In this document: piece by piece, positions 1-62,158 of the stretch
Layout of the letters: every line of letters starts with the position of its first letter
Position numbering within the stretch: the first letter of the stretch is position 1
Notes under the pieces: generated by a model
What the model was told of the DNA's origin: nothing
Database searches by the model: none
What the model saw: only the letters and a program-made list of their open reading frames with translations
Position numbers and translations under genes: made by a program
NCBI GenBank assembly: GCA_009784935.1
Contig: WQXI01000011.1
Span: 1 to 62,158 of the forward strand
DNA length: 62,158 nucleotides
DNA from: Treponema sp.
GTDB lineage: Bacteria; Spirochaetota; Spirochaetia; Treponematales; Breznakiellaceae
Reading direction: 5' to 3'

Positions 1-1680
1 ATTTACTGTATCTCTTCGCATCTGAACCAAAAGTGTATCCAGTGAAGAATCTGATATTTCATTTCTATTATTTGGAACACTAGGTCTTACATAACTTAAT
101 GTAAAGCGCCCATTTTGCGGATTACGCATCAGACGAGCATTATATCCGCCTGTCGGACTGCCCATTACAAAACTAACTCTGTTAAATTCCTCGGTCACGA
201 TTTCGGAAATAAGGCCGCTAATCCCGTTGCGGTAAAAGGCTTCTATGTCTGCGCGGGTGACATTACCCCTTGATATTATCCATTGCAGCATTGCCTCATG
301 ACGGCTAACGGCTGCGGTGTCGTTGAGGAAACGGTAGGTTACTATATTCATGTAAACTCTAAAGCCTAACTGCATATCAACCTGACGTGGTGTACTGCGC
401 GGTAAAATTGACTCTGTTTCTTCGTTTCTTCGCCCGTCAATATAATACCCGGCAAGGGCAGCTTTTAGATCAGTATTGATAGCAGCATTTCCTTCTAAAG
501 CAGCAATCTGCCTGCCTAATTGATTAGTCTCTGCGTAATTTATACCCCTTGTTCTCCATTGCGAACCATGATTTTGTAATTCTCCGAAAATAATATCAGC
601 ATAACGGCTTAAATTCGGCCAGGAATTTAATGATCTTGCACTGCCGCCTATAGTTAAACTGGTGATATTGTTCCCCCAAAATGCGTCACCTGCAATTTGA
701 GCCGCTCTGTTTGGTATGGCTACACTGGTTAATCTGTTTTCTGCAAAGGCGTAGTTTCTTATGGTAGTAACACTGTTCGGGATTGTTACACTTGTAAGAT
801 TATTCTCTGCAAAGGCTGCAATTCCTATTTCCGTAACTCTGGAAGGAATATTTACACTTGTTAGCCTGTTTTTATAAAATGCTCTTTGTCCAATGCTGGT
901 AACTCTATTTCCTATTGTGACACTTGTAAGCTGATTTTCGTTAAATGCAAAATCTTCAATTGTTGTTACATTGTTTGGGATAGTGACATTGGCAAGCCTG
1001 TTGCCGGCAAATGCGCTATGTCCAATAGTAGTTACACTGCTCGGTATTGTAATACTTGTTATTTGATTGCTGCAGCAAAAACCCGAAAGGTATGTGACTG
1101 TGTTAGGGATAACAACGCTGGTTAGCCGGTTAGTACAAAAAGCGCTATTCGCAATTCTAGTAACACCATTAGGTATAGTTACACTGGTAAGCTGATTATT
1201 CCTGAATGCACTGTCCCCTATAGTTCTTACACCGTTACCAATAGTAACACTGGTAAGCCTGTTATCTGCAAACGCCCATTCTCCAATAGAAGTAACACTA
1301 TTGGGAATGACAACACTGGTAAGACTGTTATTACTAAACGCCCATTCTCCAATAGAAGTAATACTATTGGGAATAATTATGCTAGTAAGCTGATTCCTCC
1401 TAAATGCACCGTCCATAATTGTAGTTATGCCATTAGGAATAATCACACTGGTAAGACTTTTATTAAAAAAAGCACGAGATCCTATTTCAGTAACAGGCAG
1501 GTTTCGTATTCGCAGTGGAATATTTACTTCTGTTTTGTTTCCGGTGTATCCGGTAATGCGAACCGCTCTGCCGTTATTGATAAGTTCAACAGTAAAATCG
1601 CTTTCAGGGTCATATTGTTGGGCAAAAATGCTTAAGGTTAAACAAAATAAAAGTGTAACAGTAATAATTGTTTTTTTCAT
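1..1680 (-). CDS. BspA/TpLRR-type leucine-rich-repeat surface protein (3' end outside window)
   Basis: The frame stays open from the ATG at 1680 to base 1, so at least 560 codons are present and the C-terminus lies outside the window. The start is preceded by AAAGGAG. Residues 1-21 form a signal peptide (charged MKK, hydrophobic core, ending in FAQQ). About 13 repeats of 22-23 residues follow, with the pattern F..N.LTSV.IPN.VT.IG..A, the Treponema pallidum/BspA LRR type. A non-repeat region follows with several Tyr/Arg-rich helices. Proteins of this family are exported and often bind host or bacterial surfaces; the ligand here cannot be told. Near-identical adjacent repeats imply expansion by recombination. 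Confidence 0.9.
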   Translation of the reverse strand, partial: MKKTIITVTLLFCLTLSIFAQQYDPESDFTVELINNGRAVRITGYTGNKTEVNIPLRIRNLPVTEIGSRAFFNKSLTSVIIPNGITTIMDGAFRRNQLTSIIIPNSITSIGEWAFSNNSLTSVVIPNSVTSIGEWAFADNRLTSVTIGNGVRTIGDSAFRNNQLTSVTIPNGVTRIANSAFCTNRLTSVVIPNTVTYLSGFCCSNQITSITIPSSVTTIGHSAFAGNRLANVTIPNNVTTIEDFAFNENQLTSVTIGNRVTSIGQRAFYKNRLTSVNIPSRVTEIGIAAFAENNLTSVTIPNSVTTIRNYAFAENRLTSVAIPNRAAQIAGDAFWGNNITSLTIGGSARSLNSWPNLSRYADIIFGELQNHGSQWRTRGINYAETNQLGRQIAALEGNAAINTDLKAALAGYYIDGRRNEETESILPRSTPRQVDMQLGFRVYMNIVTYRFLNDTAAVSRHEAMLQWIISRGNVTRADIEAFYRNGISGLISEIVTEEFNRVSFVMGSPTGGYNARLMRNPQNGRFTLSYVRPSVPNNRNEISDSSLDTLLVQMRRDTVN

Positions 1681-1700
1681 GATAAGACTCCTTTCAAAAA

Positions 1701-1827
1701 TGTGACAAAAAAACGTACCTTTAAATGTTACATTTCTTTTACTTGACTTTTTATGCGCATATATGGTAGAATTAATTTAGTGTTGCAAAATTAATATGCT
1801 ACAAAAAAAGGTACATTTAAATGTAGC
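1701..1827. repeat. Pair of about 32-bp imperfect direct repeats with palindromic core
   Basis: Two similar stretches, 1701-1732 and 1796-1827, share the pattern ACAAAAAAA-G/C-GTAC-TTTAAATGT. The second contains the perfect 14-bp palindrome TACATTTAAATGTA at 1812-1825. They flank a promoter-like sequence in the leader of the LRR gene. This arrangement fits paired operator sites for a dimeric regulator, but no regulator is identifiable. Confidence 0.45.
1743..1772 (+). promoter_or_regulatory. Sigma-70-like promoter pointing right
   Basis: TTGACT at 1743-1748 and TAGAAT at 1767-1772 are separated by 18 bases. The promoter points away from the LRR gene towards the ORF6N gene at 2141, about 370 bases downstream, and lies between the two direct repeats at 1701-1732 and 1796-1827. 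Confidence 0.4.
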
Positions 1828-1875
1828 AGTTTAAACATCCCCTCATTGTGAGCCCCCCTTTTTTAATTCTTAATT

Positions 1876-1966
1876 GTTCCTCTGTGTTTCTTAGTGTCTC
1901 TGTGCCCCTGTGTGAGACTCTTCATCCGTGTAAATCTCTTCGAGCTTCGTCCGCGAAAATCCGTGG
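1876..1966. repeat. Dispersed CACAGAG-type inverted repeat, copy 1
   Basis: This spacer holds runs of CTCTGTG-like words (CCTCTGTG, GTCTCTGTGCC, CCTGTGTGAG) and ends in ATCCGTGG. It is a partial copy of the element seen eleven times in this window. Apart from it and the promoter and repeats further left, the stretch 1830-2140 shows no gene. Confidence 0.7.
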
Positions 1967-2140
1967 ATAAAGTCTTCCCGATATGATCTTTGTCACAGTT
2001 TAGAAAATATCCCCGTTTTTTAATGCGCTACTCATACTCACGCCATGTAAGGGTAAGTCAATTTTTTGTTGACGAAAATTCTTAAGTAATGTTCTAAAAA
2101 ACATTGCTCTTTGGGGTTTTCCCCAGATGGAGGCGCAGAA

Positions 2141-2659
2141 ATGAGTAAAAATAAATTAACTCCTAAACAGGACATGATTTATGAAATTCGAGGACAAAAA
2201 GTGATGTTAGACAGTGATTTAGCAAAACTTTATGGATTAGAAGTTAGAGTATTAAATCAGGTAGTAAAAAGAAATCTAAGAAGGTTTCCTCTTGAGTTCA
2301 TGTTTCAGTTAACAGAAGATGAATGGATAAAACAAAGATCACAATATGTGATCTTTAATAATGATAGCAGAAAATACAAACCTTATGCTTTTACCGAATA
2401 CGGGATATTAATGTTATCAAGTGTTTTAAATACAAATAAAGCAATAGACATAAATGTCCAAATAATAAAGATATTTGTACAAATGCGTCAATTTGCATTT
2501 TCTCAAAATGATACAAGCGATCAGATTGCCGAACTTCGCAAGCTTCTTTTGCTGTACATTGATAAAAATGACAAAAGTGTGAATGATATAATTATTGCTC
2601 TGAATAATCTTATTGCACAGCCAAAAGAAACCAGAAAAATAGGGTTTCGTACAGACTGA
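2141..2659 (+). CDS. ORF6N-domain protein
   Basis: The ATG at 2141 is chosen because GGAGG at 2128-2132 stands seven to eight bases before it; the open frame extends further upstream but lacks a site there. The 172-residue product has the ORF6N domain at residues 1-100. The family usually reads as 'IRG..VMLD.DLA.LYG...K.LNQ.VKRN..RFP..FMF.LT..E'; the equivalents here include VMLDSDLAKLYG, NQVVKRNLRRFP and YAFTEYGILML. The C-terminal part is helical and charged. ORF6N proteins are DNA-binding-type proteins common in phages (antirepressor-like) and as stand-alone chromosomal genes. No phage genes surround this one, so a cargo or relic origin is an inference. Confidence 0.85.
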   Translation: MSKNKLTPKQDMIYEIRGQKVMLDSDLAKLYGLEVRVLNQVVKRNLRRFPLEFMFQLTEDEWIKQRSQYVIFNNDSRKYKPYAFTEYGILMLSSVLNTNKAIDINVQIIKIFVQMRQFAFSQNDTSDQIAELRKLLLLYIDKNDKSVNDIIIALNNLIAQPKETRKIGFRTD

Positions 2660-2723
2660 GCCCGTTGAGAAAAGAAGACCTCACGCTGAGCTCGCAGTAG
2701 GAAGAAGAGAACGCATGGCTAAG

Positions 2724-2891
2724 AATCTCACACAGAGACACAGAGGCACAGAGTTTCATAGAGGAAAAAACTAGAAAAACTTCTTTCCTAATTCTTGCTA
2801 GGACATCCAACGAGCTCGAAAGAGCGAAGTTTCTAGGCAGCTTCACTGCAAGATCTTCCGTGCTCTTTGTGCCTTAGTGTGAGATCTTCCT
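2724..2891. repeat. Dispersed CACAGAG-type inverted repeat, copy 2
   Basis: The left arm reads CTCACACAGAGACACAGAG and the right arm GTGCTCTTTGTGCCTTAG followed by TGTGAG, so the ends are roughly complementary. The middle holds small palindromic words such as GAGCTCGAAAGAGC. This element fills most of the 236-bp gap before valS. Confidence 0.75.
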
Positions 2892-2946
2892 CTGTATGAA
2901 GTCTTTCTTGGTTGAAATATTTTCCCTAAAAAAGTATATTACTACT

Positions 2947-5604
2947 ATGAACTCTATAGAATTAGTAAAAACCTATGACCCAAAATCCTTTGAGGATCGA
3001 ATCTATGCCCAGTGGAAAACATCCGGCGCTTTTACCCCAGAACACTCATGCGATTCAAATAAGGACCCTTTCGTTATCACTATTCCTCCGCCAAATGTCA
3101 CGGGTGTCCTGCACCTGGGGCATGGTTTAAATAACAGTCTCCAGGACATTATTGTCCGTTTTCATAGAATGCGAGGCGTGCCCACGCTCTGGGTTCCCGG
3201 CACCGACCATGCGGGTATCGCTACCCAGAACGTAGTTGAACGCAAGCTCAAAGAACAGGGTAAAAGCCGCCGCGAGCTTGGGCGTGAAAAGTTTCTGGAA
3301 GAAACATGGAAAGTAAAAAACGAACACCACGCGATTATCACAAAGCAGCTGGAAAAAATCGGCGCTAGTGTTGACTGGAACCGCGAGCGTTTTACAATGG
3401 ACGAAGGGCTCTCCCGCGCGGTGCGTGAAGTTTTTGTTACCCTGTACGAACGTGACCTATTATATAAAGGCAACTATCTTGTAAACTGGTGTACTTCCTG
3501 CGGTACTGCTTTAGCTGATGATGAAGTTGAACATGAGGAAACTACAGGAAAAATGTATCACTTGCGCTATTATTTTAGTGATAATAAAGAAAAATATATC
3601 GAAATTGCAACCACGCGCCCCGAGACATTGTTAGGCGACACTGCTGTTGCCGTACACCCCGAAGACGAGCGCTATACAAGCTATAAAGGTAAAACTTTAC
3701 GCCTGCCGTTAACCGAGCGTGATATACCGCTGATTTTTGACACTTATGTAGAGCGTGGTTTTGGAACAGGAGCGTTAAAAGTAACTCCTGCTCATGACCC
3801 TAATGACTGGGATCTTGGCAGAAAGCATGACCTTGCGATTATCAACATACTTAACCCTGATGGCACCTTAAACGAAAATGTACCAGAAAAATATCGTGGT
3901 TTAAATGTAAAAAAAGCACGTGCGGTTGTAATAGAGGATCTAATAGCAGGCAACTGGTATGTAAAAGACGAACCGATAAAACACTCTGTTGGACATTGTT
4001 ACCGCTGTAATACGGTAATAGAGCCGTTTCTCTCCGAGCAATGGTTTGTAAGGATGAAACCGTTAGCCGACAAAGCATTAGCCTGCTGGCAAAAAGGCGA
4101 AATTATTTTTTATCCAAAAAAATGGGAAAACACTTACAAACATTGGATGGAAAATATAAAAGACTGGTGCGTTAGCCGTCAATTATGGTGGGGACACCGT
4201 ATTCCAGCATGGACTTGCGCAGACTGCGGCAAACTATACGTTTCACGTAACGACATCGACACCTGCCCCGATTGCAAAAGTAAAAATATCGAACAGGATA
4301 ACGATGTTTTAGATACTTGGTTCTCAAGCTGGCTCTGGCCGTTTAGCACGTTAGGTTTTGAAAAGGTTGGCGATTCTACTCCCGACCTTGAAAAATACTA
4401 CCCTACTACTTCACTTATTACAGCTTACGACATTATTTTCTTTTGGGTAGCAAGAATGATCATGGCAGGATTGGAGTTTACCGGCAAAGCGCCTTTCCGC
4501 GACATTTACATTCATAGTCTTGTCCGCGACAAACAAGGGCGCAAGATGAGCAAGTCTTTAGGAAATGGAATTGACCCTTTAGAACTTGTAGACGAGTTTG
4601 GCTCTGACGCTATGAAGTTTACTCTCAGTTTTATGTGCGCTCAAGGACAGGATGTGCTCGTGGACAAGGATTCTTTTAAACTTGGCTCAAAGTTCGCGAA
4701 CAAGATTTGGAACGCAAGCCGTTATATATTAATGAATTTAGACAACCGTAAATTAATCGATAACCCAACTTTAAACGCTGCTGACAAATGGATCTATTCA
4801 AGGTTAAACACTGCGGCAAAATCTATGCATGAAGCATTCTTTTCGTATCGATACAATGACGCAGCTCAAACTGCATATGAATTTTTCTGGAATGACTTTT
4901 GCGATTGGTATGTAGAAGCTACAAAACTTTCGATGAAGGGCGGTTCAGATTCAGAGAAAGATCGCGCCACAACGATACTTTTAGATGTATTAGCAGAATC
5001 GCTCAGGCTTCTCCACCCTCTCTTGCCGTTTGTAACAGAAGAGATTTACGGCAAATTGCCGAATACACAAAAAGAAAAAATGCTTATTTGCGCAAAATAT
5101 CCCGAATATAACGAAAAGCGCAATTCGCCTATCGAAGAAAAAAACTTTTCTGCTCTGCAGTCGCTTGTTAGTTTGGTTAGGACTCTGCGAAGTGAATGCG
5201 GCATAACTCCCGATAAAAAACTTAGGGTACTTGTCCGTGCAGGCGCAGAATTGGAAAAACCTTTTAACGAAAATACAGAACTAATAAAACTCCTTGCGGG
5301 AATCGGCGATTTATCAATCGAAATCTCCGTAAAAGAAAAACCCGCGGGTTCTATCGGCATGGCTGCCTCAGGTTTTGAAGTGTTTGTATATGTGGCAGAA
5401 GCCGTAGATACCGCCGCCTTAAAGAAAAAGTTTTCTAATGATCTAGAAAAAGATCACAAATATATCCAAGGATTAAAAAACAAGCTCGAAAACGAACAAT
5501 TTATAAAAAACGCTCCGCCCGAACTTGTCGCGGAGCAAAAAGCAAAATTAGAAGAAGCGCTTTTACGCACAGAAAAATTCAGCAATTATATTAAGGAGCT
5601 TTAA
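2947..5604 (+). CDS. valS: Valyl-tRNA synthetase
   Basis: Class I synthetase charging tRNA-Val in the cytoplasm. The 885-residue product has the HIGH signature as HLGH (residues 56-59), the PPPNVTG lead-in typical of ValRS, the CP1 editing domain (with TTRPETLLGDTAV), Cys pairs of likely zinc sites in the middle (CTSCG, CYRC, CADCG, CPDC), the KMSKS loop at residues 533-537, an anticodon-binding domain and a C-terminal coiled-coil arm. Length is normal for bacterial ValRS. The ATG at 2947 fits family N-termini (NSIELVKTYDPK); an in-frame ATG at 2896 lies in repeat DNA. Its stop overlaps the next start by one base (TAATG), implying co-translation. Confidence 0.97.
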   Translation: MNSIELVKTYDPKSFEDRIYAQWKTSGAFTPEHSCDSNKDPFVITIPPPNVTGVLHLGHGLNNSLQDIIVRFHRMRGVPTLWVPGTDHAGIATQNVVERKLKEQGKSRRELGREKFLEETWKVKNEHHAIITKQLEKIGASVDWNRERFTMDEGLSRAVREVFVTLYERDLLYKGNYLVNWCTSCGTALADDEVEHEETTGKMYHLRYYFSDNKEKYIEIATTRPETLLGDTAVAVHPEDERYTSYKGKTLRLPLTERDIPLIFDTYVERGFGTGALKVTPAHDPNDWDLGRKHDLAIINILNPDGTLNENVPEKYRGLNVKKARAVVIEDLIAGNWYVKDEPIKHSVGHCYRCNTVIEPFLSEQWFVRMKPLADKALACWQKGEIIFYPKKWENTYKHWMENIKDWCVSRQLWWGHRIPAWTCADCGKLYVSRNDIDTCPDCKSKNIEQDNDVLDTWFSSWLWPFSTLGFEKVGDSTPDLEKYYPTTSLITAYDIIFFWVARMIMAGLEFTGKAPFRDIYIHSLVRDKQGRKMSKSLGNGIDPLELVDEFGSDAMKFTLSFMCAQGQDVLVDKDSFKLGSKFANKIWNASRYILMNLDNRKLIDNPTLNAADKWIYSRLNTAAKSMHEAFFSYRYNDAAQTAYEFFWNDFCDWYVEATKLSMKGGSDSEKDRATTILLDVLAESLRLLHPLLPFVTEEIYGKLPNTQKEKMLICAKYPEYNEKRNSPIEEKNFSALQSLVSLVRTLRSECGITPDKKLRVLVRAGAELEKPFNENTELIKLLAGIGDLSIEISVKEKPAGSIGMAASGFEVFVYVAEAVDTAALKKKFSNDLEKDHKYIQGLKNKLENEQFIKNAPPELVAEQKAKLEEALLRTEKFSNYIKEL

Positions 5605-6191
5605 TGAACACAGAACAAATGGATCAATTAAGCGGGATCCGCCTTGCGCCCTATATTCAGCTTGCCACATACTTAATCGGAAAATCACGCGAAGCCGGCG
5701 GGAACATGTTCCGCCATCAGCTTGATACCATGGCGATTCTTGTTGATTACAAATATATCGACGGTGTACTGCTTAAAGCTTCGCTTGTCCATGACATTCT
5801 GGAAGATGTGCCGGAATTTAATCACAATATTCTGCTTTCTATAGATTTTGACAGCCATGCTGTTTACGGTCTTGTAATGGAAGTTTCCCGCCGTCATGGA
5901 GAAACAAAAGAAGAATTTTTGACACGTATAAGAGAAAAGGGTTCGGAAAAAGCCAAAATTTTAAAAGTCGCCGACCGTATTTCTAACATGATTTCTTTGG
6001 GTTTTGTAAACAACATGGAGTTTGTAGAACGTTATATAAATGAAACAGAAAAACATCTTTTACCTCTTGCAGAAGAAATCGATCAGAATATGTATATAGA
6101 ATTAAAAGACCTTGTCTCCTCCAGACGTAAGTACCTTAACGACTATCTTAATTTAGAACGGTTTATCATTAATAACACAACGGAGGTTTAG
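5604..6191 (+). CDS. HD-domain hydrolase, possible small alarmone hydrolase
   Basis: A 195-residue single-domain HD protein. The metal-binding set seen is His38 (in FRHQLD), His63-Asp64 (HDILED) and Asp124 (KVADRISNM). The spacing and the HDxxED and K.AD...N motifs match the hydrolase half of RelA/SpoT proteins and the stand-alone MESH1-like hydrolases, which degrade (p)ppGpp. No synthetase or regulatory domain is present. It overlaps valS by one base and is followed after two bases by dxs, so it is transcribed with a tRNA synthetase. Substrate is inferred from motif pattern only; another nucleotide phosphohydrolase is possible. Confidence 0.7.
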   Translation: MNTEQMDQLSGIRLAPYIQLATYLIGKSREAGGNMFRHQLDTMAILVDYKYIDGVLLKASLVHDILEDVPEFNHNILLSIDFDSHAVYGLVMEVSRRHGETKEEFLTRIREKGSEKAKILKVADRISNMISLGFVNNMEFVERYINETEKHLLPLAEEIDQNMYIELKDLVSSRRKYLNDYLNLERFIINNTTEV

Positions 6192-6196
6192 CTATT
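6182..6196 (+). promoter_or_regulatory. Shine-Dalgarno and probable ATT start codon of dxs
   Basis: GGAGG at 6182-6186, over the end of the upstream gene, is followed after seven bases by ATT at 6194-6196. No ATG, GTG or TTG occurs in the dxs frame before the TTG at 6329, which lies beyond the conserved GGHLASN motif. CTG at 6200 is the only other candidate, but its spacing of 13 is too long. Confidence 0.6.
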
Positions 6197-8146
6197 TTAC
6201 TGCAAAATATTAAATCTCCTGCGGATATAAAAAAATTAAGCCAGAAGGAATGCAGCCTGCTGGCTCATGAATTACGTGATATAATTGTTTCTACTGTTTC
6301 AAGTAATGGCGGACATTTAGCTTCTAATTTGGGAGTTATAGAATTAAGCATTGCGCTTCATCGTGTTTTTGATTCGCCTAATGATAAAATCGTGTGGGAT
6401 GTAGGACATCAATGTTATGCACACAAACTCCTTACAGGACGCTTTTTAGATTTTTCTGCGCTTAGAATGAAAGACGGTATTGCCGGCTTCCCAAAACGAA
6501 GCGAAAGCGAACATGACTCATTTAATACAGGGCATTCTTCTACTTCGATTTCGGCAGCTCTGGGAATTCTTTCGGCAGACAGAATACAAGGCGGAATGAA
6601 CCATGCAATCGCGGTAATCGGCGACGGCGCTCTGACAGGCGGACTTGCTTACGAAGCACTCTCCCATGCGGGACATCTTGGCTTGCCGTTAATTGTTGTT
6701 TTAAATGATAATAAAATGTCGATAAGCCGCAATGTCGGAGGACTTTCTAAATATTTAAGCCGTCTTTCTATGAAAGAAAAATACCAGACCTTTAGGCGTC
6801 ATTTTGACGCGATGGCAAAAAAGATTCCTTTTTTTGGAGAAGCGTTTTTTAACATGATTGTCAGGTTAAAACGCGCTGTAAAAGCTGTATTTTATTTTGA
6901 TAATTTTTTTGTAGATCTCGGCTTTGAATATGTCGGACCTATTAACGGACATAATATTCAGGCTCTTACTAATGTTTTTACAGATGTTAAAAAATTAAAC
7001 CGCCCTGTTGTTATTCATATTAATACGCGTAAAGGCAAAGGTTACGGTTATGCAGAAGATGATCCAAAAAGCTATCATGGCGTAGCTTCTTTTTCTGTTG
7101 ACGGAGGAATACCCGAAGCAGCAATCGGAGTTACAGTCGAAAAAAAAAGTTTTACAGAGGCGTTTTCTGATATCATTTTAGAATCAGCAAAAAAAGACAG
7201 CCGTGTCACTGCGATTACTGCCGCAATGCAAACCGGTACAGGTCTTTCGGCTTTTGCGCAAAATTTCCCAAGCCGTTTTTTTGATGTCGGCATTGCAGAA
7301 GGACATGCTGTCACTTTTGCTGCAGGTCTTGCCGCTCGGGGGCTGCTTCCTGTTGCGGCAATGTATTCTACATTTATACAACGCGCTGTTGATCAGGTGA
7401 TACACGACTGCGCTTTGCAAAAACTCCCTGTAGTGTTTGCATTGGACAGAGCCGGATTTGTGGGAGCTGACGGCGAAACTCATCAAGGGCTTTTTGATAT
7501 TTCGATTTTTCGCAGTACTCCTAATATGACGATATTTGCGCCTGCAAGCGAGAATGAAATGAGATTGATGTTTTACTGGGCATTAAGGAACGAAATAGAA
7601 GAACCTCACACAGAGGCACAAAGGCACAGAGAACACAGAGAGAGAGAAAAGAGAGATATTTCTGGACCAACTATTATAAGATACCCTAAAGCAAACTGCC
7701 CAAATGAAATTGAAGCGTTCTCTGCTCCTTTAGAAACAGGGCGGGGTGTTTTTGTTTCGAGGGGAAATAAAAACGAAGTTTGTCTTGCATTTACAGGCAG
7801 TCTCTACAGCGAAGCTGCCGGAGCAGCGGTTATACTTAAAGAAAAAAACATAGAAGCGGATTTGTATAACCTTAGATTCTTAAAACCTGTCGATGAAAAC
7901 TATCTTGTTTCTATTTTAAATCAATATAAACTTGTTTGTTTTATAGAAGAAGGTATAAAAGACGGCGGTTTTGGTGAATATGCGGCTGCTCTTGCATTAA
8001 GCCATAATTGTTCAGCAAAAATAATTTTACTAGCTGCAGAAAGTAAATTTTTAGAAGAGGACAAAGCATTAGGTACCAGAGAAGAACTATTAACCATTAA
8101 CAATCTTGACAGCAATGGCATAATAAATGCTGTTATTGGTCAATAA
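6194..8146 (+). CDS. dxs: 1-deoxy-D-xylulose-5-phosphate synthase, with in-frame repeat insertion
   Basis: Condenses pyruvate and glyceraldehyde 3-phosphate to DXP, the first step of the MEP isoprenoid pathway. About 650 residues. Seen: LLQNIKSPADIKKLS at the N-terminus as in the family, GGHLASNLG with the active-site His, the GDGALTGG thiamine-diphosphate motif, the central transketolase domain with VGIAEGHAV, and the C-terminal domain. The family N-terminus is encoded only upstream of any standard start, so initiation at ATT (6194) is proposed. Residues about 468-492 (around PHTEAQRHREHRERE) replace a short surface loop before GPTIIRYPK; this segment is encoded by the dispersed repeat at 7602-7655. 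The frame is open throughout, so the enzyme is probably functional. Confidence 0.93.
   Translation: MLLQNIKSPADIKKLSQKECSLLAHELRDIIVSTVSSNGGHLASNLGVIELSIALHRVFDSPNDKIVWDVGHQCYAHKLLTGRFLDFSALRMKDGIAGFPKRSESEHDSFNTGHSSTSISAALGILSADRIQGGMNHAIAVIGDGALTGGLAYEALSHAGHLGLPLIVVLNDNKMSISRNVGGLSKYLSRLSMKEKYQTFRRHFDAMAKKIPFFGEAFFNMIVRLKRAVKAVFYFDNFFVDLGFEYVGPINGHNIQALTNVFTDVKKLNRPVVIHINTRKGKGYGYAEDDPKSYHGVASFSVDGGIPEAAIGVTVEKKSFTEAFSDIILESAKKDSRVTAITAAMQTGTGLSAFAQNFPSRFFDVGIAEGHAVTFAAGLAARGLLPVAAMYSTFIQRAVDQVIHDCALQKLPVVFALDRAGFVGADGETHQGLFDISIFRSTPNMTIFAPASENEMRLMFYWALRNEIEEPHTEAQRHREHREREKRDISGPTIIRYPKANCPNEIEAFSAPLETGRGVFVSRGNKNEVCLAFTGSLYSEAAGAAVILKEKNIEADLYNLRFLKPVDENYLVSILNQYKLVCFIEEGIKDGGFGEYAAALALSHNCSAKIILLAAESKFLEEDKALGTREELLTINNLDSNGIINAVIGQ
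7602..7655. repeat. Dispersed CACAGAG-type repeat, copy 3, inside dxs
   Basis: The words CTCACACAGAGGCACAAAGG and CACAGAGAACACAGAG sit in the dxs reading frame and encode a His/Arg/Glu-rich loop. This is the left arm of the element found in spacers elsewhere; the right arm is missing. It is the only copy within a gene in this window. Confidence 0.8.
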
Positions 8147-8175
8147 AACCGCAGTATTAATTTGCATTTAATATC

Positions 8176-10233
8176 TTAACCGAGCTGATCTTTTGTATTT
8201 TCTAATAATGTAGAAATAACGCCGCTGGCTTCATTTACTTCTCCTGCGCGCTTAGTAACATTCAAAGAAATCTGCTGCAATGTTTCCATTTCTTGATAAA
8301 TTGTGCCGCTTTGTGTTTGTATCATTTCGGATTCATTTAATACATGAACAGTCATTTCTTTTATATGCTTTAGTGCGTTTAATATTTGAGCTCCTCCTTC
8401 GGCCTGTTTCGAAACAGCATTATCAACTTGGGTAAAAGATTTATCCATTTCTTTTATTTCCGTGAACATAGAATCCATTGCTTCTACAGTTTCACCGGAA
8501 AACTCCGTTACATGAGCTATTCTTTGTTCTATTTTTCTTATTTCTGCCGAAATCGCATCTGATTCTTTTGCTGATAATTCTGCCAGTTTTCGTATTTCGC
8601 TTGCTACAACAGCAAATCCTTTTCCGGATTCACCGGCATGAGCCGCTTCTATTGCCGCATTCATAGCAAGAATATTCGTATTTGCCGCAATCGCTGCAAT
8701 AGATTTATTTGCATTTTGCAGAGTAGCGGATTGTTCTTTAATACTTTGAATTTCTTCTCCTAATTTTAATAACATTGACTGCCCTGAGGCAGAAGAATTG
8801 CTAAGAACGTCAGTAGCTTTACTTACATTTTCTACGATAGAACGAATAGAAGCAATATTGCCGACCATTTGTTCGATTGCAGAGGATGATTGGTTAATAT
8901 GAGAGGCTTGCGTATGAACTGCACTATCTAAAGAATCTATAAACTTTACGATTTCTTTTACAGAATCCGAAGTCTGTGTCACAGATGTCATCTGAATATC
9001 AGTTTCTGACTTCATTGCATGCATATTGCCGTTAATAACTTCTAATTTATCAGAAGACTCGATAATTACGTCATTTAAGTGTTTACTGTTTACTGACATT
9101 TTCCAGATGTTATCATTAAGCGAATCGATTCCTTTTTTTAGACTATCACGAATTTTAATCAATGCCCGCTGTATATTACCTATCTCGTCATTTCTGAAAT
9201 TTTTAATATCTGTTGTAAAATCCATTTCTGCCAATGCGCCTGCGACTTTTTCGATTTCGAGTAATGGTTTTATGGCATTAAATATAAACCGGTTAAAAAT
9301 GACGAATATCAAAAATAAAACCAGCAGTATTGCAAAGAATAAAGTGGTCATACTTGAATTTAAATACATGGAAGGAGTAAATGGAAGAATTGCAACTATG
9401 TACCAGTTAAGACTAGGAATTTTTCCAACGGCATATTCAACATTATTTATATGAAAAATCTGAATTGTATCATTAGTTTTTATCCCTTTGGCAGCATCAA
9501 TAATAGAAACTCCAACTGCTTCAAAATAATCTTCTAGACTTTTTTTCTCCAGAACCAGGCTTTGATCCTTTGCGCCTGTTATCTCAAATAAAGAATTAAA
9601 AAGATAAAAAGGCATGTCATCGTAAACATACGAATAAAGATCGTTAATAAATCCGGTGATATTAATGCCCGGTCCGACAATACCGATTGCCTCTCCTTCG
9701 TCAAAAACTAATGCGTTTATCCAAAGCAATGTCCGGTTAAGACCAATGTCATAACTAACATTAAAAGCATAAGGCTGATTCATACCAAGCGTTCTTGGAT
9801 ACCATGCAGAAGCGGCATTTTCCGGATCAAGAGTGTAAACATATTCGTCTCCAAAATGATATCTTTTTGTTTTATCGCTTATCCAGAAAATATTATTTCC
9901 TGTAAAAGCTCTCCTATATCCGGCAAATTCTTTTAGAGCGAGTTCTTCTAAAACTAAATCTTCGGGGTTTTTAAAATGCTGTATTAATAAAGGTGAATCT
10001 GCCATTTTAAGGGCAATGGCAATTTCTGTACCAACTAAATTTTCAAGATATGCTTGTTTGGTTTCGATTAGTCTTGATAACCTTTCTATTGCATTGGTAC
10101 GAACAATTTGTGTCATAGAAATAAAGAAAACAATTGTCCCGGCAACCGCTATAATAGAAAAGAAAAAAATAGAAAAAACAAGAAACCTTCGTTTAATTGA
10201 CGTTTTTGAACCAGACAGCTTGATTTTATTCAT
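8176..10233 (-). CDS. Methyl-accepting chemotaxis protein, Cache type
   Basis: A 685-residue membrane chemoreceptor. Order: cytoplasmic start, first membrane helix about 19-41, a large periplasmic region about 42-297 of double-Cache type (aromatic-rich, with WYPRTLG and GIVGPGINITGF), second helix about 298-316, HAMP about 318-370, and a cytoplasmic signalling domain with the conserved hairpin tip [16 protein letters not shown] near residue 530. No C-terminal CheR-binding pentapeptide is seen. AAGGTAGG precedes the start. It follows the HD-domain gene by ten bases on the same strand, so the two are probably one operon. The ligand is unknown; double-Cache domains often bind amino acids or carboxylates. 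Confidence 0.93.
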   Translation of the reverse strand: MNKIKLSGSKTSIKRRFLVFSIFFFSIIAVAGTIVFFISMTQIVRTNAIERLSRLIETKQAYLENLVGTEIAIALKMADSPLLIQHFKNPEDLVLEELALKEFAGYRRAFTGNNIFWISDKTKRYHFGDEYVYTLDPENAASAWYPRTLGMNQPYAFNVSYDIGLNRTLLWINALVFDEGEAIGIVGPGINITGFINDLYSYVYDDMPFYLFNSLFEITGAKDQSLVLEKKSLEDYFEAVGVSIIDAAKGIKTNDTIQIFHINNVEYAVGKIPSLNWYIVAILPFTPSMYLNSSMTTLFFAILLVLFLIFVIFNRFIFNAIKPLLEIEKVAGALAEMDFTTDIKNFRNDEIGNIQRALIKIRDSLKKGIDSLNDNIWKMSVNSKHLNDVIIESSDKLEVINGNMHAMKSETDIQMTSVTQTSDSVKEIVKFIDSLDSAVHTQASHINQSSSAIEQMVGNIASIRSIVENVSKATDVLSNSSASGQSMLLKLGEEIQSIKEQSATLQNANKSIAAIAANTNILAMNAAIEAAHAGESGKGFAVVASEIRKLAELSAKESDAISAEIRKIEQRIAHVTEFSGETVEAMDSMFTEIKEMDKSFTQVDNAVSKQAEGGAQILNALKHIKEMTVHVLNESEMIQTQSGTIYQEMETLQQISLNVTKRAGEVNEASGVISTLLENTKDQLG

Positions 10234-10243
10234 AGTACCTACC

Positions 10244-11773
10244 TTATTTAGTTTTAAAAACTACAAAAATATTAAAAAGAATTGGGTCAAGCATACGATG
10301 TTTAATAACATATTCATTCCACATTACTTTAATAGCTTCGCTTTGAGTTAACACTTTGCTATTAACACGGTTTATATCGGTAAGACTATCGAAAATATCG
10401 ATTATTTCCAGTACCTTTGCCGGAAAGTAACTAAGAACTTCGCATTTAAGAAGGTTTTCTAGATCATACCCAATACAAAAATCCTGCGATTTTCCGGGAT
10501 TGTTCTTTCTAAAATTTAATAAATAATTATAATAAACGCCGTAACTATTACTATTGTTGTAATAGTCGTGATGGTAACCTGTAATAATAGCCGCTTCTCT
10601 GCAGTAATTTGTTTTATTTGTAATAGAAGATATGCCGATTTTTACATGTTCTGCCGCTTTGCCTCGGATATAATTTGCTTCACCTTCATTGTATTCTATA
10701 GAAGAATCTTTTCCTATATCATGAATTAATAATCCCAATGCCCAGTTATAAAATAAATTAGGCTGAATACCGCGCATCCCTTTATAAAAAACTCTTTCCA
10801 ATGTTATTTGACTAGGATCAAGATGCGGCAGTAAAGTTGCATAGAACGGAAAATATTTTTCTTTAAATTCTATCCGTAATCTGGCAACGGCATAAGATGA
10901 AGACATAAGTCTATTATAAAACTCAAAGAACGCAATGCCAGAAAGATATACTCTAATCATATGTTTTACAACAGGACACTCGCGTTTTTCCATCAGAGTG
11001 TTTATTAGTTCATTCTGAAAAAGATTTTCCATTTGAAAATACGAAGAAATCTTTACCATTTCTATTGTTGATTTTACAAGATTCTGCGTAAGACTTTTTG
11101 CATCATTATTTGGATACTGGATTGCACCCATTATTATATTTCTATTAATAATTGCCGTATCCCTGACAGCATTTACTAATACACCGGAAATTACCTTTGG
11201 ATCTTTTGTTTTGTCTGCAATAAGTTTATTTAATAAATTAACATGATAATCTATATTAGTTACTTCTTCTGAATGTTTTAACTTTGAAACATTTGGAACA
11301 TTTGGAGGATTTGGAACATTTGAATTATTCGTTTTATTTGCGGTAACCTGATTCAGCAAATCTAAATGAAAGCTTAAATCAGGTACTTCTTCTGAATTAT
11401 TCATTAAAGCGCTGGTTTCCTGTACAACTTCCTGCGCAGGTTGCTGCGCTGTAAGCACAACTTCTTGTTTCGGCGCTTTTGGATGAATATTAACATCCCA
11501 ATTAACAGGTTTAGTATTGGTTAATTCTTCAATTTTTTTTCTGCATTCTTCGGAAATAAAATAATTCCAGCTGTGTTCCTGCAGCCAAAAACGGCTTCCA
11601 CTTCCGAAAAGTGAACTAAACGGCATATTGCGTTTTTTCTTTTGTTCATTATTTACGCATATAATCGGAATATCGCCCTGCATCAGAATTTCTATAATTT
11701 CTTTTTCTAAATTTTTGTTTTGTTCCAGAGAAAATAAGTTTTTCACAGAAAGAAGATTTTCATTATTTTTCAT
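10244..11773 (-). CDS. HD-domain protein, HD-GYP-like, with variable N-terminal region
   Basis: A 509-residue cytoplasmic protein. The start at 11773 is preferred because GAGGAA stands eleven bases upstream; an ATG nine bases earlier is too close. Residues 1-180 are low-complexity with two similar segments (SEEVPDLSFHLDLLN and SEEVTNIDYHVNLLN), suggesting an internal duplication. The C-terminal half is helical with an HD motif (LIHDIGKDSS, about residue 350), then EHVKIG and GYHHDYYNN. The order resembles the HD-GYP phosphodiesterases of cyclic-di-GMP, but the GYP signature itself is not clear. It is the first gene of a pair with a chemoreceptor, suggesting a signalling role. Function inferred. 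Confidence 0.65.
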   Translation of the reverse strand: MKNNENLLSVKNLFSLEQNKNLEKEIIEILMQGDIPIICVNNEQKKKRNMPFSSLFGSGSRFWLQEHSWNYFISEECRKKIEELTNTKPVNWDVNIHPKAPKQEVVLTAQQPAQEVVQETSALMNNSEEVPDLSFHLDLLNQVTANKTNNSNVPNPPNVPNVSKLKHSEEVTNIDYHVNLLNKLIADKTKDPKVISGVLVNAVRDTAIINRNIIMGAIQYPNNDAKSLTQNLVKSTIEMVKISSYFQMENLFQNELINTLMEKRECPVVKHMIRVYLSGIAFFEFYNRLMSSSYAVARLRIEFKEKYFPFYATLLPHLDPSQITLERVFYKGMRGIQPNLFYNWALGLLIHDIGKDSSIEYNEGEANYIRGKAAEHVKIGISSITNKTNYCREAAIITGYHHDYYNNSNSYGVYYNYLLNFRKNNPGKSQDFCIGYDLENLLKCEVLSYFPAKVLEIIDIFDSLTDINRVNSKVLTQSEAIKVMWNEYVIKHRMLDPILFNIFVVFKTK

Positions 11774-11883
11774 TACGATCATTTCCTCGTAATATAATTA
11801 TAAAAAATAATCCGTACCAAAAGTGTACTAAAAATAATAAAAATGAAAGATTAAAATATTATTAAAAAAGCAAAAAACAAATC

Positions 11884-12007
11884 AACAACCCCGCCCTAAA
11901 GGGACGGGGTATGTTGTTCTTAAGAGGTATTTGCATTCGGGATTTAATACCTTTAATAAGCGCCATGAATCTCCCTCGCATAGCGAGTTCTTGGGTATTA
12001 AACCCCT
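11884..12007. ncRNA. Structured palindromic element, IS200/IS605-end or REP-like
   Basis: Four hairpins follow each other in about 125 bases: 11884-11918 (AACAAC...GTTGTT around CCCCGCCCTAAAGGGACGGGG split by loop), 11925-11952 (AGGTATT...AATACCT), 11975-11987 (CTCGC ATA GCGAG) and a GGGTATTAAACCC stretch at 11993-12005. On the minus strand the first reads as a CCCCGTCCC-TTTA-GGGCGGGG stem, which recalls the right ends of IS200/IS605 elements and the associated HEARO/omega RNAs. No transposase or TnpB is next to it, so it would be a solo end or a REP-type element. It separates two minus-strand operons. Confidence 0.5.
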
Positions 12008-12017
12008 CAGCACGAAT

Positions 12018-12046
12018 AAAAATATTAATGTTTTATTAATATTTTT
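12018..12046 (-). terminator. AT-only inverted repeat at the end of the kinase gene
   Basis: A perfect 12-bp inverted repeat (AAAAATATTAAT, loop GTTTT, ATTAATATTTTT) spans the stop codon of the histidine kinase. On the minus strand the right arm ends in T5, so it could act as a weak terminator, but the stem has no GC pairs. Confidence 0.35.
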
Positions 12047-13335
12047 GGTATTTTTATTACAGCATTTGTTCCAATTTTTTCTTTACTAGATATTATTAAT
12101 GTCCCGCCGCATTGTTCTTTTAGTCTTTGAGTTACATTATTAATGCCTATATGTGTCTTTGATTCTTCTGCAAAGTTGTCTGCGTTATACCCTGCTCCAT
12201 CATCTGACACAGATACAATAAATTCATTGGCGGTCTCACTAACAGAGATTGTTATAGTACCGCCGCCTTCTTTTTGGCCAATTCCATGCTTAACTGCATT
12301 TTCTACTATTGGCTGTATAGAAAGCGGAGGCAGCATAAAACCTCCGGATTCAATATTATAGATAACGTTCAGAGCTTCTCTGTACATCGATTTTTCGAGA
12401 CCTAGATATCCTTTTACATGTTCAATTTCTTTTTCTACACTTATCAATCCTTTGTCATTGAGTGATTCCATATTACTCCGCAGATACTTAGAAAAGTCCA
12501 GTGTCGCTTTTTTTGCTTTTTCCGGGTCTTCGTCACAAAGCTGGGCAATTGCAGAAAGAGCGTTATACAAAAAATGCGGCTGAATCTGCGAGAGCATGAT
12601 AGAAACCTTACTCTTAGTCAATTCTAATTCTTTTTGCTTGATCTGCTGTGATAATTCGCTTTGTATACTTGCGTAATAAATCAAAATAGCAAGCGTTATA
12701 GAAAAATTTATTAATGTTAATCTCCATAAAAACAGCTCTATTAAAATAGCTGTTATAGGCAGAACCGCGTATGACAAAAGGGTTATGAATTCTCTTTTAC
12801 TTAAAATTTTATTATAAGCGACAAGCAGACCTGTACCGATAGCAATGCAGCCAAATGAAAGAAACCGGCTAAACAGCAGCCATTTGTCAAGTTCTCTTAA
12901 TACAATGTAGTGGCTTATATCTGTCATATAGTACATGGTAATAGGCACCAAAATGATTGTGCTTATAATATCAATTATGCATGTAGCAATTGCAATATAC
13001 GCCGCATAAACAGCTGTTTTAGAAATCACTGTTCTCTCTTTAAGTATGGTTAATATTAATTCAATATAAAATATCAATATAACAGGTCCAAAAAGAGGAA
13101 TTAAAATAACCAGCGATTTCATCAAAATCGTATTTTCCATAATAGCTTTGATGTCAAAAATGTTTTCTGTAATTATTACAAATAAACCTATAATATTTAC
13201 AATAATAATACGGATAAAAATACGGCTGCGTTTTAACTCTCTGTACTCGCTTGTCACTGCAAAAAACAAAATAAGCAGACAAATAACAGCGTTTATAATA
13301 TTTATTGTTATATCGATATAATCTGCCGAATACAT
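12025..13335 (-). CDS. LytS/YehU-family sensor histidine kinase
   Basis: A 436-residue membrane kinase. The first 215 residues hold about seven hydrophobic helices with no soluble sensor domain. A short coiled coil leads to the His_kinase motif of this family, QIQPHFLYNAL (His near residue 252), and then a GHKL ATPase domain with IQPIVENAVKHGI (N box) and DDGAGY and IGINNVTQRL (G boxes). CGGAG precedes the start inside the end of the upstream regulator gene, two bases away, so the pair is translated together. The signal is unknown; a ligand within or at the membrane is likely from the lack of an extracellular domain. Confidence 0.92.
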   Translation of the reverse strand: MYSADYIDITINIINAVICLLILFFAVTSEYRELKRSRIFIRIIIVNIIGLFVIITENIFDIKAIMENTILMKSLVILIPLFGPVILIFYIELILTILKERTVISKTAVYAAYIAIATCIIDIISTIILVPITMYYMTDISHYIVLRELDKWLLFSRFLSFGCIAIGTGLLVAYNKILSKREFITLLSYAVLPITAILIELFLWRLTLINFSITLAILIYYASIQSELSQQIKQKELELTKSKVSIMLSQIQPHFLYNALSAIAQLCDEDPEKAKKATLDFSKYLRSNMESLNDKGLISVEKEIEHVKGYLGLEKSMYREALNVIYNIESGGFMLPPLSIQPIVENAVKHGIGQKEGGGTITISVSETANEFIVSVSDDGAGYNADNFAEESKTHIGINNVTQRLKEQCGGTLIISSKEKIGTNAVIKIPKILIKH

Positions 13336-13337
13336 TG

Positions 13338-14141
13338 TTATACCGCTCCGTTTAAGATTTTTCTAAAATTCCATTTTGAGCTCTCTGCCCAGCTGTATTG
13401 AGACATATATTCTCCCGCATAAGCATTTACGCATGCCGGATCGCCTTTCATAAATTCATAACTGTCGCAGATTATTTTATCAGAAACAATTGCAATGCTG
13501 TTTCGTTGTTTTATAATAATGTCATTAATACCAGCTGCTTTCAGCTTTCCGATTAAATCACTTATTAATTTACGTAAATATGCCTTTAAATTATCAGAGT
13601 CAGATTCATTTTCCCAAAGTACGGCGCAAAGCTCATTCATATTTACAGCCGCTCCTTTGCGGTTAATTAAATACGCAAGCAATTCCTTTGTTTTACTATA
13701 ATCAAATTTTAGCGCTTTACCGTAAGAAAAAACTTCAAAGTTTCCAAAGGTCTGCGCATAAAACCTAGCGCTGCTTTTTTGATCGGGCTGATACCGCAAA
13801 TTTTTTATTTCCTGTTCCACTGCTTCTTTTGTAACCGGCTTTAAAAGGTATCCGCTGGGATAAAGCCCAAACGCCTTAGCTGCATACTCGGAATAGGCAG
13901 TTGCAAAAATAATATTTATTTTGGGGTTATAATCCTTTAGCTCTTTTGCCAGCTCAAGGCCGTTCATACCCCACATTCTGATGTCCAAAAACGCGATATC
14001 ACATTGATTATCTTTGGCAAACGCTAACAGCTCTGTTGGCTTACTGAACACAAAAATTTGGGCTGATGGCTGCGCCTCAGCAATCGAACTGACCAGCAGT
14101 TTCAGAGCCGATTCATTGTCGTCAATGGCAAGAATCTTCAT
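13338..14141 (-). CDS. Response regulator with receiver and SARP-type winged-helix output
   Basis: A 267-residue regulator paired with the LytS-type kinase. Residues 1-115 are a receiver domain with acidic pocket Asp7-Asp8, phospho-acceptor Asp53 (FLDIRMWGMNG), Thr81 and Lys101. Residues about 125-230 resemble the OmpR-like winged helix of SARP/AfsR activators (FGNFEVFSYG, KTKELLAYLINRKGAAV, LCAVLWENES). The usual partner of LytS kinases carries a LytTR domain instead, so the output module is unusual, though receiver-SARP proteins occur in other Firmicutes and spirochaetes. It is the first gene of the pair and is transcribed divergently from cdaA. Targets are unknown. Confidence 0.88.
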   Translation of the reverse strand: MKILAIDDNESALKLLVSSIAEAQPSAQIFVFSKPTELLAFAKDNQCDIAFLDIRMWGMNGLELAKELKDYNPKINIIFATAYSEYAAKAFGLYPSGYLLKPVTKEAVEQEIKNLRYQPDQKSSARFYAQTFGNFEVFSYGKALKFDYSKTKELLAYLINRKGAAVNMNELCAVLWENESDSDNLKAYLRKLISDLIGKLKAAGINDIIIKQRNSIAIVSDKIICDSYEFMKGDPACVNAYAGEYMSQYSWAESSKWNFRKILNGAV

Positions 14142-14256
14142 TATGGTTATTTTACATTAATTTTTGATATAAATCACTAAAAAATAGCTAAAAGACCAAG
14201 ATAACTAACAATGTTACAGATATACATTTTTTTGATTGCCTGATATAGTAAAGGTA

Positions 14257-15093
14257 ATGGTCTGGTTACAATGGCTGTCTTCAATTTATGAGTTTATCCG
14301 CCCGGTTTTGGACGTTGCCCTGCTGGCATTTCTCCTTTATAAGGGTTATGAACTTTTAGAAAAAACACAGGCGCTTCCTCTTGTAAAAGGCGCGGGCTTT
14401 TTAGCGCTTGTTTACGGCATAGCGTTTCTTTTTAAACTTACCGCATTACAATGGGTGCTTACTATAATTGCACCAGGGCTTTTTATCGCGATTGCAATTG
14501 TGTTTCAGCCGGAACTAAGAAAAATATTCATGCGGCTTGGGCAGACTGATTTTTTTAGGCCTAACGCTACAGTCCAAATAGGAAAGCTTGACGCAGTTAT
14601 AACTGCCGCAGAGCTTCTTTCCCAAAGACGCCGCGGAATGCTGATTGTCTTTCCGAGAAAGATTCATTTAAAAAACATTATAGAGACAGGAACAAGGATT
14701 AATGCCGAAATTTCTTCGAGTCTGATAATTTCTATATATGAATTTGACGGTCCCCTTCATGACGGCGCGATGGTTATTCAAAACGGCAAAATCGCAGCCG
14801 CTTCCTGCTTTCTGCCGCTTTCCGAAAGACAGGACATTCGCAAAAATTTCGGCACACGCCACCGCGCAAGCCTTGGAATGGCGGAACAATCCGACGCTGT
14901 GGTTCTAATTGTATCAGAAGAAACAGGGGCTATGTCGCTGGCTTACGATTCCAAGCTTTATTATGACTTAACAACGGCAGAAATTACCCGTAAATTAATG
15001 GAACTCCTTGACAAGGGAAGCAGAAAAGATTCTTCGCAGGCTCTGGAAGACAAAGATCCTTCGTCAGAAAACAGGGAGGTTCTTGTTGAATAG
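14257..15093 (+). CDS. cdaA: Membrane diadenylate cyclase CdaA (DisA_N domain)
   Basis: Makes cyclic di-AMP from two ATP. The 278-residue product has three membrane helices in the first 90 residues, then the DAC domain with the catalytic signatures HDGAMV (about residue 168-173) and TRHRAS (about 201-206), plus FQPELR as in CdaA. The ATG at 14257 matches the family N-terminus (short helix, then FIRPVLD); AAGG is close to it, and an upstream TTG at 14236 is possible. It overlaps cdaR. The regulator CdaR and the neighbour arrangement are as in other bacteria with CdaA, where c-di-AMP controls potassium and osmolyte balance and envelope stress. Confidence 0.95.
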   Translation: MVWLQWLSSIYEFIRPVLDVALLAFLLYKGYELLEKTQALPLVKGAGFLALVYGIAFLFKLTALQWVLTIIAPGLFIAIAIVFQPELRKIFMRLGQTDFFRPNATVQIGKLDAVITAAELLSQRRRGMLIVFPRKIHLKNIIETGTRINAEISSSLIISIYEFDGPLHDGAMVIQNGKIAAASCFLPLSERQDIRKNFGTRHRASLGMAEQSDAVVLIVSEETGAMSLAYDSKLYYDLTTAEITRKLMELLDKGSRKDSSQALEDKDPSSENREVLVE

Positions 15094-15799
15094 CGCAAAA
15101 ATTATTGCAAAAATAACAGAAAAATGGCCGGTAAAAGTTCTCTCTTTGGCGGCTGCGATAATAATTTCTGTTTTTTACAGAATGAACAACCTCGAAACAA
15201 GATTTTTTACTGTCCCTCTTATCATTCAATCCAGCGAAACATTAATCCCTGCCGCATCATTTCCAAGCGCGGTAAGAATATCACTACGCGGCGAAGCTGA
15301 CGGAATACAGCCGATTCTGGAAGAAGATATCGAAGCTTTTATAGATCTGGGAAGGTATACCTTAGAAGGAAATTACAGAGTGCCGGTACAGATCCGCAAA
15401 AGGGGCAGCGCGCTTGGCGTTGAACCTTTGGAAATTTCTGTGCTCCCGATTGAGATTCCTCTTTTACTCGAACAAATGGAAACAAAAAATATTAATGTAT
15501 TTCCTGTTTTTTACGGAACTGTCGCTGACGGATTTGAGTTAACCTACCAATCTTTGATTCCCGGGAGCATAACTGTTACAGGACCCCGCAGTGTTTTAGA
15601 AAATCATATCGAGTTTTATACAGAAATTATTAATCTTGACAGACGGTATGATGATTTTTCTATTATGGTAAATATTGTTAATGACAACCATCTGATCTCT
15701 ATTTTGGGAAACAGAATGCTTGAGTTCCGCGGTTCGATTAAAAGGATAGCGAGAGAAGAAGAGGAAAAAGAAGAAGAAAACGGAGAACTCCTGCAATGA
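15086..15799 (+). CDS. cdaR: CdaR / YbbR-domain regulator of CdaA
   Basis: A 237-residue protein anchored by one N-terminal membrane helix (VLSLAAAIIISVFYRM) followed by YbbR-type repeats of beta strands (FTVPLII, LIPAASFPSAVRISLRG, YRVPVQIRKRG, NVFPVFYGTVADGFEL, SITVTGP) and an acidic tail. The start is a TTG at 15086 with GGGAGG six bases upstream; it overlaps the cdaA stop. YbbR/CdaR proteins bind CdaA and tune its activity from outside the membrane. The frame continues upstream but inside cdaA without a suitable site. Confidence 0.88.
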   Translation: MNSAKIIAKITEKWPVKVLSLAAAIIISVFYRMNNLETRFFTVPLIIQSSETLIPAASFPSAVRISLRGEADGIQPILEEDIEAFIDLGRYTLEGNYRVPVQIRKRGSALGVEPLEISVLPIEIPLLLEQMETKNINVFPVFYGTVADGFELTYQSLIPGSITVTGPRSVLENHIEFYTEIINLDRRYDDFSIMVNIVNDNHLISILGNRMLEFRGSIKRIAREEEEKEEENGELLQ

Positions 15800-16170
15800 T
15801 TATCGGAGTTGGTATCGACATTGTCGAGGTAAAACGGATGGAACGCTGGCTTTTAAATGAAAGTCTATTAGAAAGGTATTTTCACAGCGACGAAATCTCG
15901 CTTGCTTTGTCCAGAAAAAACAGCGCGGCTTTAACCCTTGCCGCACGCTTTGCTGCAAAAGAAGCTTTTGGCAAAGCCCTCGGAACAGGGCTTTTAGATA
16001 TTTCGCTTAAAGATATTGTGGTTTTAAACAATAATAACGGAAAACCGTATATAATGTTAAGTGATACGGCGCAAAAAGCGTTTGAAACATCAGGCGCAAA
16101 CAGGATGCATATTTCTATGTCACACGAAAAAGAAAATGCAATCGCCATCATCATAATAGAAAGGGCATAA
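15796..16170 (+). CDS. acpS: Holo-[acyl-carrier-protein] synthase
   Basis: Transfers the 4'-phosphopantetheine arm from CoA to apo-ACP. At 124 residues the length is normal. Seen: N-terminal MIIGVGIDIVEVKR with the metal-binding Asp8 motif (GIDIVE), AARFAAKEAFGKALGTG with the second metal-binding Glu, and the closing SMSHEKENAIAIIIIE. The start overlaps the cdaR stop by four bases (ATGA), so translation is coupled. Confidence 0.95.
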   Translation: MIIGVGIDIVEVKRMERWLLNESLLERYFHSDEISLALSRKNSAALTLAARFAAKEAFGKALGTGLLDISLKDIVVLNNNNGKPYIMLSDTAQKAFETSGANRMHISMSHEKENAIAIIIIERA

Positions 16171-16172
16171 TA

Positions 16173-17039
16173 ATGAAAAGGAAAAAGAAGGAAGAAGAAG
16201 ACAAAGATCTAAAAGTTACTTTTCAATCTAAAAAGGAATTTGAATGTCCTGTCTGTATTTCCAGGTTTCATAAAGAGGAACTTTTTTCTGGCGGAGGCAG
16301 GCTTATCGCGGGAAAATTAACCGAAGAACTCCATCGTCTTTATGAACCTTCTGCAAAGTACGGCGTAATTTTTCCTCTTGTTTACGAAGCAATTGTATGC
16401 CCCGAATGCTGGTTTTCTTCTATGGAAGCTGATTTTTCGCTTTTGCCGGTTGATAAAAGAGAAACAGCAAAAAATGATATTGATAAACGTATGAAAGAAA
16501 CTCAGCTTATTTTTCCGAATGTAGAGTTTCATGAAAACAGAACTTTAATGGACGGAGCAGCTTCGCTCTATTTAACTCTGCGCTGTTATGACTACTATAA
16601 TAAACAGACATCTCCGACAATTAAACAGGGTCTTGCCGCGATTAGGTGCGCTTGGCTTTTAGACGAACTTGATAAAAAATATCCCGGTCAGCATTATGAC
16701 TGGGTTGCAATGCTCTTTAGAAAAAAATCTCAGTATTTGTACAACGAAGCGCTGTCACGCGAACAAAGCGGCAGGGAAACTCTTTCCGGCATAAAAGTAT
16801 TTGGTCCTGATACCGATAAGAATTACTCGTACGAAGGAATGCTGTACATGTGCGCATATCTTAGGTATAAATACGGACCTGCTCATGATGAGGCAACAAG
16901 AACTACATCTTTAGAAGAAGCCCGCAGAACAATCGCAAAATTATTTGGTATGGGAAAATCTTCCAAGGATAAGCCGGGCGCGTTTTTGGAACATGCAAGA
17001 ACTCTTTATGACACAATAAACAAAGAATTATCAGTATAA
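16173..17039 (+). CDS. DUF2225 protein
   Basis: A 288-residue cytoplasmic protein of unknown role. It opens with a highly charged stretch of Lys and Glu, then has CPVC (residues 25-28) and a second CPEC pair about residue 76-79, which probably bind one zinc as in rubredoxin-like knuckles. The rest is helical with repeats of Arg-rich helices, recalling TPR-like packing. DUF2225 proteins occur in spirochaetes and Firmicutes. It starts two bases after acpS and its stop overlaps the truA start, so it is part of the same operon. No function is assigned. Confidence 0.85.
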   Translation: MKRKKKEEEDKDLKVTFQSKKEFECPVCISRFHKEELFSGGGRLIAGKLTEELHRLYEPSAKYGVIFPLVYEAIVCPECWFSSMEADFSLLPVDKRETAKNDIDKRMKETQLIFPNVEFHENRTLMDGAASLYLTLRCYDYYNKQTSPTIKQGLAAIRCAWLLDELDKKYPGQHYDWVAMLFRKKSQYLYNEALSREQSGRETLSGIKVFGPDTDKNYSYEGMLYMCAYLRYKYGPAHDEATRTTSLEEARRTIAKLFGMGKSSKDKPGAFLEHARTLYDTINKELSV

Positions 17040-17803
17040 TGAACAGAAACATAAAACTTATTATCGCGTACGACGGGACAGATTTTCATGGGTGGCAGAG
17101 GCAGAAAAACCGCCAAAATACAATTCAGGCTGTCATAGAAAAAGCTCTGGAAAAAATGCACGGACATCCTGTTAACCTTACAGGCTCCGGAAGAACAGAC
17201 ACCGGGGTTCATGCGGCAGGACAGACTGCAAATTTTTTTACAGATATAGACAGTATTCCGGCAGAACGGTTTTCCTTCGCGCTGAATTCGCTTCTTCCGC
17301 CGGATATTCGTATACTGGAATCAAGCGAGACAGACGAATCTTTTCATTCGAGATTCAGCGCAAAAACACGGCTTTACCGCTATCAATTTATCTGTCACTC
17401 AAGCATTACATCAGTAAAACCCCAAGATAACCGTTTTAATTTGCAGCTGCACAGATTCCCAAATATAGAACTTCTTAACGCCTACGGCAGAATTATTTTG
17501 GGCGAAACAGACTGCTCTATTTTTACAGGAGCCGGAGATATTACAAATATAACAGGCAAATCCAAAAACCGTTTTATTTACAAAGCTCACTTTTTTACAG
17601 AACATAATAAGCTGATTTTTGAAATAAGCGCCAACGCTTTTCTTAGAAATATGGTTCGCTCTGTAACCGGCACTTTTCTCTTTTATGAAGAAGCCAACCT
17701 TCAACCTGAAAAATTAAAGGAAATAATCTCCTCGGGCAGGCGTGATCTGGCAGGACCTACCCTTCCTCCTAACGGACTTTTTTTGTGGAAAGTTGAGTAT
17801 TAA
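17039..17803 (+). CDS. truA: tRNA pseudouridine synthase A
   Basis: Forms pseudouridine at positions 38-40 of tRNA anticodon stem-loops. The 254-residue product has the N-terminal AYDGTDFHGWQRQ motif, the catalytic Asp54 in GSGRTDTGVHA, and the C-terminal NAFLRNMVRS.TG motif. Length is normal. The start overlaps the upstream stop (TAATG). It is the last gene of the cdaA operon; a new promoter-like sequence follows for potA. Confidence 0.96.
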   Translation: MNRNIKLIIAYDGTDFHGWQRQKNRQNTIQAVIEKALEKMHGHPVNLTGSGRTDTGVHAAGQTANFFTDIDSIPAERFSFALNSLLPPDIRILESSETDESFHSRFSAKTRLYRYQFICHSSITSVKPQDNRFNLQLHRFPNIELLNAYGRIILGETDCSIFTGAGDITNITGKSKNRFIYKAHFFTEHNKLIFEISANAFLRNMVRSVTGTFLFYEEANLQPEKLKEIISSGRRDLAGPTLPPNGLFLWKVEY

Positions 17804-17807
17804 ACAC

Positions 17808-17836
17808 TTGACATTATCTTAAAAAATCCGCATTGT
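17808..17836 (+). promoter_or_regulatory. Possible promoter of potABCD
   Basis: A perfect TTGACA at 17808-17813 is followed after 17 bases by CATTGT at 17831-17836, a poor -10. It stands about 50 bases before the proposed potA start, just past the truA stop. Confidence 0.4.
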
Positions 17837-17886
17837 TCCCTATAGACAAAAAATCTGGTCGTTACAGGGAGGCTGGAAGGAATATA

Positions 17887-19014
17887 TTGATAGGAAGCAA
17901 TGTCGTCATCGACGGGATCAGTAAATCCTTTGGTGATTTTGAAGCGTTAAAGAATGTGAGCTTAGAAATCAAAAAGGGAGAGTTTTTTTCCCTTTTGGGA
18001 CCGTCAGGCTGCGGAAAGACAACTTTGCTGCGCATTATTGCAGGCTTTGAACACCCGGATAAAGGAACACTCACCTTGGAAGGAGACGATGTGCTTTCTT
18101 TACCTCCTAACAGGCGTCCGACCAATACAGTTTTTCAGAGTTATGCTCTTTTCCCGCATTTATCAGTTTTCGAAAATGTTGCTTTTTCTCCAAGACTAAA
18201 AGGCTTTTCTTCCGCGCAGGTAAAAAGCAAGGTAGAACAATACCTTCAGCTTGTACGCCTCGAAGGACATGCGGATAAAAAACCAAATCAGCTTTCCGGC
18301 GGTATGAAGCAGCGTGTAGCTATAGCCCGCGCTCTTATTAATGAGCCAAGGGTGCTTCTGCTGGATGAGCCGCTTTCGGCATTAGACGCAAAATTGCGCC
18401 AGCATATGTTAATTGAGCTTGACCGTATTCACGATGAAATCGGCATTACATTTATTTATGTAACGCATGATCAGCAGGAAGCTCTTTCTGTTTCTGATCG
18501 TATTGCAATTATGAATCAGGGTGAAGTTTTACAGACTGATACTCCTCACGAAATCTACGAAAGCCCCGCTACTAATTTTGTCGCTAAATTTATCGGAGAG
18601 ACAAATCTGTTTGACGGTATTATTAAAAAAGTAGAAAAAGTTGATATCGAAGGCGCTCCGGAATACCTTGCGGATGTTGATATTCCCGAACTAGGCATAA
18701 TTAAAGTTACAGACATAGATGAGATTCATGCCGGACAAAAGGTAAGCTTTACTGTAAGGCCGGAAAAAATAGTTATCACAAAAGAAAAACCCAGCATGAA
18801 ACGCGATGACATTAATCTTATTCAGGGCATTGTTGACGAACCTATATACTCCGGATTTCAGACAAAGTTCTATGTACAAACAGACAGAGCTATTATCCGT
18901 GTAATTAAACAGCACGCTAATTATTCCGACGAAGGACCGGATATCCGCTGGAAGGATTCCGTATATCTTTCTTGGAGCGCCGTTGACGGTTATATAGTAG
19001 AGGTAAAATCTTGA
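17887..19014 (+). CDS. potA: Spermidine/putrescine ABC transporter, ATP-binding subunit
   Basis: Energises polyamine uptake at the inner face of the membrane. The product has Walker A GPSGCGKTT (about residues 38-46), Q-loop, signature LSGGMKQRVA (about 137), Walker B LLLDEPLSAL with VTHDQQEAL after it, and a C-terminal TOBE domain. The start is a TTG at 17887 with GGAAGGA five to six bases upstream; the frame reaches back to 17833 without a better site. The stop overlaps the potB start (TTGA). Confidence 0.95.
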   Translation: MIGSNVVIDGISKSFGDFEALKNVSLEIKKGEFFSLLGPSGCGKTTLLRIIAGFEHPDKGTLTLEGDDVLSLPPNRRPTNTVFQSYALFPHLSVFENVAFSPRLKGFSSAQVKSKVEQYLQLVRLEGHADKKPNQLSGGMKQRVAIARALINEPRVLLLDEPLSALDAKLRQHMLIELDRIHDEIGITFIYVTHDQQEALSVSDRIAIMNQGEVLQTDTPHEIYESPATNFVAKFIGETNLFDGIIKKVEKVDIEGAPEYLADVDIPELGIIKVTDIDEIHAGQKVSFTVRPEKIVITKEKPSMKRDDINLIQGIVDEPIYSGFQTKFYVQTDRAIIRVIKQHANYSDEGPDIRWKDSVYLSWSAVDGYIVEVKS

Positions 19015-19904
19015 AACCGTTTCCCGAACCGGAGGTTCGCAGGAACTTAGGTCCGCTTTACTCATTCCCTATGGCGGTCTGGTTTACATTATTTTTCTTT
19101 GCGCCGATTGTAATTATTGTAATTTTTAGTTTTATGAAAAAGGGATTATACGGCGGCGTAGTAAATGAATTTTCGCTCGACGCTTACCGTTATCTTACAA
19201 ATCCGGTTTTTCTTACAGTTGCGTTTAGAACATTGGTCACGTCAATTATCGCTACCGTAATTACGATTTTAATTGCGCTTCCCTGCGGTTACTGTATGGC
19301 GCGAAGCAAACACCAAACGCTGCTTCTTTTGCTTATAATAATCCCGTTTTGGACAAACTTTCTTATCAGAGTTTTTGCGTGGATGAATATCCTCGGTAAC
19401 AATGGTTTTATAAATGTTACTCTAATGCGTTTTGGGATTATAAACGATTATTTGCCGTTATTGTATAATCAAAACGCGGTTATTCTTGTTTTGGTTTATA
19501 TGTATCTGCCGTACGCGATACTGCCTTTATTTACTACAATCGATAAATTTGATTTTTCTTTATTAGAAGCTTCCCGTGATCTTGGAGCCAGCAAATTTAC
19601 ATCGATGATGAAAATTCTGCTTCCTAATATACGCGGCGGCATTTTTATTGCTGTGCTTTTTACATTTATACCTATCTTTGGCGCGTATGCTGTTCCGCTT
19701 CTTGTCGGCGGCATGGATTCGTATATGCTTGGAAACATAATAGCCGACCAGCTTTTAAAATCACGCAATTGGCCGCGCGCCGCCGCAATTTCTATGGTGC
19801 TTACAATTATAACTACAGTCGGCGTTATTCTAATGATGTATTTGCAGAAAAGAGAATCAGAAAGAAAAATTGACTCTAAACATTTGACGGAGGGAACGCA
19901 TTGA
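19011..19904 (+). CDS. potB: Spermidine/putrescine ABC transporter permease
   Basis: A 297-residue membrane subunit with six predicted helices and the permease EAA loop (EASRDLGA), which contacts PotA. It begins with TTG overlapping the potA stop by four bases, with GAGG eight bases upstream. Its length and the N-terminal Pro-rich start fit PotB. Confidence 0.94.
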   Translation: MKPFPEPEVRRNLGPLYSFPMAVWFTLFFFAPIVIIVIFSFMKKGLYGGVVNEFSLDAYRYLTNPVFLTVAFRTLVTSIIATVITILIALPCGYCMARSKHQTLLLLLIIIPFWTNFLIRVFAWMNILGNNGFINVTLMRFGIINDYLPLLYNQNAVILVLVYMYLPYAILPLFTTIDKFDFSLLEASRDLGASKFTSMMKILLPNIRGGIFIAVLFTFIPIFGAYAVPLLVGGMDSYMLGNIIADQLLKSRNWPRAAAISMVLTIITTVGVILMMYLQKRESERKIDSKHLTEGTH

Positions 19905-20770
19905 AAAAAATCCTTGCGAGCAATTTTTTAACCTCTGTCAAACCTGTAAAGATGTTCGGCGAAGCGGCGCGGCATGCAAAGCGCGCTTACCGTCAGCGTT
20001 TTTCTATGTCTCAGACTGTCCTTGCTTTTGCTTTGATTTTCCTTTTTCTTCCTCTTGTGGTTCTTGTTGTCTATTCTTTTAACGAATCTTCCGGCATGAC
20101 ATGGACAAGATTTTCTTTTAGATGGTATGAACGCCTTTTTAATTCTAGAGAACTTTTGAGAGCTTTAAAAAACAGCCTTATTATCGCAGTATCTTCCGCT
20201 GTTACGGCGACTGTTATCGGTACGATCGGCGCAATAGGGGTGAGCTGGTATAAATTCAGATTAAAAAGCTACGTGCAGACAATTTCTTTTTTACCGATGA
20301 TCCTGCCGGAAATTATTATCGGCGTATCACTTGCTGTATTTTTCTCCGGCATTGGAATCCCTCTTGGTCTTTTTACAATTTATGTTGCGCATACGACATT
20401 TAACCTGCCCTTTGTTTTTTTAATGGTAATCTCACGTCTAGAAGAATTTGACTTTTCTATTATTGAAGCGGCGGCAGACCTAGGCGCAAACGAAAGGGAG
20501 ATTCTTTTAAAGGTTACTCTGCCGATCTGCAAGCCGGGTATTATATCCGGGCTTTTAACAGCGATAACATTATCATTAGAAGATTTTGTTATTACATTCT
20601 TTGTCGCAGGTCCCGGATCAACTACCCTGCCTATTTATATATATTCGGCAATCGCGAGAAGAGGCGGCATGACGCCTTTGATCAGCGCTCTTTCTGTAGT
20701 AATGATATTGGGAACTGTTTTACTTTGTGTTCTATTAAGGAAATTCCTTAAATATATAGCAGCAAAATAA
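19901..20770 (+). CDS. potC: Spermidine/putrescine ABC transporter permease
   Basis: A 289-residue membrane subunit, six predicted helices after a basic N-terminal tail of about 40 residues that is longer than usual for PotC. The EAA loop reads EAAADLGA. TTG start with GGAGGG upstream; four-base overlap with potB, so subunit synthesis is translationally coupled. Confidence 0.94.
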   Translation: MKKILASNFLTSVKPVKMFGEAARHAKRAYRQRFSMSQTVLAFALIFLFLPLVVLVVYSFNESSGMTWTRFSFRWYERLFNSRELLRALKNSLIIAVSSAVTATVIGTIGAIGVSWYKFRLKSYVQTISFLPMILPEIIIGVSLAVFFSGIGIPLGLFTIYVAHTTFNLPFVFLMVISRLEEFDFSIIEAAADLGANEREILLKVTLPICKPGIISGLLTAITLSLEDFVITFFVAGPGSTTLPIYIYSAIARRGGMTPLISALSVVMILGTVLLCVLLRKFLKYIAAK

Positions 20771-20789
20771 ATTTTTTAGGGGGTTTATG

Positions 20790-21845
20790 ATGAAAAGGAT
20801 TAACATCATTTTACTTTCGGTTTTGACGGTTTTTTTTATGACTGTCATTATTTCGTGTGATTCCAGAGAAAGATTATACATCTACAATTGGACAAGCTAC
20901 ACACCGGATTCTGTCATAGAAAAGTTCGAAAAAGAATTCAATGTCAGGGTAATATACGATGAGTTTACAACAAACGAAGAAATGTTCGCCAAGTTACATG
21001 CTACCCGCGGAGGAAGGGGCGGCTACGATGTCGTATTCCCTTCTAAAGATATTGTTCCTGCAATGATCAATGAAGGCATGCTTGCAAGGATAGATCATTC
21101 AAAAATCGAAAACCTGAGAAATATCGATCCTCAGGTTATTTCACTGATGGATTATGATCCTAACATGCAATACTCTGTTCCGTATTTTTACGGCGCAGCC
21201 GGCATTGCGGTTAATACTGCAAGGGTTCCCAACTTTGAACGCAGCTGGTCAATTTTTGCAAGACAGGATCTCCGCAACCGCATGACAATGCTTGACGATA
21301 TGCGCGAAACAATGGGCGCGGCTCTTCTTTTTCTGGGACATTCCGCTAATACTATAAACCCTGCGCATATAAGAGAAGCAGAAGCTCTTCTTAATAATGT
21401 ATGGAAGCCAAACCTTGTAAGATTCGATTCTGAAACATTCGGTATGGGATATGCTAACGGCGATTTCTGGGTAGTTCATGGTTTTCCGGAAAACATCTAT
21501 GAGGAAATCATCGATGAGCCGCAAAAATTAAGAGAAATGGCTTTCTTTTTTCCGATAGAGGGCAGTCCGTCATATATCGATAATATGGTCATCCTAAGTA
21601 ATGCCAGAAATACCGAATTGGCGCATAAATTCATCAATTTTATCCATAGACCTGATATTTATGCCGAATTTGTCGATGCTTTTGGGCTTCCGGCAACTGT
21701 TAACATACCTGCCAGAGCTCTAAAAACAGGCCATTCTTTTTATTCTGCCGAAGACTTGTTAAACACAGAATTAGTGCATGATGTAGGCGAACACCGAGCG
21801 CTTTACGACAGCACATGGGACAACTCAATCAGAGTAGGAAAATAA
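20790..21845 (+). CDS. potD: Spermidine/putrescine-binding lipoprotein
   Basis: The substrate-binding subunit of the polyamine transporter. A signal peptide ends in a lipobox (VIISC, Cys23), so it is probably lipid-anchored outside the inner membrane. The mature part begins YIYNWTSYTPDSVIEKFEKEF, the typical start of PotD/F folds (quoted in part: NWTSYTP, FEKEFN), and contains GGYDVVFPS and VPYFYGAAGIAVN. AGGGGG lies six bases before the second of two adjacent ATGs, which is taken as the start. A strong terminator follows. Confidence 0.94.
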   Translation: MKRINIILLSVLTVFFMTVIISCDSRERLYIYNWTSYTPDSVIEKFEKEFNVRVIYDEFTTNEEMFAKLHATRGGRGGYDVVFPSKDIVPAMINEGMLARIDHSKIENLRNIDPQVISLMDYDPNMQYSVPYFYGAAGIAVNTARVPNFERSWSIFARQDLRNRMTMLDDMRETMGAALLFLGHSANTINPAHIREAEALLNNVWKPNLVRFDSETFGMGYANGDFWVVHGFPENIYEEIIDEPQKLREMAFFFPIEGSPSYIDNMVILSNARNTELAHKFINFIHRPDIYAEFVDAFGLPATVNIPARALKTGHSFYSAEDLLNTELVHDVGEHRALYDSTWDNSIRVGK

Positions 21846-21852
21846 GGATTTT

Positions 21853-21889
21853 GGGGGTACGCGCTGCCTACCCCCTTTACATTTTTTTT
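21853..21889 (+). terminator. Rho-independent terminator of potABCD
   Basis: GGGGGTA (21853-21859) pairs with TACCCCC (21869-21875) across a nine-base loop, followed by TTTACATTTTTTTT. It ends the pot operon before rpmB. Confidence 0.85.
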
Positions 21890-21947
21890 GATTTTTGGTA
21901 TAAAAGGATTAATGTGCCCTTTGGGCTTATATTGAAGGAAGGATAAT

Positions 21948-22139
21948 ATGTCACGGAGTTGTGATATTTGCGGAAAACATACCATCACAGGCAATAAAGT
22001 AAGCCATGCCAAGAATCGTACCCGCAGGGTATGGAAGCCCAATCTTTTGAATTTTAAAACCGAAGTAGGCGGGACAACAATGAAGCTTAAAATTTGCGCA
22101 AGGTGTCTTAAAAGCGACTACGTCACTAAAAAAGTCTAA
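21948..22139 (+). CDS. rpmB: 50S ribosomal protein L28
   Basis: A 63-residue ribosomal protein. It starts SRSCDICGK and has the L28 core [16 protein letters not shown]. The two Cys pairs (CDIC and CARC) mark the zinc-binding (C+) form. GAAGGAAGG stands ten bases before the ATG. A GCCC/GGGC hairpin lies in the leader at about 21913-21922. Confidence 0.96.
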
Positions 22140-22166
22140 TAATGGCTTAAAAGCAGAAACCTGCCA

Positions 22167-22739
22167 ATGCCAGATCCGGGTCTAATACAAGCTTTAGATT
22201 ATATTCTCAATAAAAGCAATGAGGCTGGGATCGAAGCGCTGGCAGAAGCTGTAGTCAGACGGCGGCGCGATCTAACTGTCTTTAGCGCTGTCGGCACTAT
22301 GCCTGACCCGCAGAAAATGGCAAAAGAAATAACTGCAAAAATAAATGACGGTGTCGGCGGCAGTATAGAAAGCATGAGAAAAACTGTTCAGGACATGATT
22401 ATAAAACTGTTAAAACAGCATGCGCCCGAGCTAAATGATAAGCAGATAAATGAACTTTGTCAGGCATGGCTTCCTGACGGAATAGGAACCGAAAAGGGAC
22501 TGCAAACAGGGCTTCCGCCCGATGTTTTGCTTTCTATGATTGAACAATTTGTTTCTTTCTCCCATGGCGAAATGAGAAAATCGGTGGACAAGGGTCTTCG
22601 CGAACAAATGGGCGCATGGCCGGAACGTTACTGGAACTCATTCCCTGGTGTAATACGTCAGATAATCACAGATTATTTAAAAAACAAAATATCAGAAAAA
22701 GAATACAAATCAAAAATCGCTGTTTCACTTGGAATTTAA
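22167..22739 (+). CDS. Unrecognised 190-residue protein
   Basis: No family is recognised. The protein is soluble and almost entirely helical by composition, with no signal peptide or membrane segment, an Arg cluster (VVRRRRDL, residues 29-36) and aromatic motifs near the end (WPERYWNSFPG). It follows rpmB by 27 bases on the same strand, but no clear ribosome-binding site precedes its ATG. It may be co-transcribed with rpmB. The regular codon pattern and length support a real gene. Confidence 0.7.
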   Translation: MPDPGLIQALDYILNKSNEAGIEALAEAVVRRRRDLTVFSAVGTMPDPQKMAKEITAKINDGVGGSIESMRKTVQDMIIKLLKQHAPELNDKQINELCQAWLPDGIGTEKGLQTGLPPDVLLSMIEQFVSFSHGEMRKSVDKGLREQMGAWPERYWNSFPGVIRQIITDYLKNKISEKEYKSKIAVSLGI

Positions 22740-22758
22740 ACATTAATACATAAGAAAT

Positions 22759-22827
22759 TTTACCACGGAGTACACGGAGTAACACAGAGGACAAGAACTC
22801 CGTGAAACTCTGTGTACTCTGTGGTTA
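22759..22827. repeat. Dispersed CACGGAG-type inverted repeat, copy 4
   Basis: ACCACGGAGTACACGGAG on the left faces TGTGTACTCTGTGGT on the right, with CTCCGTGAAACTC between. It can fold into a long hairpin and lies between the converging ends of the 22167 gene and the nucleoside kinase, where it could also stop transcription. Confidence 0.85.
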
Positions 22828-22837
22828 TCTCTTCTGA

Positions 22838-24499
22838 TCAATACCTAAATTCTGAGTCGCCGATGAATTCGCGTAAGATACTTGTTCCCGGCACATACTG
22901 CGGCGGAATCGGCGTAAAGTTTTCGAGAAATGATAAAAGTCTTGCCGCTTCTGCGTATTCCCTTCTTCCGGGTTTAATTGCACGTAACAATGGATCGACA
23001 AAGTATTTAAATACAGAAAGTTCGTAATCGAGAGCGGAATTAAATGCCGCATCTGCAGAGTTCTGAAACGGGAAAATGTGCTTGCGCTCGCCTGCTTGTA
23101 CTTTAGGCCACATTTTTATTGTTCCTGCCGCATCCATTCCCCTAAACCGCGAATCGCGCGTCATTCGCCTTAAAAGCCTGTTATCGCTTGTCGGGATCCG
23201 GTTATGGTCATCAAGATTAAGCTGTGTCAGCGCAGAAATATATATCTTAAACTTTGTACTGCGGTCAATGCTGTGCGTAAGAGCGTCATTTAGCCCATGT
23301 ATACCTTCTACAATAAGAATATTATCGCTTTGCAGTTTAATTTTTCTGCCGCCGCCGGGTTTTCGGCTGCCTGTTTTAAATTCATAAACAGGAAGGGTAA
23401 CTTCTTCTCCGCGGTATAATGCCTGCAATTGTTCGTTTAAATACGGAACATCAAGGGCTTCTAAACATTCATAGTCGGGTTCACCTTTTTCATCTTTTGG
23501 AGTATCTGCAGTTCCCCTGTAATAATCATCAAGGCTTATTGCAATCGGTTTTAAACCGGAGACCATAAGTTCTACTTCCAGCCGCTTTGCGCTTGTTGTT
23601 TTCCCTGAACTCGAAGGCCCTGCAATAAGAACCATTTTAATGCTATCGCGTTTTTCATAAATTTGACGCGCAATGTCTCCCATTTCCCGCGCCTGATGAG
23701 CCTCTGTAATCCTAATATATTCTTGAATTTTTCGTTCTGATATCCGCGAGTTTAATTCTCCTACAACCCGCACACCGATAATTTTTCCCCAGTTTTTGTA
23801 TTCGTTATAAACTCTAAAAATCTGCGGTTCATCAGAAAACGGCTCGATAGTAGTTCCTTTCCCGATTCCAGGGAAACGAAGCAAAAAGCCGTCTTTATAC
23901 GGCATAAGTTCAAAAGATTTAAGCATACCTGTACTTTCCAAAAGAGGCTGAACATACATATCAATATAGTCATGGCATTCATTAACTTTTATATACGAAG
24001 AACTTCTTTGCTCCAAAAGAAGAGCTGTATCTGTCTGATTATTCGATTTAAAATGCATAACTGCTTCTTCGTAAGCAAGATATTTAAATGTAATCGGCAG
24101 GTTTTCATTTACCAGCTTTTTCATTTCTTTTTCGAGTTTTTCTACATCTGACTTATCTATGTCATTGCGGGAACTCAAGGTGTAATAATAACTGTTACCC
24201 AAAGAATGTCCGACATATACACCGTCATTAGGAAATATTTTTTTGGCAGCTATAGCTAAGGCAAAAGAAAGGGTTCGCCTGTAGATCATAATCCCTTCCG
24301 GAGAATCTATAAGAACAGGTTCCAGCGAAGCGTTGACAAGCAGCGAAGTCCCAATTGGCCTAATTTCGTTGTTTTCCCTGACTGCGGCAATCTGTTCTGC
24401 GGGAAAGCCAAAATGTTCGATAAGGTCAGAGGCTTTTGTGCCATAGGCGCAGGAAATCGTTTTTTGTGAATTGTTAAAATGTATTTGAATATTGTTCAT
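22838..24499 (-). CDS. Nucleoside (uridine-type) kinase with TGS/ThrRS-like N-terminus
   Basis: A 553-residue fusion known from spirochaetes and Firmicutes. Residues 1-60 resemble a TGS domain; about 60-250 resemble the second additional domain of threonyl-tRNA synthetase (VGHSLGNSYYY); the C-terminal part is a uridine kinase/phosphoribulokinase fold with Walker A GPSSSGKTT (about residue 291), SLDDYYRG and a lid with RDSRFRG. It should phosphorylate a nucleoside with ATP or GTP; the exact substrate cannot be read. No synthetase active site remains. The start lacks a strong ribosome-binding site. Confidence 0.85.
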   Translation of the reverse strand: MNNIQIHFNNSQKTISCAYGTKASDLIEHFGFPAEQIAAVRENNEIRPIGTSLLVNASLEPVLIDSPEGIMIYRRTLSFALAIAAKKIFPNDGVYVGHSLGNSYYYTLSSRNDIDKSDVEKLEKEMKKLVNENLPITFKYLAYEEAVMHFKSNNQTDTALLLEQRSSSYIKVNECHDYIDMYVQPLLESTGMLKSFELMPYKDGFLLRFPGIGKGTTIEPFSDEPQIFRVYNEYKNWGKIIGVRVVGELNSRISERKIQEYIRITEAHQAREMGDIARQIYEKRDSIKMVLIAGPSSSGKTTSAKRLEVELMVSGLKPIAISLDDYYRGTADTPKDEKGEPDYECLEALDVPYLNEQLQALYRGEEVTLPVYEFKTGSRKPGGGRKIKLQSDNILIVEGIHGLNDALTHSIDRSTKFKIYISALTQLNLDDHNRIPTSDNRLLRRMTRDSRFRGMDAAGTIKMWPKVQAGERKHIFPFQNSADAAFNSALDYELSVFKYFVDPLLRAIKPGRREYAEAARLLSFLENFTPIPPQYVPGTSILREFIGDSEFRY

Positions 24500-24530
24500 G
24501 AGTTAATTATAGCATGAAATCTTAAATTTT

Positions 24531-24652
24531 ACCACGGTAACCTTCACCGAGCCGCAAAGCGGCGAAGGTTCCCCTCTGAAGTACACGGAGGAACACGGAG
24601 GGGAAAAGAGCTTTCGGATCAAAACTCCGTGAAACACTGTGTACTCTGTGGT
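24531..24652. repeat. Dispersed repeat, copy 5, with a nested palindrome
   Basis: The outer element is the ACCACGG...CTCTGTGGT type. Inside its left arm sits an extra hairpin: AACCTTC...GAAGGTT enclosing GCCGC AAA GCGGC (about 24539-24570). The copy reaches the stop codon of pncB. Confidence 0.8.
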
Positions 24653-26109
24653 TATTCTTCTTTTTTGCGTCCCAGATGTTTTTGTATTAGTTCCAGTTTA
24701 AGTTCGCGCAGCTTATCAGTTATCGAAACTTTGTAAACATGGGGGTTTAAGAGCCTTTTGTATGTTGAATCGAAACTCCCGATATCAGAAACTGCATGCG
24801 CTTTTATCTCTGTAAGCGGCGGCTGTTTGCCTGTTACTTCGCCGTTTTCTATTCGTTTTTTTAAAAGCTTCTCCGCGCTTCCGTCTATTGTGTGCAGAAA
24901 ATGCCTATAGTCTGCGGATGGATGCCAAAATGTGTACCGCTGCCCTGCTTTTAACTCGTCGATACCCTCAGAAAAGGAGTCATCAATTCCTAAAATATCT
25001 GCGACTGCCTGTCCGTTTTTATCTCTTAAACGCCAAACTTGTTTTACGCCGGGGTTTGTTGTTTTTTCGGGATTATCCGAAAACTTCATTACAGGGATTT
25101 GCCCGTTACTTCCTGTAAGCGATGCTAGTTTATACACACCAGTAAATGCCGCTTCGCTTCCGCCTGTAACTAGTTTTGTTCCGACACCCCAGCTGTCAAC
25201 AGGCGCGCCTTCTTTTACAAGCGTTTCGATTATATTTTCATCCAAATCATTTGACACTGTAATAAACGCTTTATTTAATCCTGCTTCGTCTAAAAGCCTC
25301 CGCACTTCTACAGAAAGATAATGAATATCGCCGGAATCTAAACGCACTCCGAAGATTTTACCTTGAGAGTAAAGTTTTTTTCCAACTTTAATTGCGTTAT
25401 GTATCCCGCTTTTGAGAGTGTCATATGTATCGATTAAAAAAATTGTTCTGTCCGGGTATAAAGCGGCGTACGATTCAAAGGCTTCTTCTTCGCTGTCAAA
25501 CGACATGATCCAAGAATGAGCCATTGTTCCCATAACAGGAATGCCATGCATTTTTCCGGCAAGTGTGTTGCTTGTTCCTGACGCTCCACCGATGTATGCA
25601 GCGCGCGAAGCCGAAACAGCTCCGTCAGGTCCCTGCGCGCGGCGAAGCCCAAACTCCATCACCTGCCCTTTTTTTGAAGCAAGCCAAACCCGGCAGGCTT
25701 TTGTAGCTATCAGTGTCTGAAAATTAATAATATTTAGAATCAAACCTTCGATTATTTGAGATTCGACAAGATTGCCTTCTACCCTGATTAACGGTTCCTG
25801 CGGAAAAACGACAGTACCTTCATCCATTGCCCAAAGCGTTCCGTTAAAACGAAAAGTTTTAAGATAGTCTAAAAAAGGAGATTCGAATACATTAAGGCTT
25901 TTTAAGTAATCTATATCTTCTATAGAAAAGGAAAAGTTTGACAGCCTTTGCAGAAGCGTTTCCAGCCCTGCAAATACCGAATACCCGGAACCAAAAGGCT
26001 GATGCCTAAAAAACATTTCGAATACAGCTCGTTCGTTTCGGTTATTTTTCCAGTAACCCTGCGCCATAGTAAGAGAATAAAAATCTGTAAAAATCGCTGA
26101 ATTTTCCAA
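24652..26109 (-). CDS. pncB: Nicotinate phosphoribosyltransferase
   Basis: Converts nicotinate and PRPP to nicotinate mononucleotide in NAD salvage. The 485-residue protein opens with FTDFYSLTMAQGYW, has the family region GGASGTSN and the phosphorylatable His in GTMAHSW (about residue 197), then RLDSGD and the C-terminal repeats of the long form. The start is TTG at 26109, about eight bases after AAGGA. It partners with pncA just upstream on the same strand; a dispersed repeat separates the two. Confidence 0.95.
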   Translation of the reverse strand: MENSAIFTDFYSLTMAQGYWKNNRNERAVFEMFFRHQPFGSGYSVFAGLETLLQRLSNFSFSIEDIDYLKSLNVFESPFLDYLKTFRFNGTLWAMDEGTVVFPQEPLIRVEGNLVESQIIEGLILNIINFQTLIATKACRVWLASKKGQVMEFGLRRAQGPDGAVSASRAAYIGGASGTSNTLAGKMHGIPVMGTMAHSWIMSFDSEEEAFESYAALYPDRTIFLIDTYDTLKSGIHNAIKVGKKLYSQGKIFGVRLDSGDIHYLSVEVRRLLDEAGLNKAFITVSNDLDENIIETLVKEGAPVDSWGVGTKLVTGGSEAAFTGVYKLASLTGSNGQIPVMKFSDNPEKTTNPGVKQVWRLRDKNGQAVADILGIDDSFSEGIDELKAGQRYTFWHPSADYRHFLHTIDGSAEKLLKKRIENGEVTGKQPPLTEIKAHAVSDIGSFDSTYKRLLNPHVYKVSITDKLRELKLELIQKHLGRKKEE

Positions 26110-26129
26110 AACATTATTCCTTTTTAATA

Positions 26130-26209
26130 ACCACGGAGTACACGGAGTAACACGGAGAAAGGAAAAGTTTTTGGATTATAACTCCGTGAAACTCTGTGTC
26201 CTCTGTGGT
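26130..26209. repeat. Dispersed CACGGAG-type inverted repeat, copy 6
   Basis: AACCACGGAGTACACGGAG on the left is complementary to the right arm with CTCCGTGAAACTCTGTG and CTCTGTGGTT. It occupies nearly all of the pncA-pncB gap. Confidence 0.85.
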
Positions 26210-26223
26210 TAATTATTTCTCTT

Positions 26224-26820
26224 CTAGCCTAATACATCCAGGATTTCTTGGGAAGTATAAAATTGTATTCCATTGGACTTCATTGTCTCAATCGCTTTCT
26301 CGACAGAACCTTCGGGCTGTCCTACTCCGCGAATTGCGTCGCTTACAACAATCGTATTAAAGCCGAGTCTCCGGCAGTCCATTGCGCTGTAAAGAACACA
26401 ATAATCCGTGGCAAGTCCGCCGATTATTACGGTTTCGATGTTAGTCTGTTTAATACAGCCTTCTAATCCTGTCGCTGTACAAGAATCATTTTCAAAAAAC
26501 GCTGAGTAGGAATCAAGTTCCTGCCTAAAGCCTTTTCGGATTATTATTGATACATTGTTTAGATCAAGACCGGGATGAAAATCTGCGCCTTTTGTTCCTT
26601 TAACGCAATGAGGAGGCCATTGTGAAAAAGAAGAGTGTTCTGCAGGGTGCCAATCCTGTGTAGCGGCTGCACGGCCGCCTTTTTGCGAAAGAGCAGATGA
26701 AAGCGCATTTAAGGGAGCGACAACGGAATCGCCTTCATTCACAGCAAGCGCACCGCCCGGACAGAAATCATTCTGCACATCAACGATTAATAGTAATGTT
26801 TTAGCTGGGTTTATATTCAT
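26224..26820 (-). CDS. pncA: Nicotinamidase
   Basis: Hydrolyses nicotinamide to nicotinate, feeding PncB. The 198-residue product has Asp14 in LIVDVQNDF, the metal-binding DWHP and SSFSQWPPHC, a Lys in IIRKGF and the catalytic Cys141 in GLATDYCV. The ATG at 26820 is chosen because the family starts here; the open frame extends 24 codons into repeat DNA upstream. No clear ribosome-binding site is seen. It lies upstream of pncB. Confidence 0.95.
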   Translation of the reverse strand: MNINPAKTLLLIVDVQNDFCPGGALAVNEGDSVVAPLNALSSALSQKGGRAAATQDWHPAEHSSFSQWPPHCVKGTKGADFHPGLDLNNVSIIIRKGFRQELDSYSAFFENDSCTATGLEGCIKQTNIETVIIGGLATDYCVLYSAMDCRRLGFNTIVVSDAIRGVGQPEGSVEKAIETMKSNGIQFYTSQEILDVLG

Positions 26821-26878
26821 GGGTTCATGATAACACAAAATATTTATTATTAATAGGCGTTTAGAAAGGAAGAATTTT

Positions 26879-26978
26879 ACCACAGAGTACACGGAGAAGA
26901 AATCAAGGTAAAGACAAGATTTCTTTCTTAAACCTCTTTTTTTTTATGTTCTCCGTGCCTTTGTGCCGCCGTGTGAGA
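26879..26978. repeat. Dispersed CACAGAG-type inverted repeat, copy 7
   Basis: ACCACAGAGTACACGGAG on the left and TTCTCCGTGCCTTTGTG followed by GTGTGAG on the right; the middle is AT-rich and unrelated to other copies. It lies between the GH3 gene end and pncA start. Confidence 0.8.
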
Positions 26979-26997
26979 AATTCTAAATATTTTTTAT

Positions 26998-28704
26998 CTA
27001 TACTTTTCCATACAGCAGTTCTGCCGCAGCTTTCAGATTTTCTTGTCCTGCCGCAGTGCCGACTACAATTACAGTAGGAAGCTCCGGCGGATTGGTGAGT
27101 TCGTAGACAGTATTGCTGATAAGTATTATTTTCTTACCCATTCTATAAAGTTCTACTATAAAATCATTGTACTTAAACGGACTTTTGTGATTATAGTAAT
27201 TTGTAAATACAATTGTATCAGCTTCTTTAATTCTGGAATAAACTCTTTTTTTATCTGCTTTAGAAGGCGCTGCTGTTATCTCTACAGAATTTACATTTTG
27301 CGAAAACTTGCACATTTCTTCCCATAACATTCCCGGATGACAATAAAAATTGTTTGCTTCTAAATGAGTGTGATGAACTTGTTCTACGAGCAATACTTTT
27401 TCTTCCGGTTTAAGAGGCAGAAGCTTTTGATTATCTCTTAAAACAATTGTACATCTTTTTGCTGCTTCTTCTGCAGTTTTTATTATAAACTCATCATTAA
27501 TTACAGAATCCGCTTTTAAAGGTTCTGTAATTCCGCCGTTTTCTATTAAACCCATGTCCCATCGCATAGAAAGCACGCGTTTAACAGAATCATCGATTAT
27601 TTTCTCGCTTAATTTTTTAGATTTTACTGCTTCATAAACTTTTTGGATTATTTTAATACGAATCGGACTTTCGTCTCTCATAAGAATAAGATTACATCCT
27701 GCTGCAAGCATTTTTACGACTGCATCGCACATTTCATACTGTTTTAAAATACCTCCCATCATCATATTATCTGTCGTGATAACGCCATTAAACTTAAGTT
27801 CATCGCGCAGAAATTTTTGAATAAAAACAATTGACATTCCCGCAGGAATTGTATTAATTCCAAACGCAGGATAACATGAATGAGCTATCATTATCGCAGG
27901 TAAACCGGCATTTATTAATGCCTTATAGGGCAATATATGTTCTTTAATAAGAGTTTCATAATTTATATTAACAGAAGGAAGCCCCCAATGCGAATCAAAT
28001 TCAGATTCTCCCCGTCCGGGAAAATGTTTTCCGGTTGCGATTATATTCGATTCCTGCAAACCTTTAAGTGTTGCTAAAGCGAATTTTGCAACATCGATTG
28101 GGTTATCTGCATATGCTCTGTGAGCAATTTCAGGATTCTTTGGATTGGTATTAACATCAAGGCATGGCGAATGAATCATGTTTATACCTAAAGCTTGCAG
28201 CTGCTTTCCGGTTGCCAAAGCGCAGCGATAAACCAAATCGGTATCTTTACTGGAAGCAAGAGCCATAGGTCCCGGGAAAAGTCTCTGCCCAAATAACATA
28301 TCATCGTTTCCATTACCTTCCTGATCAACTGTAAAATGCAAAGGAATTCCCAAATCTCTTTCTAACGAATATGTTCTAAGCCTGTTAAGCACACTTGCGT
28401 ATTCTCCCGGGGTCGCAGATGTGCATTTTTCAATAAACGAATAATCTCTGTTTTTTTCTGATGGTTTTATAATCGAACGCCGTGTACTTCTATTAGGCTT
28501 TTCCCCTGGTTTAATATCATTAAAAAGCGTAAGACATCTTATTCGGTTACTGACTCTTAAACCGCCGACATTATATTTTTTTATTAATTCTATAACATCG
28601 GGCGTAATTGAAGTTCCGCAAAAACCAAAAACCATTAGCTGCCCTATTTTTTGATGAATGTCCATCTTGCCCATTAAATCGCCTATCCATTTCTCTTTAA
28701 TCAT
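26998..28704 (-). CDS. Glycoside hydrolase family 3 (NagZ-like)
   Basis: A 568-residue cytoplasmic-type enzyme (no signal peptide). It has the GH3 N-domain with GKHFPGRG...DSH (about residues 222-238), the signature of beta-N-acetylhexosaminidases of the NagZ group, and the nucleophile Asp in ITTDNMMMGG (about 307). A C-terminal alpha/beta domain is present as in two-domain GH3 enzymes. There is an insertion of about 35 polar residues between KYNVGGLRV and the VDQEGN strand. It starts four bases after the permease gene, so it probably processes the sugar imported by this ABC transporter. The true substrate (GlcNAc-containing or glucoside) is not determined. Confidence 0.88.
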   Translation of the reverse strand: MIKEKWIGDLMGKMDIHQKIGQLMVFGFCGTSITPDVIELIKKYNVGGLRVSNRIRCLTLFNDIKPGEKPNRSTRRSIIKPSEKNRDYSFIEKCTSATPGEYASVLNRLRTYSLERDLGIPLHFTVDQEGNGNDDMLFGQRLFPGPMALASSKDTDLVYRCALATGKQLQALGINMIHSPCLDVNTNPKNPEIAHRAYADNPIDVAKFALATLKGLQESNIIATGKHFPGRGESEFDSHWGLPSVNINYETLIKEHILPYKALINAGLPAIMIAHSCYPAFGINTIPAGMSIVFIQKFLRDELKFNGVITTDNMMMGGILKQYEMCDAVVKMLAAGCNLILMRDESPIRIKIIQKVYEAVKSKKLSEKIIDDSVKRVLSMRWDMGLIENGGITEPLKADSVINDEFIIKTAEEAAKRCTIVLRDNQKLLPLKPEEKVLLVEQVHHTHLEANNFYCHPGMLWEEMCKFSQNVNSVEITAAPSKADKKRVYSRIKEADTIVFTNYYNHKSPFKYNDFIVELYRMGKKIILISNTVYELTNPPELPTVIVVGTAAGQENLKAAAELLYGKV

Positions 28705-28708
28705 ATTT

Positions 28709-29539
28709 TTACCCCTTTAAACCGCTGGTTGCGATTCCTTGCACAAAGAACCGCTGAAAAAATAAAAACACTATAAAAACCGGAAAGAGAGAGACAACTG
28801 AAGACGCCATCACAAGTCCGTATTCTGTAGAATACTGCCCAAGAAACATTCTGATACCCAAAGGAATAGTTCTTAAATTAATCGAATCAAAATATATCAT
28901 CGGTCCCATAAAATCGTTCCAGATCGTTACAAAGCTAAAAATTACAAGCGCTGAGATAACCGGTTTAGAAAGAGGCAGAATAATTCGAAAATATATTCCG
29001 TATTCAGAAAGACCGTCTATTCTCGCTGCATCCAATAATTCGTCAGGTATTGATGTATAAAATTGCCGTATCAGAAATACGCCAAAAGCAATAAAACTTT
29101 GCATTAAAATATAACCTATGTGCGTATTAATTAATCCGAGCTTTCCCATCATTACATACTGAGGGAGCATATAAACCTGCCAAGGAATTGCGATGCTGGC
29201 TACATAAGTAAAGAATAATAAGTTTCTGCCTTTAAAATTACACTTAGCAAATCCGTAAGCTGCAAAACTCGATGTCAAAACCTGAATAAAAGTTATAATT
29301 AACGATAATTTAAAAGAATTAAATGTAAATAATGCAAAGTTAATTTTTTTCCATATCTGAACATAGTTCTCCCAAACCGGATTTAAAGGAATCCATCGAA
29401 TTGGCAGGGAGAAAACATCTGTATCATACTTTAGTGACGAAGAAATCATCCAAATTAAAGGCAGAAGCGTAAATAATGTTACAATAACAAGAGCAGTATA
29501 AACTGCATATAACTTTATATAAGATTTTTCTCTTATCAT
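28709..29539 (-). CDS. Carbohydrate ABC transporter permease, MalG/CUT1 type
   Basis: A 276-residue membrane subunit with six predicted helices, the first after a short N-tail, and the EAA-type loop DAARIDGL. It belongs to the binding-protein-dependent sugar (CUT1) group. AGGA precedes the start. It lies ten bases after the MalF-type partner and four bases before the GH3 gene. Confidence 0.92.
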   Translation of the reverse strand: MIREKSYIKLYAVYTALVIVTLFTLLPLIWMISSSLKYDTDVFSLPIRWIPLNPVWENYVQIWKKINFALFTFNSFKLSLIITFIQVLTSSFAAYGFAKCNFKGRNLLFFTYVASIAIPWQVYMLPQYVMMGKLGLINTHIGYILMQSFIAFGVFLIRQFYTSIPDELLDAARIDGLSEYGIYFRIILPLSKPVISALVIFSFVTIWNDFMGPMIYFDSINLRTIPLGIRMFLGQYSTEYGLVMASSVVSLFPVFIVFLFFQRFFVQGIATSGLKG

Positions 29540-29548
29540 TTATATATC

Positions 29549-30454
29549 CTATGACAGCTTTTTTTCCAGCTTAAACTGAAAAAATGCAAGAAACGCTACA
29601 ATGACAAGAAGTATCATTGCTGACGCGCTTGTCTGCCCGTAATTAAAAGCAATAAAAGCTTTGTTATAAATATAATTGCTTATTAAAGTAGTGGCAGTTC
29701 CGGGACCGCCCTCAGTCAGAGCAAAAATTATATCGAATGATTTAAAACTGTTTACTGTAAGCATTAACACAACAAAAAATGTCGCAGGAGATAAAAGCGG
29801 AAATACAATCCGCCAAAAATATTTAAAGCCGGAAGCTCCGTCAATGCTGGCGGCCTCATGAAGTTCTTTAGGAATATTCTGCAGAGCCGCAAGGTATACT
29901 ATCATGTAATAACCCATCGATCTCCAAATCGCTACGATGATGACTGCCGGTAACGCCCATTGCGTGCTGGCAAACCATCCGGGAGGATCTGTAACTCCAA
30001 TTAAACGCAGAAAAGCATTAATTGGCCCCACATCTTTCATAAAAAGCAGGCGCCATACTACAGCGATAGAAACAATACTTGCAACATGAGGAAAAAATAT
30101 AGCGCTGCGGAAAAAACCTCTGCCTTTTATTTTTTCGTTTAAAAGCACTGCCAATCCGAGAGACGCAAAAGCAGTAAAAAATACGCAAGAGATCGTATAT
30201 ATAAAGGTCCTGTTTATTGATTTTCTAAAGACACTTTCATTTAAAATCGCAATAAAGTTTTTAATACCGTTAAAACTCATAGCATTAAAACCGTCCCAGT
30301 ACATAAAACTCAAAAGCATAGAAAAACATATCGGGATAAAAATAAAAATAAAAAAACCGATGAAATTAGGAAGAATAAATGAGTAACCCACAAGATTGTT
30401 TCTGACTGCGAGCGGCAATCTTTTTCTTTCTATAACACCGGTTTTTATATACAT
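29549..30454 (-). CDS. Carbohydrate ABC transporter permease, MalF/CUT1 type
   Basis: A 301-residue membrane subunit with six predicted helices (FILPNFIGFFIFIF near the start) and the EAA-type loop EAASIDGA. It is paired with the MalG-type subunit and the binding protein. No ATPase gene is in the operon, so a shared MsiK/UgpC-type ATPase elsewhere is presumed. Confidence 0.92.
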   Translation of the reverse strand: MYIKTGVIERKRLPLAVRNNLVGYSFILPNFIGFFIFIFIPICFSMLLSFMYWDGFNAMSFNGIKNFIAILNESVFRKSINRTFIYTISCVFFTAFASLGLAVLLNEKIKGRGFFRSAIFFPHVASIVSIAVVWRLLFMKDVGPINAFLRLIGVTDPPGWFASTQWALPAVIIVAIWRSMGYYMIVYLAALQNIPKELHEAASIDGASGFKYFWRIVFPLLSPATFFVVLMLTVNSFKSFDIIFALTEGGPGTATTLISNYIYNKAFIAFNYGQTSASAMILLVIVAFLAFFQFKLEKKLS

Positions 30455-30462
30455 TATTTACC

Positions 30463-31719
30463 TTATTTACCTTGAATTTCTCTGGAACGTCTTGCCATGT
30501 TTTCTAGCCCTCTTTGAATAGAGATTTCTCCCAGCATAATCAAACTATGTTCTTCTCCAAGCATTTGGTTAATTTCTCCGACTTTAAGCTCCATTGGCCG
30601 ATCCAATGCGATGTTCCTTACAGCCAGCGCTTGTGCAGAGCCTTCCGGCATTCCCGGAAGCGAAGCAATTACATTTAATGTTTCATCATTTGTTCTGCCG
30701 GGGAACTGACCGTATGATGCATATATTTTTGCACCCTCAATGCCTGTAATAAAACTAATAAATTTCCACGCAAGATCTTTATTACGCGAAGCTTGATTCA
30801 TTGCTATAGGAGTTACCGAACCAACTGTCCATCCTCTTTCGGTATTAGAAGGATGAGGTAATGTAGAAATTCCCCAGCGGATATTAGATTCGTTATTTGC
30901 GATTCTTTCTATCACATTTGTAAAGAACCACGTTCCCATCGGCAGAGTCGCTGCGCTTCCGCGGAGAAATAAACTTGAATAGTGTAAACCTCCTGCACGC
31001 ATTGTTCCGTAATCCATAATATGTCCCGACCTTTGCAATCGCAGAGCCATTTCATAGTATGGCCTAAAAAAAGAATATTCCGTTTCCATGATTGTGTGCC
31101 TGCCGTCTTGTATTCCCCAGTTTTGTACGCAAGCCTGCCAAGTATGAAGAAGTCCGCCGTATATTTTATTGTTTCCGCTTCCTGACGTAAGCCGTCCTGC
31201 CAGAATCTCCCATTCTGCCCATGTCATGTCATTAGAAGGGTATGGGATTCCCATGTTGTCAAAAATATCTTTGTTGTAGTATAAAACATAATACCCGGTA
31301 CTTGCAGGCAGAGCTGTGAGTTTATTGTCAAAGATAAACCTATCTGCTACTCCATGGAAATCATTCAGATTAATTTTATCCTGTCTTACATAATTTGAAA
31401 GATCGGCGAGCTGCCCTCTGTTTGCGATACTCTTTGTCGTATCTCCGTCTTTAATCCAAAATACATCAACGTCACTGCCGCCGTTTAACATAACTGTAAG
31501 TCTTTGAGTATAATCAGCTGACGGAATATCGATTACTTCTATCGATATGTTGGGATAAGCCAGCTTAAACGCTTCGATAAGCGGAGTTACATATTGATGT
31601 GTTGTTACATCCCAATGCGCCACTTTAATAGATACTTGTTCTTCGTTTTTTTGACATGCCAAAAAAACACAAGATACTGAAATTAATAGAACACCTAAAA
31701 CAAAATTTATTTTTCTCAT
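30463..31719 (-). CDS. Sugar-binding lipoprotein of ABC transporter
   Basis: A 418-residue extracytoplasmic solute-binding protein, family 1. The start at 31719 has AGGAG at the right distance; an in-frame ATG 13 codons earlier does not. The signal peptide ends in a lipobox (CVFLAC, Cys22). The mature part has features of sugar binders (VSIKVAHWD, GSDVDVFWI, MTWAEWE, RGWTVGS). It is the first gene of the operon ending with the GH3 enzyme. Substrate likely an oligosaccharide. Confidence 0.92.
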   Translation of the reverse strand: MRKINFVLGVLLISVSCVFLACQKNEEQVSIKVAHWDVTTHQYVTPLIEAFKLAYPNISIEVIDIPSADYTQRLTVMLNGGSDVDVFWIKDGDTTKSIANRGQLADLSNYVRQDKINLNDFHGVADRFIFDNKLTALPASTGYYVLYYNKDIFDNMGIPYPSNDMTWAEWEILAGRLTSGSGNNKIYGGLLHTWQACVQNWGIQDGRHTIMETEYSFFRPYYEMALRLQRSGHIMDYGTMRAGGLHYSSLFLRGSAATLPMGTWFFTNVIERIANNESNIRWGISTLPHPSNTERGWTVGSVTPIAMNQASRNKDLAWKFISFITGIEGAKIYASYGQFPGRTNDETLNVIASLPGMPEGSAQALAVRNIALDRPMELKVGEINQMLGEEHSLIMLGEISIQRGLENMARRSREIQGK

Positions 31720-31819
31720 AAAAATCTCCTTTGAATAAATATATAGATCATTATTCAAATCCTTTATGAGAAAATTGCGTTTTATAGGATTATTATTTAT
31801 TTATTTTTTATAGAATAAT

Positions 31820-31911
31820 AACCACAGAGTTCACGGAGAAAAAATAATAAGAAGAAAAAACTTCTTTCTTCAACTTTATTTTTCTTCTGTGCCTTTGTGC
31901 CTCTGTGTGAT
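31820..31911. repeat. Dispersed CACAGAG-type inverted repeat, copy 8
   Basis: ACCACAGAGTTCACGGAG on the left; TTCTGTGCCTTTGTGCCTC and TGTGTG on the right. It directly abuts the duplicated accA-downstream segment that begins at 31912. Confidence 0.8.
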
Positions 31912-32036
31912 GAATTTTGTTAAATAATGCAATACTTTCTTGAATTATTATATTTACTCTTATTAAAGTATGGATATCAGGTTAAAAAAGGGTAAAAATA
32001 TAAACCTTCCCAAATCCTCTTAATATTCTTTTATCC

Positions 32037-32065
32037 TTGACGGTTTTGGTATATTGTATTAATAT
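32037..32065 (+). promoter_or_regulatory. Promoter of the HEPN/MNT module
   Basis: TTGACG (32037-32042) and TAATAT (32060-32065) are 17 bases apart. The expected transcription start falls on or next to the ATG at 32072, and there is no ribosome-binding site, so the message may be leaderless. Confidence 0.55.
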
Positions 32066-32071
32066 TGAGTC

Positions 32072-32476
32072 ATGAACGAAGATATTCGCTGGAAACAGCG
32101 GTTCCAGAACTATAAAAAGGCTCTTCTTACTATAAAAAAAGCCGTTGATCTTGCTAATACCCGGGAATTAAGTGATTTAGAAAAGCAGGGATTAATACAG
32201 GGGTTTGAATTTACATTTGAACTTGCATGGAATGTAATGAAAGATTACCTCGAAGAACAGGGTATAACAGATATTATTGGCAGTAAAAATGCAATTAGAC
32301 ACGCATTCAGTAATGACCTTATAAAAAATGGCGAGACATGGATGGAAATGGTTAATGCCCGCAATATTTCATCACATACGTATGATGAAGAAACTGCAGA
32401 AAGATTGTTTATCCAAATTAAAGAAGACTTTAATATTTTGTTTATAAACTTTGAAAAGAAGATGGAATCAATATAA
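32072..32476 (+). CDS. HEPN-family protein of HEPN/MNT module (NTase substrate-binding, HI0074 type)
   Basis: A 134-residue helical protein of the nucleotidyltransferase-substrate-binding (HI0074) family. The HEPN RNase-like motif R-x4-H is seen as RNISSH (Arg97, His102), followed by Tyr104. In characterised HEPN/MNT pairs the HEPN protein is an RNase-type toxin that is silenced by AMPylation from its MNT partner. The partner gene follows after six bases. The pair sits within a duplicated accA-downstream segment, which marks it as inserted DNA. Confidence 0.9.
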   Translation: MNEDIRWKQRFQNYKKALLTIKKAVDLANTRELSDLEKQGLIQGFEFTFELAWNVMKDYLEEQGITDIIGSKNAIRHAFSNDLIKNGETWMEMVNARNISSHTYDEETAERLFIQIKEDFNILFINFEKKMESI

Positions 32477-32482
32477 AAGAAA

Positions 32483-32788
32483 ATGCAATATGGATTATCC
32501 GATACTACTTTAACAGCTCTCAATTCAATTTTTATAAAATATTCTGGAATTAAACAAGTTATTCTTTATGGCAGCAGAGCAAAAGGAAAATACCGCACAG
32601 GTTCTGATATTGATTTGACTCTAAAAACAGACGGCACTTTTACTCACTCTAGTCTTCTTCATATCGGAAATGATTTTGACGATTCTGATCTGCCTTATTT
32701 TGTTGATGTCTCAATCTATGACAAACTTTCCAACCCCGATCTAAAAGCTCACATAGACAGGGTTGGAAAAGTATTATATTCGGCATGA
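32483..32788 (+). CDS. MNT-family minimal nucleotidyltransferase
   Basis: A 101-residue nucleotidyltransferase with the GSRAKG...GSDIDL motif (Gly30-Ser31, Asp42, Asp44) and a third acidic residue, Asp75, in YFVDVSIYD. All catalytic residues of the family are present, so it is expected to be active, acting as antitoxin to the HEPN partner. It begins six bases after the HEPN stop and ends next to the right junction of the insert. Confidence 0.9.
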   Translation: MQYGLSDTTLTALNSIFIKYSGIKQVILYGSRAKGKYRTGSDIDLTLKTDGTFTHSSLLHIGNDFDDSDLPYFVDVSIYDKLSNPDLKAHIDRVGKVLYSA

Positions 32789-32846
32789 TAAAAAAAGGGC
32801 TGAAGACAGAAACCCATCTTCAACCCTATCCATTCTATGAAGAATA

Positions 32847-32942
32847 ACCACAGAGGACACGGAGTAACACGGAGGTTTTTGAACGAAAATCTTACGTTCT
32901 CCGTGAAACTCCAAGCAACTTTAGTTGCAGTACTCCGTGGTA
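32847..32942. repeat. Dispersed CACGGAG-type repeat, copy 9, with nested hairpin
   Basis: ACCACAGAGGACACGGAG on the left and TACTCCGTGGT on the right. The right arm is interrupted by GCAACTTTAGTTGC, a perfect small palindrome that is absent from copies 4 to 8. It is the duplicate of copy 10. Confidence 0.85.
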
Positions 32943-33086
32943 AAATTCTTATGTTTTATTCCGTAAAGACTCCTATCTTTCTAAACTTCTGATATCTCTT
33001 AGCTAAAAGATTATTAATATTTAAAACCAATACAAATTGACGGATTAAAACTCCATGAAGTTAAAAAACCTGATTTATTCTTTTCA

Positions 33087-33680
33087 TTAAAATATCCAGC
33101 CAACTGCTAAACCAACATCAGGAAATCCCATAAAACCAGAAACAGTATCAGATGTAAAAAAACACACCACACGAGTATATGCTGTTAGATTTATCGAGCC
33201 AATACGAATTATTTCACAGCCAAAATCAACGGTGAATTTCCAAGGAAATTTTGCTGTTTTCCACAGAAATGTCATAGGAAACTCATATAATGGATATAAC
33301 GTTACATGAAGCCTATTTAAAAAAACACCGTTTCTGTTTATTATACTGCCAAAAGTTATACCGGCACTGATATTTATAGAACTTAAATTACCATCTTCAA
33401 AATAAAATGAAAGTCCGCCGGAACCCATGAAGTAATAATCAGAAATCTCAATTATCGTTTTTCTAATTTCTATTGGAAAATTATACATTGTATAGCCGCT
33501 CTCTTTAGAGAAAGTATCCTGCCTGATAGTATCAAGAGTTCCTTCTCTAAAAGAGTTGTACAAAACATGTTTTCCGGAAACAAACTGAGCAAAAGACGGC
33601 GGATAAACAAGTAACTGCGTTTCTGCATTAAGCAGTGAAACATTTAGCAAGGCAAAAATAATAAAAATACATTTTTTCAT
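33087..33680 (-). CDS. Exported protein, probable outer-membrane barrel, function unknown
   Basis: A 197-residue protein with a signal peptide (about residues 1-19, ending LLNAE). The remainder alternates hydrophobic and polar residues in short strands rich in Tyr, Phe and Gly, and ends in an aromatic residue (VGWIF), all typical of small outer-membrane beta-barrels of spirochaetes. No family is recognised. It stands between the two copies of the accA 3' duplication, so it arrived or was enclosed during that event. Confidence 0.65.
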   Translation of the reverse strand: MKKCIFIIFALLNVSLLNAETQLLVYPPSFAQFVSGKHVLYNSFREGTLDTIRQDTFSKESGYTMYNFPIEIRKTIIEISDYYFMGSGGLSFYFEDGNLSSINISAGITFGSIINRNGVFLNRLHVTLYPLYEFPMTFLWKTAKFPWKFTVDFGCEIIRIGSINLTAYTRVVCFFTSDTVSGFMGFPDVGLAVGWIF

Positions 33681-33838
33681 TTTTAAACACCTTATTAACT
33701 TATTCTCTCAATTATGTTATTAAAGTAATAATGATACAAATATAAAAACTTGTATTATTTTAAAGAATTTTGTTAAATAATGCAATACTTTCTTGAATTA
33801 TTTTAATTATTCTTATAAAAGTATGGATATCTGGCTTT

Positions 33839-33876
33839 AAAAAAAGGGCTGAAGACAGAAACCCGTCTTCAACCCT
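33839..33876 (-). terminator. Rho-independent terminator of accDA
   Basis: AGGGCTGAAGAC (33845-33856) and GTCTTCAACCCT (33865-33876) form a 12-bp stem with one mismatch. On the minus strand the stem is followed by a T7 run. A second copy lies at 32790-32827 in the duplicated segment. Confidence 0.85.
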
Positions 33877-33892
33877 CTCATAAAAAGAAATA

Positions 33893-34008
33893 ACCACAGA
33901 GGACACGGAGTAACACGGAGGTTTTAATGCTGGAAGCTTCGCTGCAAAAACGAAAATCTTTCGTTCTCCGTGAAACTCCAAGCAACTTTAGTTGCAGTAC
34001 TCCGTGGT
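33893..34008. repeat. Dispersed CACGGAG-type repeat, copy 10
   Basis: The same as copy 9, including the GCAACTTTAGTTGC hairpin, but with a further 18-25 bases around GGAAGCTTCGCTG in the middle. It lies just past the accA stop. Confidence 0.85.
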
Positions 34009-34022
34009 AAAACTCTTATGTT

Positions 34023-34823
34023 TTACTCCGTAAAGACTCCAATCTTTCTAAACTTCTGATATCTCTTAGCAAGAAGACTATTAATCTCTTCTTTTTTGAG
34101 CTTAGCGATTGTTTCTGTTAAGAACGCGCTTATGTTTGCTGCTGTTACGTTTACATCTTTCGCTGCTCCGCCTTCCGGTTCTGCGATGATTTTTTCGCAA
34201 ATGCCAAAGCGTAAAAGATCTGCCGCTGTAATTTTCATAAGTTCTGCAGCTTCTCTTTCGCGTGAGCCGTCTTTCCATAATATGGAAGCAAAGCCCTTGG
34301 GCGAAATAACAGAATACAAAGCGTTTTCCAGCATTCCAAGCTCATCGCATACGCCAAGAGCCAATGCGCCGCCGGAGCCGCCTTCGCCGAGTACTACAGA
34401 AATTACAGGTGTTTTAAGCGTCATAAACTCAAGTAAGTTACGCGCAATAGCTTCACCCTGTCCTCGTTCTTCTGCTCCAACTCCGCAGAATGCACCGGGA
34501 GTATCAATAAAGCAGATAACAGGACGGCCGAATTTTTCGGCTTGTTTTGCAAGACGAAGAGCCTTTCGGTATCCTTCGGGGTGAGACATAGAAAAGTTAA
34601 TTTTCTGCAAGCCTTCCATGTCTTTTGCTCTTACCTGCGAAATAACTGTTACAGGCATGTCGCCTAACAAACAGATACCGCCGAGCATCGCGGGGTCATC
34701 GCTAAAATAGCGGTCGCCATGGAACTCCATAAAATCCTTAAAAATTAAAGGAATATAATCGTGGATTGTAGGACGGCCTAATGTTTTAAGAAGGTTAAGT
34801 TTTTCTTGAATATCTAAAGGCAT
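34023..34823 (-). CDS. accA: Acetyl-CoA carboxylase carboxyltransferase, alpha subunit
   Basis: With AccD, transfers carboxyl from carboxybiotin to acetyl-CoA, giving malonyl-CoA. The 266-residue product is a short form, starting at LDIQEKLNLLK and containing RPTIHDYI, GDRYFSDDPA, KAEKFG-type crotonase-fold motifs, PVICFIDTPGAFCG and GEGGSGGALALG. AAAGGAGG lies inside the accD end. The stop of accD overlaps the accA start by one base (TAATG). Its last 65 bases are duplicated downstream as a relic. Confidence 0.95.
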   Translation of the reverse strand: MPLDIQEKLNLLKTLGRPTIHDYIPLIFKDFMEFHGDRYFSDDPAMLGGICLLGDMPVTVISQVRAKDMEGLQKINFSMSHPEGYRKALRLAKQAEKFGRPVICFIDTPGAFCGVGAEERGQGEAIARNLLEFMTLKTPVISVVLGEGGSGGALALGVCDELGMLENALYSVISPKGFASILWKDGSREREAAELMKITAADLLRFGICEKIIAEPEGGAAKDVNVTAANISAFLTETIAKLKKEEINSLLAKRYQKFRKIGVFTE

Positions 34824-35596
34824 TACTTTCCTCCTTTGTAGCCGTGCAAGCGGATAATTTGCGCTAATACATCCGGCATATCTTTACGATGCGGAACTAA
34901 ATCAATAAAGCCGTGTTCATAAACAAATTCCGATGTTTGGAATCTGTCAGGCAATACTGTGTTAATTGTATCCTGAATAACGCGCTTTCCTGCAAACCCC
35001 AAAGTAACTCCGGGCTCCGCAAGGATTACGTCACCTAACATCGCGAACGATGCAGTTACGCCGCCCGTTGTCGGGTCTGTAACTACAGAAATATAAAGCT
35101 GCCCTGCTTCTGTGTGTCTTGCAATTGCGCCCGAAGTTTTTGCCATCTGCATAAGGGAGATAATCCCTTCCTGCATACGCGCGCCGCCGGAAGCGGAAAA
35201 AACGATACATGGCAATTTGTTTGCTGTCGCATATTCAATCGCCCTTGTAATTTTTTCGCCAACTACGCTGCCCATACTAGCCATCATAAAATTACTGTCC
35301 ATTATACCGATAACGGCAGGAAAGCCCTTAATAGTACATTTGCCGGTAACAACAGCTTCGCCGGTTCCGCAGGATTTCATTAATCCGTTAATTTTTTCTT
35401 CGTATTCGGGGAACTCAATCGGATTGCCCGACCTCATACCTGAATCGAACTCGTTAAAACTGCCTTCGTCTGCAGTAATGCTCAGCCTCTGCTGCCAGCC
35501 CAGTCTGGAATGATTACCGCATTTATCGCATACCCAGAGCTTTTTCTCTGCGTCGGATACGGAGGCTTGACATTGGGAACATGTTAAATCAGCCAT
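34823..35596 (-). CDS. accD: Acetyl-CoA carboxylase carboxyltransferase, beta subunit
   Basis: The 257-residue partner of AccA. It opens with a Cys4 zinc finger (Cys6, Cys9, Cys23, Cys26: CSQC...CDKC) and has the crotonase-fold motifs SASGGARMQEG and DPTTGGVTASFAMLGD. accD and accA form a two-gene operon; no biotin carboxylase or carrier gene is in the window. A good promoter ends six to seven bases before its ATG, so the message may be leaderless. Confidence 0.96.
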   Translation of the reverse strand: MADLTCSQCQASVSDAEKKLWVCDKCGNHSRLGWQQRLSITADEGSFNEFDSGMRSGNPIEFPEYEEKINGLMKSCGTGEAVVTGKCTIKGFPAVIGIMDSNFMMASMGSVVGEKITRAIEYATANKLPCIVFSASGGARMQEGIISLMQMAKTSGAIARHTEAGQLYISVVTDPTTGGVTASFAMLGDVILAEPGVTLGFAGKRVIQDTINTVLPDRFQTSEFVYEHGFIDLVPHRKDMPDVLAQIIRLHGYKGGK

Positions 35597-35601
35597 AGGT
35601 C

Positions 35602-35630
35602 ATGGTAGACAAAACAAGGGCTTTTGTCAA
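35602..35630 (-). promoter_or_regulatory. Promoter of accDA
   Basis: On the minus strand, TTGACA (35630-35625) and TACCAT (35607-35602) are 17 bases apart. The accD ATG (35596) lies where transcription would begin, with no ribosome-binding site between. Confidence 0.6.
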
Positions 35631-35650
35631 GGCAGGCAGACAGTTCCCGT

Positions 35651-35815
35651 ATTTCTCACGCAAAGACTCCAAGCCGCAGAGAACACGGAGCGGATATTCG
35701 ATATATACCTTTACTAAAGATACATTAGATAAAAAGATAGAAATCTTAGGATAAAAGTGAAGAATTCAAACAACAACTCTGCGATCTTGGCTATCTCTGT
35801 GCCTCTGCGAGAAAT
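35651..35815. repeat. Dispersed repeat, copy 11 (diverged)
   Basis: ATTTCTCACGCAAAGACTCC and AGAGAACACGGAG on the left; CTCTGTGCCTCTGCGAGAAAT on the right forms the inverted end (ends written here in two parts). The centre is about 90 bases of AT-rich DNA with no gene. This fills most of the gap from accD to tRNA-Thr. Confidence 0.7.
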
Positions 35816-35895
35816 TCCTCATTAAATATTGACATTTTTTTTAATTTGGGATATTTTGTTAATAACGGCACTGTCGCATACCTAACTGTAGCCTA

Positions 35896-35925
35896 TTGAC
35901 ACATATATATAGAAGATGTTACTAT
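35896..35925 (+). promoter_or_regulatory. Promoter of tRNA-Thr
   Basis: TTGACA at 35896-35901 and TACTAT at 35920-35925 are 18 bases apart and stand 50 bases before the tRNA. A second TTGACA with TATTTT at 17 bases spacing lies at 35829-35857. Confidence 0.6.
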
Positions 35926-35974
35926 AAATCACTATTAAAAACTGGAGGTTGCTACCTGTATTTATACAAAATAC

Positions 35975-36047
35975 GCCGTCTTAGCTCAGCTGGCAGAGCA
36001 CTTGACTTGTAATCATGAGGTCTTCGGTTCGATTCCGAAAGACGGCT
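35975..36047 (+). tRNA. tRNA-Thr (anticodon TGT)
   Basis: GCCGTCT (5') pairs with AGACGGC (3'). The D-arm has GCTCAGCTGG, the anticodon loop is CTTGTAA giving TGT (codon ACA), and the T-arm is GGTTCGATTCC. The anticodon stem has one T-T mismatch. No CCA is encoded. T7 follows directly. Unlike the other tRNAs in the window, it has no nearby copy of its 3' end. Confidence 0.95.
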
Positions 36048-36063
36048 TTTTTTGGGGAGGAAT

Positions 36064-36507
36064 ATGAAAGTAAAAGCATGCGCCATATTCCTCATTTCTG
36101 TGCTTTTCTTTATTTTTCCTGTATCGCTCTTTGCCCAGCAAAGTGACCTTTATGGTTCGTGGGAACTAAATTCCAATGACTATGAAGATTTAAGTGAATA
36201 TGGATATTCATCAATATGGAAAATTACCTTTTCTGCGTCTGCTGTATCCTTAAAAATAGAAGAATACAGTTATAATGAATTAGTTAATATTGATGAAAGA
36301 GAATTTCAAATTATCAAATGGCAGGCAATAGATAATTCTGAGGGAACTATAAGAGCGGCATTTCCAAACGGATTTTATCTAACATATATTACTAGTTTTG
36401 GATACGAAGAAGGACTTGAAGTATTTATTTCTGCGAATAAACAACAAATAATTGTTCCCGAAATGAATGAAGGCTACGACAAATTAGTGGTTTTTATCAA
36501 ACAATAA
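36064..36507 (+). CDS. Small secreted protein, paralogue of the next gene
   Basis: A 147-residue protein with a signal peptide (about residues 1-23, ending SLFAQQ). The mature part begins SDLYGSWEL and consists of predicted beta strands with charged turns (GTIRAAFPNGFY, EVFISANKQQIIVPEMNE). This pattern resembles lipocalin-like single-domain barrels but no family is certain. ATG at 36064 has GGAGG five bases upstream. It is similar to the following gene along its whole length, so the two arose by tandem duplication. It lies within 20 bases of tRNA-Thr and could be read through from it. Confidence 0.75.
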   Translation: MKVKACAIFLISVLFFIFPVSLFAQQSDLYGSWELNSNDYEDLSEYGYSSIWKITFSASAVSLKIEEYSYNELVNIDEREFQIIKWQAIDNSEGTIRAAFPNGFYLTYITSFGYEEGLEVFISANKQQIIVPEMNEGYDKLVVFIKQ

Positions 36508-36524
36508 AGCAATTGGAGATTAAA

Positions 36525-36947
36525 ATGAAAATTAAATTGATTATGTTTATTTTTGCAATTACGCTTTTTTTTTCCGGTTCGTTTTCGATTTTTGCCCAGC
36601 AAAGCGATTTTTACGGTTCGTGGACAGGAAAAATATCCGATGATGATGAAACAGTTTATGTAAAAATTACTATTTCTGCATCAACAATGATAATGTCTAT
36701 GGAACTATACGAAGACAACAAGATAATTGATACGGAGCTTTTAGAGGCGCGGATTGTCCGCTGGATAGCTTCTAATAATACCGACAGAACAACAAGAGCT
36801 GAATACCCAAACGGATTTGAAATTATATTAAACGCGTTTGGCGAAGAAGACTCTATCGAAATCTTTATATCCAGAGACAAACGCCAAATCACGATTCCCA
36901 TACTAAACGAGGATTTTTACGAAATCATAGTGTTTAGAAAGCAATAA
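36525..36947 (+). CDS. Small secreted protein, paralogue of the previous gene
   Basis: A 140-residue protein with signal peptide (residues about 1-24, ending SIFAQQ) and mature start SDFYGSWTG. Shared positions with the preceding gene include the QQSD.YGSW start, TIRAxFPNGF-like RAEYPNGFEI, EIFIS..KRQITIPILNE and the closing VFRKQ. The start at 36525 has GGAG seven bases upstream. Function unknown. Confidence 0.75.
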   Translation: MKIKLIMFIFAITLFFSGSFSIFAQQSDFYGSWTGKISDDDETVYVKITISASTMIMSMELYEDNKIIDTELLEARIVRWIASNNTDRTTRAEYPNGFEIILNAFGEEDSIEIFISRDKRQITIPILNEDFYEIIVFRKQ

Positions 36948-36955
36948 GCGCTCTG

Positions 36956-37028
36956 TGAGAGAAGGGACTGCTTTTCATTCAATTATTTGGTTTCTTTACG
37001 AGAGAAGGGACTTGCCTTCCAATCACTC
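36956..37028 (-). repeat. Two truncated copies of the tRNA-Leu 3' end behind the tRNA
   Basis: Reading on the minus strand away from tRNA-Leu, the 18 bases of its 3' end that start at C56 recur at 37014-36997 and, with a few changes, at 36970-36956. Each copy is preceded by a box: GATTGGAAGG for the first and GAATGAAAAG for the second. The units are 32 and about 41 bases long. Confidence 0.75.
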
Positions 37029-37110
37029 TACGAGAGAAGGGACTTGAACCCTTAAACCTTACGGCACTAGATCCTAAGTCTAGCGTGTCTGCCAATTCCA
37101 CCACTCTCGC
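37029..37110 (-). tRNA. tRNA-Leu (anticodon TAG)
   Basis: On the minus strand, GCGAGAG pairs with CTCTCGT (one G-T pair). It has a long variable arm (TGCCGTAAGGT...), anticodon loop CTTAGGA giving TAG (codon CTA), and T-arm GGTTCAAGTCC. 82 bases, no encoded CCA. Followed by truncated copies of its own 3' end. Confidence 0.95.
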
Positions 37111-37133
37111 TCTTTTAGCAGTTTTCTACAGTA

Positions 37134-37191
37134 AAGGTACCAATAGTTAGCCTGCCTGTCAATTGACCTATTTGCCGTTTTTTAGTAGTAT
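37134..37191. promoter_or_regulatory. Back-to-back promoters of tRNA-Leu and tRNA-Lys
   Basis: TGTCAATTGACC at 37157-37168 holds two -35 boxes abutting head to head. To the right, TTGACC is 17 bases before TAGTAT (37186-37191), serving tRNA-Lys. To the left, TTGACA is 17 bases before TACCTT (37139-37134), serving tRNA-Leu. Confidence 0.6.
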
Positions 37192-37213
37192 GACTATGGG
37201 AGAATGTAAATAC

Positions 37214-37286
37214 GGACCGCTAGCTCAGCTGGTAGAGCAGCAGACTCTTAATCTGCGGGTCGATGGTTCGATCCCATCGCGGTTCA
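37214..37286 (+). tRNA. tRNA-Lys (anticodon CTT)
   Basis: GGACCGC pairs with GCGGTTC, the anticodon loop CTCTTAA gives CTT (codon AAG), and the T-arm is ATGGTTCGATCCCAT. 73 bases with discriminator A and no encoded CCA. Its 3' end is repeated 157 bases downstream. Confidence 0.97.
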
Positions 37287-37446
37287 AAGTGATTCAATCA
37301 CTTAAAAAAATTCCGCGGTGGGAGCGAAGGGTTTAACCCGCCGATAGGAAAAGGCGCCACGGAGGGCGCCGGCAGGGTTAAACCCCGGCCTGTAATGAGC
37401 AAACAGGATGTTTGCGATTGAAAGGCGATCCCATCGCGGTTCAAAG
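37287..37446 (+). repeat. tRNA-Lys-linked hairpin element ending in a copy of the tRNA 3' end
   Basis: Bases 37426-37446 repeat 37269-37289 exactly (21 bases, from C56 of tRNA-Lys past its end). Between lie an inverted T-arm copy (CCGCGGTGGGA, 37313-37323, complementary to the copy), an 11-bp stem GGGTTTAACCC/GGGTTAAACCC (37329-37339, 37375-37385), GGCGCC-ACGGAG-GGCGCC (37353-37370), GCAAAC-AGGAT-GTTTGC (37399-37415) and the box GATTGAAAGG just before the copy. No reading frame is supported. The element runs up to the tig ribosome-binding site. Confidence 0.8.
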
Positions 37447-37466
37447 GGGCGGTTCAGGAGGGAAAT

Positions 37467-38816
37467 GTGGCAATTAACAAGGTAATAAAAAAGTTAGATA
37501 AATCGAATGTGCAGTTAAGCATTACTGTTCCCAAAGAGGATGTTAAGGCTCAGTACAATGACATGCTCAATGAATACTCCAAAAACATGCAATTACCCGG
37601 CTTTAGAAAGGGAAAAGTCCCCCGCGAAGTACTGGAACGCAAGTACGCTGACGCGCTAAAAGGTGAAGCTATGGGACGTATCATGGAATCTACCCTGCAG
37701 GACATCTTTAAAGAAGACAACCTGCCAAGAAGCGAAAAACCCCTCCCCTACGCTCACCCGGAACTTCAGGGAGAGCCGGATTTCGATATGGAAAAAGACC
37801 TTCAATTTTCTGTAATTTATGATGTTCTTCCAGAAGTTAAAATCAGCCAATGGAAGGGAATAAAAGTCGAACACCCATACGCCGAAGTCGATAAAAAAGA
37901 CATCGAAAAAGAACTAGACGCCATCCGCGAAAGAAACGCCATTGTAATGGATCGCGATGACAGCGAAGCTGCCAAAAAAGGCGATGTTGTTACCATAGAT
38001 TATCAAATTTATAACGAAGACGGCGAAACTCCGTCAAGTATTTCCCGAAAGGATTTTGCCTTTACCCTTGGATCGGCAGGAAATGTATATCAGTTTGATG
38101 ACGAAATAACCGGCATGAAAAAAGGCAGTGTAAAAGATTTTAAGAAAAAGTTCGCCGATGATTTTTTTGAACCTACCCTTGCTGGCCAGACCAGAAAAGT
38201 GCAGATAACGCTCACAACGCTTAAAGAAAAAAAACTTCCTGATTTAGACGACGACTTGGCGCAGGATGTCGATGAAAAATTTAAGACTCTAGACGATCTT
38301 AAAAACAATATCAAAGAAAGACTCGAAAAACAGCTTGAGTTTCGCCTGAGAGAAAAAAAACTAAACGAACTTCTAAAAAAAATCATGGATAATACGCCTG
38401 TCATCCTTCCTGACTCGATGATTAACGCAGAAGTCGAAAGCCGCTGGCGGAGAATGGCGCGTTATTACAACACAAGCGTAGAATCGATTCAGCAGATGAT
38501 GGCTATCGGTGATAAAGCTGCAGAATGGCGCGAAGGAGCGGTTAAAGCGCTTCATTCTAGGCTTATTATTGAGACTCTAATGGAAGAGCAAAAAATTGAA
38601 GCTTCTGATGATGATGTAGAAAAAGAATTTGAATCTATCGCCAGCGCAAACGGCGCGCAAATCGAAGATGTTAAAAAACATTATAACGAAGAAGCAATCT
38701 TCTATCTAAAAGAAGATATAAGAGAAAAAAAGATTACAGATATCATGCTGACAGAAAATAATTTTAAACCCGGTAAAAAGGAGAATTATCTGGATTTCAT
38801 GTCAGATAATGGTTAA
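37467..38816 (+). CDS. tig: Trigger factor
   Basis: Ribosome-associated chaperone and prolyl isomerase. The 449-residue product has the N-terminal ribosome-binding domain with PGFRKGKVPREVLE (the signature GFRxGxxP), the FKBP-type middle domain (KKGDVVTIDYQIY, DDEITGMKKGSVKDF) and a helical C-terminal domain. The start is GTG at 37467, five bases after AGGAGG; an ATG two bases earlier is out of frame. It leads the tig-clpP-clpX-lon cluster, a known arrangement in spirochaetes. Confidence 0.96.
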   Translation: MAINKVIKKLDKSNVQLSITVPKEDVKAQYNDMLNEYSKNMQLPGFRKGKVPREVLERKYADALKGEAMGRIMESTLQDIFKEDNLPRSEKPLPYAHPELQGEPDFDMEKDLQFSVIYDVLPEVKISQWKGIKVEHPYAEVDKKDIEKELDAIRERNAIVMDRDDSEAAKKGDVVTIDYQIYNEDGETPSSISRKDFAFTLGSAGNVYQFDDEITGMKKGSVKDFKKKFADDFFEPTLAGQTRKVQITLTTLKEKKLPDLDDDLAQDVDEKFKTLDDLKNNIKERLEKQLEFRLREKKLNELLKKIMDNTPVILPDSMINAEVESRWRRMARYYNTSVESIQQMMAIGDKAAEWREGAVKALHSRLIIETLMEEQKIEASDDDVEKEFESIASANGAQIEDVKKHYNEEAIFYLKEDIREKKITDIMLTENNFKPGKKENYLDFMSDNG

Positions 38817-38825
38817 ATTAATATT

Positions 38826-39440
38826 ATGAGTGTAAAAATGAGCAATCTTGTACCTATTGTAGTCGAACAAACAGGAATGGGAGAACGTTCCTATGATATT
38901 TATTCCCGTCTTTTAAAAGATCGCATTGTGTTTTTAGACGGAGAAATCAATGATGTTTCTGCTGATTTGGTAGTTGCCCAGCTTTTATTTTTAGACGGAC
39001 AAGATACCGAAAAAGATATTAATCTTTATGTTAACTCACCGGGCGGCTCAGTAACAGCGGGATTGGCAATTTATGATACGATTCAGCACGTTAAATCCGA
39101 AGTAACGACAATTTGCCTTGGACAGGCGGCAAGCATGGCGGCTCTAATTTTAACAGCAGGCGCAGCCGGAAAACGTATGATTCTGCCATCTGCGAGAGTT
39201 TTGATTCATCAGCCATGGGGCGGCGCTCAGGGACAGGCGCGCGACATTGGTATTCAATCTAAAGAAATTGTCCGCCTTAAAAAACTAATAATCGAATATT
39301 TCGCAAAACATTCCGGTAAAACTGTCGAACAGATTTCTTCCGATATGGAAAGAGATTTTTACATGTCCGCGCAGGATGCGGTTGAGTACGGTATTGCCGA
39401 CTCCATACTAACGAGGGAAAAAAATGGCGCGTCTTCGTAA
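38826..39440 (+). CDS. clpP: ATP-dependent Clp protease, proteolytic subunit
   Basis: A 204-residue serine protease with the catalytic triad Ser103 (QAASMAA), His128 (LIHQPWGG) and Asp177 (ERDFYM). An N-terminal stretch of about ten residues precedes the mature start (VVEQTG). The last 17 bases overlap clpX, so the two are coupled. Confidence 0.97.
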
Positions 39441-40695
39441 CGGACCCGAAGTATTCGAAAGAGTCTGCTCTTTCTGCGGAAAAAGCGCCGACATGGCACG
39501 CCGTCTTATCGCAGGGCCGAATGATGTCTTTATCTGCGATGAATGTATAGAAGTCTGCCGTAAAATTCTTACAGAAGAAGAACATGAACTTACTACGCAG
39601 TTTACAGGCGATATTCCGACTCCAAAAGAAATAAAAGCTTACCTTGATCTTTTTGTCATCGGACAGGATAACGCAAAAAAAGCGCTTTCTGTCGCTGTTT
39701 ATAATCATTACAAACGAATCGCAAATCCTTCTGCCGAAAAAGAAAAAGATATAGAAGAAGTAGAAATTGAAAAATCGAATGTTTTATTAATCGGACCTAC
39801 AGGCACAGGAAAAACTCTGCTTGCAAAAATACTCGCAAAAAAATTAAAAGTTCCTTTTGCAATAGTTGATGCTACTACTCTTACAGAAGCGGGTTATGTC
39901 GGCGAAGATGTAGAAAATATTCTTTTAAAACTGATACAGAGCGCGGGCGGCAATATTTCCGCGGCAGAAAGAGGCATTGTATACATCGACGAAATCGATA
40001 AAATCGCGCGTAAAGGCGAAAATATTTCTATTACACGCGATGTCTCGGGCGAAGGCGTTCAGCAGGCATTGCTAAAAATAATCGAAGGCTCTATTGCTTC
40101 TGTTCCTCCGCAGGGCGGCAGAAAACATCCCAATCAGGAATTGATCCGCATTGACACAACAAATATTTTATTTATCTGCGGAGGCGCTTTTGTAGGACTC
40201 GATAAATTAATCTCCCGCCGTGTAGTTAAGCAGCCTCTTGGTTTTGGCGCAAAAACAGGAACCAGCGAAAAATCACTTAAAGAACTTTACGATTCACTGC
40301 ACCCTGATGATTTAATTCAATTTGGTATGATACCTGAGTTTATCGGGCGTCTACCAATAACAGTAGGGCTGGAAGAATTAAAGCGCGAAGATTTAAAAAG
40401 AATAATAACCGAACCAAAAAATGCGATTGTCCGCCAGTATCAGGCGTCTTTGGCTTATGACAGCGTAAAACTTGAGTTTACAGAAAAAGCAATTGACGCA
40501 ATAGCTGACATGGCAATAAAGCAAAAAACCGGAGCCCGCGGGCTTCGCGCGATTGTAGAAAGAATGATGACGGATATTATGTTTGATATTCCTTCGATAG
40601 CCGGCGATAAGCATGTAATAATTACTCATGATACTGTAGAAAAAGCCGAACCGCCGGAAATTATTTATCTTGAGCAAAAACAAAAGAGCGCATAG
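39424..40695 (+). CDS. clpX: ATP-dependent Clp protease, ATP-binding subunit ClpX
   Basis: A 423-residue AAA+ unfoldase. The N-terminal zinc domain has Cys15, Cys18, Cys38 and Cys41. Walker A is GPTGTGKT (about 125-132), Walker B is [11 protein letters not shown], and the pore loop GYVGEDVE and RKHPNQE are present. GAGG stands seven bases before the ATG. It feeds ClpP. Confidence 0.97.
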
Positions 40696-43318
40696 TGTGG
40701 GAAAAATTACAAAAGAAAAAAAGGGATTTATAAATACCCTCTTTTCTAAAAAAAAGAAATCAAAAAGCTCTCTTTTTTATGATTACAATAATACAGAAGA
40801 ATTAATAACAGAAGATTTCCCTCTGCTTCCGCTTCGCGATCTTGTGCTTTTTCCGCAGACTGTTGTTCCGATTTTTATTACATATAAACCGGGTATCGCA
40901 GCCCTAGAAGAAGCGCTAAAGCACGATAACCGTCTTTTTGCCGCTTGTTTAAAAAAAAATGAGTTCCGTCTTTCTTCTGATGAACCTTATAAAATCGGCA
41001 CTGTCGTAAGAATAATTTCTCATTTAAAGCTTCCCGATAATACTTTCCGCGTTGTGTTTCAGTGCGAGTATTCGGGTACTATAATTTCGTCTAATTACCA
41101 TAATAATTATTCGCTTGTAAAGGTCGAACCGTTAAAAACAACAGGGCTAAGCGATCCTATCAGCCCAGAAGACATCGGTTTAATGCGCAGCGTTCAAAAA
41201 TCTTTTACGCAATATTCGGAATACTCGGGCAAGATATCTCCCGATACGCTTGCTGCTGTAGAAAAATCAGAAGATCCTCAGCGTATCGCAAACCTTGTAT
41301 GTAATGCTATAAATATTAAATCCGAAAAAAAAATAGAGCTGCTCTCCTTTTCTGATACAAAAGAAAGATTTCTTGCGATTCTGGAAATTTTAGAAAAGGA
41401 AAATGAAATCTTTGGTATTCAAAAAAATATTTCCGGCAAGGTACGCAGAAAAATGGACAAGCGTCACCGTGAATATATTTTGAATGAACAGCTCAGGGAA
41501 ATTAACAAAGAACTCGGCAAAGATAAAATAGAAGATGAGTTTGCAATACTGGAAAAAAGAATCGCAGAAAAAAACCCTCCAAAAGAAGTAACAGAAAAAT
41601 GCGAAAAAGAAATAAAACGCCTCAGAAAACTCCAGCCGCTTTCCCCGGAAGCAGGCGTACTAAGAGGTTATCTTGAATGGATAGCGGACCTTCCTTGGAG
41701 TAATTTTTCTCCGGAACCTGACAGCAAAGATACCTGCCTGCTTACAGAAGCAGAAAAAATTCTTGACTCAGACCATTTTGGTATGAAAAAAGCTAAAGAC
41801 AGGATAATTGAGTTTATTGCAGTACAGCAGCTTTTAAGAAATGAAATTGTTAATAAGGAAAAAAATAATGATAAAACTGCAGATATTACAGAAACTAAAG
41901 AGACAATAATCGAGAATCTCGCTGTTAAAAATGAAAATCCGGAATCTTCTATTAACAATAATAAACAACTTCCTAATTCTATCAAAGGTCCTATTCTTTG
42001 CTTTGTGGGTCCGCCGGGAACAGGAAAAACTAGTCTTGGAAAATCTGTCGCCCGCGCGCTTGGGCGAAACTTTGTCCGTATCTCTCTTGGCGGTGTTCGT
42101 GACGAAGCGGAAATCCGCGGACATAGAAAAACATACGTAGGCGCGCTTCCCGGAAAAATAATACAGTCCATGAAAAAAGCCGGAACAGTTAACCCTGTCT
42201 TTTTATTAGACGAAATCGATAAACTTTCTCATGACTTTAGAGGTGACCCCGCTTCTGCGCTTTTAGAAGTTCTAGACCCTGAGCAGAACTCTACGTTTGT
42301 AGATCATTATTTAGAAGTTCAATACGATCTTTCTAAGGTAATGTTTTTAACAACAGCAAACTCTCTTCATTCGATTCCGTATCCCCTGCTAGACCGCATG
42401 GAAATTATCGAGGTTCCCGGTTACGGCGAAAATGAAAAATTAAGTATTGCAAAACAATTTTTGGTTCCTAAAGAACTTAGAGATAACGGCTTGGCTTCTG
42501 CAAAAATCACATTTAAAGATGAAACTTTAAAAGATATTATCCGTTATTGGACAATGGAATCAGGTGTTAGAAACCTTGAACGCGAAACAGCCCGTTGTAT
42601 CAGGCGAATCGCGCGTGATGCTGTGAACAAAGGCTACGGCAAAAATAAGGCAATCAGCGAGTTTTCTAAAACTGTAAATCCTGACAATCTTGAAAAACTT
42701 CTTGGCAAGAAAAAATATAAACGCGATGTTGTCTACAGAGAAGCGCGTATCGGCGTAACATACGGGCTTGCATGGACAGAATACGGCGGAAACATTTTAC
42801 CTGTAGAAACAATCCGCTATGACGGAAGCGGCGAACTTTTAATAACAGGAAATCTCGGCGATGTTATGAAAGAAAGCGCGCGTATTGCACTTTCGTACCT
42901 TCGCAGTACCAGCAGCAATTACAGCTTTGATGTAAAAGATTTGGCAAAATCTGATTTTCATATACATGTGCCCGAAGGCGCAATTCCAAAAGACGGTCCT
43001 TCCGCCGGCATTACTCTCGCTTCTTCTTTACTGTCCACATTATGCAAAGTTCCGCCGCTTCCGAGCATTGCAATGACAGGAGAGCTTACACTGACAGGAC
43101 GCATTCTTCCGATCGGCGGTTTAAAAGAAAAACTTTTGGCAGCTGTAAGAAACGGCATGGAAAAAGTGCTGCTTCCAAAGGATAACGAAGATGACTGGAA
43201 CGAACTTGACAAGGACATACGCGGCGCAATTACTGTTGAATTTGCAGAAACCGCGGCTGATATATTTAATATTTTATTCCCAAAAGATATTTTTAACAAA
43301 AAAAAGAGGTCAAAATGA
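40670..43318 (+). CDS. lon: ATP-dependent Lon protease with an extra linker
   Basis: An AAA+ serine protease. Up to 882 residues: a basic N-terminal extension, Lon substrate domain ([10 protein letters not shown]), helical region, AAA+ with Walker [10 protein letters not shown] (about 446), and a C-terminal protease with the Ser-Lys dyad (KDGPSAGI and [10 protein letters not shown]). Between RNEIVNKEK and the Walker A strand about 42 polar Asn/Glu/Thr-rich residues are inserted compared with ordinary Lon. TTG at 40670 overlaps clpX; GTG at 40697 with GAG seven bases upstream is the other possible start. The stop overlaps the ald start by four bases. Confidence 0.95.
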
Positions 43319-44430
43319 AAATTGGAACATTAAAAGAAATTAAAAACCATGAATACCGCGTTGGTCTTACTCCAAATGCGGCAAGCGCGTATATCAGCGC
43401 CGGTCATTCTGTGATTGTAGAAAAAGGAGCCGGCGAAGGCTGCGGTTATTCGGATGACCAATACGCGGCAATCGGCGCAAAGATACTGCCAAAAGCCGAA
43501 GATGTATGGAAAGACGCCGAAATGATAATAAAAGTAAAAGAACCGCTGGAAAGCGAATACAGTCTTTTGCAAGAGAATCAAATTTTATATACTTACCTTC
43601 ATTTAGCGCCGGATAGACCTCAGGTAGAAGCGCTTATAAAATCAAAGTGTATCGCTATTGCTTATGAGACTATCAGAGATCGCAAAGGACAGCTTCCTTG
43701 CCTTAAACCAATGAGTCAAATTGCAGGCCGTCTTGCGATACAGGTCGGCGCAAAATATCTGGAAAAACAAATGGGCGGCAGGGGTGTTTTACTTTCCGGC
43801 GTACCGGGAGTTCCCCATGCAGAAATTGTTGTACTTGGCGCGGGCGCTGTAGGTTCCAGCGCTGTAAAAATCGCAGTTGGAATGGGAGCTCATGTTACAG
43901 TAGTAGATATTGATAATGACAGACTCGAATATTTAGAAGATATTTACGGCAGTCAGATTGCTACTCTTTATTCGACGCAGGAAAACATCGATGAAATTCT
44001 TCCTAAGGCGGATTTAGTTATAGGAGCCGTTTTAATCCCGGGTTCATCCGCGCCAAAACTTATCAAAAACAAACATTTACCTACAATGAAAAAAGGATCT
44101 GTAATTGTAGATGTCGCAATTGATCAGGGCGGATGCAGCGAAGCAAGCCGTCAGACATATCACGACAATCCTGTTTTTATACAAGACGGCGTTGTCAATT
44201 ATTGTGTCGGCAATATGCCGGGCGCTGTTTCGTACACGTCAACAAACGCACTTGGAAACACAACTTTACGCTACGGTCTTTCTATAGCAAAGAACGGCGC
44301 AGAAGCCGCGTTAAAAAACGATCCGGGTCTTTTAGAAGGATTAAATGTTTACAAGGGCAAAGTAACTTACGAAGGCGTAGCTGTTGCGCATAATTTAGCT
44401 TATACTCCGGCAATTGACGCGATTAAGTAA
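43315..44430 (+). CDS. ald: Alanine dehydrogenase
   Basis: NAD-dependent interconversion of alanine and pyruvate with ammonia. The 371-residue product starts [20 protein letters not shown], as in the family, and has the catalytic HLAPD His, the Rossmann GAGAVGSSA, and VAIDQGGC. AGAGG lies inside the lon end and ATGA overlaps its stop. Its link to a protease operon fits use of amino acids released by proteolysis, an inference. Confidence 0.97.
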   Translation: MKIGTLKEIKNHEYRVGLTPNAASAYISAGHSVIVEKGAGEGCGYSDDQYAAIGAKILPKAEDVWKDAEMIIKVKEPLESEYSLLQENQILYTYLHLAPDRPQVEALIKSKCIAIAYETIRDRKGQLPCLKPMSQIAGRLAIQVGAKYLEKQMGGRGVLLSGVPGVPHAEIVVLGAGAVGSSAVKIAVGMGAHVTVVDIDNDRLEYLEDIYGSQIATLYSTQENIDEILPKADLVIGAVLIPGSSAPKLIKNKHLPTMKKGSVIVDVAIDQGGCSEASRQTYHDNPVFIQDGVVNYCVGNMPGAVSYTSTNALGNTTLRYGLSIAKNGAEAALKNDPGLLEGLNVYKGKVTYEGVAVAHNLAYTPAIDAIK

Positions 44431-44441
44431 TATTTAAATTA

Positions 44442-45971
44442 CTATTTAACCGCCGTTATTTGCGCTTCTGCATGAGCCATATATCTTGTGTACGTAAAAA
44501 CTGTAATTCTCCGCTCGCCGTTTGGAACAGCGGAAACGTTCATTGATATATCCGCCAAATTATTATTTTCGCTCTTTACAAATACTCCGTCAATGTATAT
44601 ATCTGCTTTAACTGTATTTGGCGAAATATTTAATTTTATATTTAGATTGCTGTCATTAAATTGCGCGGATATAATTGATAACGAAGGTTTTGCAATCTCC
44701 GCAGTTGTAAGCCTTCTTGTACCTGTAGGTTCGATTCCCCTGTAATCCTGTCTTACATCATCTACTTTTTTGTTGCCAAGCACTGTAATGTTTTGGGGAT
44801 GTCCGTTTCCTGTTTTGCCTGCATCGGTTAAATACTTTAAGTATCCGATAGAAGCATAATCCCAATTCATTAAATTTGCGCCGACAATATCAAGCGCTAA
44901 TGTGTCTCTAGAAGCGAGAATAACCCGCGCGTTTTTCTGCGCTTGAGATAACCGTGTAATAGTTACTCCTCTTGGGTTAAACGTTCTGCCTGCAATAGGA
45001 CCTATATCTGTTCCCTGCAATCCGTCCATTATTGTAAAATGCGAAGGAAGAGCCGTATAATAATCTGCAATAAAGTTGTGAATACGCGGATCCGGCGAAT
45101 GCGGGATTCTATTATTACGCCCGATTCGATCCATGACATTGCCATGCATATTTGCGTTACCGTATACATTCGGCGGTGTTGCGCCGATTGCCATGTTTTT
45201 AACGCCGCCTGTAGTACCTGTGCCCCAATGATTTTTTAAAACAGGAATATTTATAATTGCGTTTGCTTCCTGCATTCTTCTGTTTACCCAATAAGCTCCG
45301 TCGCCGTTATAAACTTTTACAGCTAATCCTGTCGGCCAGCTGTCTTTAAAGAGCCATTCATCAAGCTGTATTCTTTTAAGATTAGGATGAGGCGCAAAAG
45401 GATTTGTTGTCACATAACTTCCGCTGTCATTCTCCAGCGAAACAAACTCGTCTACTTCCGGAATGTTAGCAGAGGTATATCCGAGTTTTTGATAATGTTT
45501 TGCAGTAGTCTCTCTCGATGAAGCTTCCATTACCCAAATCTTGCCGGTAGGGCCAATTATTTCTCTTACAAGCTGAGCAGCCGCTCTTACAACACGCCAA
45601 TCGGTGCAGACACCGTTAACAAACGGCGGTAAATCGGGACCAGTATACCCGGGTCTTGTTACATCATGGTAGAGCACCAAATTAGGTTTAAGTACGACCG
45701 TATCTCCGGTTTTTATAATTCCGTTTAATCCGCCCGCAATCTCTACAGCTTCGGAAACCATCTGTTTTATATCATTAAATGTAAGCTCCGAAGCAGACGC
45801 TTTTGGAGACTGCACAAGCGATACGATAGAGTTAGAATCAAAAGACAATGAAGCTGCCGCATTTGAATGATAAATAATACTGGAAGAATTATTTAGATTT
45901 GCTGCAGTTATAAAACCAATAGAGGTTATAATCATTACCAGCGGTATTATTTTTTTCATTATTTTATTCAT
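44442..45971 (-). CDS. Secreted DUF362-family protein
   Basis: A 509-residue exported protein. Signal peptide at about residues 1-24. DUF362 features: GDTVVLKPNLV, INIPVLKNHWGTGTTGGVKNMAIGA (in parts: NIPVLKNHWGT, VKNMAIG), IMDGLQGTDIGP and ALDIVGANLMNWD. DUF362 proteins are often Fe-S-related and cytoplasmic; this one has no Cys cluster and is exported. The last 90 residues form a separate beta-domain (ADIYIDGVFVKSE). GGAG six bases upstream supports the start at 45971. Expected as the second gene after the CBM9-like gene? No: it is transcribed after it on the minus strand, 86 bases downstream, so both may share a message. Function unknown. Confidence 0.8.
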   Translation of the reverse strand: MNKIMKKIIPLVMIITSIGFITAANLNNSSSIIYHSNAAASLSFDSNSIVSLVQSPKASASELTFNDIKQMVSEAVEIAGGLNGIIKTGDTVVLKPNLVLYHDVTRPGYTGPDLPPFVNGVCTDWRVVRAAAQLVREIIGPTGKIWVMEASSRETTAKHYQKLGYTSANIPEVDEFVSLENDSGSYVTTNPFAPHPNLKRIQLDEWLFKDSWPTGLAVKVYNGDGAYWVNRRMQEANAIINIPVLKNHWGTGTTGGVKNMAIGATPPNVYGNANMHGNVMDRIGRNNRIPHSPDPRIHNFIADYYTALPSHFTIMDGLQGTDIGPIAGRTFNPRGVTITRLSQAQKNARVILASRDTLALDIVGANLMNWDYASIGYLKYLTDAGKTGNGHPQNITVLGNKKVDDVRQDYRGIEPTGTRRLTTAEIAKPSLSIISAQFNDSNLNIKLNISPNTVKADIYIDGVFVKSENNNLADISMNVSAVPNGERRITVFTYTRYMAHAEAQITAVK

Positions 45972-46057
45972 ATTATTCTCCATTGTTCCCCATTATTCTC
46001 TATAGGTAATCTCTTTAGATAATCTCTATAGAATTTTACCAGTTAGATCAAATCGAT

Positions 46058-46933
46058 CTATTTTACTAAATGTAATTTTGCAAATACATTTGCGTTCATA
46101 TACGCTCTGTTCTTGTTTGCGCCCGGAATAAAGACACTGCCCATGAAATATTCACGCTGATTGGAAGGTCCGGCATTACAGTAGGCAACTGCAAATCCCA
46201 TTGTTTTTCCTTCGTATAATCTTACCGGCGGATAATTCGGGGGATTATGCCTCACTGGATGATTTTCGTCGAATACTTTCATTTCAACTTCCCAAGTATA
46301 AACATTACTTCTGTTTTCGTTGTTTCTGTTTCCAATCGCAAACCTTAAATGATTATTACGAAGTATATATCCATTCCTCGCTATATCCGCAGTTCCCGGA
46401 ATTGGAGTTGACACATTAGGAAGGGGTGAAACATAATCTGCGACACTCACCCCGTCATAGCTCAAATGATATGCAAAAGCAGTATTGTTTGCTAAATGAT
46501 TTCGTCCTAATCCTGATTCGTCAATAAACAGCTCAAGGCAGTCGTCTTGATACATGTCATTATATGGATCAGATATTCTTGTCAAACTTAAATATGTGTC
46601 AAGGATTTCGACCAAAAAATAAAGCCTTTCTTCTGTCCATACTATTTTGAATCTTCCCGAAAAAGTCCCTTCCGGCGGAGGAGTCAGATTAGATGAGCTC
46701 GCGTTTCCGCCGCCGAGCCAAACCTGATCAATCGGCATCCAACGCGCTCTTTCCCACACAGGATCGTTCCCTCTGCCGTCAATAACCGGAGCAGTTTGCG
46801 CAAAAGGAGCTTCGTAGTCATAGGGTCCAAGGACTTTTTCCCCGTTAGTATTTGAATTATTAGTTTCACATGCCATAAAACCCGCTAAAGAAATGATAAA
46901 AATTAAAATCAATATTTTCTTAATTGCACTCAT
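46058..46933 (-). CDS. Lipoprotein with CBM9-like carbohydrate-binding domain
   Basis: A 291-residue exported lipoprotein. The signal peptide ends in LAGFMAC (Cys22). Residues about 40-285 match the pattern of the CBM9/DOMON-like sugar-binding fold: PVIDGRGNDPVWERARW, FKIVWTEERLYFLVEILD, YQDDCLELFIDE and YTWEVEMKVF. Such domains bind the reducing end of polysaccharides, often next to hydrolases. Neighbours on the same strand are two other exported proteins. No clear ribosome-binding site is seen. Confidence 0.82.
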   Translation of the reverse strand: MSAIKKILILIFIISLAGFMACETNNSNTNGEKVLGPYDYEAPFAQTAPVIDGRGNDPVWERARWMPIDQVWLGGGNASSSNLTPPPEGTFSGRFKIVWTEERLYFLVEILDTYLSLTRISDPYNDMYQDDCLELFIDESGLGRNHLANNTAFAYHLSYDGVSVADYVSPLPNVSTPIPGTADIARNGYILRNNHLRFAIGNRNNENRSNVYTWEVEMKVFDENHPVRHNPPNYPPVRLYEGKTMGFAVAYCNAGPSNQREYFMGSVFIPGANKNRAYMNANVFAKLHLVK

Positions 46934-47029
46934 TCAATATTATTGAGCTGTTATTATAAATAATCAAGCCATAAATAGATAAAAAACCTCTAGATTAGAG
47001 TCTTATTCTTATGAAAATGACGTGAAATA

Positions 47030-47072
47030 ATCAAAAAAAAGCTTGGCAGCCGCGTTAAGCAATCTGCCAAGC
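47030..47072 (-). terminator. Rho-independent terminator of the metallophosphoesterase gene
   Basis: GCTTGGCAG (47041-47049) and CTGCCAAGC (47064-47072) form a perfect 9-bp stem. On the minus strand it is followed by a run of T's and lies 22 bases past the stop of the large gene. Confidence 0.88.
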
Positions 47073-47093
47073 CTTATAAAGTTAAAATGTTAG

Positions 47094-50000
47094 TTAAGGA
47101 CTAACATAAGTCTTATTAGGATCCCACATTCCTTCTCTTGTTTCGCCTCTGATACTCGGTATCTGTAAAATCATACCGGGTAAAATTAAATGAGGATTGT
47201 TAGGATCAGGCATTGCCGACCTATTTGCGTCATAGAGAGTTCTCCATCTTGAAGGATCTCCGTAAACCCAAGGATAACCTGCAATTGTTGACAAGCTGTC
47301 TCCGGTGCTGGACCACGGTCTTACAGTGTACTGACTCGGAAGCGGCGAGGCTCCTGTTTGCGCTGCTGTAGTTCCCGTTGCGGCGGGAGTTGTGCCGGCG
47401 GCTGTGCCTGTTCCCCCTTGACCTGTTCCCGTTGCATTCGACATTAAATCACCATCAAGTAATAAATACGCACTCAATAAGTTAATTTCATCCCAGCCGG
47501 TATTGTAATAGCTGACATTGAGCCTTCCCGAAGATTCCATTGAGCGCCAAGTATCAAAGTTAGTAAGCCTTGATAAAGGAATAAAAATCCAACCGTCCTC
47601 CTTGCTAAAAGACGCAATATCATCAGCAGTAAAATTGTTGTCGCGCCATTCAGAAATCGTGTCAGATTGAATCTGTATCTGAATAATTACGCCGCCATGT
47701 GTCGGCAGAGGAGCCGCGACAAACAGTACAAGATATGTCGCCGCTTTTAGGACTTCTACAGGTACGGTTCCATTATTACCCCATTCATCTGTATAATCGG
47801 GAGTACCCCAGCCTCTTTGACGAGGAGCTGCGCCTGCCGCAAGTTCAGGAATAAACGGAAGACGATATTCATTATTACTTGCCAGATGTCCGACCGGTAA
47901 TAAATGCTCACGTGCTTCTATAAGTTCGAATGTAAGAATGTCAAAATCAGCCCCGTCAGGATAAGGATTATTATCTCTTGTGTTTATATTTACGCCGTCG
48001 TTAACAAAGAAAAGTTCGACTACAAATTTTCCTGCCGGCATGCTTACAAGACCACTGCCTTGAATTAAACCAGCGCCTTCCCATCCGCTGCTTGGCACAG
48101 GAGTATTTGCAGGAACAATAAATTGTGCCAGTGTTTGCTGGTTTAAATCTCTAAGGAGAACCCTTTGAGCAACAGCTGTTGCATTGCTTGCTCCCAATCT
48201 TACTCTGTATCTTCCCGCCTGTTCAACATTGAGCTCATAGCGTATCCATTCGCCGATATGGGTTTTTGTAATGTGTCCTTTACTTACTCCTCTTCCGCCC
48301 GCGCCGTTAGCCGGAGCGAATGGTTCACTGCGGGGACCGCCGAAATTGTCATTGGCGAACTCCTGCTTGGTATGATGTGTAAAGTATCTTATTCTTGGTT
48401 CTGTACCCAAGACATATGTTCTTCCGTCATCCATCCAGTCAAGAAGATCGACTGTATTAATACCTTCTGCTTTTATCTCATGGACATAGACCCAAGGCAT
48501 TGGAATACTGCTGACTCTGCTTTCGAATGCTGTAAATACAGCGTTAAGCGAAGCAAATACAGAATCTGTCTGCGCCTGCGTTGCGAGCCTGTTTTCGTTT
48601 ACGATATACGCAGGATCATAAGCTCTCTTGAGTTCTGCTTTTGATCCAACAGGATACTGACCTGCCCATAAACCTTCTGTCGCTGTATCAAGTTTTTCTG
48701 CGACTCTAGTTATCAAAGCGTTCAGCGCTGTTTTATCTGTAGAAACTTCTAACTTGTAATACGCTTCGTAAAGCGCCATATACGCGTTATGCTCGGTGTT
48801 TCTATTTGACACAGCGGCAGTCTTTGCTCTGGCGATTTCCGCCTGAAAAGCAGCCCATCCTGGCTCAAGGATATCTCCGCGTTCGACTGCTTCACAGCCC
48901 GCAATCAAAGACTGCAGGTCTTGAAGGTTCGCGGTTTTTCTAAGCGTAATGCTGTCAGTTTTTTCGTTTGTATCGACACGGTATGTTTCTAGAATTAGAT
49001 TAATGCCGTCTACCGTCATAATCGTATACTCTTGCACATTGAGTCTTCCCGGTGTGTACGCGACCCAATTCTGCATTTCCGGATCATAAAATTTTGTCCC
49101 TGCAGTTGACAGCGAAATATACAAAGTGCCTGTCGGCAGAATATACGCGCCGGCTGGATTTGCCTGTGTGATGTCCTGTTCTAAAACCGCAGGCATTTGA
49201 TACTTTTGAATTTCGTCGCCTTTAATAAAAAACGATCTTGCATAGATATGATCGTGTCCGTTAAAGACTATATCAATGTTAAACTCATCAAGGAAAGGCG
49301 ACCAGTCAGACTGCATCGCGGCAGAATCGCCGTAACCGGAGCCGGCGTGATCTCCAACGCCGTAAATATCATGATGAAAGTTAGCGACACGCCAAGCTGC
49401 GTTTGGATGAGAAGCTATTGCTCTTTGCATAAACGCTCTGTGGTCTTCTACATTTTTAATGCTTGAGTTAAGCGATATATAAAGAGTATTGCCGTAGCTA
49501 AAATAATAGTTCCAGCCGCTGAACGGATCTTGTCTGATAAATTGTCCGTTAGGCCACTGATAAATTAACGGCATATACGCAACTTGTTCGAGGTTCTGTC
49601 TCATAAAAGCGTCAAGATCATGATTGCCCGGAGCTGCCATTACTGGATAACTCCTAAGTTCTCTCGGCGCGAGATAACCTGTGTACTCGTTTATATCATT
49701 GGCATAATCAACAAGGTCGCCCGCGATTAAAATAAATGCCGCATCAGGCGCTCTTTCTACAGCAAGCCTTGCGGTATTCTGCCAAAAAGGAACATCTCTT
49801 TCGCCTGCGATTTGCGGATCGGATACAGCAATAATTCTATGAACGCCGTTTGGATTTTGAGTTTTAAAAGTGTAGATACGGCTCCATTCACTGCCGTTGC
49901 CGACACGGTATGCGTATTCGGTATTACTTTCCAATCCTGTTACAGTTACTTTGTTTGTATCAAATAAAGATGAACCGGCTCCGCTTGCGCCCCTAAATAC

Positions 50001-51356
50001 ATTTGGGTTTTCCGGCATTGCTCTGTTTACAAGTTCTGAACGCTTAACAAGCTGAAGTATCGATGTGTTAGTAAAACCTTTTGGAGTAAACCATGCAAAG
50101 CCCATCTGAGAAGGATTGGCTCCGGGAGCCAGAGAAATGTGCGTAAATATTGTTTCTGTTCCGCCGTCGCACGCGCAAGGTATTGATGTTATTAATACAA
50201 CACTTTTAAAGATATCAAACTCTGCCGCCAGATTAACGCCGTTTACATTATTTCTTGGAGACGCGCCTCTGTTTCCGCCTGCTGTGCTTGCGTCATCGAC
50301 ATTATCTGTTGTAAAAATAATATAAATTGTACGAGCAGATACTCCCGTGGCTTCGTTAATTAAAAGTTCTTTTGGAAATTTTAAAGCCGCAGACTCAGCT
50401 CCTGACGGCAGCAGGTCGGATCTTACTACTCTGCCTGCCTCTTGGTTTTCCCTTGTCGCAAATGTAAAATCTGTTACTGCATTTGCGGCGCCGCTTAAAT
50501 CTGTCCATGCGACAAGCCGTCTGCCGGAATTGTGCGCTACATTAAAGGGAATATTAAGTTCTGCTCCACCCGTTGTCAAAATTGCATTAATACTGTCTGC
50601 GCCAAGATTAAAGTTTAATCTTAATACATGGTTATCAGTTCCCAGCCGCGTTACATTCGCGCCGTCAGGGAATACTGCCCATTCAGAAAGCCTTACTTCT
50701 GCGTCACCGGGACATGGCGCAATAACCTTAGATACTAAGGATATTTTTTTAAAAATATCAAACTCTGCCGCAAGGTTAATGCCGTTTACATTGTTTCTTG
50801 GTGACGCGCCCCTGTTTCCGCCCGCCGTGCTTGCGTCATCAACATTGTCAGTTGTAAAAATAATATAAATCGCAGCTGCGGTTCTTCCCGCGGTTTCGCT
50901 GAGCAAAAGCTCCCTTGGAAACTTTAAAACTGCAGATTCTGCTCCTGATGGCAGCAAATCGGATCTTATTACTCTGCCTGCCTCTTGATTGGCACGTGTC
51001 GCAAAAGTAAAATCTTCGACTGCGTTGGCAGCTCCGCTTAAATTTGTCCATGCAACAAGACGCCTGCCGGAATTATGCGCGACATTAAAGGGAATCTCCA
51101 ACTCTGCGCCCTCTGAGGCAACAATTACAGCTGCCGCAGCCGCACTAATATTAATATTTAGTTTTAATACATGGTTATCCGTTCCTATACGGCTTACATT
51201 TTGTCCGTCAGGAAAAACAGCCCATTCTGCAACAACGGTTTTTACTTCGATTTCACCGCCTTCGCCGGGCGCATGAGCCATTACTGTCATAGAAAAGACC
51301 GAGAACACCATTAAAAGTGTTAAAAACCTTTTTAAACTTTTCTTTACCATGTGCAT
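47094..51356 (-). CDS. Giant secreted metallophosphoesterase with duplicated N-terminal domain, CBM-like and LysM domains
   Basis: A 1,420-residue exported protein. Order: signal peptide (1-27, ending VMAHA); two tandem similar domains of about 180 residues (each starting EWAVFPDG and ending NLAAEFDIFK); a purple-acid-phosphatase-like N-domain (VTVTGLESNTEYAYRVG); a calcineurin-type phosphoesterase with DPQ, GDLVDYAND, GNHDLD, HHDIYG and GHDHIYAR; a helical FIVAR-like pair; a CBM6-like domain (GEWIRYELNVEQAGRYRVRL, split here); a second beta-domain; a Thr/Gly linker; and a C-terminal LysM (YTVRPWSSTGDSLSTIAG...GMILQIPS). It should be a phosphatase or nucleotidase held on peptidoglycan. Start at 51356 by AGAGGG; terminator follows. 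Confidence 0.88.
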   Translation of the reverse strand: MHMVKKSLKRFLTLLMVFSVFSMTVMAHAPGEGGEIEVKTVVAEWAVFPDGQNVSRIGTDNHVLKLNINISAAAAAVIVASEGAELEIPFNVAHNSGRRLVAWTNLSGAANAVEDFTFATRANQEAGRVIRSDLLPSGAESAVLKFPRELLLSETAGRTAAAIYIIFTTDNVDDASTAGGNRGASPRNNVNGINLAAEFDIFKKISLVSKVIAPCPGDAEVRLSEWAVFPDGANVTRLGTDNHVLRLNFNLGADSINAILTTGGAELNIPFNVAHNSGRRLVAWTDLSGAANAVTDFTFATRENQEAGRVVRSDLLPSGAESAALKFPKELLINEATGVSARTIYIIFTTDNVDDASTAGGNRGASPRNNVNGVNLAAEFDIFKSVVLITSIPCACDGGTETIFTHISLAPGANPSQMGFAWFTPKGFTNTSILQLVKRSELVNRAMPENPNVFRGASGAGSSLFDTNKVTVTGLESNTEYAYRVGNGSEWSRIYTFKTQNPNGVHRIIAVSDPQIAGERDVPFWQNTARLAVERAPDAAFILIAGDLVDYANDINEYTGYLAPRELRSYPVMAAPGNHDLDAFMRQNLEQVAYMPLIYQWPNGQFIRQDPFSGWNYYFSYGNTLYISLNSSIKNVEDHRAFMQRAIASHPNAAWRVANFHHDIYGVGDHAGSGYGDSAAMQSDWSPFLDEFNIDIVFNGHDHIYARSFFIKGDEIQKYQMPAVLEQDITQANPAGAYILPTGTLYISLSTAGTKFYDPEMQNWVAYTPGRLNVQEYTIMTVDGINLILETYRVDTNEKTDSITLRKTANLQDLQSLIAGCEAVERGDILEPGWAAFQAEIARAKTAAVSNRNTEHNAYMALYEAYYKLEVSTDKTALNALITRVAEKLDTATEGLWAGQYPVGSKAELKRAYDPAYIVNENRLATQAQTDSVFASLNAVFTAFESRVSSIPMPWVYVHEIKAEGINTVDLLDWMDDGRTYVLGTEPRIRYFTHHTKQEFANDNFGGPRSEPFAPANGAGGRGVSKGHITKTHIGEWIRYELNVEQAGRYRVRLGASNATAVAQRVLLRDLNQQTLAQFIVPANTPVPSSGWEGAGLIQGSGLVSMPAGKFVVELFFVNDGVNINTRDNNPYPDGADFDILTFELIEAREHLLPVGHLASNNEYRLPFIPELAAGAAPRQRGWGTPDYTDEWGNNGTVPVEVLKAATYLVLFVAAPLPTHGGVIIQIQIQSDTISEWRDNNFTADDIASFSKEDGWIFIPLSRLTNFDTWRSMESSGRLNVSYYNTGWDEINLLSAYLLLDGDLMSNATGTGQGGTGTAAGTTPAATGTTAAQTGASPLPSQYTVRPWSSTGDSLSTIAGYPWVYGDPSRWRTLYDANRSAMPDPNNPHLILPGMILQIPSIRGETREGMWDPNKTYVSP
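50195..51235. repeat. Tandem duplication of about 540 bp within the metallophosphoesterase gene
   Basis: The stretch about 50200-50715 aligns with about 50740-51235 at the DNA level, with long identical runs (for example around 50250-50330 against 50790-50870). This codes for the two N-terminal domains. The high DNA similarity implies a recent duplication or ongoing gene conversion. Confidence 0.85.
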
Positions 51357-51436
51357 AGATTTCCCTCTCAATAATTAAACTTCTCTCATTTTATCACACA
51401 AATATGAAGCAAGTAATCAAAGATCTCGTTATATAA

Positions 51437-53527
51437 CTACATCTCTGCAAGTTTGCTTTCTGTCATCTTGGCAAGATTATTCATATCGCTTAAAAGCTTG
51501 CTCATTTTAGAGAGCATATCGGCATAACCGTCTTTTACTTCTATGCTTCCGTCTTTTATATTCTTAAGCGAAGAAGTTATACCGTTACTTTTGTGCGACA
51601 TTTCGCCAAGGACAGAGATCATTTCTGTCATTGTCTGCGCAAAATCGTTTACTTCCGAAGACATAGAATTGATCATTACATTAGTATCATTCGACCGTTT
51701 TGCGGTTGTGTTAATGCCGCTGATAATATTTGATAAAGTCTGCGAAATATTTTGAGAGTTTGCTCTTGTACTTTCGGACAATTTGCGTATTTCATCTGCG
51801 ACTACAGCAAAACCTCTGCCTGCTTCTCCGGCATGCGCAGCTTCGATTGCCGCATTCATCGCCAAAAGATTAGTGTTAGCTGCAATGGTAGAAATAATTT
51901 TGATCGCCTGAGCTATACCGTCAACAGACTGCGAAATGCTCTGCACCGACTGAATCGTTTCCTGCATGGACTGCTGGCCTTTTGCAGTGTCTTCTATAAG
52001 AGACTGAATCCTTTCCTGTTTCTGCTTTGAACGATCCGATGTGCTTTTTAGAGAGCCGGACATTTCTTCGGTGTTTTCCGAAGATTCTTTGACTGACTTT
52101 AAGTATTCGTCCATACGGCTGTCCATCGATTTAACAACTTCGTTAATACCGCCAATTATATCAAGAGCTACATCGACATGTTTATTGAGCTGATCATTTA
52201 ATTCTTCTATTACCTTTTTTTCGTTCCCAAGCAGATTAAAGTTGTAATGGAGACAGTTATCCGGTTTATTAAGATTGTTATAGATAGCTTCTGCCATCGC
52301 TTTACAGGTTCCGTAACCGCAGGCTGTGCAATTCTTAATATCCTTGGTCTGATCCTTTTTCATTTTTTGGTATACTTCGCTTAACTGCATTTGATTGGGA
52401 TACACAAAAGTATTGTTGCCTGACATGTCTATATAACCGCGATCATAGATACCTTTTTTCCAGTACTTTTTTATAACAGCATGGTATTTTTTATATGCTC
52501 GTTTGTCTTTTTCAGGTTTAAGACTTTCTTCGAGTTTGGCGCTGCGCTCATCGATTGGACTTCCTAATACGAGTTCTGAAAGTTTAACGTTTCCTGTTCC
52601 CGGTCCGCCGTTACAGCCTTTCTCGCAATTTAAACAGTCAACAAGAAGCGGAAGCTTTACATTAGAATTTATATGTTCAGAAATCCCGGTAAGATAGGGA
52701 TAAATAGCATGAAGCCCTTCTGATTTATGAGTGCGACGTCTGATACCCGGAATAAAACGTTCAACAGTATCCAATAACCCCCCTGGAGAAGAAAAACGAA
52801 CAGCGCGTTCAGCATTCTCACCTAAATACTCTACCTTTGGAAACGAAGCTAAATCTATTTTTGCGCTTTCAAAGTATTTTTTTAACGCTAACATAGTAAC
52901 GTTGTAATCACCAAGTTTTGTTTCGTCAAATTCCCGCTTCTTTGCAGCGCAGGGAGAAATAACTGCTATTTTATAATTTCTGTATTTTGGATAATATTCC
53001 TTGATCATTTTAATTGAATGAAGCATTGGACTGTGCGCAGGCGCAAGGAATGGAATCAATTTAGGATGGTATATTTCGATAAAGCTGACAATAGCAGGAC
53101 AAGGCTGAGCTATAACCAAACGGGGATTTTTTTCATTAATATATTCGAGGTATGAAACAACAGTAAGTTCTGCGCCGAAACTTACGTCAAAGATAGCTTC
53201 TATACCCAGCGACTTTAGCCAGCCGTTAAAATTTAGATACTGATTCGGAAAAACCGAAGCGATTGCCGGAGCGACAACGGCGGCTATTTTTTCACCCTTT
53301 TTTACGTCAGCCAGAAATTGTGATGTATCGTCAATAACATATCTAGCTTCATGCGTACAACAAGCGATACAGTTTCCGCAGCCGATACACATGTCGTGGT
53401 TGATGTTTAATTTTTCACCTGAGCCGTCGTTACAAAATTTAACGGGACAGGCGTCAATGCATGCATAGCAGTTAATGCATTTTTCAAGGTCAATTTGAAT
53501 TACAGGAGCAAGTGAAACTTTAGCCAT
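51437..53527 (-). CDS. Sensory [FeFe]-hydrogenase-like protein fused to a chemoreceptor signalling domain
   Basis: A 696-residue soluble protein. Residues 17-57 bind two [4Fe-4S] clusters (C17-C20-C23-C27, C47-C50-C53-C57). The H-cluster domain follows with QPCP (Cys143), SPCAAKK (Cys193) and NCEKGC (Cys301, Cys305). All four Cys for the H-cluster cubane are kept, but the proton-relay Cys of TSCCP is replaced by Pro, as in non-catalytic sensory (HsfB/group D-like) forms. A further Fe-S domain has Cys400, 403, 408 and 425. Residues about 450-696 are an MCP signalling domain with [17 protein letters not shown] and no membrane segment or HAMP. A cytoplasmic hydrogen or redox sensor for chemotaxis is inferred. 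GGAG precedes the start. Confidence 0.92.
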
Positions 53528-53636
53528 AAAAACTCCATCTAAATTTAATATTCTTATATTATGACATTTTTAATAATTTTTGTAAATATGATATTTATAA
53601 TAATTTTTATTTTTTTCTTTATAAAATCTTGAATTG

Positions 53637-53645
53637 TGATATAAT
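53637..53645 (+). promoter_or_regulatory. Extended -10 promoter of the second chemoreceptor gene
   Basis: TGATATAAT at 53637-53645 is a perfect extended -10. The -35 region is AT-only. It stands 46 bases before the ATG at 53691, in a very AT-rich gap shared with the divergent hydrogenase-MCP gene. Confidence 0.5.
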
Positions 53646-53690
53646 GTTATAAATTTAAATAAATATTCTATAAAATATAGGAGTTAATTA

Positions 53691-55532
53691 ATGGAAAATA
53701 CACCGAAAAAAAAGAAAAAAAGCCTGCTTTTTAAGTTATCTGTCATTTATTCCGGGTTATTAATTATTGCAATTTTAATTCTTTCTGTAATAAGCGTTCA
53801 ATCTGTAGAAAATTCAAGCCACGAAGCCGCAATCATTATGGGCAGAAACAAGTTAAACGGCGACATGACATCTGTTGAATACATTCTGGAAAAAGAATAC
53901 GGAAAATTAATTTATACTTCTAACGACCTTACAGACGAAGACGGTAATTCTTTAAAGCACGATTATATTATTATAGACCGGATATCAAAAAATCTTGGCG
54001 TACATGCTACGATATTTGTAAGGGAAAACAGAGACTTTCGCCGTTTAACAACAAGTATTATCGATGGCTCCGGAAACAGAGCGGTTGATACCCTGCTTGG
54101 CACTAACAGCGCTGCTTATAATCCTATTATGTCAGGAAACGATTTTATCGGAATTGCTCAAATACTCGGTCAAGACTACTATGCCATATACAGGCCGATA
54201 ATCGCGCCTAATTCCAGAGATATTGTAGGCATTTTATTCATTGGAATAGAAATGACATCTATCGACGAATATATTATTAATTTTAGAACCAGGAAAATAG
54301 TAACAATTACGATTCAGGCTATTATAATTCTTTTAATTTCTATTTTTGTTAATCTAGTTTTCTGCCGAATGATTCTTCTTAAACCTATCCGCGCTGTAAT
54401 AGATATGCTTATTCATCTGGAAGAAGGAGATCTTACACAACAAGTTGTAATATCGAGTTATGATGAAATCGGAGAAATGAAACAGCATATTAATACTACT
54501 GTAGGAAAAATTAAAGCATTGGTATTAAGTATTAAGGGCGAAGCTGATCTTTTATCCGGCATAGGAAGCGATCTTTCTTCTAATATGTCAGAAACAGCCG
54601 CTTCTATTAATCAAATTACAGCCAACATCCAAAGCATTAAAAGCAGGGTTATTAATCAGAGCGCAAGCGTTACAGAAACAAACGCAACTATGGAGCAGGT
54701 TACCGGAAACATCAGCAAACTAAACGGTCTTATAGAAGATCAAAGTTTATATGTATCTCAGGCATCCTCTGCCATCGAAGAAATGATAGCAAACATTGCG
54801 TCTGTTACAAATACACTTAGCAATAATACTGTTAATGTAAATAAACTAAAAGAAGCGTCAGAAGTAGGACGAAACGGTATTCAGGAAGTAGCGTCTGACA
54901 TACAGGAAATTTCGCGGGAATCCGAAGGACTTTTGGAAATCAACTCTGTAATGGAAAATATCGCAAGTCAGACAAATCTTCTTTCTATGAATGCAGCAAT
55001 CGAAGCCGCTCATGCAGGAGAAGCCGGAAAAGGATTTGCAGTAGTAGCGGATGAAATCCGTAAACTTGCCGAAAACTCCAGCGGACAGTCTAAAACGATT
55101 GGATCTGTTTTAAAAAAGATGAAAGAATCAGTTGACAAGATAAGCCGTTCAACAGAAAACGTGCTTCAAAAATTTGAAGCTATCGACTTAAGCGTAAAAA
55201 CTGTAACACTGCAGGAACAAAACATCCTTAACGCAATGGAAGAACAGGGAACGGGCTCTAAACAAATACTTGACGGTATCAGCAGTGTCAACGAAGTTAC
55301 TCGTCAGGTAAAAAGCGGCTCGCACGAAATGCAGGAAGGCTCAAGGGAAGTAATAAACGAAAGCAAAAACCTCGAAAAAGTTACACAGGAGATTACCCAG
55401 AGCATGAACGAAATGGCAAGCGGCGCGGAGCAAGTAAACGTCGCCGTACACCAAGTAAACGAAATCTGCATTAAAAACAGAGATGGTATCAACTTACTAA
55501 TGAAAGAAGTCTCCAACTTTAAAGTTGAATAG
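53691..55532 (+). CDS. Methyl-accepting chemotaxis protein, single-Cache type
   Basis: A 613-residue membrane chemoreceptor. A basic KKKKK start, membrane helix about 12-35, a periplasmic single-Cache region about 40-200 ([24 protein letters not shown]), second helix about 205-228, HAMP about 230-285, and a signalling domain with [21 protein letters not shown] is seven bases before the ATG. It is divergent from the hydrogenase-MCP and followed by a hybrid kinase. The periplasmic domain resembles Cache_3-Cache_2 types; the ligand is unknown. Confidence 0.93.
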
Positions 55533-55577
55533 GTTAAATGACAGAGGCTTCTAAATCATTACTCAGATTTTTAAATG

Positions 55578-55608
55578 GCTGTCAGGGAATTTCCTTGACA
55601 GCTTTTTT
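55578..55608 (+). terminator. Rho-independent terminator after the chemoreceptor gene
   Basis: GCTGTCAGGGAA pairs with TTCCTTGACAGC and is followed by T6. It separates the chemoreceptor from the hybrid kinase gene. Confidence 0.85.
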
Positions 55609-55665
55609 GTATTTTATTTAATTTTTATCTTGCTTTTTTAGTTGTAGGGTTTTATAATTATTACA

Positions 55666-57618
55666 GTGAAAAAGAGAAAAAGCGCAAACAATAAGCTCCC
55701 TCTTGTCTATGTATTGTTTTTTTTATCTTCGATAGCTATGTTAATTATCGTTGTGATATTTTCTATTTTTATAAAAGATATCGAAAAAGAAAGAATCAAC
55801 AGCATCCAAAACCACTTGCGGGTTGCGGCTCAGCGCGCTTCGGTTTTTCTTACGGTGGATGAGCTGGAATTGTTCCATACGGCAGAAGATATGGAAAGAC
55901 CCGAATGGGAAGAAATACGAACAAGGCTTAAGAAGTTTGCAGAAGAAACCGCAGTTCTTTATGTGTACTATTGGCGCTATGACGGCGGAGACTACATTCA
56001 GTACATTATTGATAACGACGATGACGAAGAATACATGGTAACGCCCGATCTCTTTTTTGCGCTTGAAGATGACCCTTTTACTGCTGATGCTGTTCTCAAA
56101 ATTGAAGCAGGAGAAAGCTGGGTAACAGAACTGGGTGTCTATACATCATCTTGGGACGGTCTTCTTTCCGCTGTAGTGCCGGTGTTCAACAATGACGGCA
56201 CGGTTTACTGCACAGCCGGAGTTGACATAAGCGATGAAATATTTATTACCATGCGCAAAAATATAAAGATGATGGAATCTGTGTTAATTTTTTCATTGTT
56301 TATTTCGATTTTTTCAGGATTCTTTGCTATACGCTCATATAGGAAAAAAGCCATTCAGAGCGCCAAAGATAGTTTATCTAAGAGCCATTTTCTTTCGACA
56401 ATGAGCCATGAAATGCGCACTCCCCTAAACGCCATAATTGGTATGACGGTAATTGGAAAAAAAGCGGAAGACTTGGATAAAAAAGACATTGCATTTAACA
56501 AGATTGAAGATGCGTCATCTCATATGCTCGGTATAATTAATGATGTGCTTGATATGGCAAAAATTGAGGCAAACAAATTGGAACTCTCACCGATAGAATA
56601 TAGTTTTGAGAAAATGCTGAATAAAGTAATTACAGTCGCTAGTTTTCGCGCAGAAGAAAAAAAGCAGATTCTGACCGTTAATATTGACAGCTCTGTACCG
56701 AAATTTATTATTGGAGACGATCAGCATTTAGCGCAAGTGATAACGAACCTATTATCCAATGCGGTAAAATTTACGCCGGAAAACGGCGAAATAAAATTAT
56801 TGGTTTCTTTAGCTGGTGAATCCGGCGCATCTTGCAACGAAGTTTCCAGCAATGAATGTGAACTGCGTATCGAGGCAGCCGATAATGGAATTGGCATAGC
56901 TCCCGAACATCAGAAAAAGCTATTTGAAATGTTTGAACAAGCAGAAGACGGGACGACCCGTAAGTTTGGAGGCACAGGGCTGGGGCTTGCAATTTCGAAG
57001 CGTATTGTTGAGTTGATGGGCGGCAGGATTTGGGTCGAATCGGAGTTGGGCAAAGGCGCGCGTTTTATTTTTACTATTAAAGTTTTACGCAGTGAAAAAA
57101 ACAACGATTACATAGCTCCCATCAAAACAGATAGTATTAAGGAAGAAAATTCTGGGGGTATGAATTATAGATTTCCCGGTAAAAGGATGTTAATTGCCGA
57201 GGACATAGAAATTAATAGAGAGGTACTTGTATCATTACTGGAAAATACCGGCTTGCTCATTGACATCGCTGAAAATGGCCAAGAAGCATTGAACAAGGTA
57301 ATAGCGGATACTAACAAATATGATATTGTATTTATGGATGTTCAGATGCCTATTATGGATGGGCTTGAAGCAACCCGGCAAATACGCGCTCTTGAAAAAC
57401 AGCTTATTGAAAAAAAATCCACGAGTTTCGCCAAAGGCGAAACTCGAAGGTATCCGCGACAGCGGATACCAATTATAGCGATTACTGCTAATGCTTATAA
57501 GGAAGATATAAAAAATTGCCTTAAAGCCGGCATGGATGATCATCTTAGCAAGCCGCTTGATACTGAAAAAATATTCAAGATTCTGCGTAATTATCTTGTT
57601 GCCACCTCGGAGAATTGA
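55666..57618 (+). CDS. Hybrid sensor histidine kinase with C-terminal receiver
   Basis: A 650-residue membrane kinase. Membrane helix about 11-35; extracytoplasmic acidic region about 40-205 of Cache type (VLYVYYWRYDGGDY, SAVVPVFNNDGTVYCTAGVD); second helix about 208-228; HisKA with His248 (TMSHEMRTP); HATPase_c (NLLSNAVKFTP, DNGIGI, GGTGLGLAIS); receiver with phospho-acceptor Asp558 (FMDVQMPIMDG) and the TANA and SKPL motifs. A stretch of 17 residues (TSFAKGETRRYPRQR region) before IPIIAITANA is encoded by two adjacent palindromes. The last seven codons coincide with a copy of the tRNA-Phe 3' end. GTG start, weak ribosome-binding site. Confidence 0.93.
   Translation: MKKRKSANNKLPLVYVLFFLSSIAMLIIVVIFSIFIKDIEKERINSIQNHLRVAAQRASVFLTVDELELFHTAEDMERPEWEEIRTRLKKFAEETAVLYVYYWRYDGGDYIQYIIDNDDDEEYMVTPDLFFALEDDPFTADAVLKIEAGESWVTELGVYTSSWDGLLSAVVPVFNNDGTVYCTAGVDISDEIFITMRKNIKMMESVLIFSLFISIFSGFFAIRSYRKKAIQSAKDSLSKSHFLSTMSHEMRTPLNAIIGMTVIGKKAEDLDKKDIAFNKIEDASSHMLGIINDVLDMAKIEANKLELSPIEYSFEKMLNKVITVASFRAEEKKQILTVNIDSSVPKFIIGDDQHLAQVITNLLSNAVKFTPENGEIKLLVSLAGESGASCNEVSSNECELRIEAADNGIGIAPEHQKKLFEMFEQAEDGTTRKFGGTGLGLAISKRIVELMGGRIWVESELGKGARFIFTIKVLRSEKNNDYIAPIKTDSIKEENSGGMNYRFPGKRMLIAEDIEINREVLVSLLENTGLLIDIAENGQEALNKVIADTNKYDIVFMDVQMPIMDGLEATRQIRALEKQLIEKKSTSFAKGETRRYPRQRIPIIAITANAYKEDIKNCLKAGMDDHLSKPLDTEKIFKILRNYLVATSEN
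57422..57470. repeat. Double palindrome in frame inside the kinase receiver domain
   Basis: CGAGTTTCGCC (57422-57432), loop AAA, GGCGAAACTCG (57436-57446), then GGTATCCGC (57449-57457), loop GACA, GCGGATACC (57462-57470). Both stems are perfect. The insert falls in a loop where receiver domains usually have only a few residues. Confidence 0.8.
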
Positions 57619-57621
57619 ACT
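57599..57621. repeat. Distal 23-bp copy of the tRNA-Phe 3' end (att-like)
   Basis: This stretch is identical to 58255-58277, the 3' part of tRNA-Phe (acceptor 3' strand plus half of the T-arm). The two direct repeats flank a 656-bp period holding a TA pair and the tRNA terminator. No integrase is present. The same bases encode the last residues (ATSEN) of the hybrid kinase. Confidence 0.75.
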
Positions 57622-57688
57622 AAATTTCAAAGCTGTTATTTTTCTTGTATCTCTTGATAATATGTGGTCTGTAGTCTACACTATAAAA

Positions 57689-57955
57689 ATGGTTGTGTTT
57701 TTACATAAAGAAGCAGAAAAATATTTAAATCGATTAAATCCAAAAGAGCAAGATCGAATTAATGACGCAATAGAAAAATTAGGAAGAGAGCCGCCCGAAG
57801 GTGATACAGAACCATTAACAGGGCAAAATGGGTTCAGAACAAGGGTGGGAAATTACAGGCTTTTGTGGCGAATCGATGAAAAAAATATACTTGTAACGCA
57901 CATTGATCCAAGAGGTCAAGTCTACAAGAAAAAGAATAGGGGGAATAAAAGATGA
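57689..57955 (+). CDS. RelE/ParE-family toxin
   Basis: An 88-residue toxin of the RelE superfamily, typically a ribosome-dependent mRNA nuclease. It has FLHKEAEKYLNRL, then RVGNYRLLWRIDEKN and HIDPRGQVYKK, the usual C-terminal strand order. The ATG at 57689 fits the family N-terminus; the open frame extends back into the kinase gene. No ribosome-binding site is visible; TTGATA and TACACT at 17 bases spacing (57654-57659, 57677-57682) would place the transcript start at the ATG. The stop overlaps the antitoxin start (ATGA). Confidence 0.85.
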   Translation: MVVFLHKEAEKYLNRLNPKEQDRINDAIEKLGREPPEGDTEPLTGQNGFRTRVGNYRLLWRIDEKNILVTHIDPRGQVYKKKNRGNKR

Positions 57956-58164
57956 CGGCAGCAGTATTAAGAAAAGAATTACAAGGTTATATTGCAATAA
58001 TGCCAGAGCGCAGATTAAAAGTGTTAAAACCACTATTATCAGAAATGGCGGAGCCGCTTTATATAACTGAACCTGCAAGCAAAAAAGAAATCGCCATGAT
58101 TGAAGAAAGAGCAAAAGAATTTCCAAAAAATTTTGTCAAATTTAAAAAACGTGTAAAAGCATAA
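57952..58164 (+). CDS. Probable antitoxin of the RelE-like toxin
   Basis: A 70-residue protein overlapping the toxin gene by four bases, with AGGGGG upstream. It is helical and charged; the C-terminal part is basic (KFPKN-like EFPKNFVKFKKRVKA). No DNA-binding family is certain. Position after a RelE-type toxin and small size support an antitoxin role, in toxin-first order. Confidence 0.65.
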   Translation: MTAAVLRKELQGYIAIMPERRLKVLKPLLSEMAEPLYITEPASKKEIAMIEERAKEFPKNFVKFKKRVKA

Positions 58165-58206
58165 AAAACAAGAAATAGCGTACTTGTATTAAAAAAAGTG
58201 ATTCAA

Positions 58207-58243
58207 TAAAAAAGCTAAGTCCCTGTAAAACAAAGACTTAGCT
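58207..58243 (-). terminator. Rho-independent terminator of tRNA-Phe
   Basis: AGCTAAGTC (58213-58221) and GACTTAGCT (58235-58243) form a perfect 9-bp stem. On the minus strand it is followed by T6. It lies 13 bases past the tRNA. Confidence 0.85.
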
Positions 58244-58255
58244 CACTTGCTTCTT

Positions 58256-58328
58256 TGCCACCTCGGAGAATTGAACTCCAGACACGCAGATTTTCAGTCT
58301 GCTGCTCTACCAACTGAGCTAAGGTGGC
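58256..58328 (-). tRNA. tRNA-Phe (anticodon GAA)
   Basis: On the minus strand, GCCACCT pairs with AGGTGGC, the anticodon loop is CTGAAAA giving GAA (codons TTC/TTT), and the T-arm is GGAGTTCAATTCTCC. 73 bases, discriminator A, no encoded CCA. Its 3' end is repeated at 57599-57621. Confidence 0.97.
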
Positions 58329-58405
58329 TAAACAAACAGTGCCGCTTCAAAAAACAGCACTTGTTCCTGTAGAGAGCTGTAACAACCCCCCATAAGGACA
58401 TTCCC

Positions 58406-58434
58406 AGTATGCCAAAAAAGGCTAAAAATGTCAA
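58406..58434 (-). promoter_or_regulatory. Promoter of tRNA-Phe
   Basis: On the minus strand, TTGACA (58434-58429) and CATACT (58411-58406) are 17 bases apart, about 70 bases before the tRNA. A divergent TTGACT at 58462 with a weak -10 may serve tRNA-Ala. Confidence 0.55.
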
Positions 58435-58503
58435 TAGAAAAACTAGAATTTTATCCTTACATTGACTAAATACTTCAATTATGGCTAAATAGCCTTATAA
58501 AGC

Positions 58504-58576
58504 GGGGATATAGCTCAGTTGGTAGAGCGATTGGTTCGCAATCAATAGGCCAGGGGTTCGAATCCCCTTATCTCCA
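58504..58576 (+). tRNA. tRNA-Ala (anticodon CGC)
   Basis: GGGGATA pairs with TATCTCC, including the G3-T70 pair that marks tRNA-Ala. The anticodon loop TTCGCAA gives CGC (codon GCG), and the T-arm is AGGGGTTCGAATCCCCT. Discriminator A, no encoded CCA. Followed by a hairpin element that ends in a copy of its 3' end. Confidence 0.96.
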
Positions 58577-58781
58577 TAATTTGAGATTAGTGGTATAATT
58601 AATAATACCCATTAATTAACAAAAGGCGGTTAATCGGGGATTCGAACCGAAGTGCCGTGCCTCGAAAAGGCGAAAGCCTTTGAGAGGTTGAGGCGCACGG
58701 ATGCGCCGAAAGGCACGAAGGCGGGCTGGAGGGAGTTTGCAGGAAGCAAACGACTGGAAGCCGAATCCCCTTATCTCCATA
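58577..58781 (+). repeat. tRNA-Ala-linked hairpin element ending in a copy of the tRNA 3' end
   Basis: Bases 58762-58781 repeat 58559-58578 exactly (20 bases, from C56 of tRNA-Ala). Inside: an inverted T-arm copy GGGGATTCGAACC (58636-58648); GTGCC...GGCAC (58652-58656, 58712-58716) enclosing AAAGGC-GAAA-GCCTTT (58666-58681) and GGCGCA-CGGA-TGCGCC (58692-58707); GTTTGC-AGGAA-GCAAAC (58735-58751); and the box GACTGGAAGC before the copy. The outer GGGGATTCG pairs with CGAATCCCC of the copy. No reading frame is supported. Confidence 0.8.
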
Positions 58782-58820
58782 GTATAAAATCGTAAACCGC
58801 CATTTTTGAAGAAAAAACAT

Positions 58821-59033
58821 ATGAAAAAAATGATATTTCTGCTGTGCGGCATTATTGCCGTCAGCACAGTTTTACATTCTCAATCCTCAACATGGTCTGT
58901 AACATTCAGTCCTGATGGAAGGCAAGTTGTCTCGGCAGGGAGCGGCGGAACAATGAAGTTCTGGGATGCAACTACAAGGCAGGAAACCCGTTCGTTTATT
59001 GGCGCTAATGCGCCTCAGACCCGGGCTTTTTAA
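58821..59033 (+). pseudogene. Remnant of a secreted WD40-repeat protein
   Basis: A 70-residue frame with a signal peptide (MKKMIFLLCGIIAVSTVLHSQ, given in part: FLLCGIIAVS) followed directly by one WD40 blade (WSVTFSPDGRQVVSAGSGGTMKFWD). Complete WD40 propellers need about seven blades, so this is a truncated gene. Its stop overlaps the end of the convergent ilvE gene by four bases. It may be expressed as a small exported peptide, but a relic is more likely. Confidence 0.7.
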
Positions 59034-60115
59034 GCGATGTGAACCAGCCAGCCTTTTGTATCAGGTAGTTTGCCGTATTGAATGCCCTTTATTGTATCGC
59101 GCATATCTGCTGTAAACTCCCCTACTTCGCCGTTGTTAAACTCTGCTTTTTTGCCCTTATTTGTAAGAGAAGTAAGAGGCGTAACGCCTGCGGCTGTTCC
59201 GCTGACAAAACATTCTTTTGCTTCGTCCATGGCTTCGTCTATCGATATTTTACGCTCGGATACTTTAATGCCCTTATCGCGGGCAAGTTCGATAATGCTG
59301 GCGCGGGTTATACCCGGCAGTATTGTATCACCTAACTCCGGTGTTACAAGTTCGCCGGATTTAAGATAAAAGAAAATGTTACACGATGAGCCTTCTTCGA
59401 TATATTTGCGTTCTGTGGCATCAAGATAAACACATTCCATGTAACCGGCTTTTAAAGCTTCGGATTTAGCAAGCGCAGAAATTACATAGTTTGAACAAGC
59501 TTTTATCCAGCCGGTACCGTTCGGCGTTGCGCGGATTTTATCTGTAACAACAGCGTCCGACCTGCCTGCTTTAAAATAAGCGCTTACAGGAGTTGTAATC
59601 ACAAAAACATAGGGCTCGCTTGAAAGGTTTACACCTATTCCGCCCTCGCCCATTGTAAATGGTCTTATGTAAACAGAGTCCGCTGTCATATAAGAATCTT
59701 TTTCCCAATCAGGGTTATATTTTAACGTAAAGCCAAGTTTGTCATTGCGCTTAACTGTCTCGGTAACTGCATCCAGAAACATTTTTTCCGGGAACTGAGG
59801 CATGCCCAATCCTGCCATGGAACGCGCAAAACGGGCGGCATTCTGGTCGGGCCTAAAAATGGCGAGTCCGCCGTCTTTTTGTGGGAGAGCTTTTAATCCT
59901 TCAAAACAGGCAAGGCCGTACTGGCTTGTATAATTGACGAGAGGCATATCCGCGTAACAGTTGCGGGAATTTTCAAGCTTAGATCGATCTTCATCGCTCA
60001 TAGCAGCTTCTTCGCTCGGTGTTTTGTGGGGTTTTTCCAGATACTCTTCTGACCATTTTCCGTCCAGAAACTGTGAGCGGTACGTTATTGGATATGTGTT
60101 TAATGCAAATGCCAT
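59030..60115 (-). CDS. ilvE: Branched-chain amino acid aminotransferase
   Basis: PLP enzyme interconverting Leu/Ile/Val and their 2-oxo acids. The 361-residue product is the long BCAT form, with YGLACFEGLKA, IRPFTMGEGG, the PLP-binding Lys in GTGWIKACSNY (about residue 205), EEGSSCNIFF and GTAAGVTPL. AAGGAG precedes the start. It stands alone, without other branched-chain genes. Confidence 0.96.
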   Translation of the reverse strand: MAFALNTYPITYRSQFLDGKWSEEYLEKPHKTPSEEAAMSDEDRSKLENSRNCYADMPLVNYTSQYGLACFEGLKALPQKDGGLAIFRPDQNAARFARSMAGLGMPQFPEKMFLDAVTETVKRNDKLGFTLKYNPDWEKDSYMTADSVYIRPFTMGEGGIGVNLSSEPYVFVITTPVSAYFKAGRSDAVVTDKIRATPNGTGWIKACSNYVISALAKSEALKAGYMECVYLDATERKYIEEGSSCNIFFYLKSGELVTPELGDTILPGITRASIIELARDKGIKVSERKISIDEAMDEAKECFVSGTAAGVTPLTSLTNKGKKAEFNNGEVGEFTADMRDTIKGIQYGKLPDTKGWLVHIA

Positions 60116-60196
60116 AAGTTCTCCTTATAAAAACTATACAGATTTTTATTTGGATATTCAAGAAGAAATATAAATATTTTCTGCGATATTCTGAAC

Positions 60197-60994
60197 TTAG
60201 GGGCGCACAATACGGAAGCCGATGTCGTTGCTATTGACCGACGGACTAACCCTGCTCCTGGCAGCAGAACGAACAAATAAAGCTTCGCTGAACCAACCCC
60301 CTCCGCGTAATACACGATAAGTCCCATCAATTGCTCCAGTTGGATCTTCCATTTCAGCAAAGTTATAATCTCCAGACCAGTCCCAGCACCATTCAAAGAC
60401 ATTACCGTGCATATCAAATAATCCCCAATGGTTTGAATGAAAACTTCCTACTTCTGTTGTCATTCTTCTATTACGATTATAATTCGCACGACTCGGTGAA
60501 ATAGAATTTCCGAAATTATACGCTGTTGTTGTTCCAGCACGGCATGCGTACTCCCATTCTGCTTCTGTCGGCAGCCTGTAACCATTTGCATTACGATTCC
60601 ATGTTACTGTTGCACTTGTTATTGGATAACCTTCTGCAGGTATTCTATGGGTCATCGTATAAGCAGGAGTTAATCCTTCTCTTTGACTTTTTTTGATGCA
60701 ATACTCTATCGCATCAAACCAACTAACTTTTTCTACAGGAAGATTATCACCTCTAAAGCGGCTGGGGTTTATTCTCATAATTTCCCGATATTCTTTTTGT
60801 GTAACAAGATATATCCCCATATAAAACGAGCTGATTGTTACCTGATGTTGTGTTTCATTTCTATTGCGTCTAAATTCATTTTCTGGGCTTCCCATTGTAA
60901 AGGTACCGCCGTTAATGCGCACCATTTGATTTTGCTGCGCAAAGACTGCAAAACTCCCAAAGAATAATAAAAAGAGAATTATTGCTTTTTTCAT
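60197..60994 (-). CDS. Secreted SUMF1/FGE-sulfatase-domain protein
   Basis: A 265-residue exported protein with signal peptide (about 1-19, ending FAQQ) and one formylglycine-generating-enzyme-type domain: MVRINGGTFTMGSPENE, GYRLPTEAEWEYACRAG, GLFDMHGNVFEWCWDW, RVLRGGGWF and SNDIGFRIVRP. The paired Cys of true FGE catalysis are not obvious, and most bacterial SUMF1 proteins are of unknown or binding function. GGAGG four bases before the ATG. No sulfatase is nearby. Confidence 0.9.
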   Translation of the reverse strand: MKKAIILFLLFFGSFAVFAQQNQMVRINGGTFTMGSPENEFRRNRNETQHQVTISSFYMGIYLVTQKEYREIMRINPSRFRGDNLPVEKVSWFDAIEYCIKKSQREGLTPAYTMTHRIPAEGYPITSATVTWNRNANGYRLPTEAEWEYACRAGTTTAYNFGNSISPSRANYNRNRRMTTEVGSFHSNHWGLFDMHGNVFEWCWDWSGDYNFAEMEDPTGAIDGTYRVLRGGGWFSEALFVRSAARSRVSPSVNSNDIGFRIVRP

Positions 60995-61145
60995 GGCGCC
61001 TCCTATGTACGGCGGATAATCCGATCCTAATTATATTTTAATTACCATTATTTGTTAATATACTGTTTTTTCTTAAATATGTGGTACACAGGGAAGAAAA
61101 AGATGCCCGATTTCGCGGTCAATCTTAAGAGCGGGAGCAATGTTT

Positions 61146-61481
61146 TTATATTATTTCATCTAAAGGTAATTCCTTCAATATATTAATCCAATCTCTTTTA
61201 CTGTACATAAAGGTAATAAGATTTACAATATTATCATCCTCTTCAATACTATAAAACAATAAATAATTATTTACTTTTATTAACCTAATTCCTAAAACTG
61301 CTAATAATTTGTCGTTTACCAATGGTCTGGAATAAGGTTTTTCTTTTATATAATTTAATTGTTTATACAATTCCTTCATTAAATTTTCTGCAGCCATCGG
61401 TGCTTCCAGAGTGTCTTTTATATAAGAATAACATGAATCAATATCCTCATCTATTATTTTTGAAAATGAAAAATTGTACAT
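61146..61481 (-). CDS. RelE/ParE-family toxin
   Basis: A 111-residue toxin of the ParE/RelE group. It starts YNFSFSKIIDEDIDSCYSYI (typical first strand and helices; in part SKIIDEDID) and has the C-terminal strands IRLIKVNNYLLFYSIEEDD and the family end SKRDW. Its start overlaps the antitoxin stop by one base. The target (gyrase or mRNA) cannot be told. Confidence 0.85.
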   Translation of the reverse strand: MYNFSFSKIIDEDIDSCYSYIKDTLEAPMAAENLMKELYKQLNYIKEKPYSRPLVNDKLLAVLGIRLIKVNNYLLFYSIEEDDNIVNLITFMYSKRDWINILKELPLDEII

Positions 61482-61744
61482 TACAATCCAGCATATTGTT
61501 TAATTTTTGTCATCATTGTTTCTTCAGGAACAGTTTCACCATTTTTAATCTGAGTTAAACCTATTAAAATTTTTTGATATAATTCAAGTCTACCGTTAAT
61601 TTCTTCGTATGTTTCAATACCCATAATAGCCAAATCTCCCTGACCATTTTTAGTAATAAATACAGGTTCCCTATAATTATGGCAAAATTCCGAAATTTCA
61701 CTGTAATTATTTCGTAAATCTGCGCTTTTCCGTATTGCTGGCAT
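61481..61744 (-). CDS. Phd/YefM-family antitoxin
   Basis: An 87-residue antitoxin with the Phd/YefM N-terminal DNA-binding domain: IRKSADLRNNYSEISEFC, PVFITKNGQGDLAIMGIETYEE (both given in part: TKNGQGDLAIM). The C-terminal helix would bind the toxin. It is first in the operon, with AGGGGG upstream, and would autoregulate it. Confidence 0.88.
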   Translation of the reverse strand: MPAIRKSADLRNNYSEISEFCHNYREPVFITKNGQGDLAIMGIETYEEINGRLELYQKILIGLTQIKNGETVPEETMMTKIKQYAGL

Positions 61745-61800
61745 AAAGCCCCCTTTTTAATATCTCTATAAAATATATCATTATTTTGATATGAAGTCAA

Positions 61801-62158
61801 GTCATTATTTAAACGAAAATTTACTCTATTTTGTTCTTTAAAATTTACCTTGAAACTTCGTCTCCGAACCTTTCGAAGGCTCGTTGGAAAGACCGCTCAA
61901 AAGCCAAATAAAACCACTAACACCACAAACCTTCGCTTTATATCCTTATTTAGAGATATATACGAAACTTACGTTGGAAAACTTTCGTTTATATTACTAA
62001 AATTGACTTGTATATGAATGCATAGAACTTTCGCCTATCGTTTAAGGTTGGCGACGTTTTGCCTGCCCGAATAAGCGAAACCGTAGGTTTTGCAGGGCAG
62101 GCAAAATGTGGTGGAGCAAAATGCCGCAGAGGGCGAAGCCCGAACGGCGTTTTGCGGA
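61801..62158. other. Gene-free stretch with tandem hairpins at the window end
   Basis: No gene is seen. From 61850 the DNA contains small TTCG-rich words (CCTTTCGAAGG, GAACTTTCGCC). From 62057 it holds two strong hairpins: TTTTGCCTGCCC (62057-62068) with GGGCAGGCAAAA (62095-62106), and GCAAAATGCCG (62116-62126) with CGGCGTTTTGC (62145-62155), enclosing GGGC GAA GCCC (62131-62141). The structure continues to or beyond the edge. It recalls the hairpin clusters behind the tRNA genes and the attC sites of integrons, without proof of either. Confidence 0.6.

What the first reader, a model, noticed from the sequence alone, without database searches (positions are those of the whole stretch)
36956..58781. 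A tRNA-linked element family: copies of tRNA 3' ends starting at C56, each preceded by a shared GAYTGRAAGSC box
Behind three different tRNA genes the tRNA's own 3' end is repeated, and every copy starts at the same position, C56 of the T-loop: Lys (37426), Ala (58762) and Leu (37014 and, diverged, about 36970 on the minus strand). Just before each copy stands a similar ten-base box: GATTGAAAGG (Lys), GACTGGAAGC (Ala), GATTGGAAGG (Leu 1), GAATGAAAAG (Leu 2). The tRNAs differ in sequence, so the box is a property of the element, while the 3' end is matched to each host tRNA. The E. coli tyrT rtT repeats also end in a copy of the tRNA 3' end, but belong to one locus. Here the same signature occurs at three of five tRNA genes. 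A constant boundary inside the T-loop suggests one mechanism: site-specific recombination, or copying primed from a tRNA fragment.
Basis: partly seen in the sequence, partly recalled or inferred. Interest (0 to 1): 0.85.

Follow-up and report, generated by a model that had tools for sequence, protein, structure and literature searches.

The report
tRNA-linked repeat elements in Treponema genomes
Behind many tRNA genes of this Treponema-like bacterium sits a small folded, apparently mobile DNA element that starts and ends in sequences matched to that very tRNA; it is a spirochaete version of the little-understood 'tRNA-linked repeats' of E. coli, and it offers clues to how such elements arise and what their RNA may do.

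Summary
A model of part 3 finds it in 47 of 59 genomes of the host and its relatives and in 64 of 392 phylum genomes.
Six elements show 37-80-nt duplications running from C56 to the element's left end. The Lys locus is empty in 11 of 11 comparable relatives. Related cores sit behind different tRNAs, each with re-matched ends. This indicates insertion at T55|C56; the enzyme is unknown, and searches of the draft host genome for RT, TnpB, Y1 and IS110 families found no convincing gene.
The kind is known: E. coli tRNA-linked repeats (22 copies, ten loci), so 'one locus' was wrong. New here, as far as I could search: wide spread in spirochaetes, the fold, the insertion footprints, and conserved CsrA-type GGA loops.

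The parts
37214..37286 (+). host tRNA-Lys(ctt)
   Evidence: ARAGORN, Rfam
37313..37326 (+). left end of the Lys element: inverted match to tRNA-Lys C56-G69 (2 mismatches)
37327..37425 (+). folded core of the Lys element (P2 and P3), ending in the box GATTGAAAGG at 37416-37425
   Evidence: fold z -5.8; model R1 57.5 bits, but this sequence is in the training set
37426..37443 (+). direct copy of tRNA-Lys C56-A73; the tig-like ORF starts at 37467
   Evidence: 18/18; ORF; empty site in relatives
58504..58576 (+). host tRNA-Ala(cgc)
58636..58648 (+). left end of the Ala element: inverted T-arm GGGGATTCGAACC
   Evidence: 10/10 match
58649..58761 (+). folded core of the Ala element with GGA-loop hairpins, ending in the box GACTGGAAGC at 58752-58761
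   Evidence: fold z -5.8; model R1 60.6 bits, training sequence
58762..58779 (+). direct copy of tRNA-Ala C56-A73
   Evidence: 18/18
37029..37110 (-). host tRNA-Leu(tag)
37015..37024 (-). box GATTGGAAGG without the rest of the element (truncated unit 1)
36997..37014 (-). direct copy of tRNA-Leu C56-A73 (unit 1)
   Evidence: 18/18
36971..36980 (-). diverged box GAATGAAAAG (truncated unit 2)
36953..36970 (-). diverged copy of tRNA-Leu C56-A73 (unit 2)
   Evidence: 4 mismatches of 18, ungapped

Best explanation
These are tRNA-linked repeats (the TLR kind) of spirochaetes: small non-coding elements that insert at the T-loop of tRNA and tmRNA genes. SHOWN: the insert is [inverted T-arm about 9-10 nt + AA][core with P2 and P3][box]; in six young-looking cases it lies between two copies of a 37-80-nt target stretch that starts at C56 and ends at a variable point downstream of the tRNA. 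INFERRED: one strand is cut or joined at T55|C56 and the other 37-80 nt downstream, as in target-primed or other staggered-cut insertion; the inverted T-arm is made from, or selected to match, the target; tandem arrays then grow by unequal exchange between the repeated tRNA ends. INFERRED FUNCTION: where the element is transcribed (readthrough of the tRNA terminator), its RNA folds into a three-way junction, its 3' end looks like the tRNA end, and its two GGA-loop hairpins bind CsrA, as reported in vitro for the E. coli rRNA-linked repeat rrB.
For: Copy and boundary statistics. Inverted copy: TT plus C56-C64 conserved (0.85-1.0 per position, among 131 elements chosen for at most 2 mismatches in nine), falling to background beyond position 65. 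Covarying P3. Spread: 47 of 59 genomes, host included; 64 of 392 phylum genomes, host included. Of 223 model hits, 183 had a same-strand tRNA within 900 nt, 27 were too near a sequence edge to tell, and of the other 13 only one (L180, 26.9 bits) showed no tRNA end, matched ends or further unit (read by eye). Target duplications L127 80 nt, L243 77, L071 70 with 2 differences, L231 54, L177 43, L158 37. Empty Lys(ctt)-tig site in 11 of 11 relatives with that order, among 29 tig loci read. 54 pairs of cores at least 82% identical behind tRNAs whose ends differ at 4 or more of 17 positions, from 127 cores; nearest relative at a different tRNA end for 118 of 143 cores. GGA in the last P2 loop 109 of 124 against 11 of 129 other P2 loops; CANGGANG in 91 of 143 cores against 7.4 in shuffles; CsrA homologues on two element-bearing contigs. 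E. coli lysV and tyrV repeats clearly have an inverted T-arm; argV has a weaker match, one mismatch in ten.
Against: No enzyme is identified, and no class that I tested is both confined to elements and present in every element-rich genome. Only 38 of 101 elements show a detectable spacer duplicate; of 15 displayed, six are clean single insertions, the others mostly run on as tandem units. No promoter was found by a crude look; terminator-like hairpins often lie between tRNA and element (44% of 85, against 12% of 77 control stretches), so transcription is uncertain. P3 loops are CGA rather than GGA in 22 of 143, which does not fit CsrA. The PrrB/RsmZ match is far below its gathering score (18.9 against 44 bits). 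For E. coli, the cited paper gives the 19 tRNA-linked members CsrA-prediction scores below 0.01. CsrA was not sought in the whole host genome. Copy conservation after insertion is only suggestive (18 mismatches against about 30 expected, P about 0.015).
Confidence: 0.6

Rival explanations
1. Site-specific recombination: circular units [C56-A73, spacer, inverted T-arm, core] are integrated into the T-loop by a tyrosine recombinase, so that the incoming unit restores the tRNA end and pushes the old end downstream, as with integrative elements or integron cassettes.
For: Phage_integrase-family genes occur in 59 of 59 genomes, and many carry an extra protein of about 400 aa; the four proteins tested match XerA and integron-integrase models. 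Arrays with poorly alignable spacers but near-identical cores (L129, core 0.98, spacer 0.59) fit whole-unit insertion.
Against: Of 31 regions fetched, nearly all chosen around such integrases, only one has an element nearby. Genome G054 has only two Phage_integrase matches yet an element. A recombinase does not explain an inverted T-arm matched to each tRNA, nor duplications that end at the element's left end.
Confidence: 0.2
2. RNA-guided targeting: the copy C56-A73 is an 18-nt guide at the 3' end of a scaffold RNA, with universal T54T55 as a PAM-like motif; the inverted TT + 9 nt at the left end is a partial target. Insertion follows cleavage at the tRNA end.
For: The geometry (scaffold, then guide; TT immediately 5' of the target) is that of TnpB or type V guides (recalled). 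The copy is conserved at all 18 positions (0.93-1.0 among 149); identity stops exactly at the tRNA end in 51 of 136; TT precedes the inverted copy in 128 of 131.
Against: The TnpB/Cas12f zinc-ribbon family scored above its cut-off in 0 of 59 genomes, with 4 weak matches below it, none in the host; the host has no Y1 match and only a sub-threshold IS110 match. No other effector class was searched.
Confidence: 0.12
3. No mobility: the elements are old RNA genes; arrays and spread come from tandem duplication, gene conversion of the conserved core and horizontal exchange of whole tRNA loci, while selection keeps the ends matched to the tRNA.
For: Some tandem pairs have conserved cores and diverged spacers; the own Ser(tga) and Ser(gct) loci have 96% identical cores, 73% identical spacers and co-changed ends.
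Against: Empty sites, clean duplications from C56 at otherwise single elements, and different cores (0.61) with 96% identical spacers in L235 point to insertion.
Confidence: 0.15

Closest known systems
E. coli tRNA-linked repeats (TLRs), including rtT/RttR behind tyrT, and the repeats behind lysV and argV
   Same: Located behind a stable RNA gene; 178-bp unit at tyrT; 18-19 nt at the 3' end identical to the host RNA end (PMC8144298); tandem copies; inverted T-arm at the left end, clear at tyrV and lysV, weaker at argV.
   Different: Different core sequence (R1 does not hit the tyrT locus L244; Rfam RtT does not hit the window); the copy starts at about position 58-59 and includes CCA; box GCGAGT-type; ten loci in K-12 (PMC8144298) against 17 tRNA/tmRNA genes with a full or contig-cut element here.
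rrA/rrB/rrF, E. coli rRNA-linked repeats that bind CsrA and Hfq in vitro
   Same: TLR kind; a GGA-loop hairpin (CAGGACG) and an inverted T-arm-like GGATTTGAAC are visible in rrB.
   Different: Sits behind 5S rRNA; CsrA binding is measured there (PMC8144298, passages), here only predicted.
PrrB/RsmZ-type Csr sponge RNAs
   Same: Hairpins with ANGGAN loops.
   Different: 18.9 bits against a gathering score of 44; not a member.
Integrative elements in tRNA genes (recalled)
   Same: T-loop to 3' end duplicated.
   Different: About 120 nt and no apparent coding capacity, target-matched inverted left end, long duplications.

Membership tests
tRNA-linked repeats (TLR kind, E. coli) | lies directly downstream of a tRNA or rRNA gene | tested here: met
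   183 of 223 hits with a same-strand tRNA within 900 nt upstream; 27 undecidable at edges; 12 of the other 13 show a tRNA end, matched ends or a further unit
tRNA-linked repeats (TLR kind, E. coli) | 18-19 nt at the 3' end identical to the host RNA gene's 3' end | tested here: met
   17/17 in 122 of 168 and at most 2 mismatches in 144 of 168; the other 24 have more mismatches or no readable copy
tRNA-linked repeats (TLR kind, E. coli) | one to several tandem units per locus | tested here: met
   29 neighbouring unit pairs compared; four complete Ala units in L108
tRNA-linked repeats (TLR kind, E. coli) | common ancestry of the core with E. coli repeats | tested here: inconclusive
   no R1 hit in the E. 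coli tyrT locus L244; a shared inverted T-arm only
Rfam RF00391 RtT | match above the gathering score | tested here: not met
   no match in the window; positive control in L244, 137.5 bits
Csr/Rsm sponge RNA | several hairpins with GGA in the loop | tested here: met
   predicted loops: P3 120 of 143, last P2 loop 122 of 142; 109 of 124 against 11 of 129 in other P2 loops
Csr/Rsm sponge RNA | binds CsrA in the cell | not testable with these tools
   needs CLIP or gel shift
TnpB/IS605 guide RNA | TnpB-type protein in the genome | tested here: not met
   PF07282: 0 of 59 above cut-off; 4 of 59 weak matches below it, none in the host
Retroelement mobilised by a resident reverse transcriptase | reverse transcriptase in element-rich genomes | tested here: not met
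   PF00078 absent in the host, G029, G031 and G019, present in G020 and 17 others of 59; the genomes are drafts
Tyrosine-recombinase cassette | recombinase gene linked to the elements | tested here: inconclusive
   recombinases in 59 of 59 but one linkage in 31 fetched regions

The most novel reading that the evidence does not exclude
A new class of site-specific, non-coding mobile element: an RNA (or single-stranded DNA) of about 120 nt that enters almost any tRNA or tmRNA gene at T55|C56 by staggered-cut insertion, writes a copy of the target's own T-arm into its left end at each jump, and carries CsrA-binding hairpins that the host has put to use, linking tRNA transcription to the Csr network. 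E. coli tRNA-linked repeats would be a second branch of the same class.
Probability: 0.3. Interest if true: 0.85.

Novelty: new variant of a known kind. Interest (0 to 1): 0.64.

Why it matters
tRNA-linked repeats have been known since 1978 in E. coli, and the 2021 paper says they had no known function before it tied three of the 22 to CsrA and Hfq; in what I read I saw no account of how they arise. A family with up to 21 model hits per genome, empty sites and fresh target duplications makes both origin and function testable. If the RNA binds CsrA, stable-RNA transcription would feed a global regulator in a phylum where, to my knowledge (recalled, not searched), Csr sponge RNAs are not described.

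Tried and rejected
TnpB/Cas12-type guide system: PF07282 above cut-off in 0 of 59. Reverse transcriptase: absent in four of the five element-richest genomes, present in the fifth, G020, and in 18 of 59 overall; one of those loci, L317, has a neighbouring reading frame that looks like a diversity-generating retroelement target (by eye, recalled). IS110: the host's only match is sub-threshold and lies in a 1,473-aa frame that starts like a CoA-dehydratase activator (recalled); similar weak hits in other genomes were not examined; 14 of 59 have matches above the cut-off. Y1 transposase: absent in host, G029, G019, present in 28 of 59. CRISPR-like repeat: considered from the ATTGAAAG-like box; not tested. 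Direct 4-5-nt target duplication at the element ends: none above shuffles. Promoter just upstream of the element: no -10-like peak in a crude count. Priming by mature tRNA: no CCA after 17 own-genome copies.

The first test of whether the inverted arm follows the tRNA or the copy (17 to 4) was withdrawn: after removing mis-registered cases too few informative positions remain. A terminator-switch reading was not pursued.

Rows dropped: of 231 model hits I used 223 (five repeats of the same places and three weak hits in L121 left out); from 183 with a tRNA, 168 remained after removing identical units and tRNAs without a recognisable T-loop.

Literature: searches. The term 'tRNA-linked repeat' occurs in two papers of that library. 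I read the introduction section and passages of PMC8144298, and passages of PMC4005645 and PMC8040213. That TLRs are not described in spirochaetes rests on these searches only; Rudd 1999 and Egan and Landy 1978 are cited second-hand.
Full report
WHAT WAS CLAIMED. All are there. The box by itself is near chance level.

WHAT IS THERE. I read the flanks of the 42 tRNA/tmRNA genes that ARAGORN found in fetched stretches of the own genome. Sixteen carry a full element; a 17th, behind Gln(ctg), is cut by a contig end. A unit reads: tRNA, spacer, an inverted match to the host's own T-arm, a GC-rich core, the box, and a second copy of C56-A73; behind Tyr and Ser(cga) the second copy has decayed after the first positions. 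Both window elements fold far better than shuffles (z -5.8 each). The last 42 nt of the core form a hairpin domain with a lower stem, a GNAA/UGNA internal loop, often a GA/GA step, and a CASGA-type apical loop. In 16 aligned sequences 83% of cells pair, against 59% in shuffles, and the covariation score is 0.596 against 0.164. Truncated units occur: box only (Leu(tag) twice, Ala(tgc) second unit), P3 only (Pro(cgg)), left end only (Lys(ttt)).

SPREAD. The model R1 gives 18 hits with E below 0.001 in the own genome, all behind tRNA or tmRNA genes; 16 of them trained it. It hits 47 of 59 genomes of the host and relatives at E 0.01, up to 21 per genome, and 64 of 392 genomes of the phylum at E 0.0001, 29 of 166 genera, with filters that lose weak matches. 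Viral contigs: 0 exact pattern matches. Of 223 hits examined, 183 have a same-strand tRNA within 900 nt, 27 lie too near an edge, and of the other 13 only one (26.9 bits) shows no tRNA end, matched ends or further unit (these 13 were read by eye).

MATCHED ENDS. From the 223 hits I kept 168 distinct ones with a tRNA and a recognisable T-loop. The direct copy is 17/17 in 122 and has at most 2 mismatches in 144; wrong tRNAs gave 0 exact in 2,773 trials. Among the 136 with at most one mismatch, identity starts exactly at C56 in 126 and stops right at the tRNA end in 51. The inverted copy consists of TT (128 of 131) and C56 to about C64; per-position identity is 0.85-1.0 up to C64, 0.56 at 65 and background after that. 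These 131 were chosen for at most 2 mismatches in nine, which inflates the first nine values. Among all 168, nine matched perfectly in 104, against 11 of 2,798 controls.

INSERTION. In eleven relatives in which tRNA-Lys(ctt) stands directly before tig, no element is present (29 relative loci read); a whole-locus comparison with the nearest relative leaves the element region unaligned. Six elements show a direct repeat that starts at C56 and runs through the spacer to the neighbourhood of the inverted arm (from 13 nt before it to 5 nt into it): 80, 77, 70 (two differences), 54, 43 and 37 nt. Overall 38 of 101 elements have a detectable spacer duplicate, with identities grading from 1.00 to 0.71; several of these are tandem units. 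The spacer is 58-68 nt long in 55 of 105. Cores move between hosts: the nearest core lies at a different tRNA end for 118 of 143, although same-end neighbours (25 of 143) exceed the 5.5% baseline. In L235 two different cores (0.61) follow nearly identical spacers (0.96). Twenty elements with decayed spacer duplicates have 18 copy mismatches in 340 positions against about 30 expected (P about 0.015); two elements account for 12 of the 18. So the copy may be kept by selection, but the evidence is moderate.

ENZYME. None of the classes tested fits: TnpB/Cas12f, reverse transcriptase, IS110, Y1. Tyrosine recombinases are universal; an extra XerA/integron-integrase-like protein of about 400 aa is frequent but, in 31 regions fetched, linked to an element only once.

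RNA. The last hairpin of P2 has GGA in its predicted loop in 109 of 124 cores with two or more P2 hairpins, against 11 of 129 loops of the other P2 hairpins; CANGGANG occurs in 91 of 143 against 7.4 expected. ANGGAX on a stem is the high-affinity Csr/Rsm site (PMC4005645, passages). The P3 loop has GGA in 120 of 143 and CGA in 22. CsrA homologues lie on two element-bearing contigs, L192 and L168. Terminator-like hairpins occur after the tRNA in 44% and after the second copy in 33% of 85 elements, against 12% of 77 control stretches, so it is open whether the elements are transcribed.

WHAT IS KNOWN. E. coli has 22 tRNA-linked repeats at ten loci; each ends in 18-19 bp identical to the end of the upstream tRNA or rRNA; three behind rRNA operons interact with CsrA and Hfq in vitro; the 19 behind tRNAs score below 0.01 for CsrA (PMC8144298). 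I read some E. coli loci myself: the tyrV and lysV repeats have a clear inverted T-arm and argV a weaker one, with copies from about position 58-59. rtT is found in 4,695 of 5,426 E. coli genomes, 1 to 14 places each. Hence: the same kind, a different and more numerous variant, and a general anatomy (inverted T-arm, core, direct tRNA end) that I did not find described in the papers I could search.

VERDICT. Real, not chance, and not new as a kind. The insertion footprints, the left-end inverted T-arm and the GGA loops are the new content. The mechanism of movement and the transcription of the elements remain inferred.

Noticed in passing
window 57600-57617 (-), behind tRNA-Phe 58256-58328: An exact copy of the Phe tRNA end lies 638 nt downstream with no box; the identity extends upstream through AGTT, so it looks like an ordinary integrase att repeat rather than this family.
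   Followed up: no
L109, L110 (genome G031): Several elements carry an extra block of about 100 nt (GCGCGCTACTCGGGC...GGGCGC) in the P2 hairpin loop, itself hairpin-like and repeated between loci: possibly a nested element.
   Followed up: no
own genome C4, downstream of tRNA-Gly(tcc) 56802-56875: An 8-nt piece of the tRNA's end (CAGCCGCT) recurs five times in a short repeat array behind the gene.
   Followed up: no
L334, L333, L354, L349 and about 17 further loci: A tyrosine recombinase of about 400 aa (four tested, between XerA and integron integrases), often with an extra N-terminal part, occurs in many of these genomes, frequently near a contig end; next to the own copy are small frames that look like toxin-antitoxin genes by eye.
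   Followed up: partly
genome G254, C1:2259425-2260206: Five tandem P3 domains at 185-nt spacing in a one-contig genome.
   Followed up: no
L379 250-310 (E. coli rrB): The rRNA-linked repeat rrB contains GGATTTGAAC, an inverted tRNA T-arm-like sequence, although its host is 5S rRNA; it may once have sat behind a tRNA.
   Followed up: no
E. coli collection: 731 of 5,426 complete E. coli genomes gave no rtT match at the search's threshold, which may offer natural empty sites.
   Followed up: no
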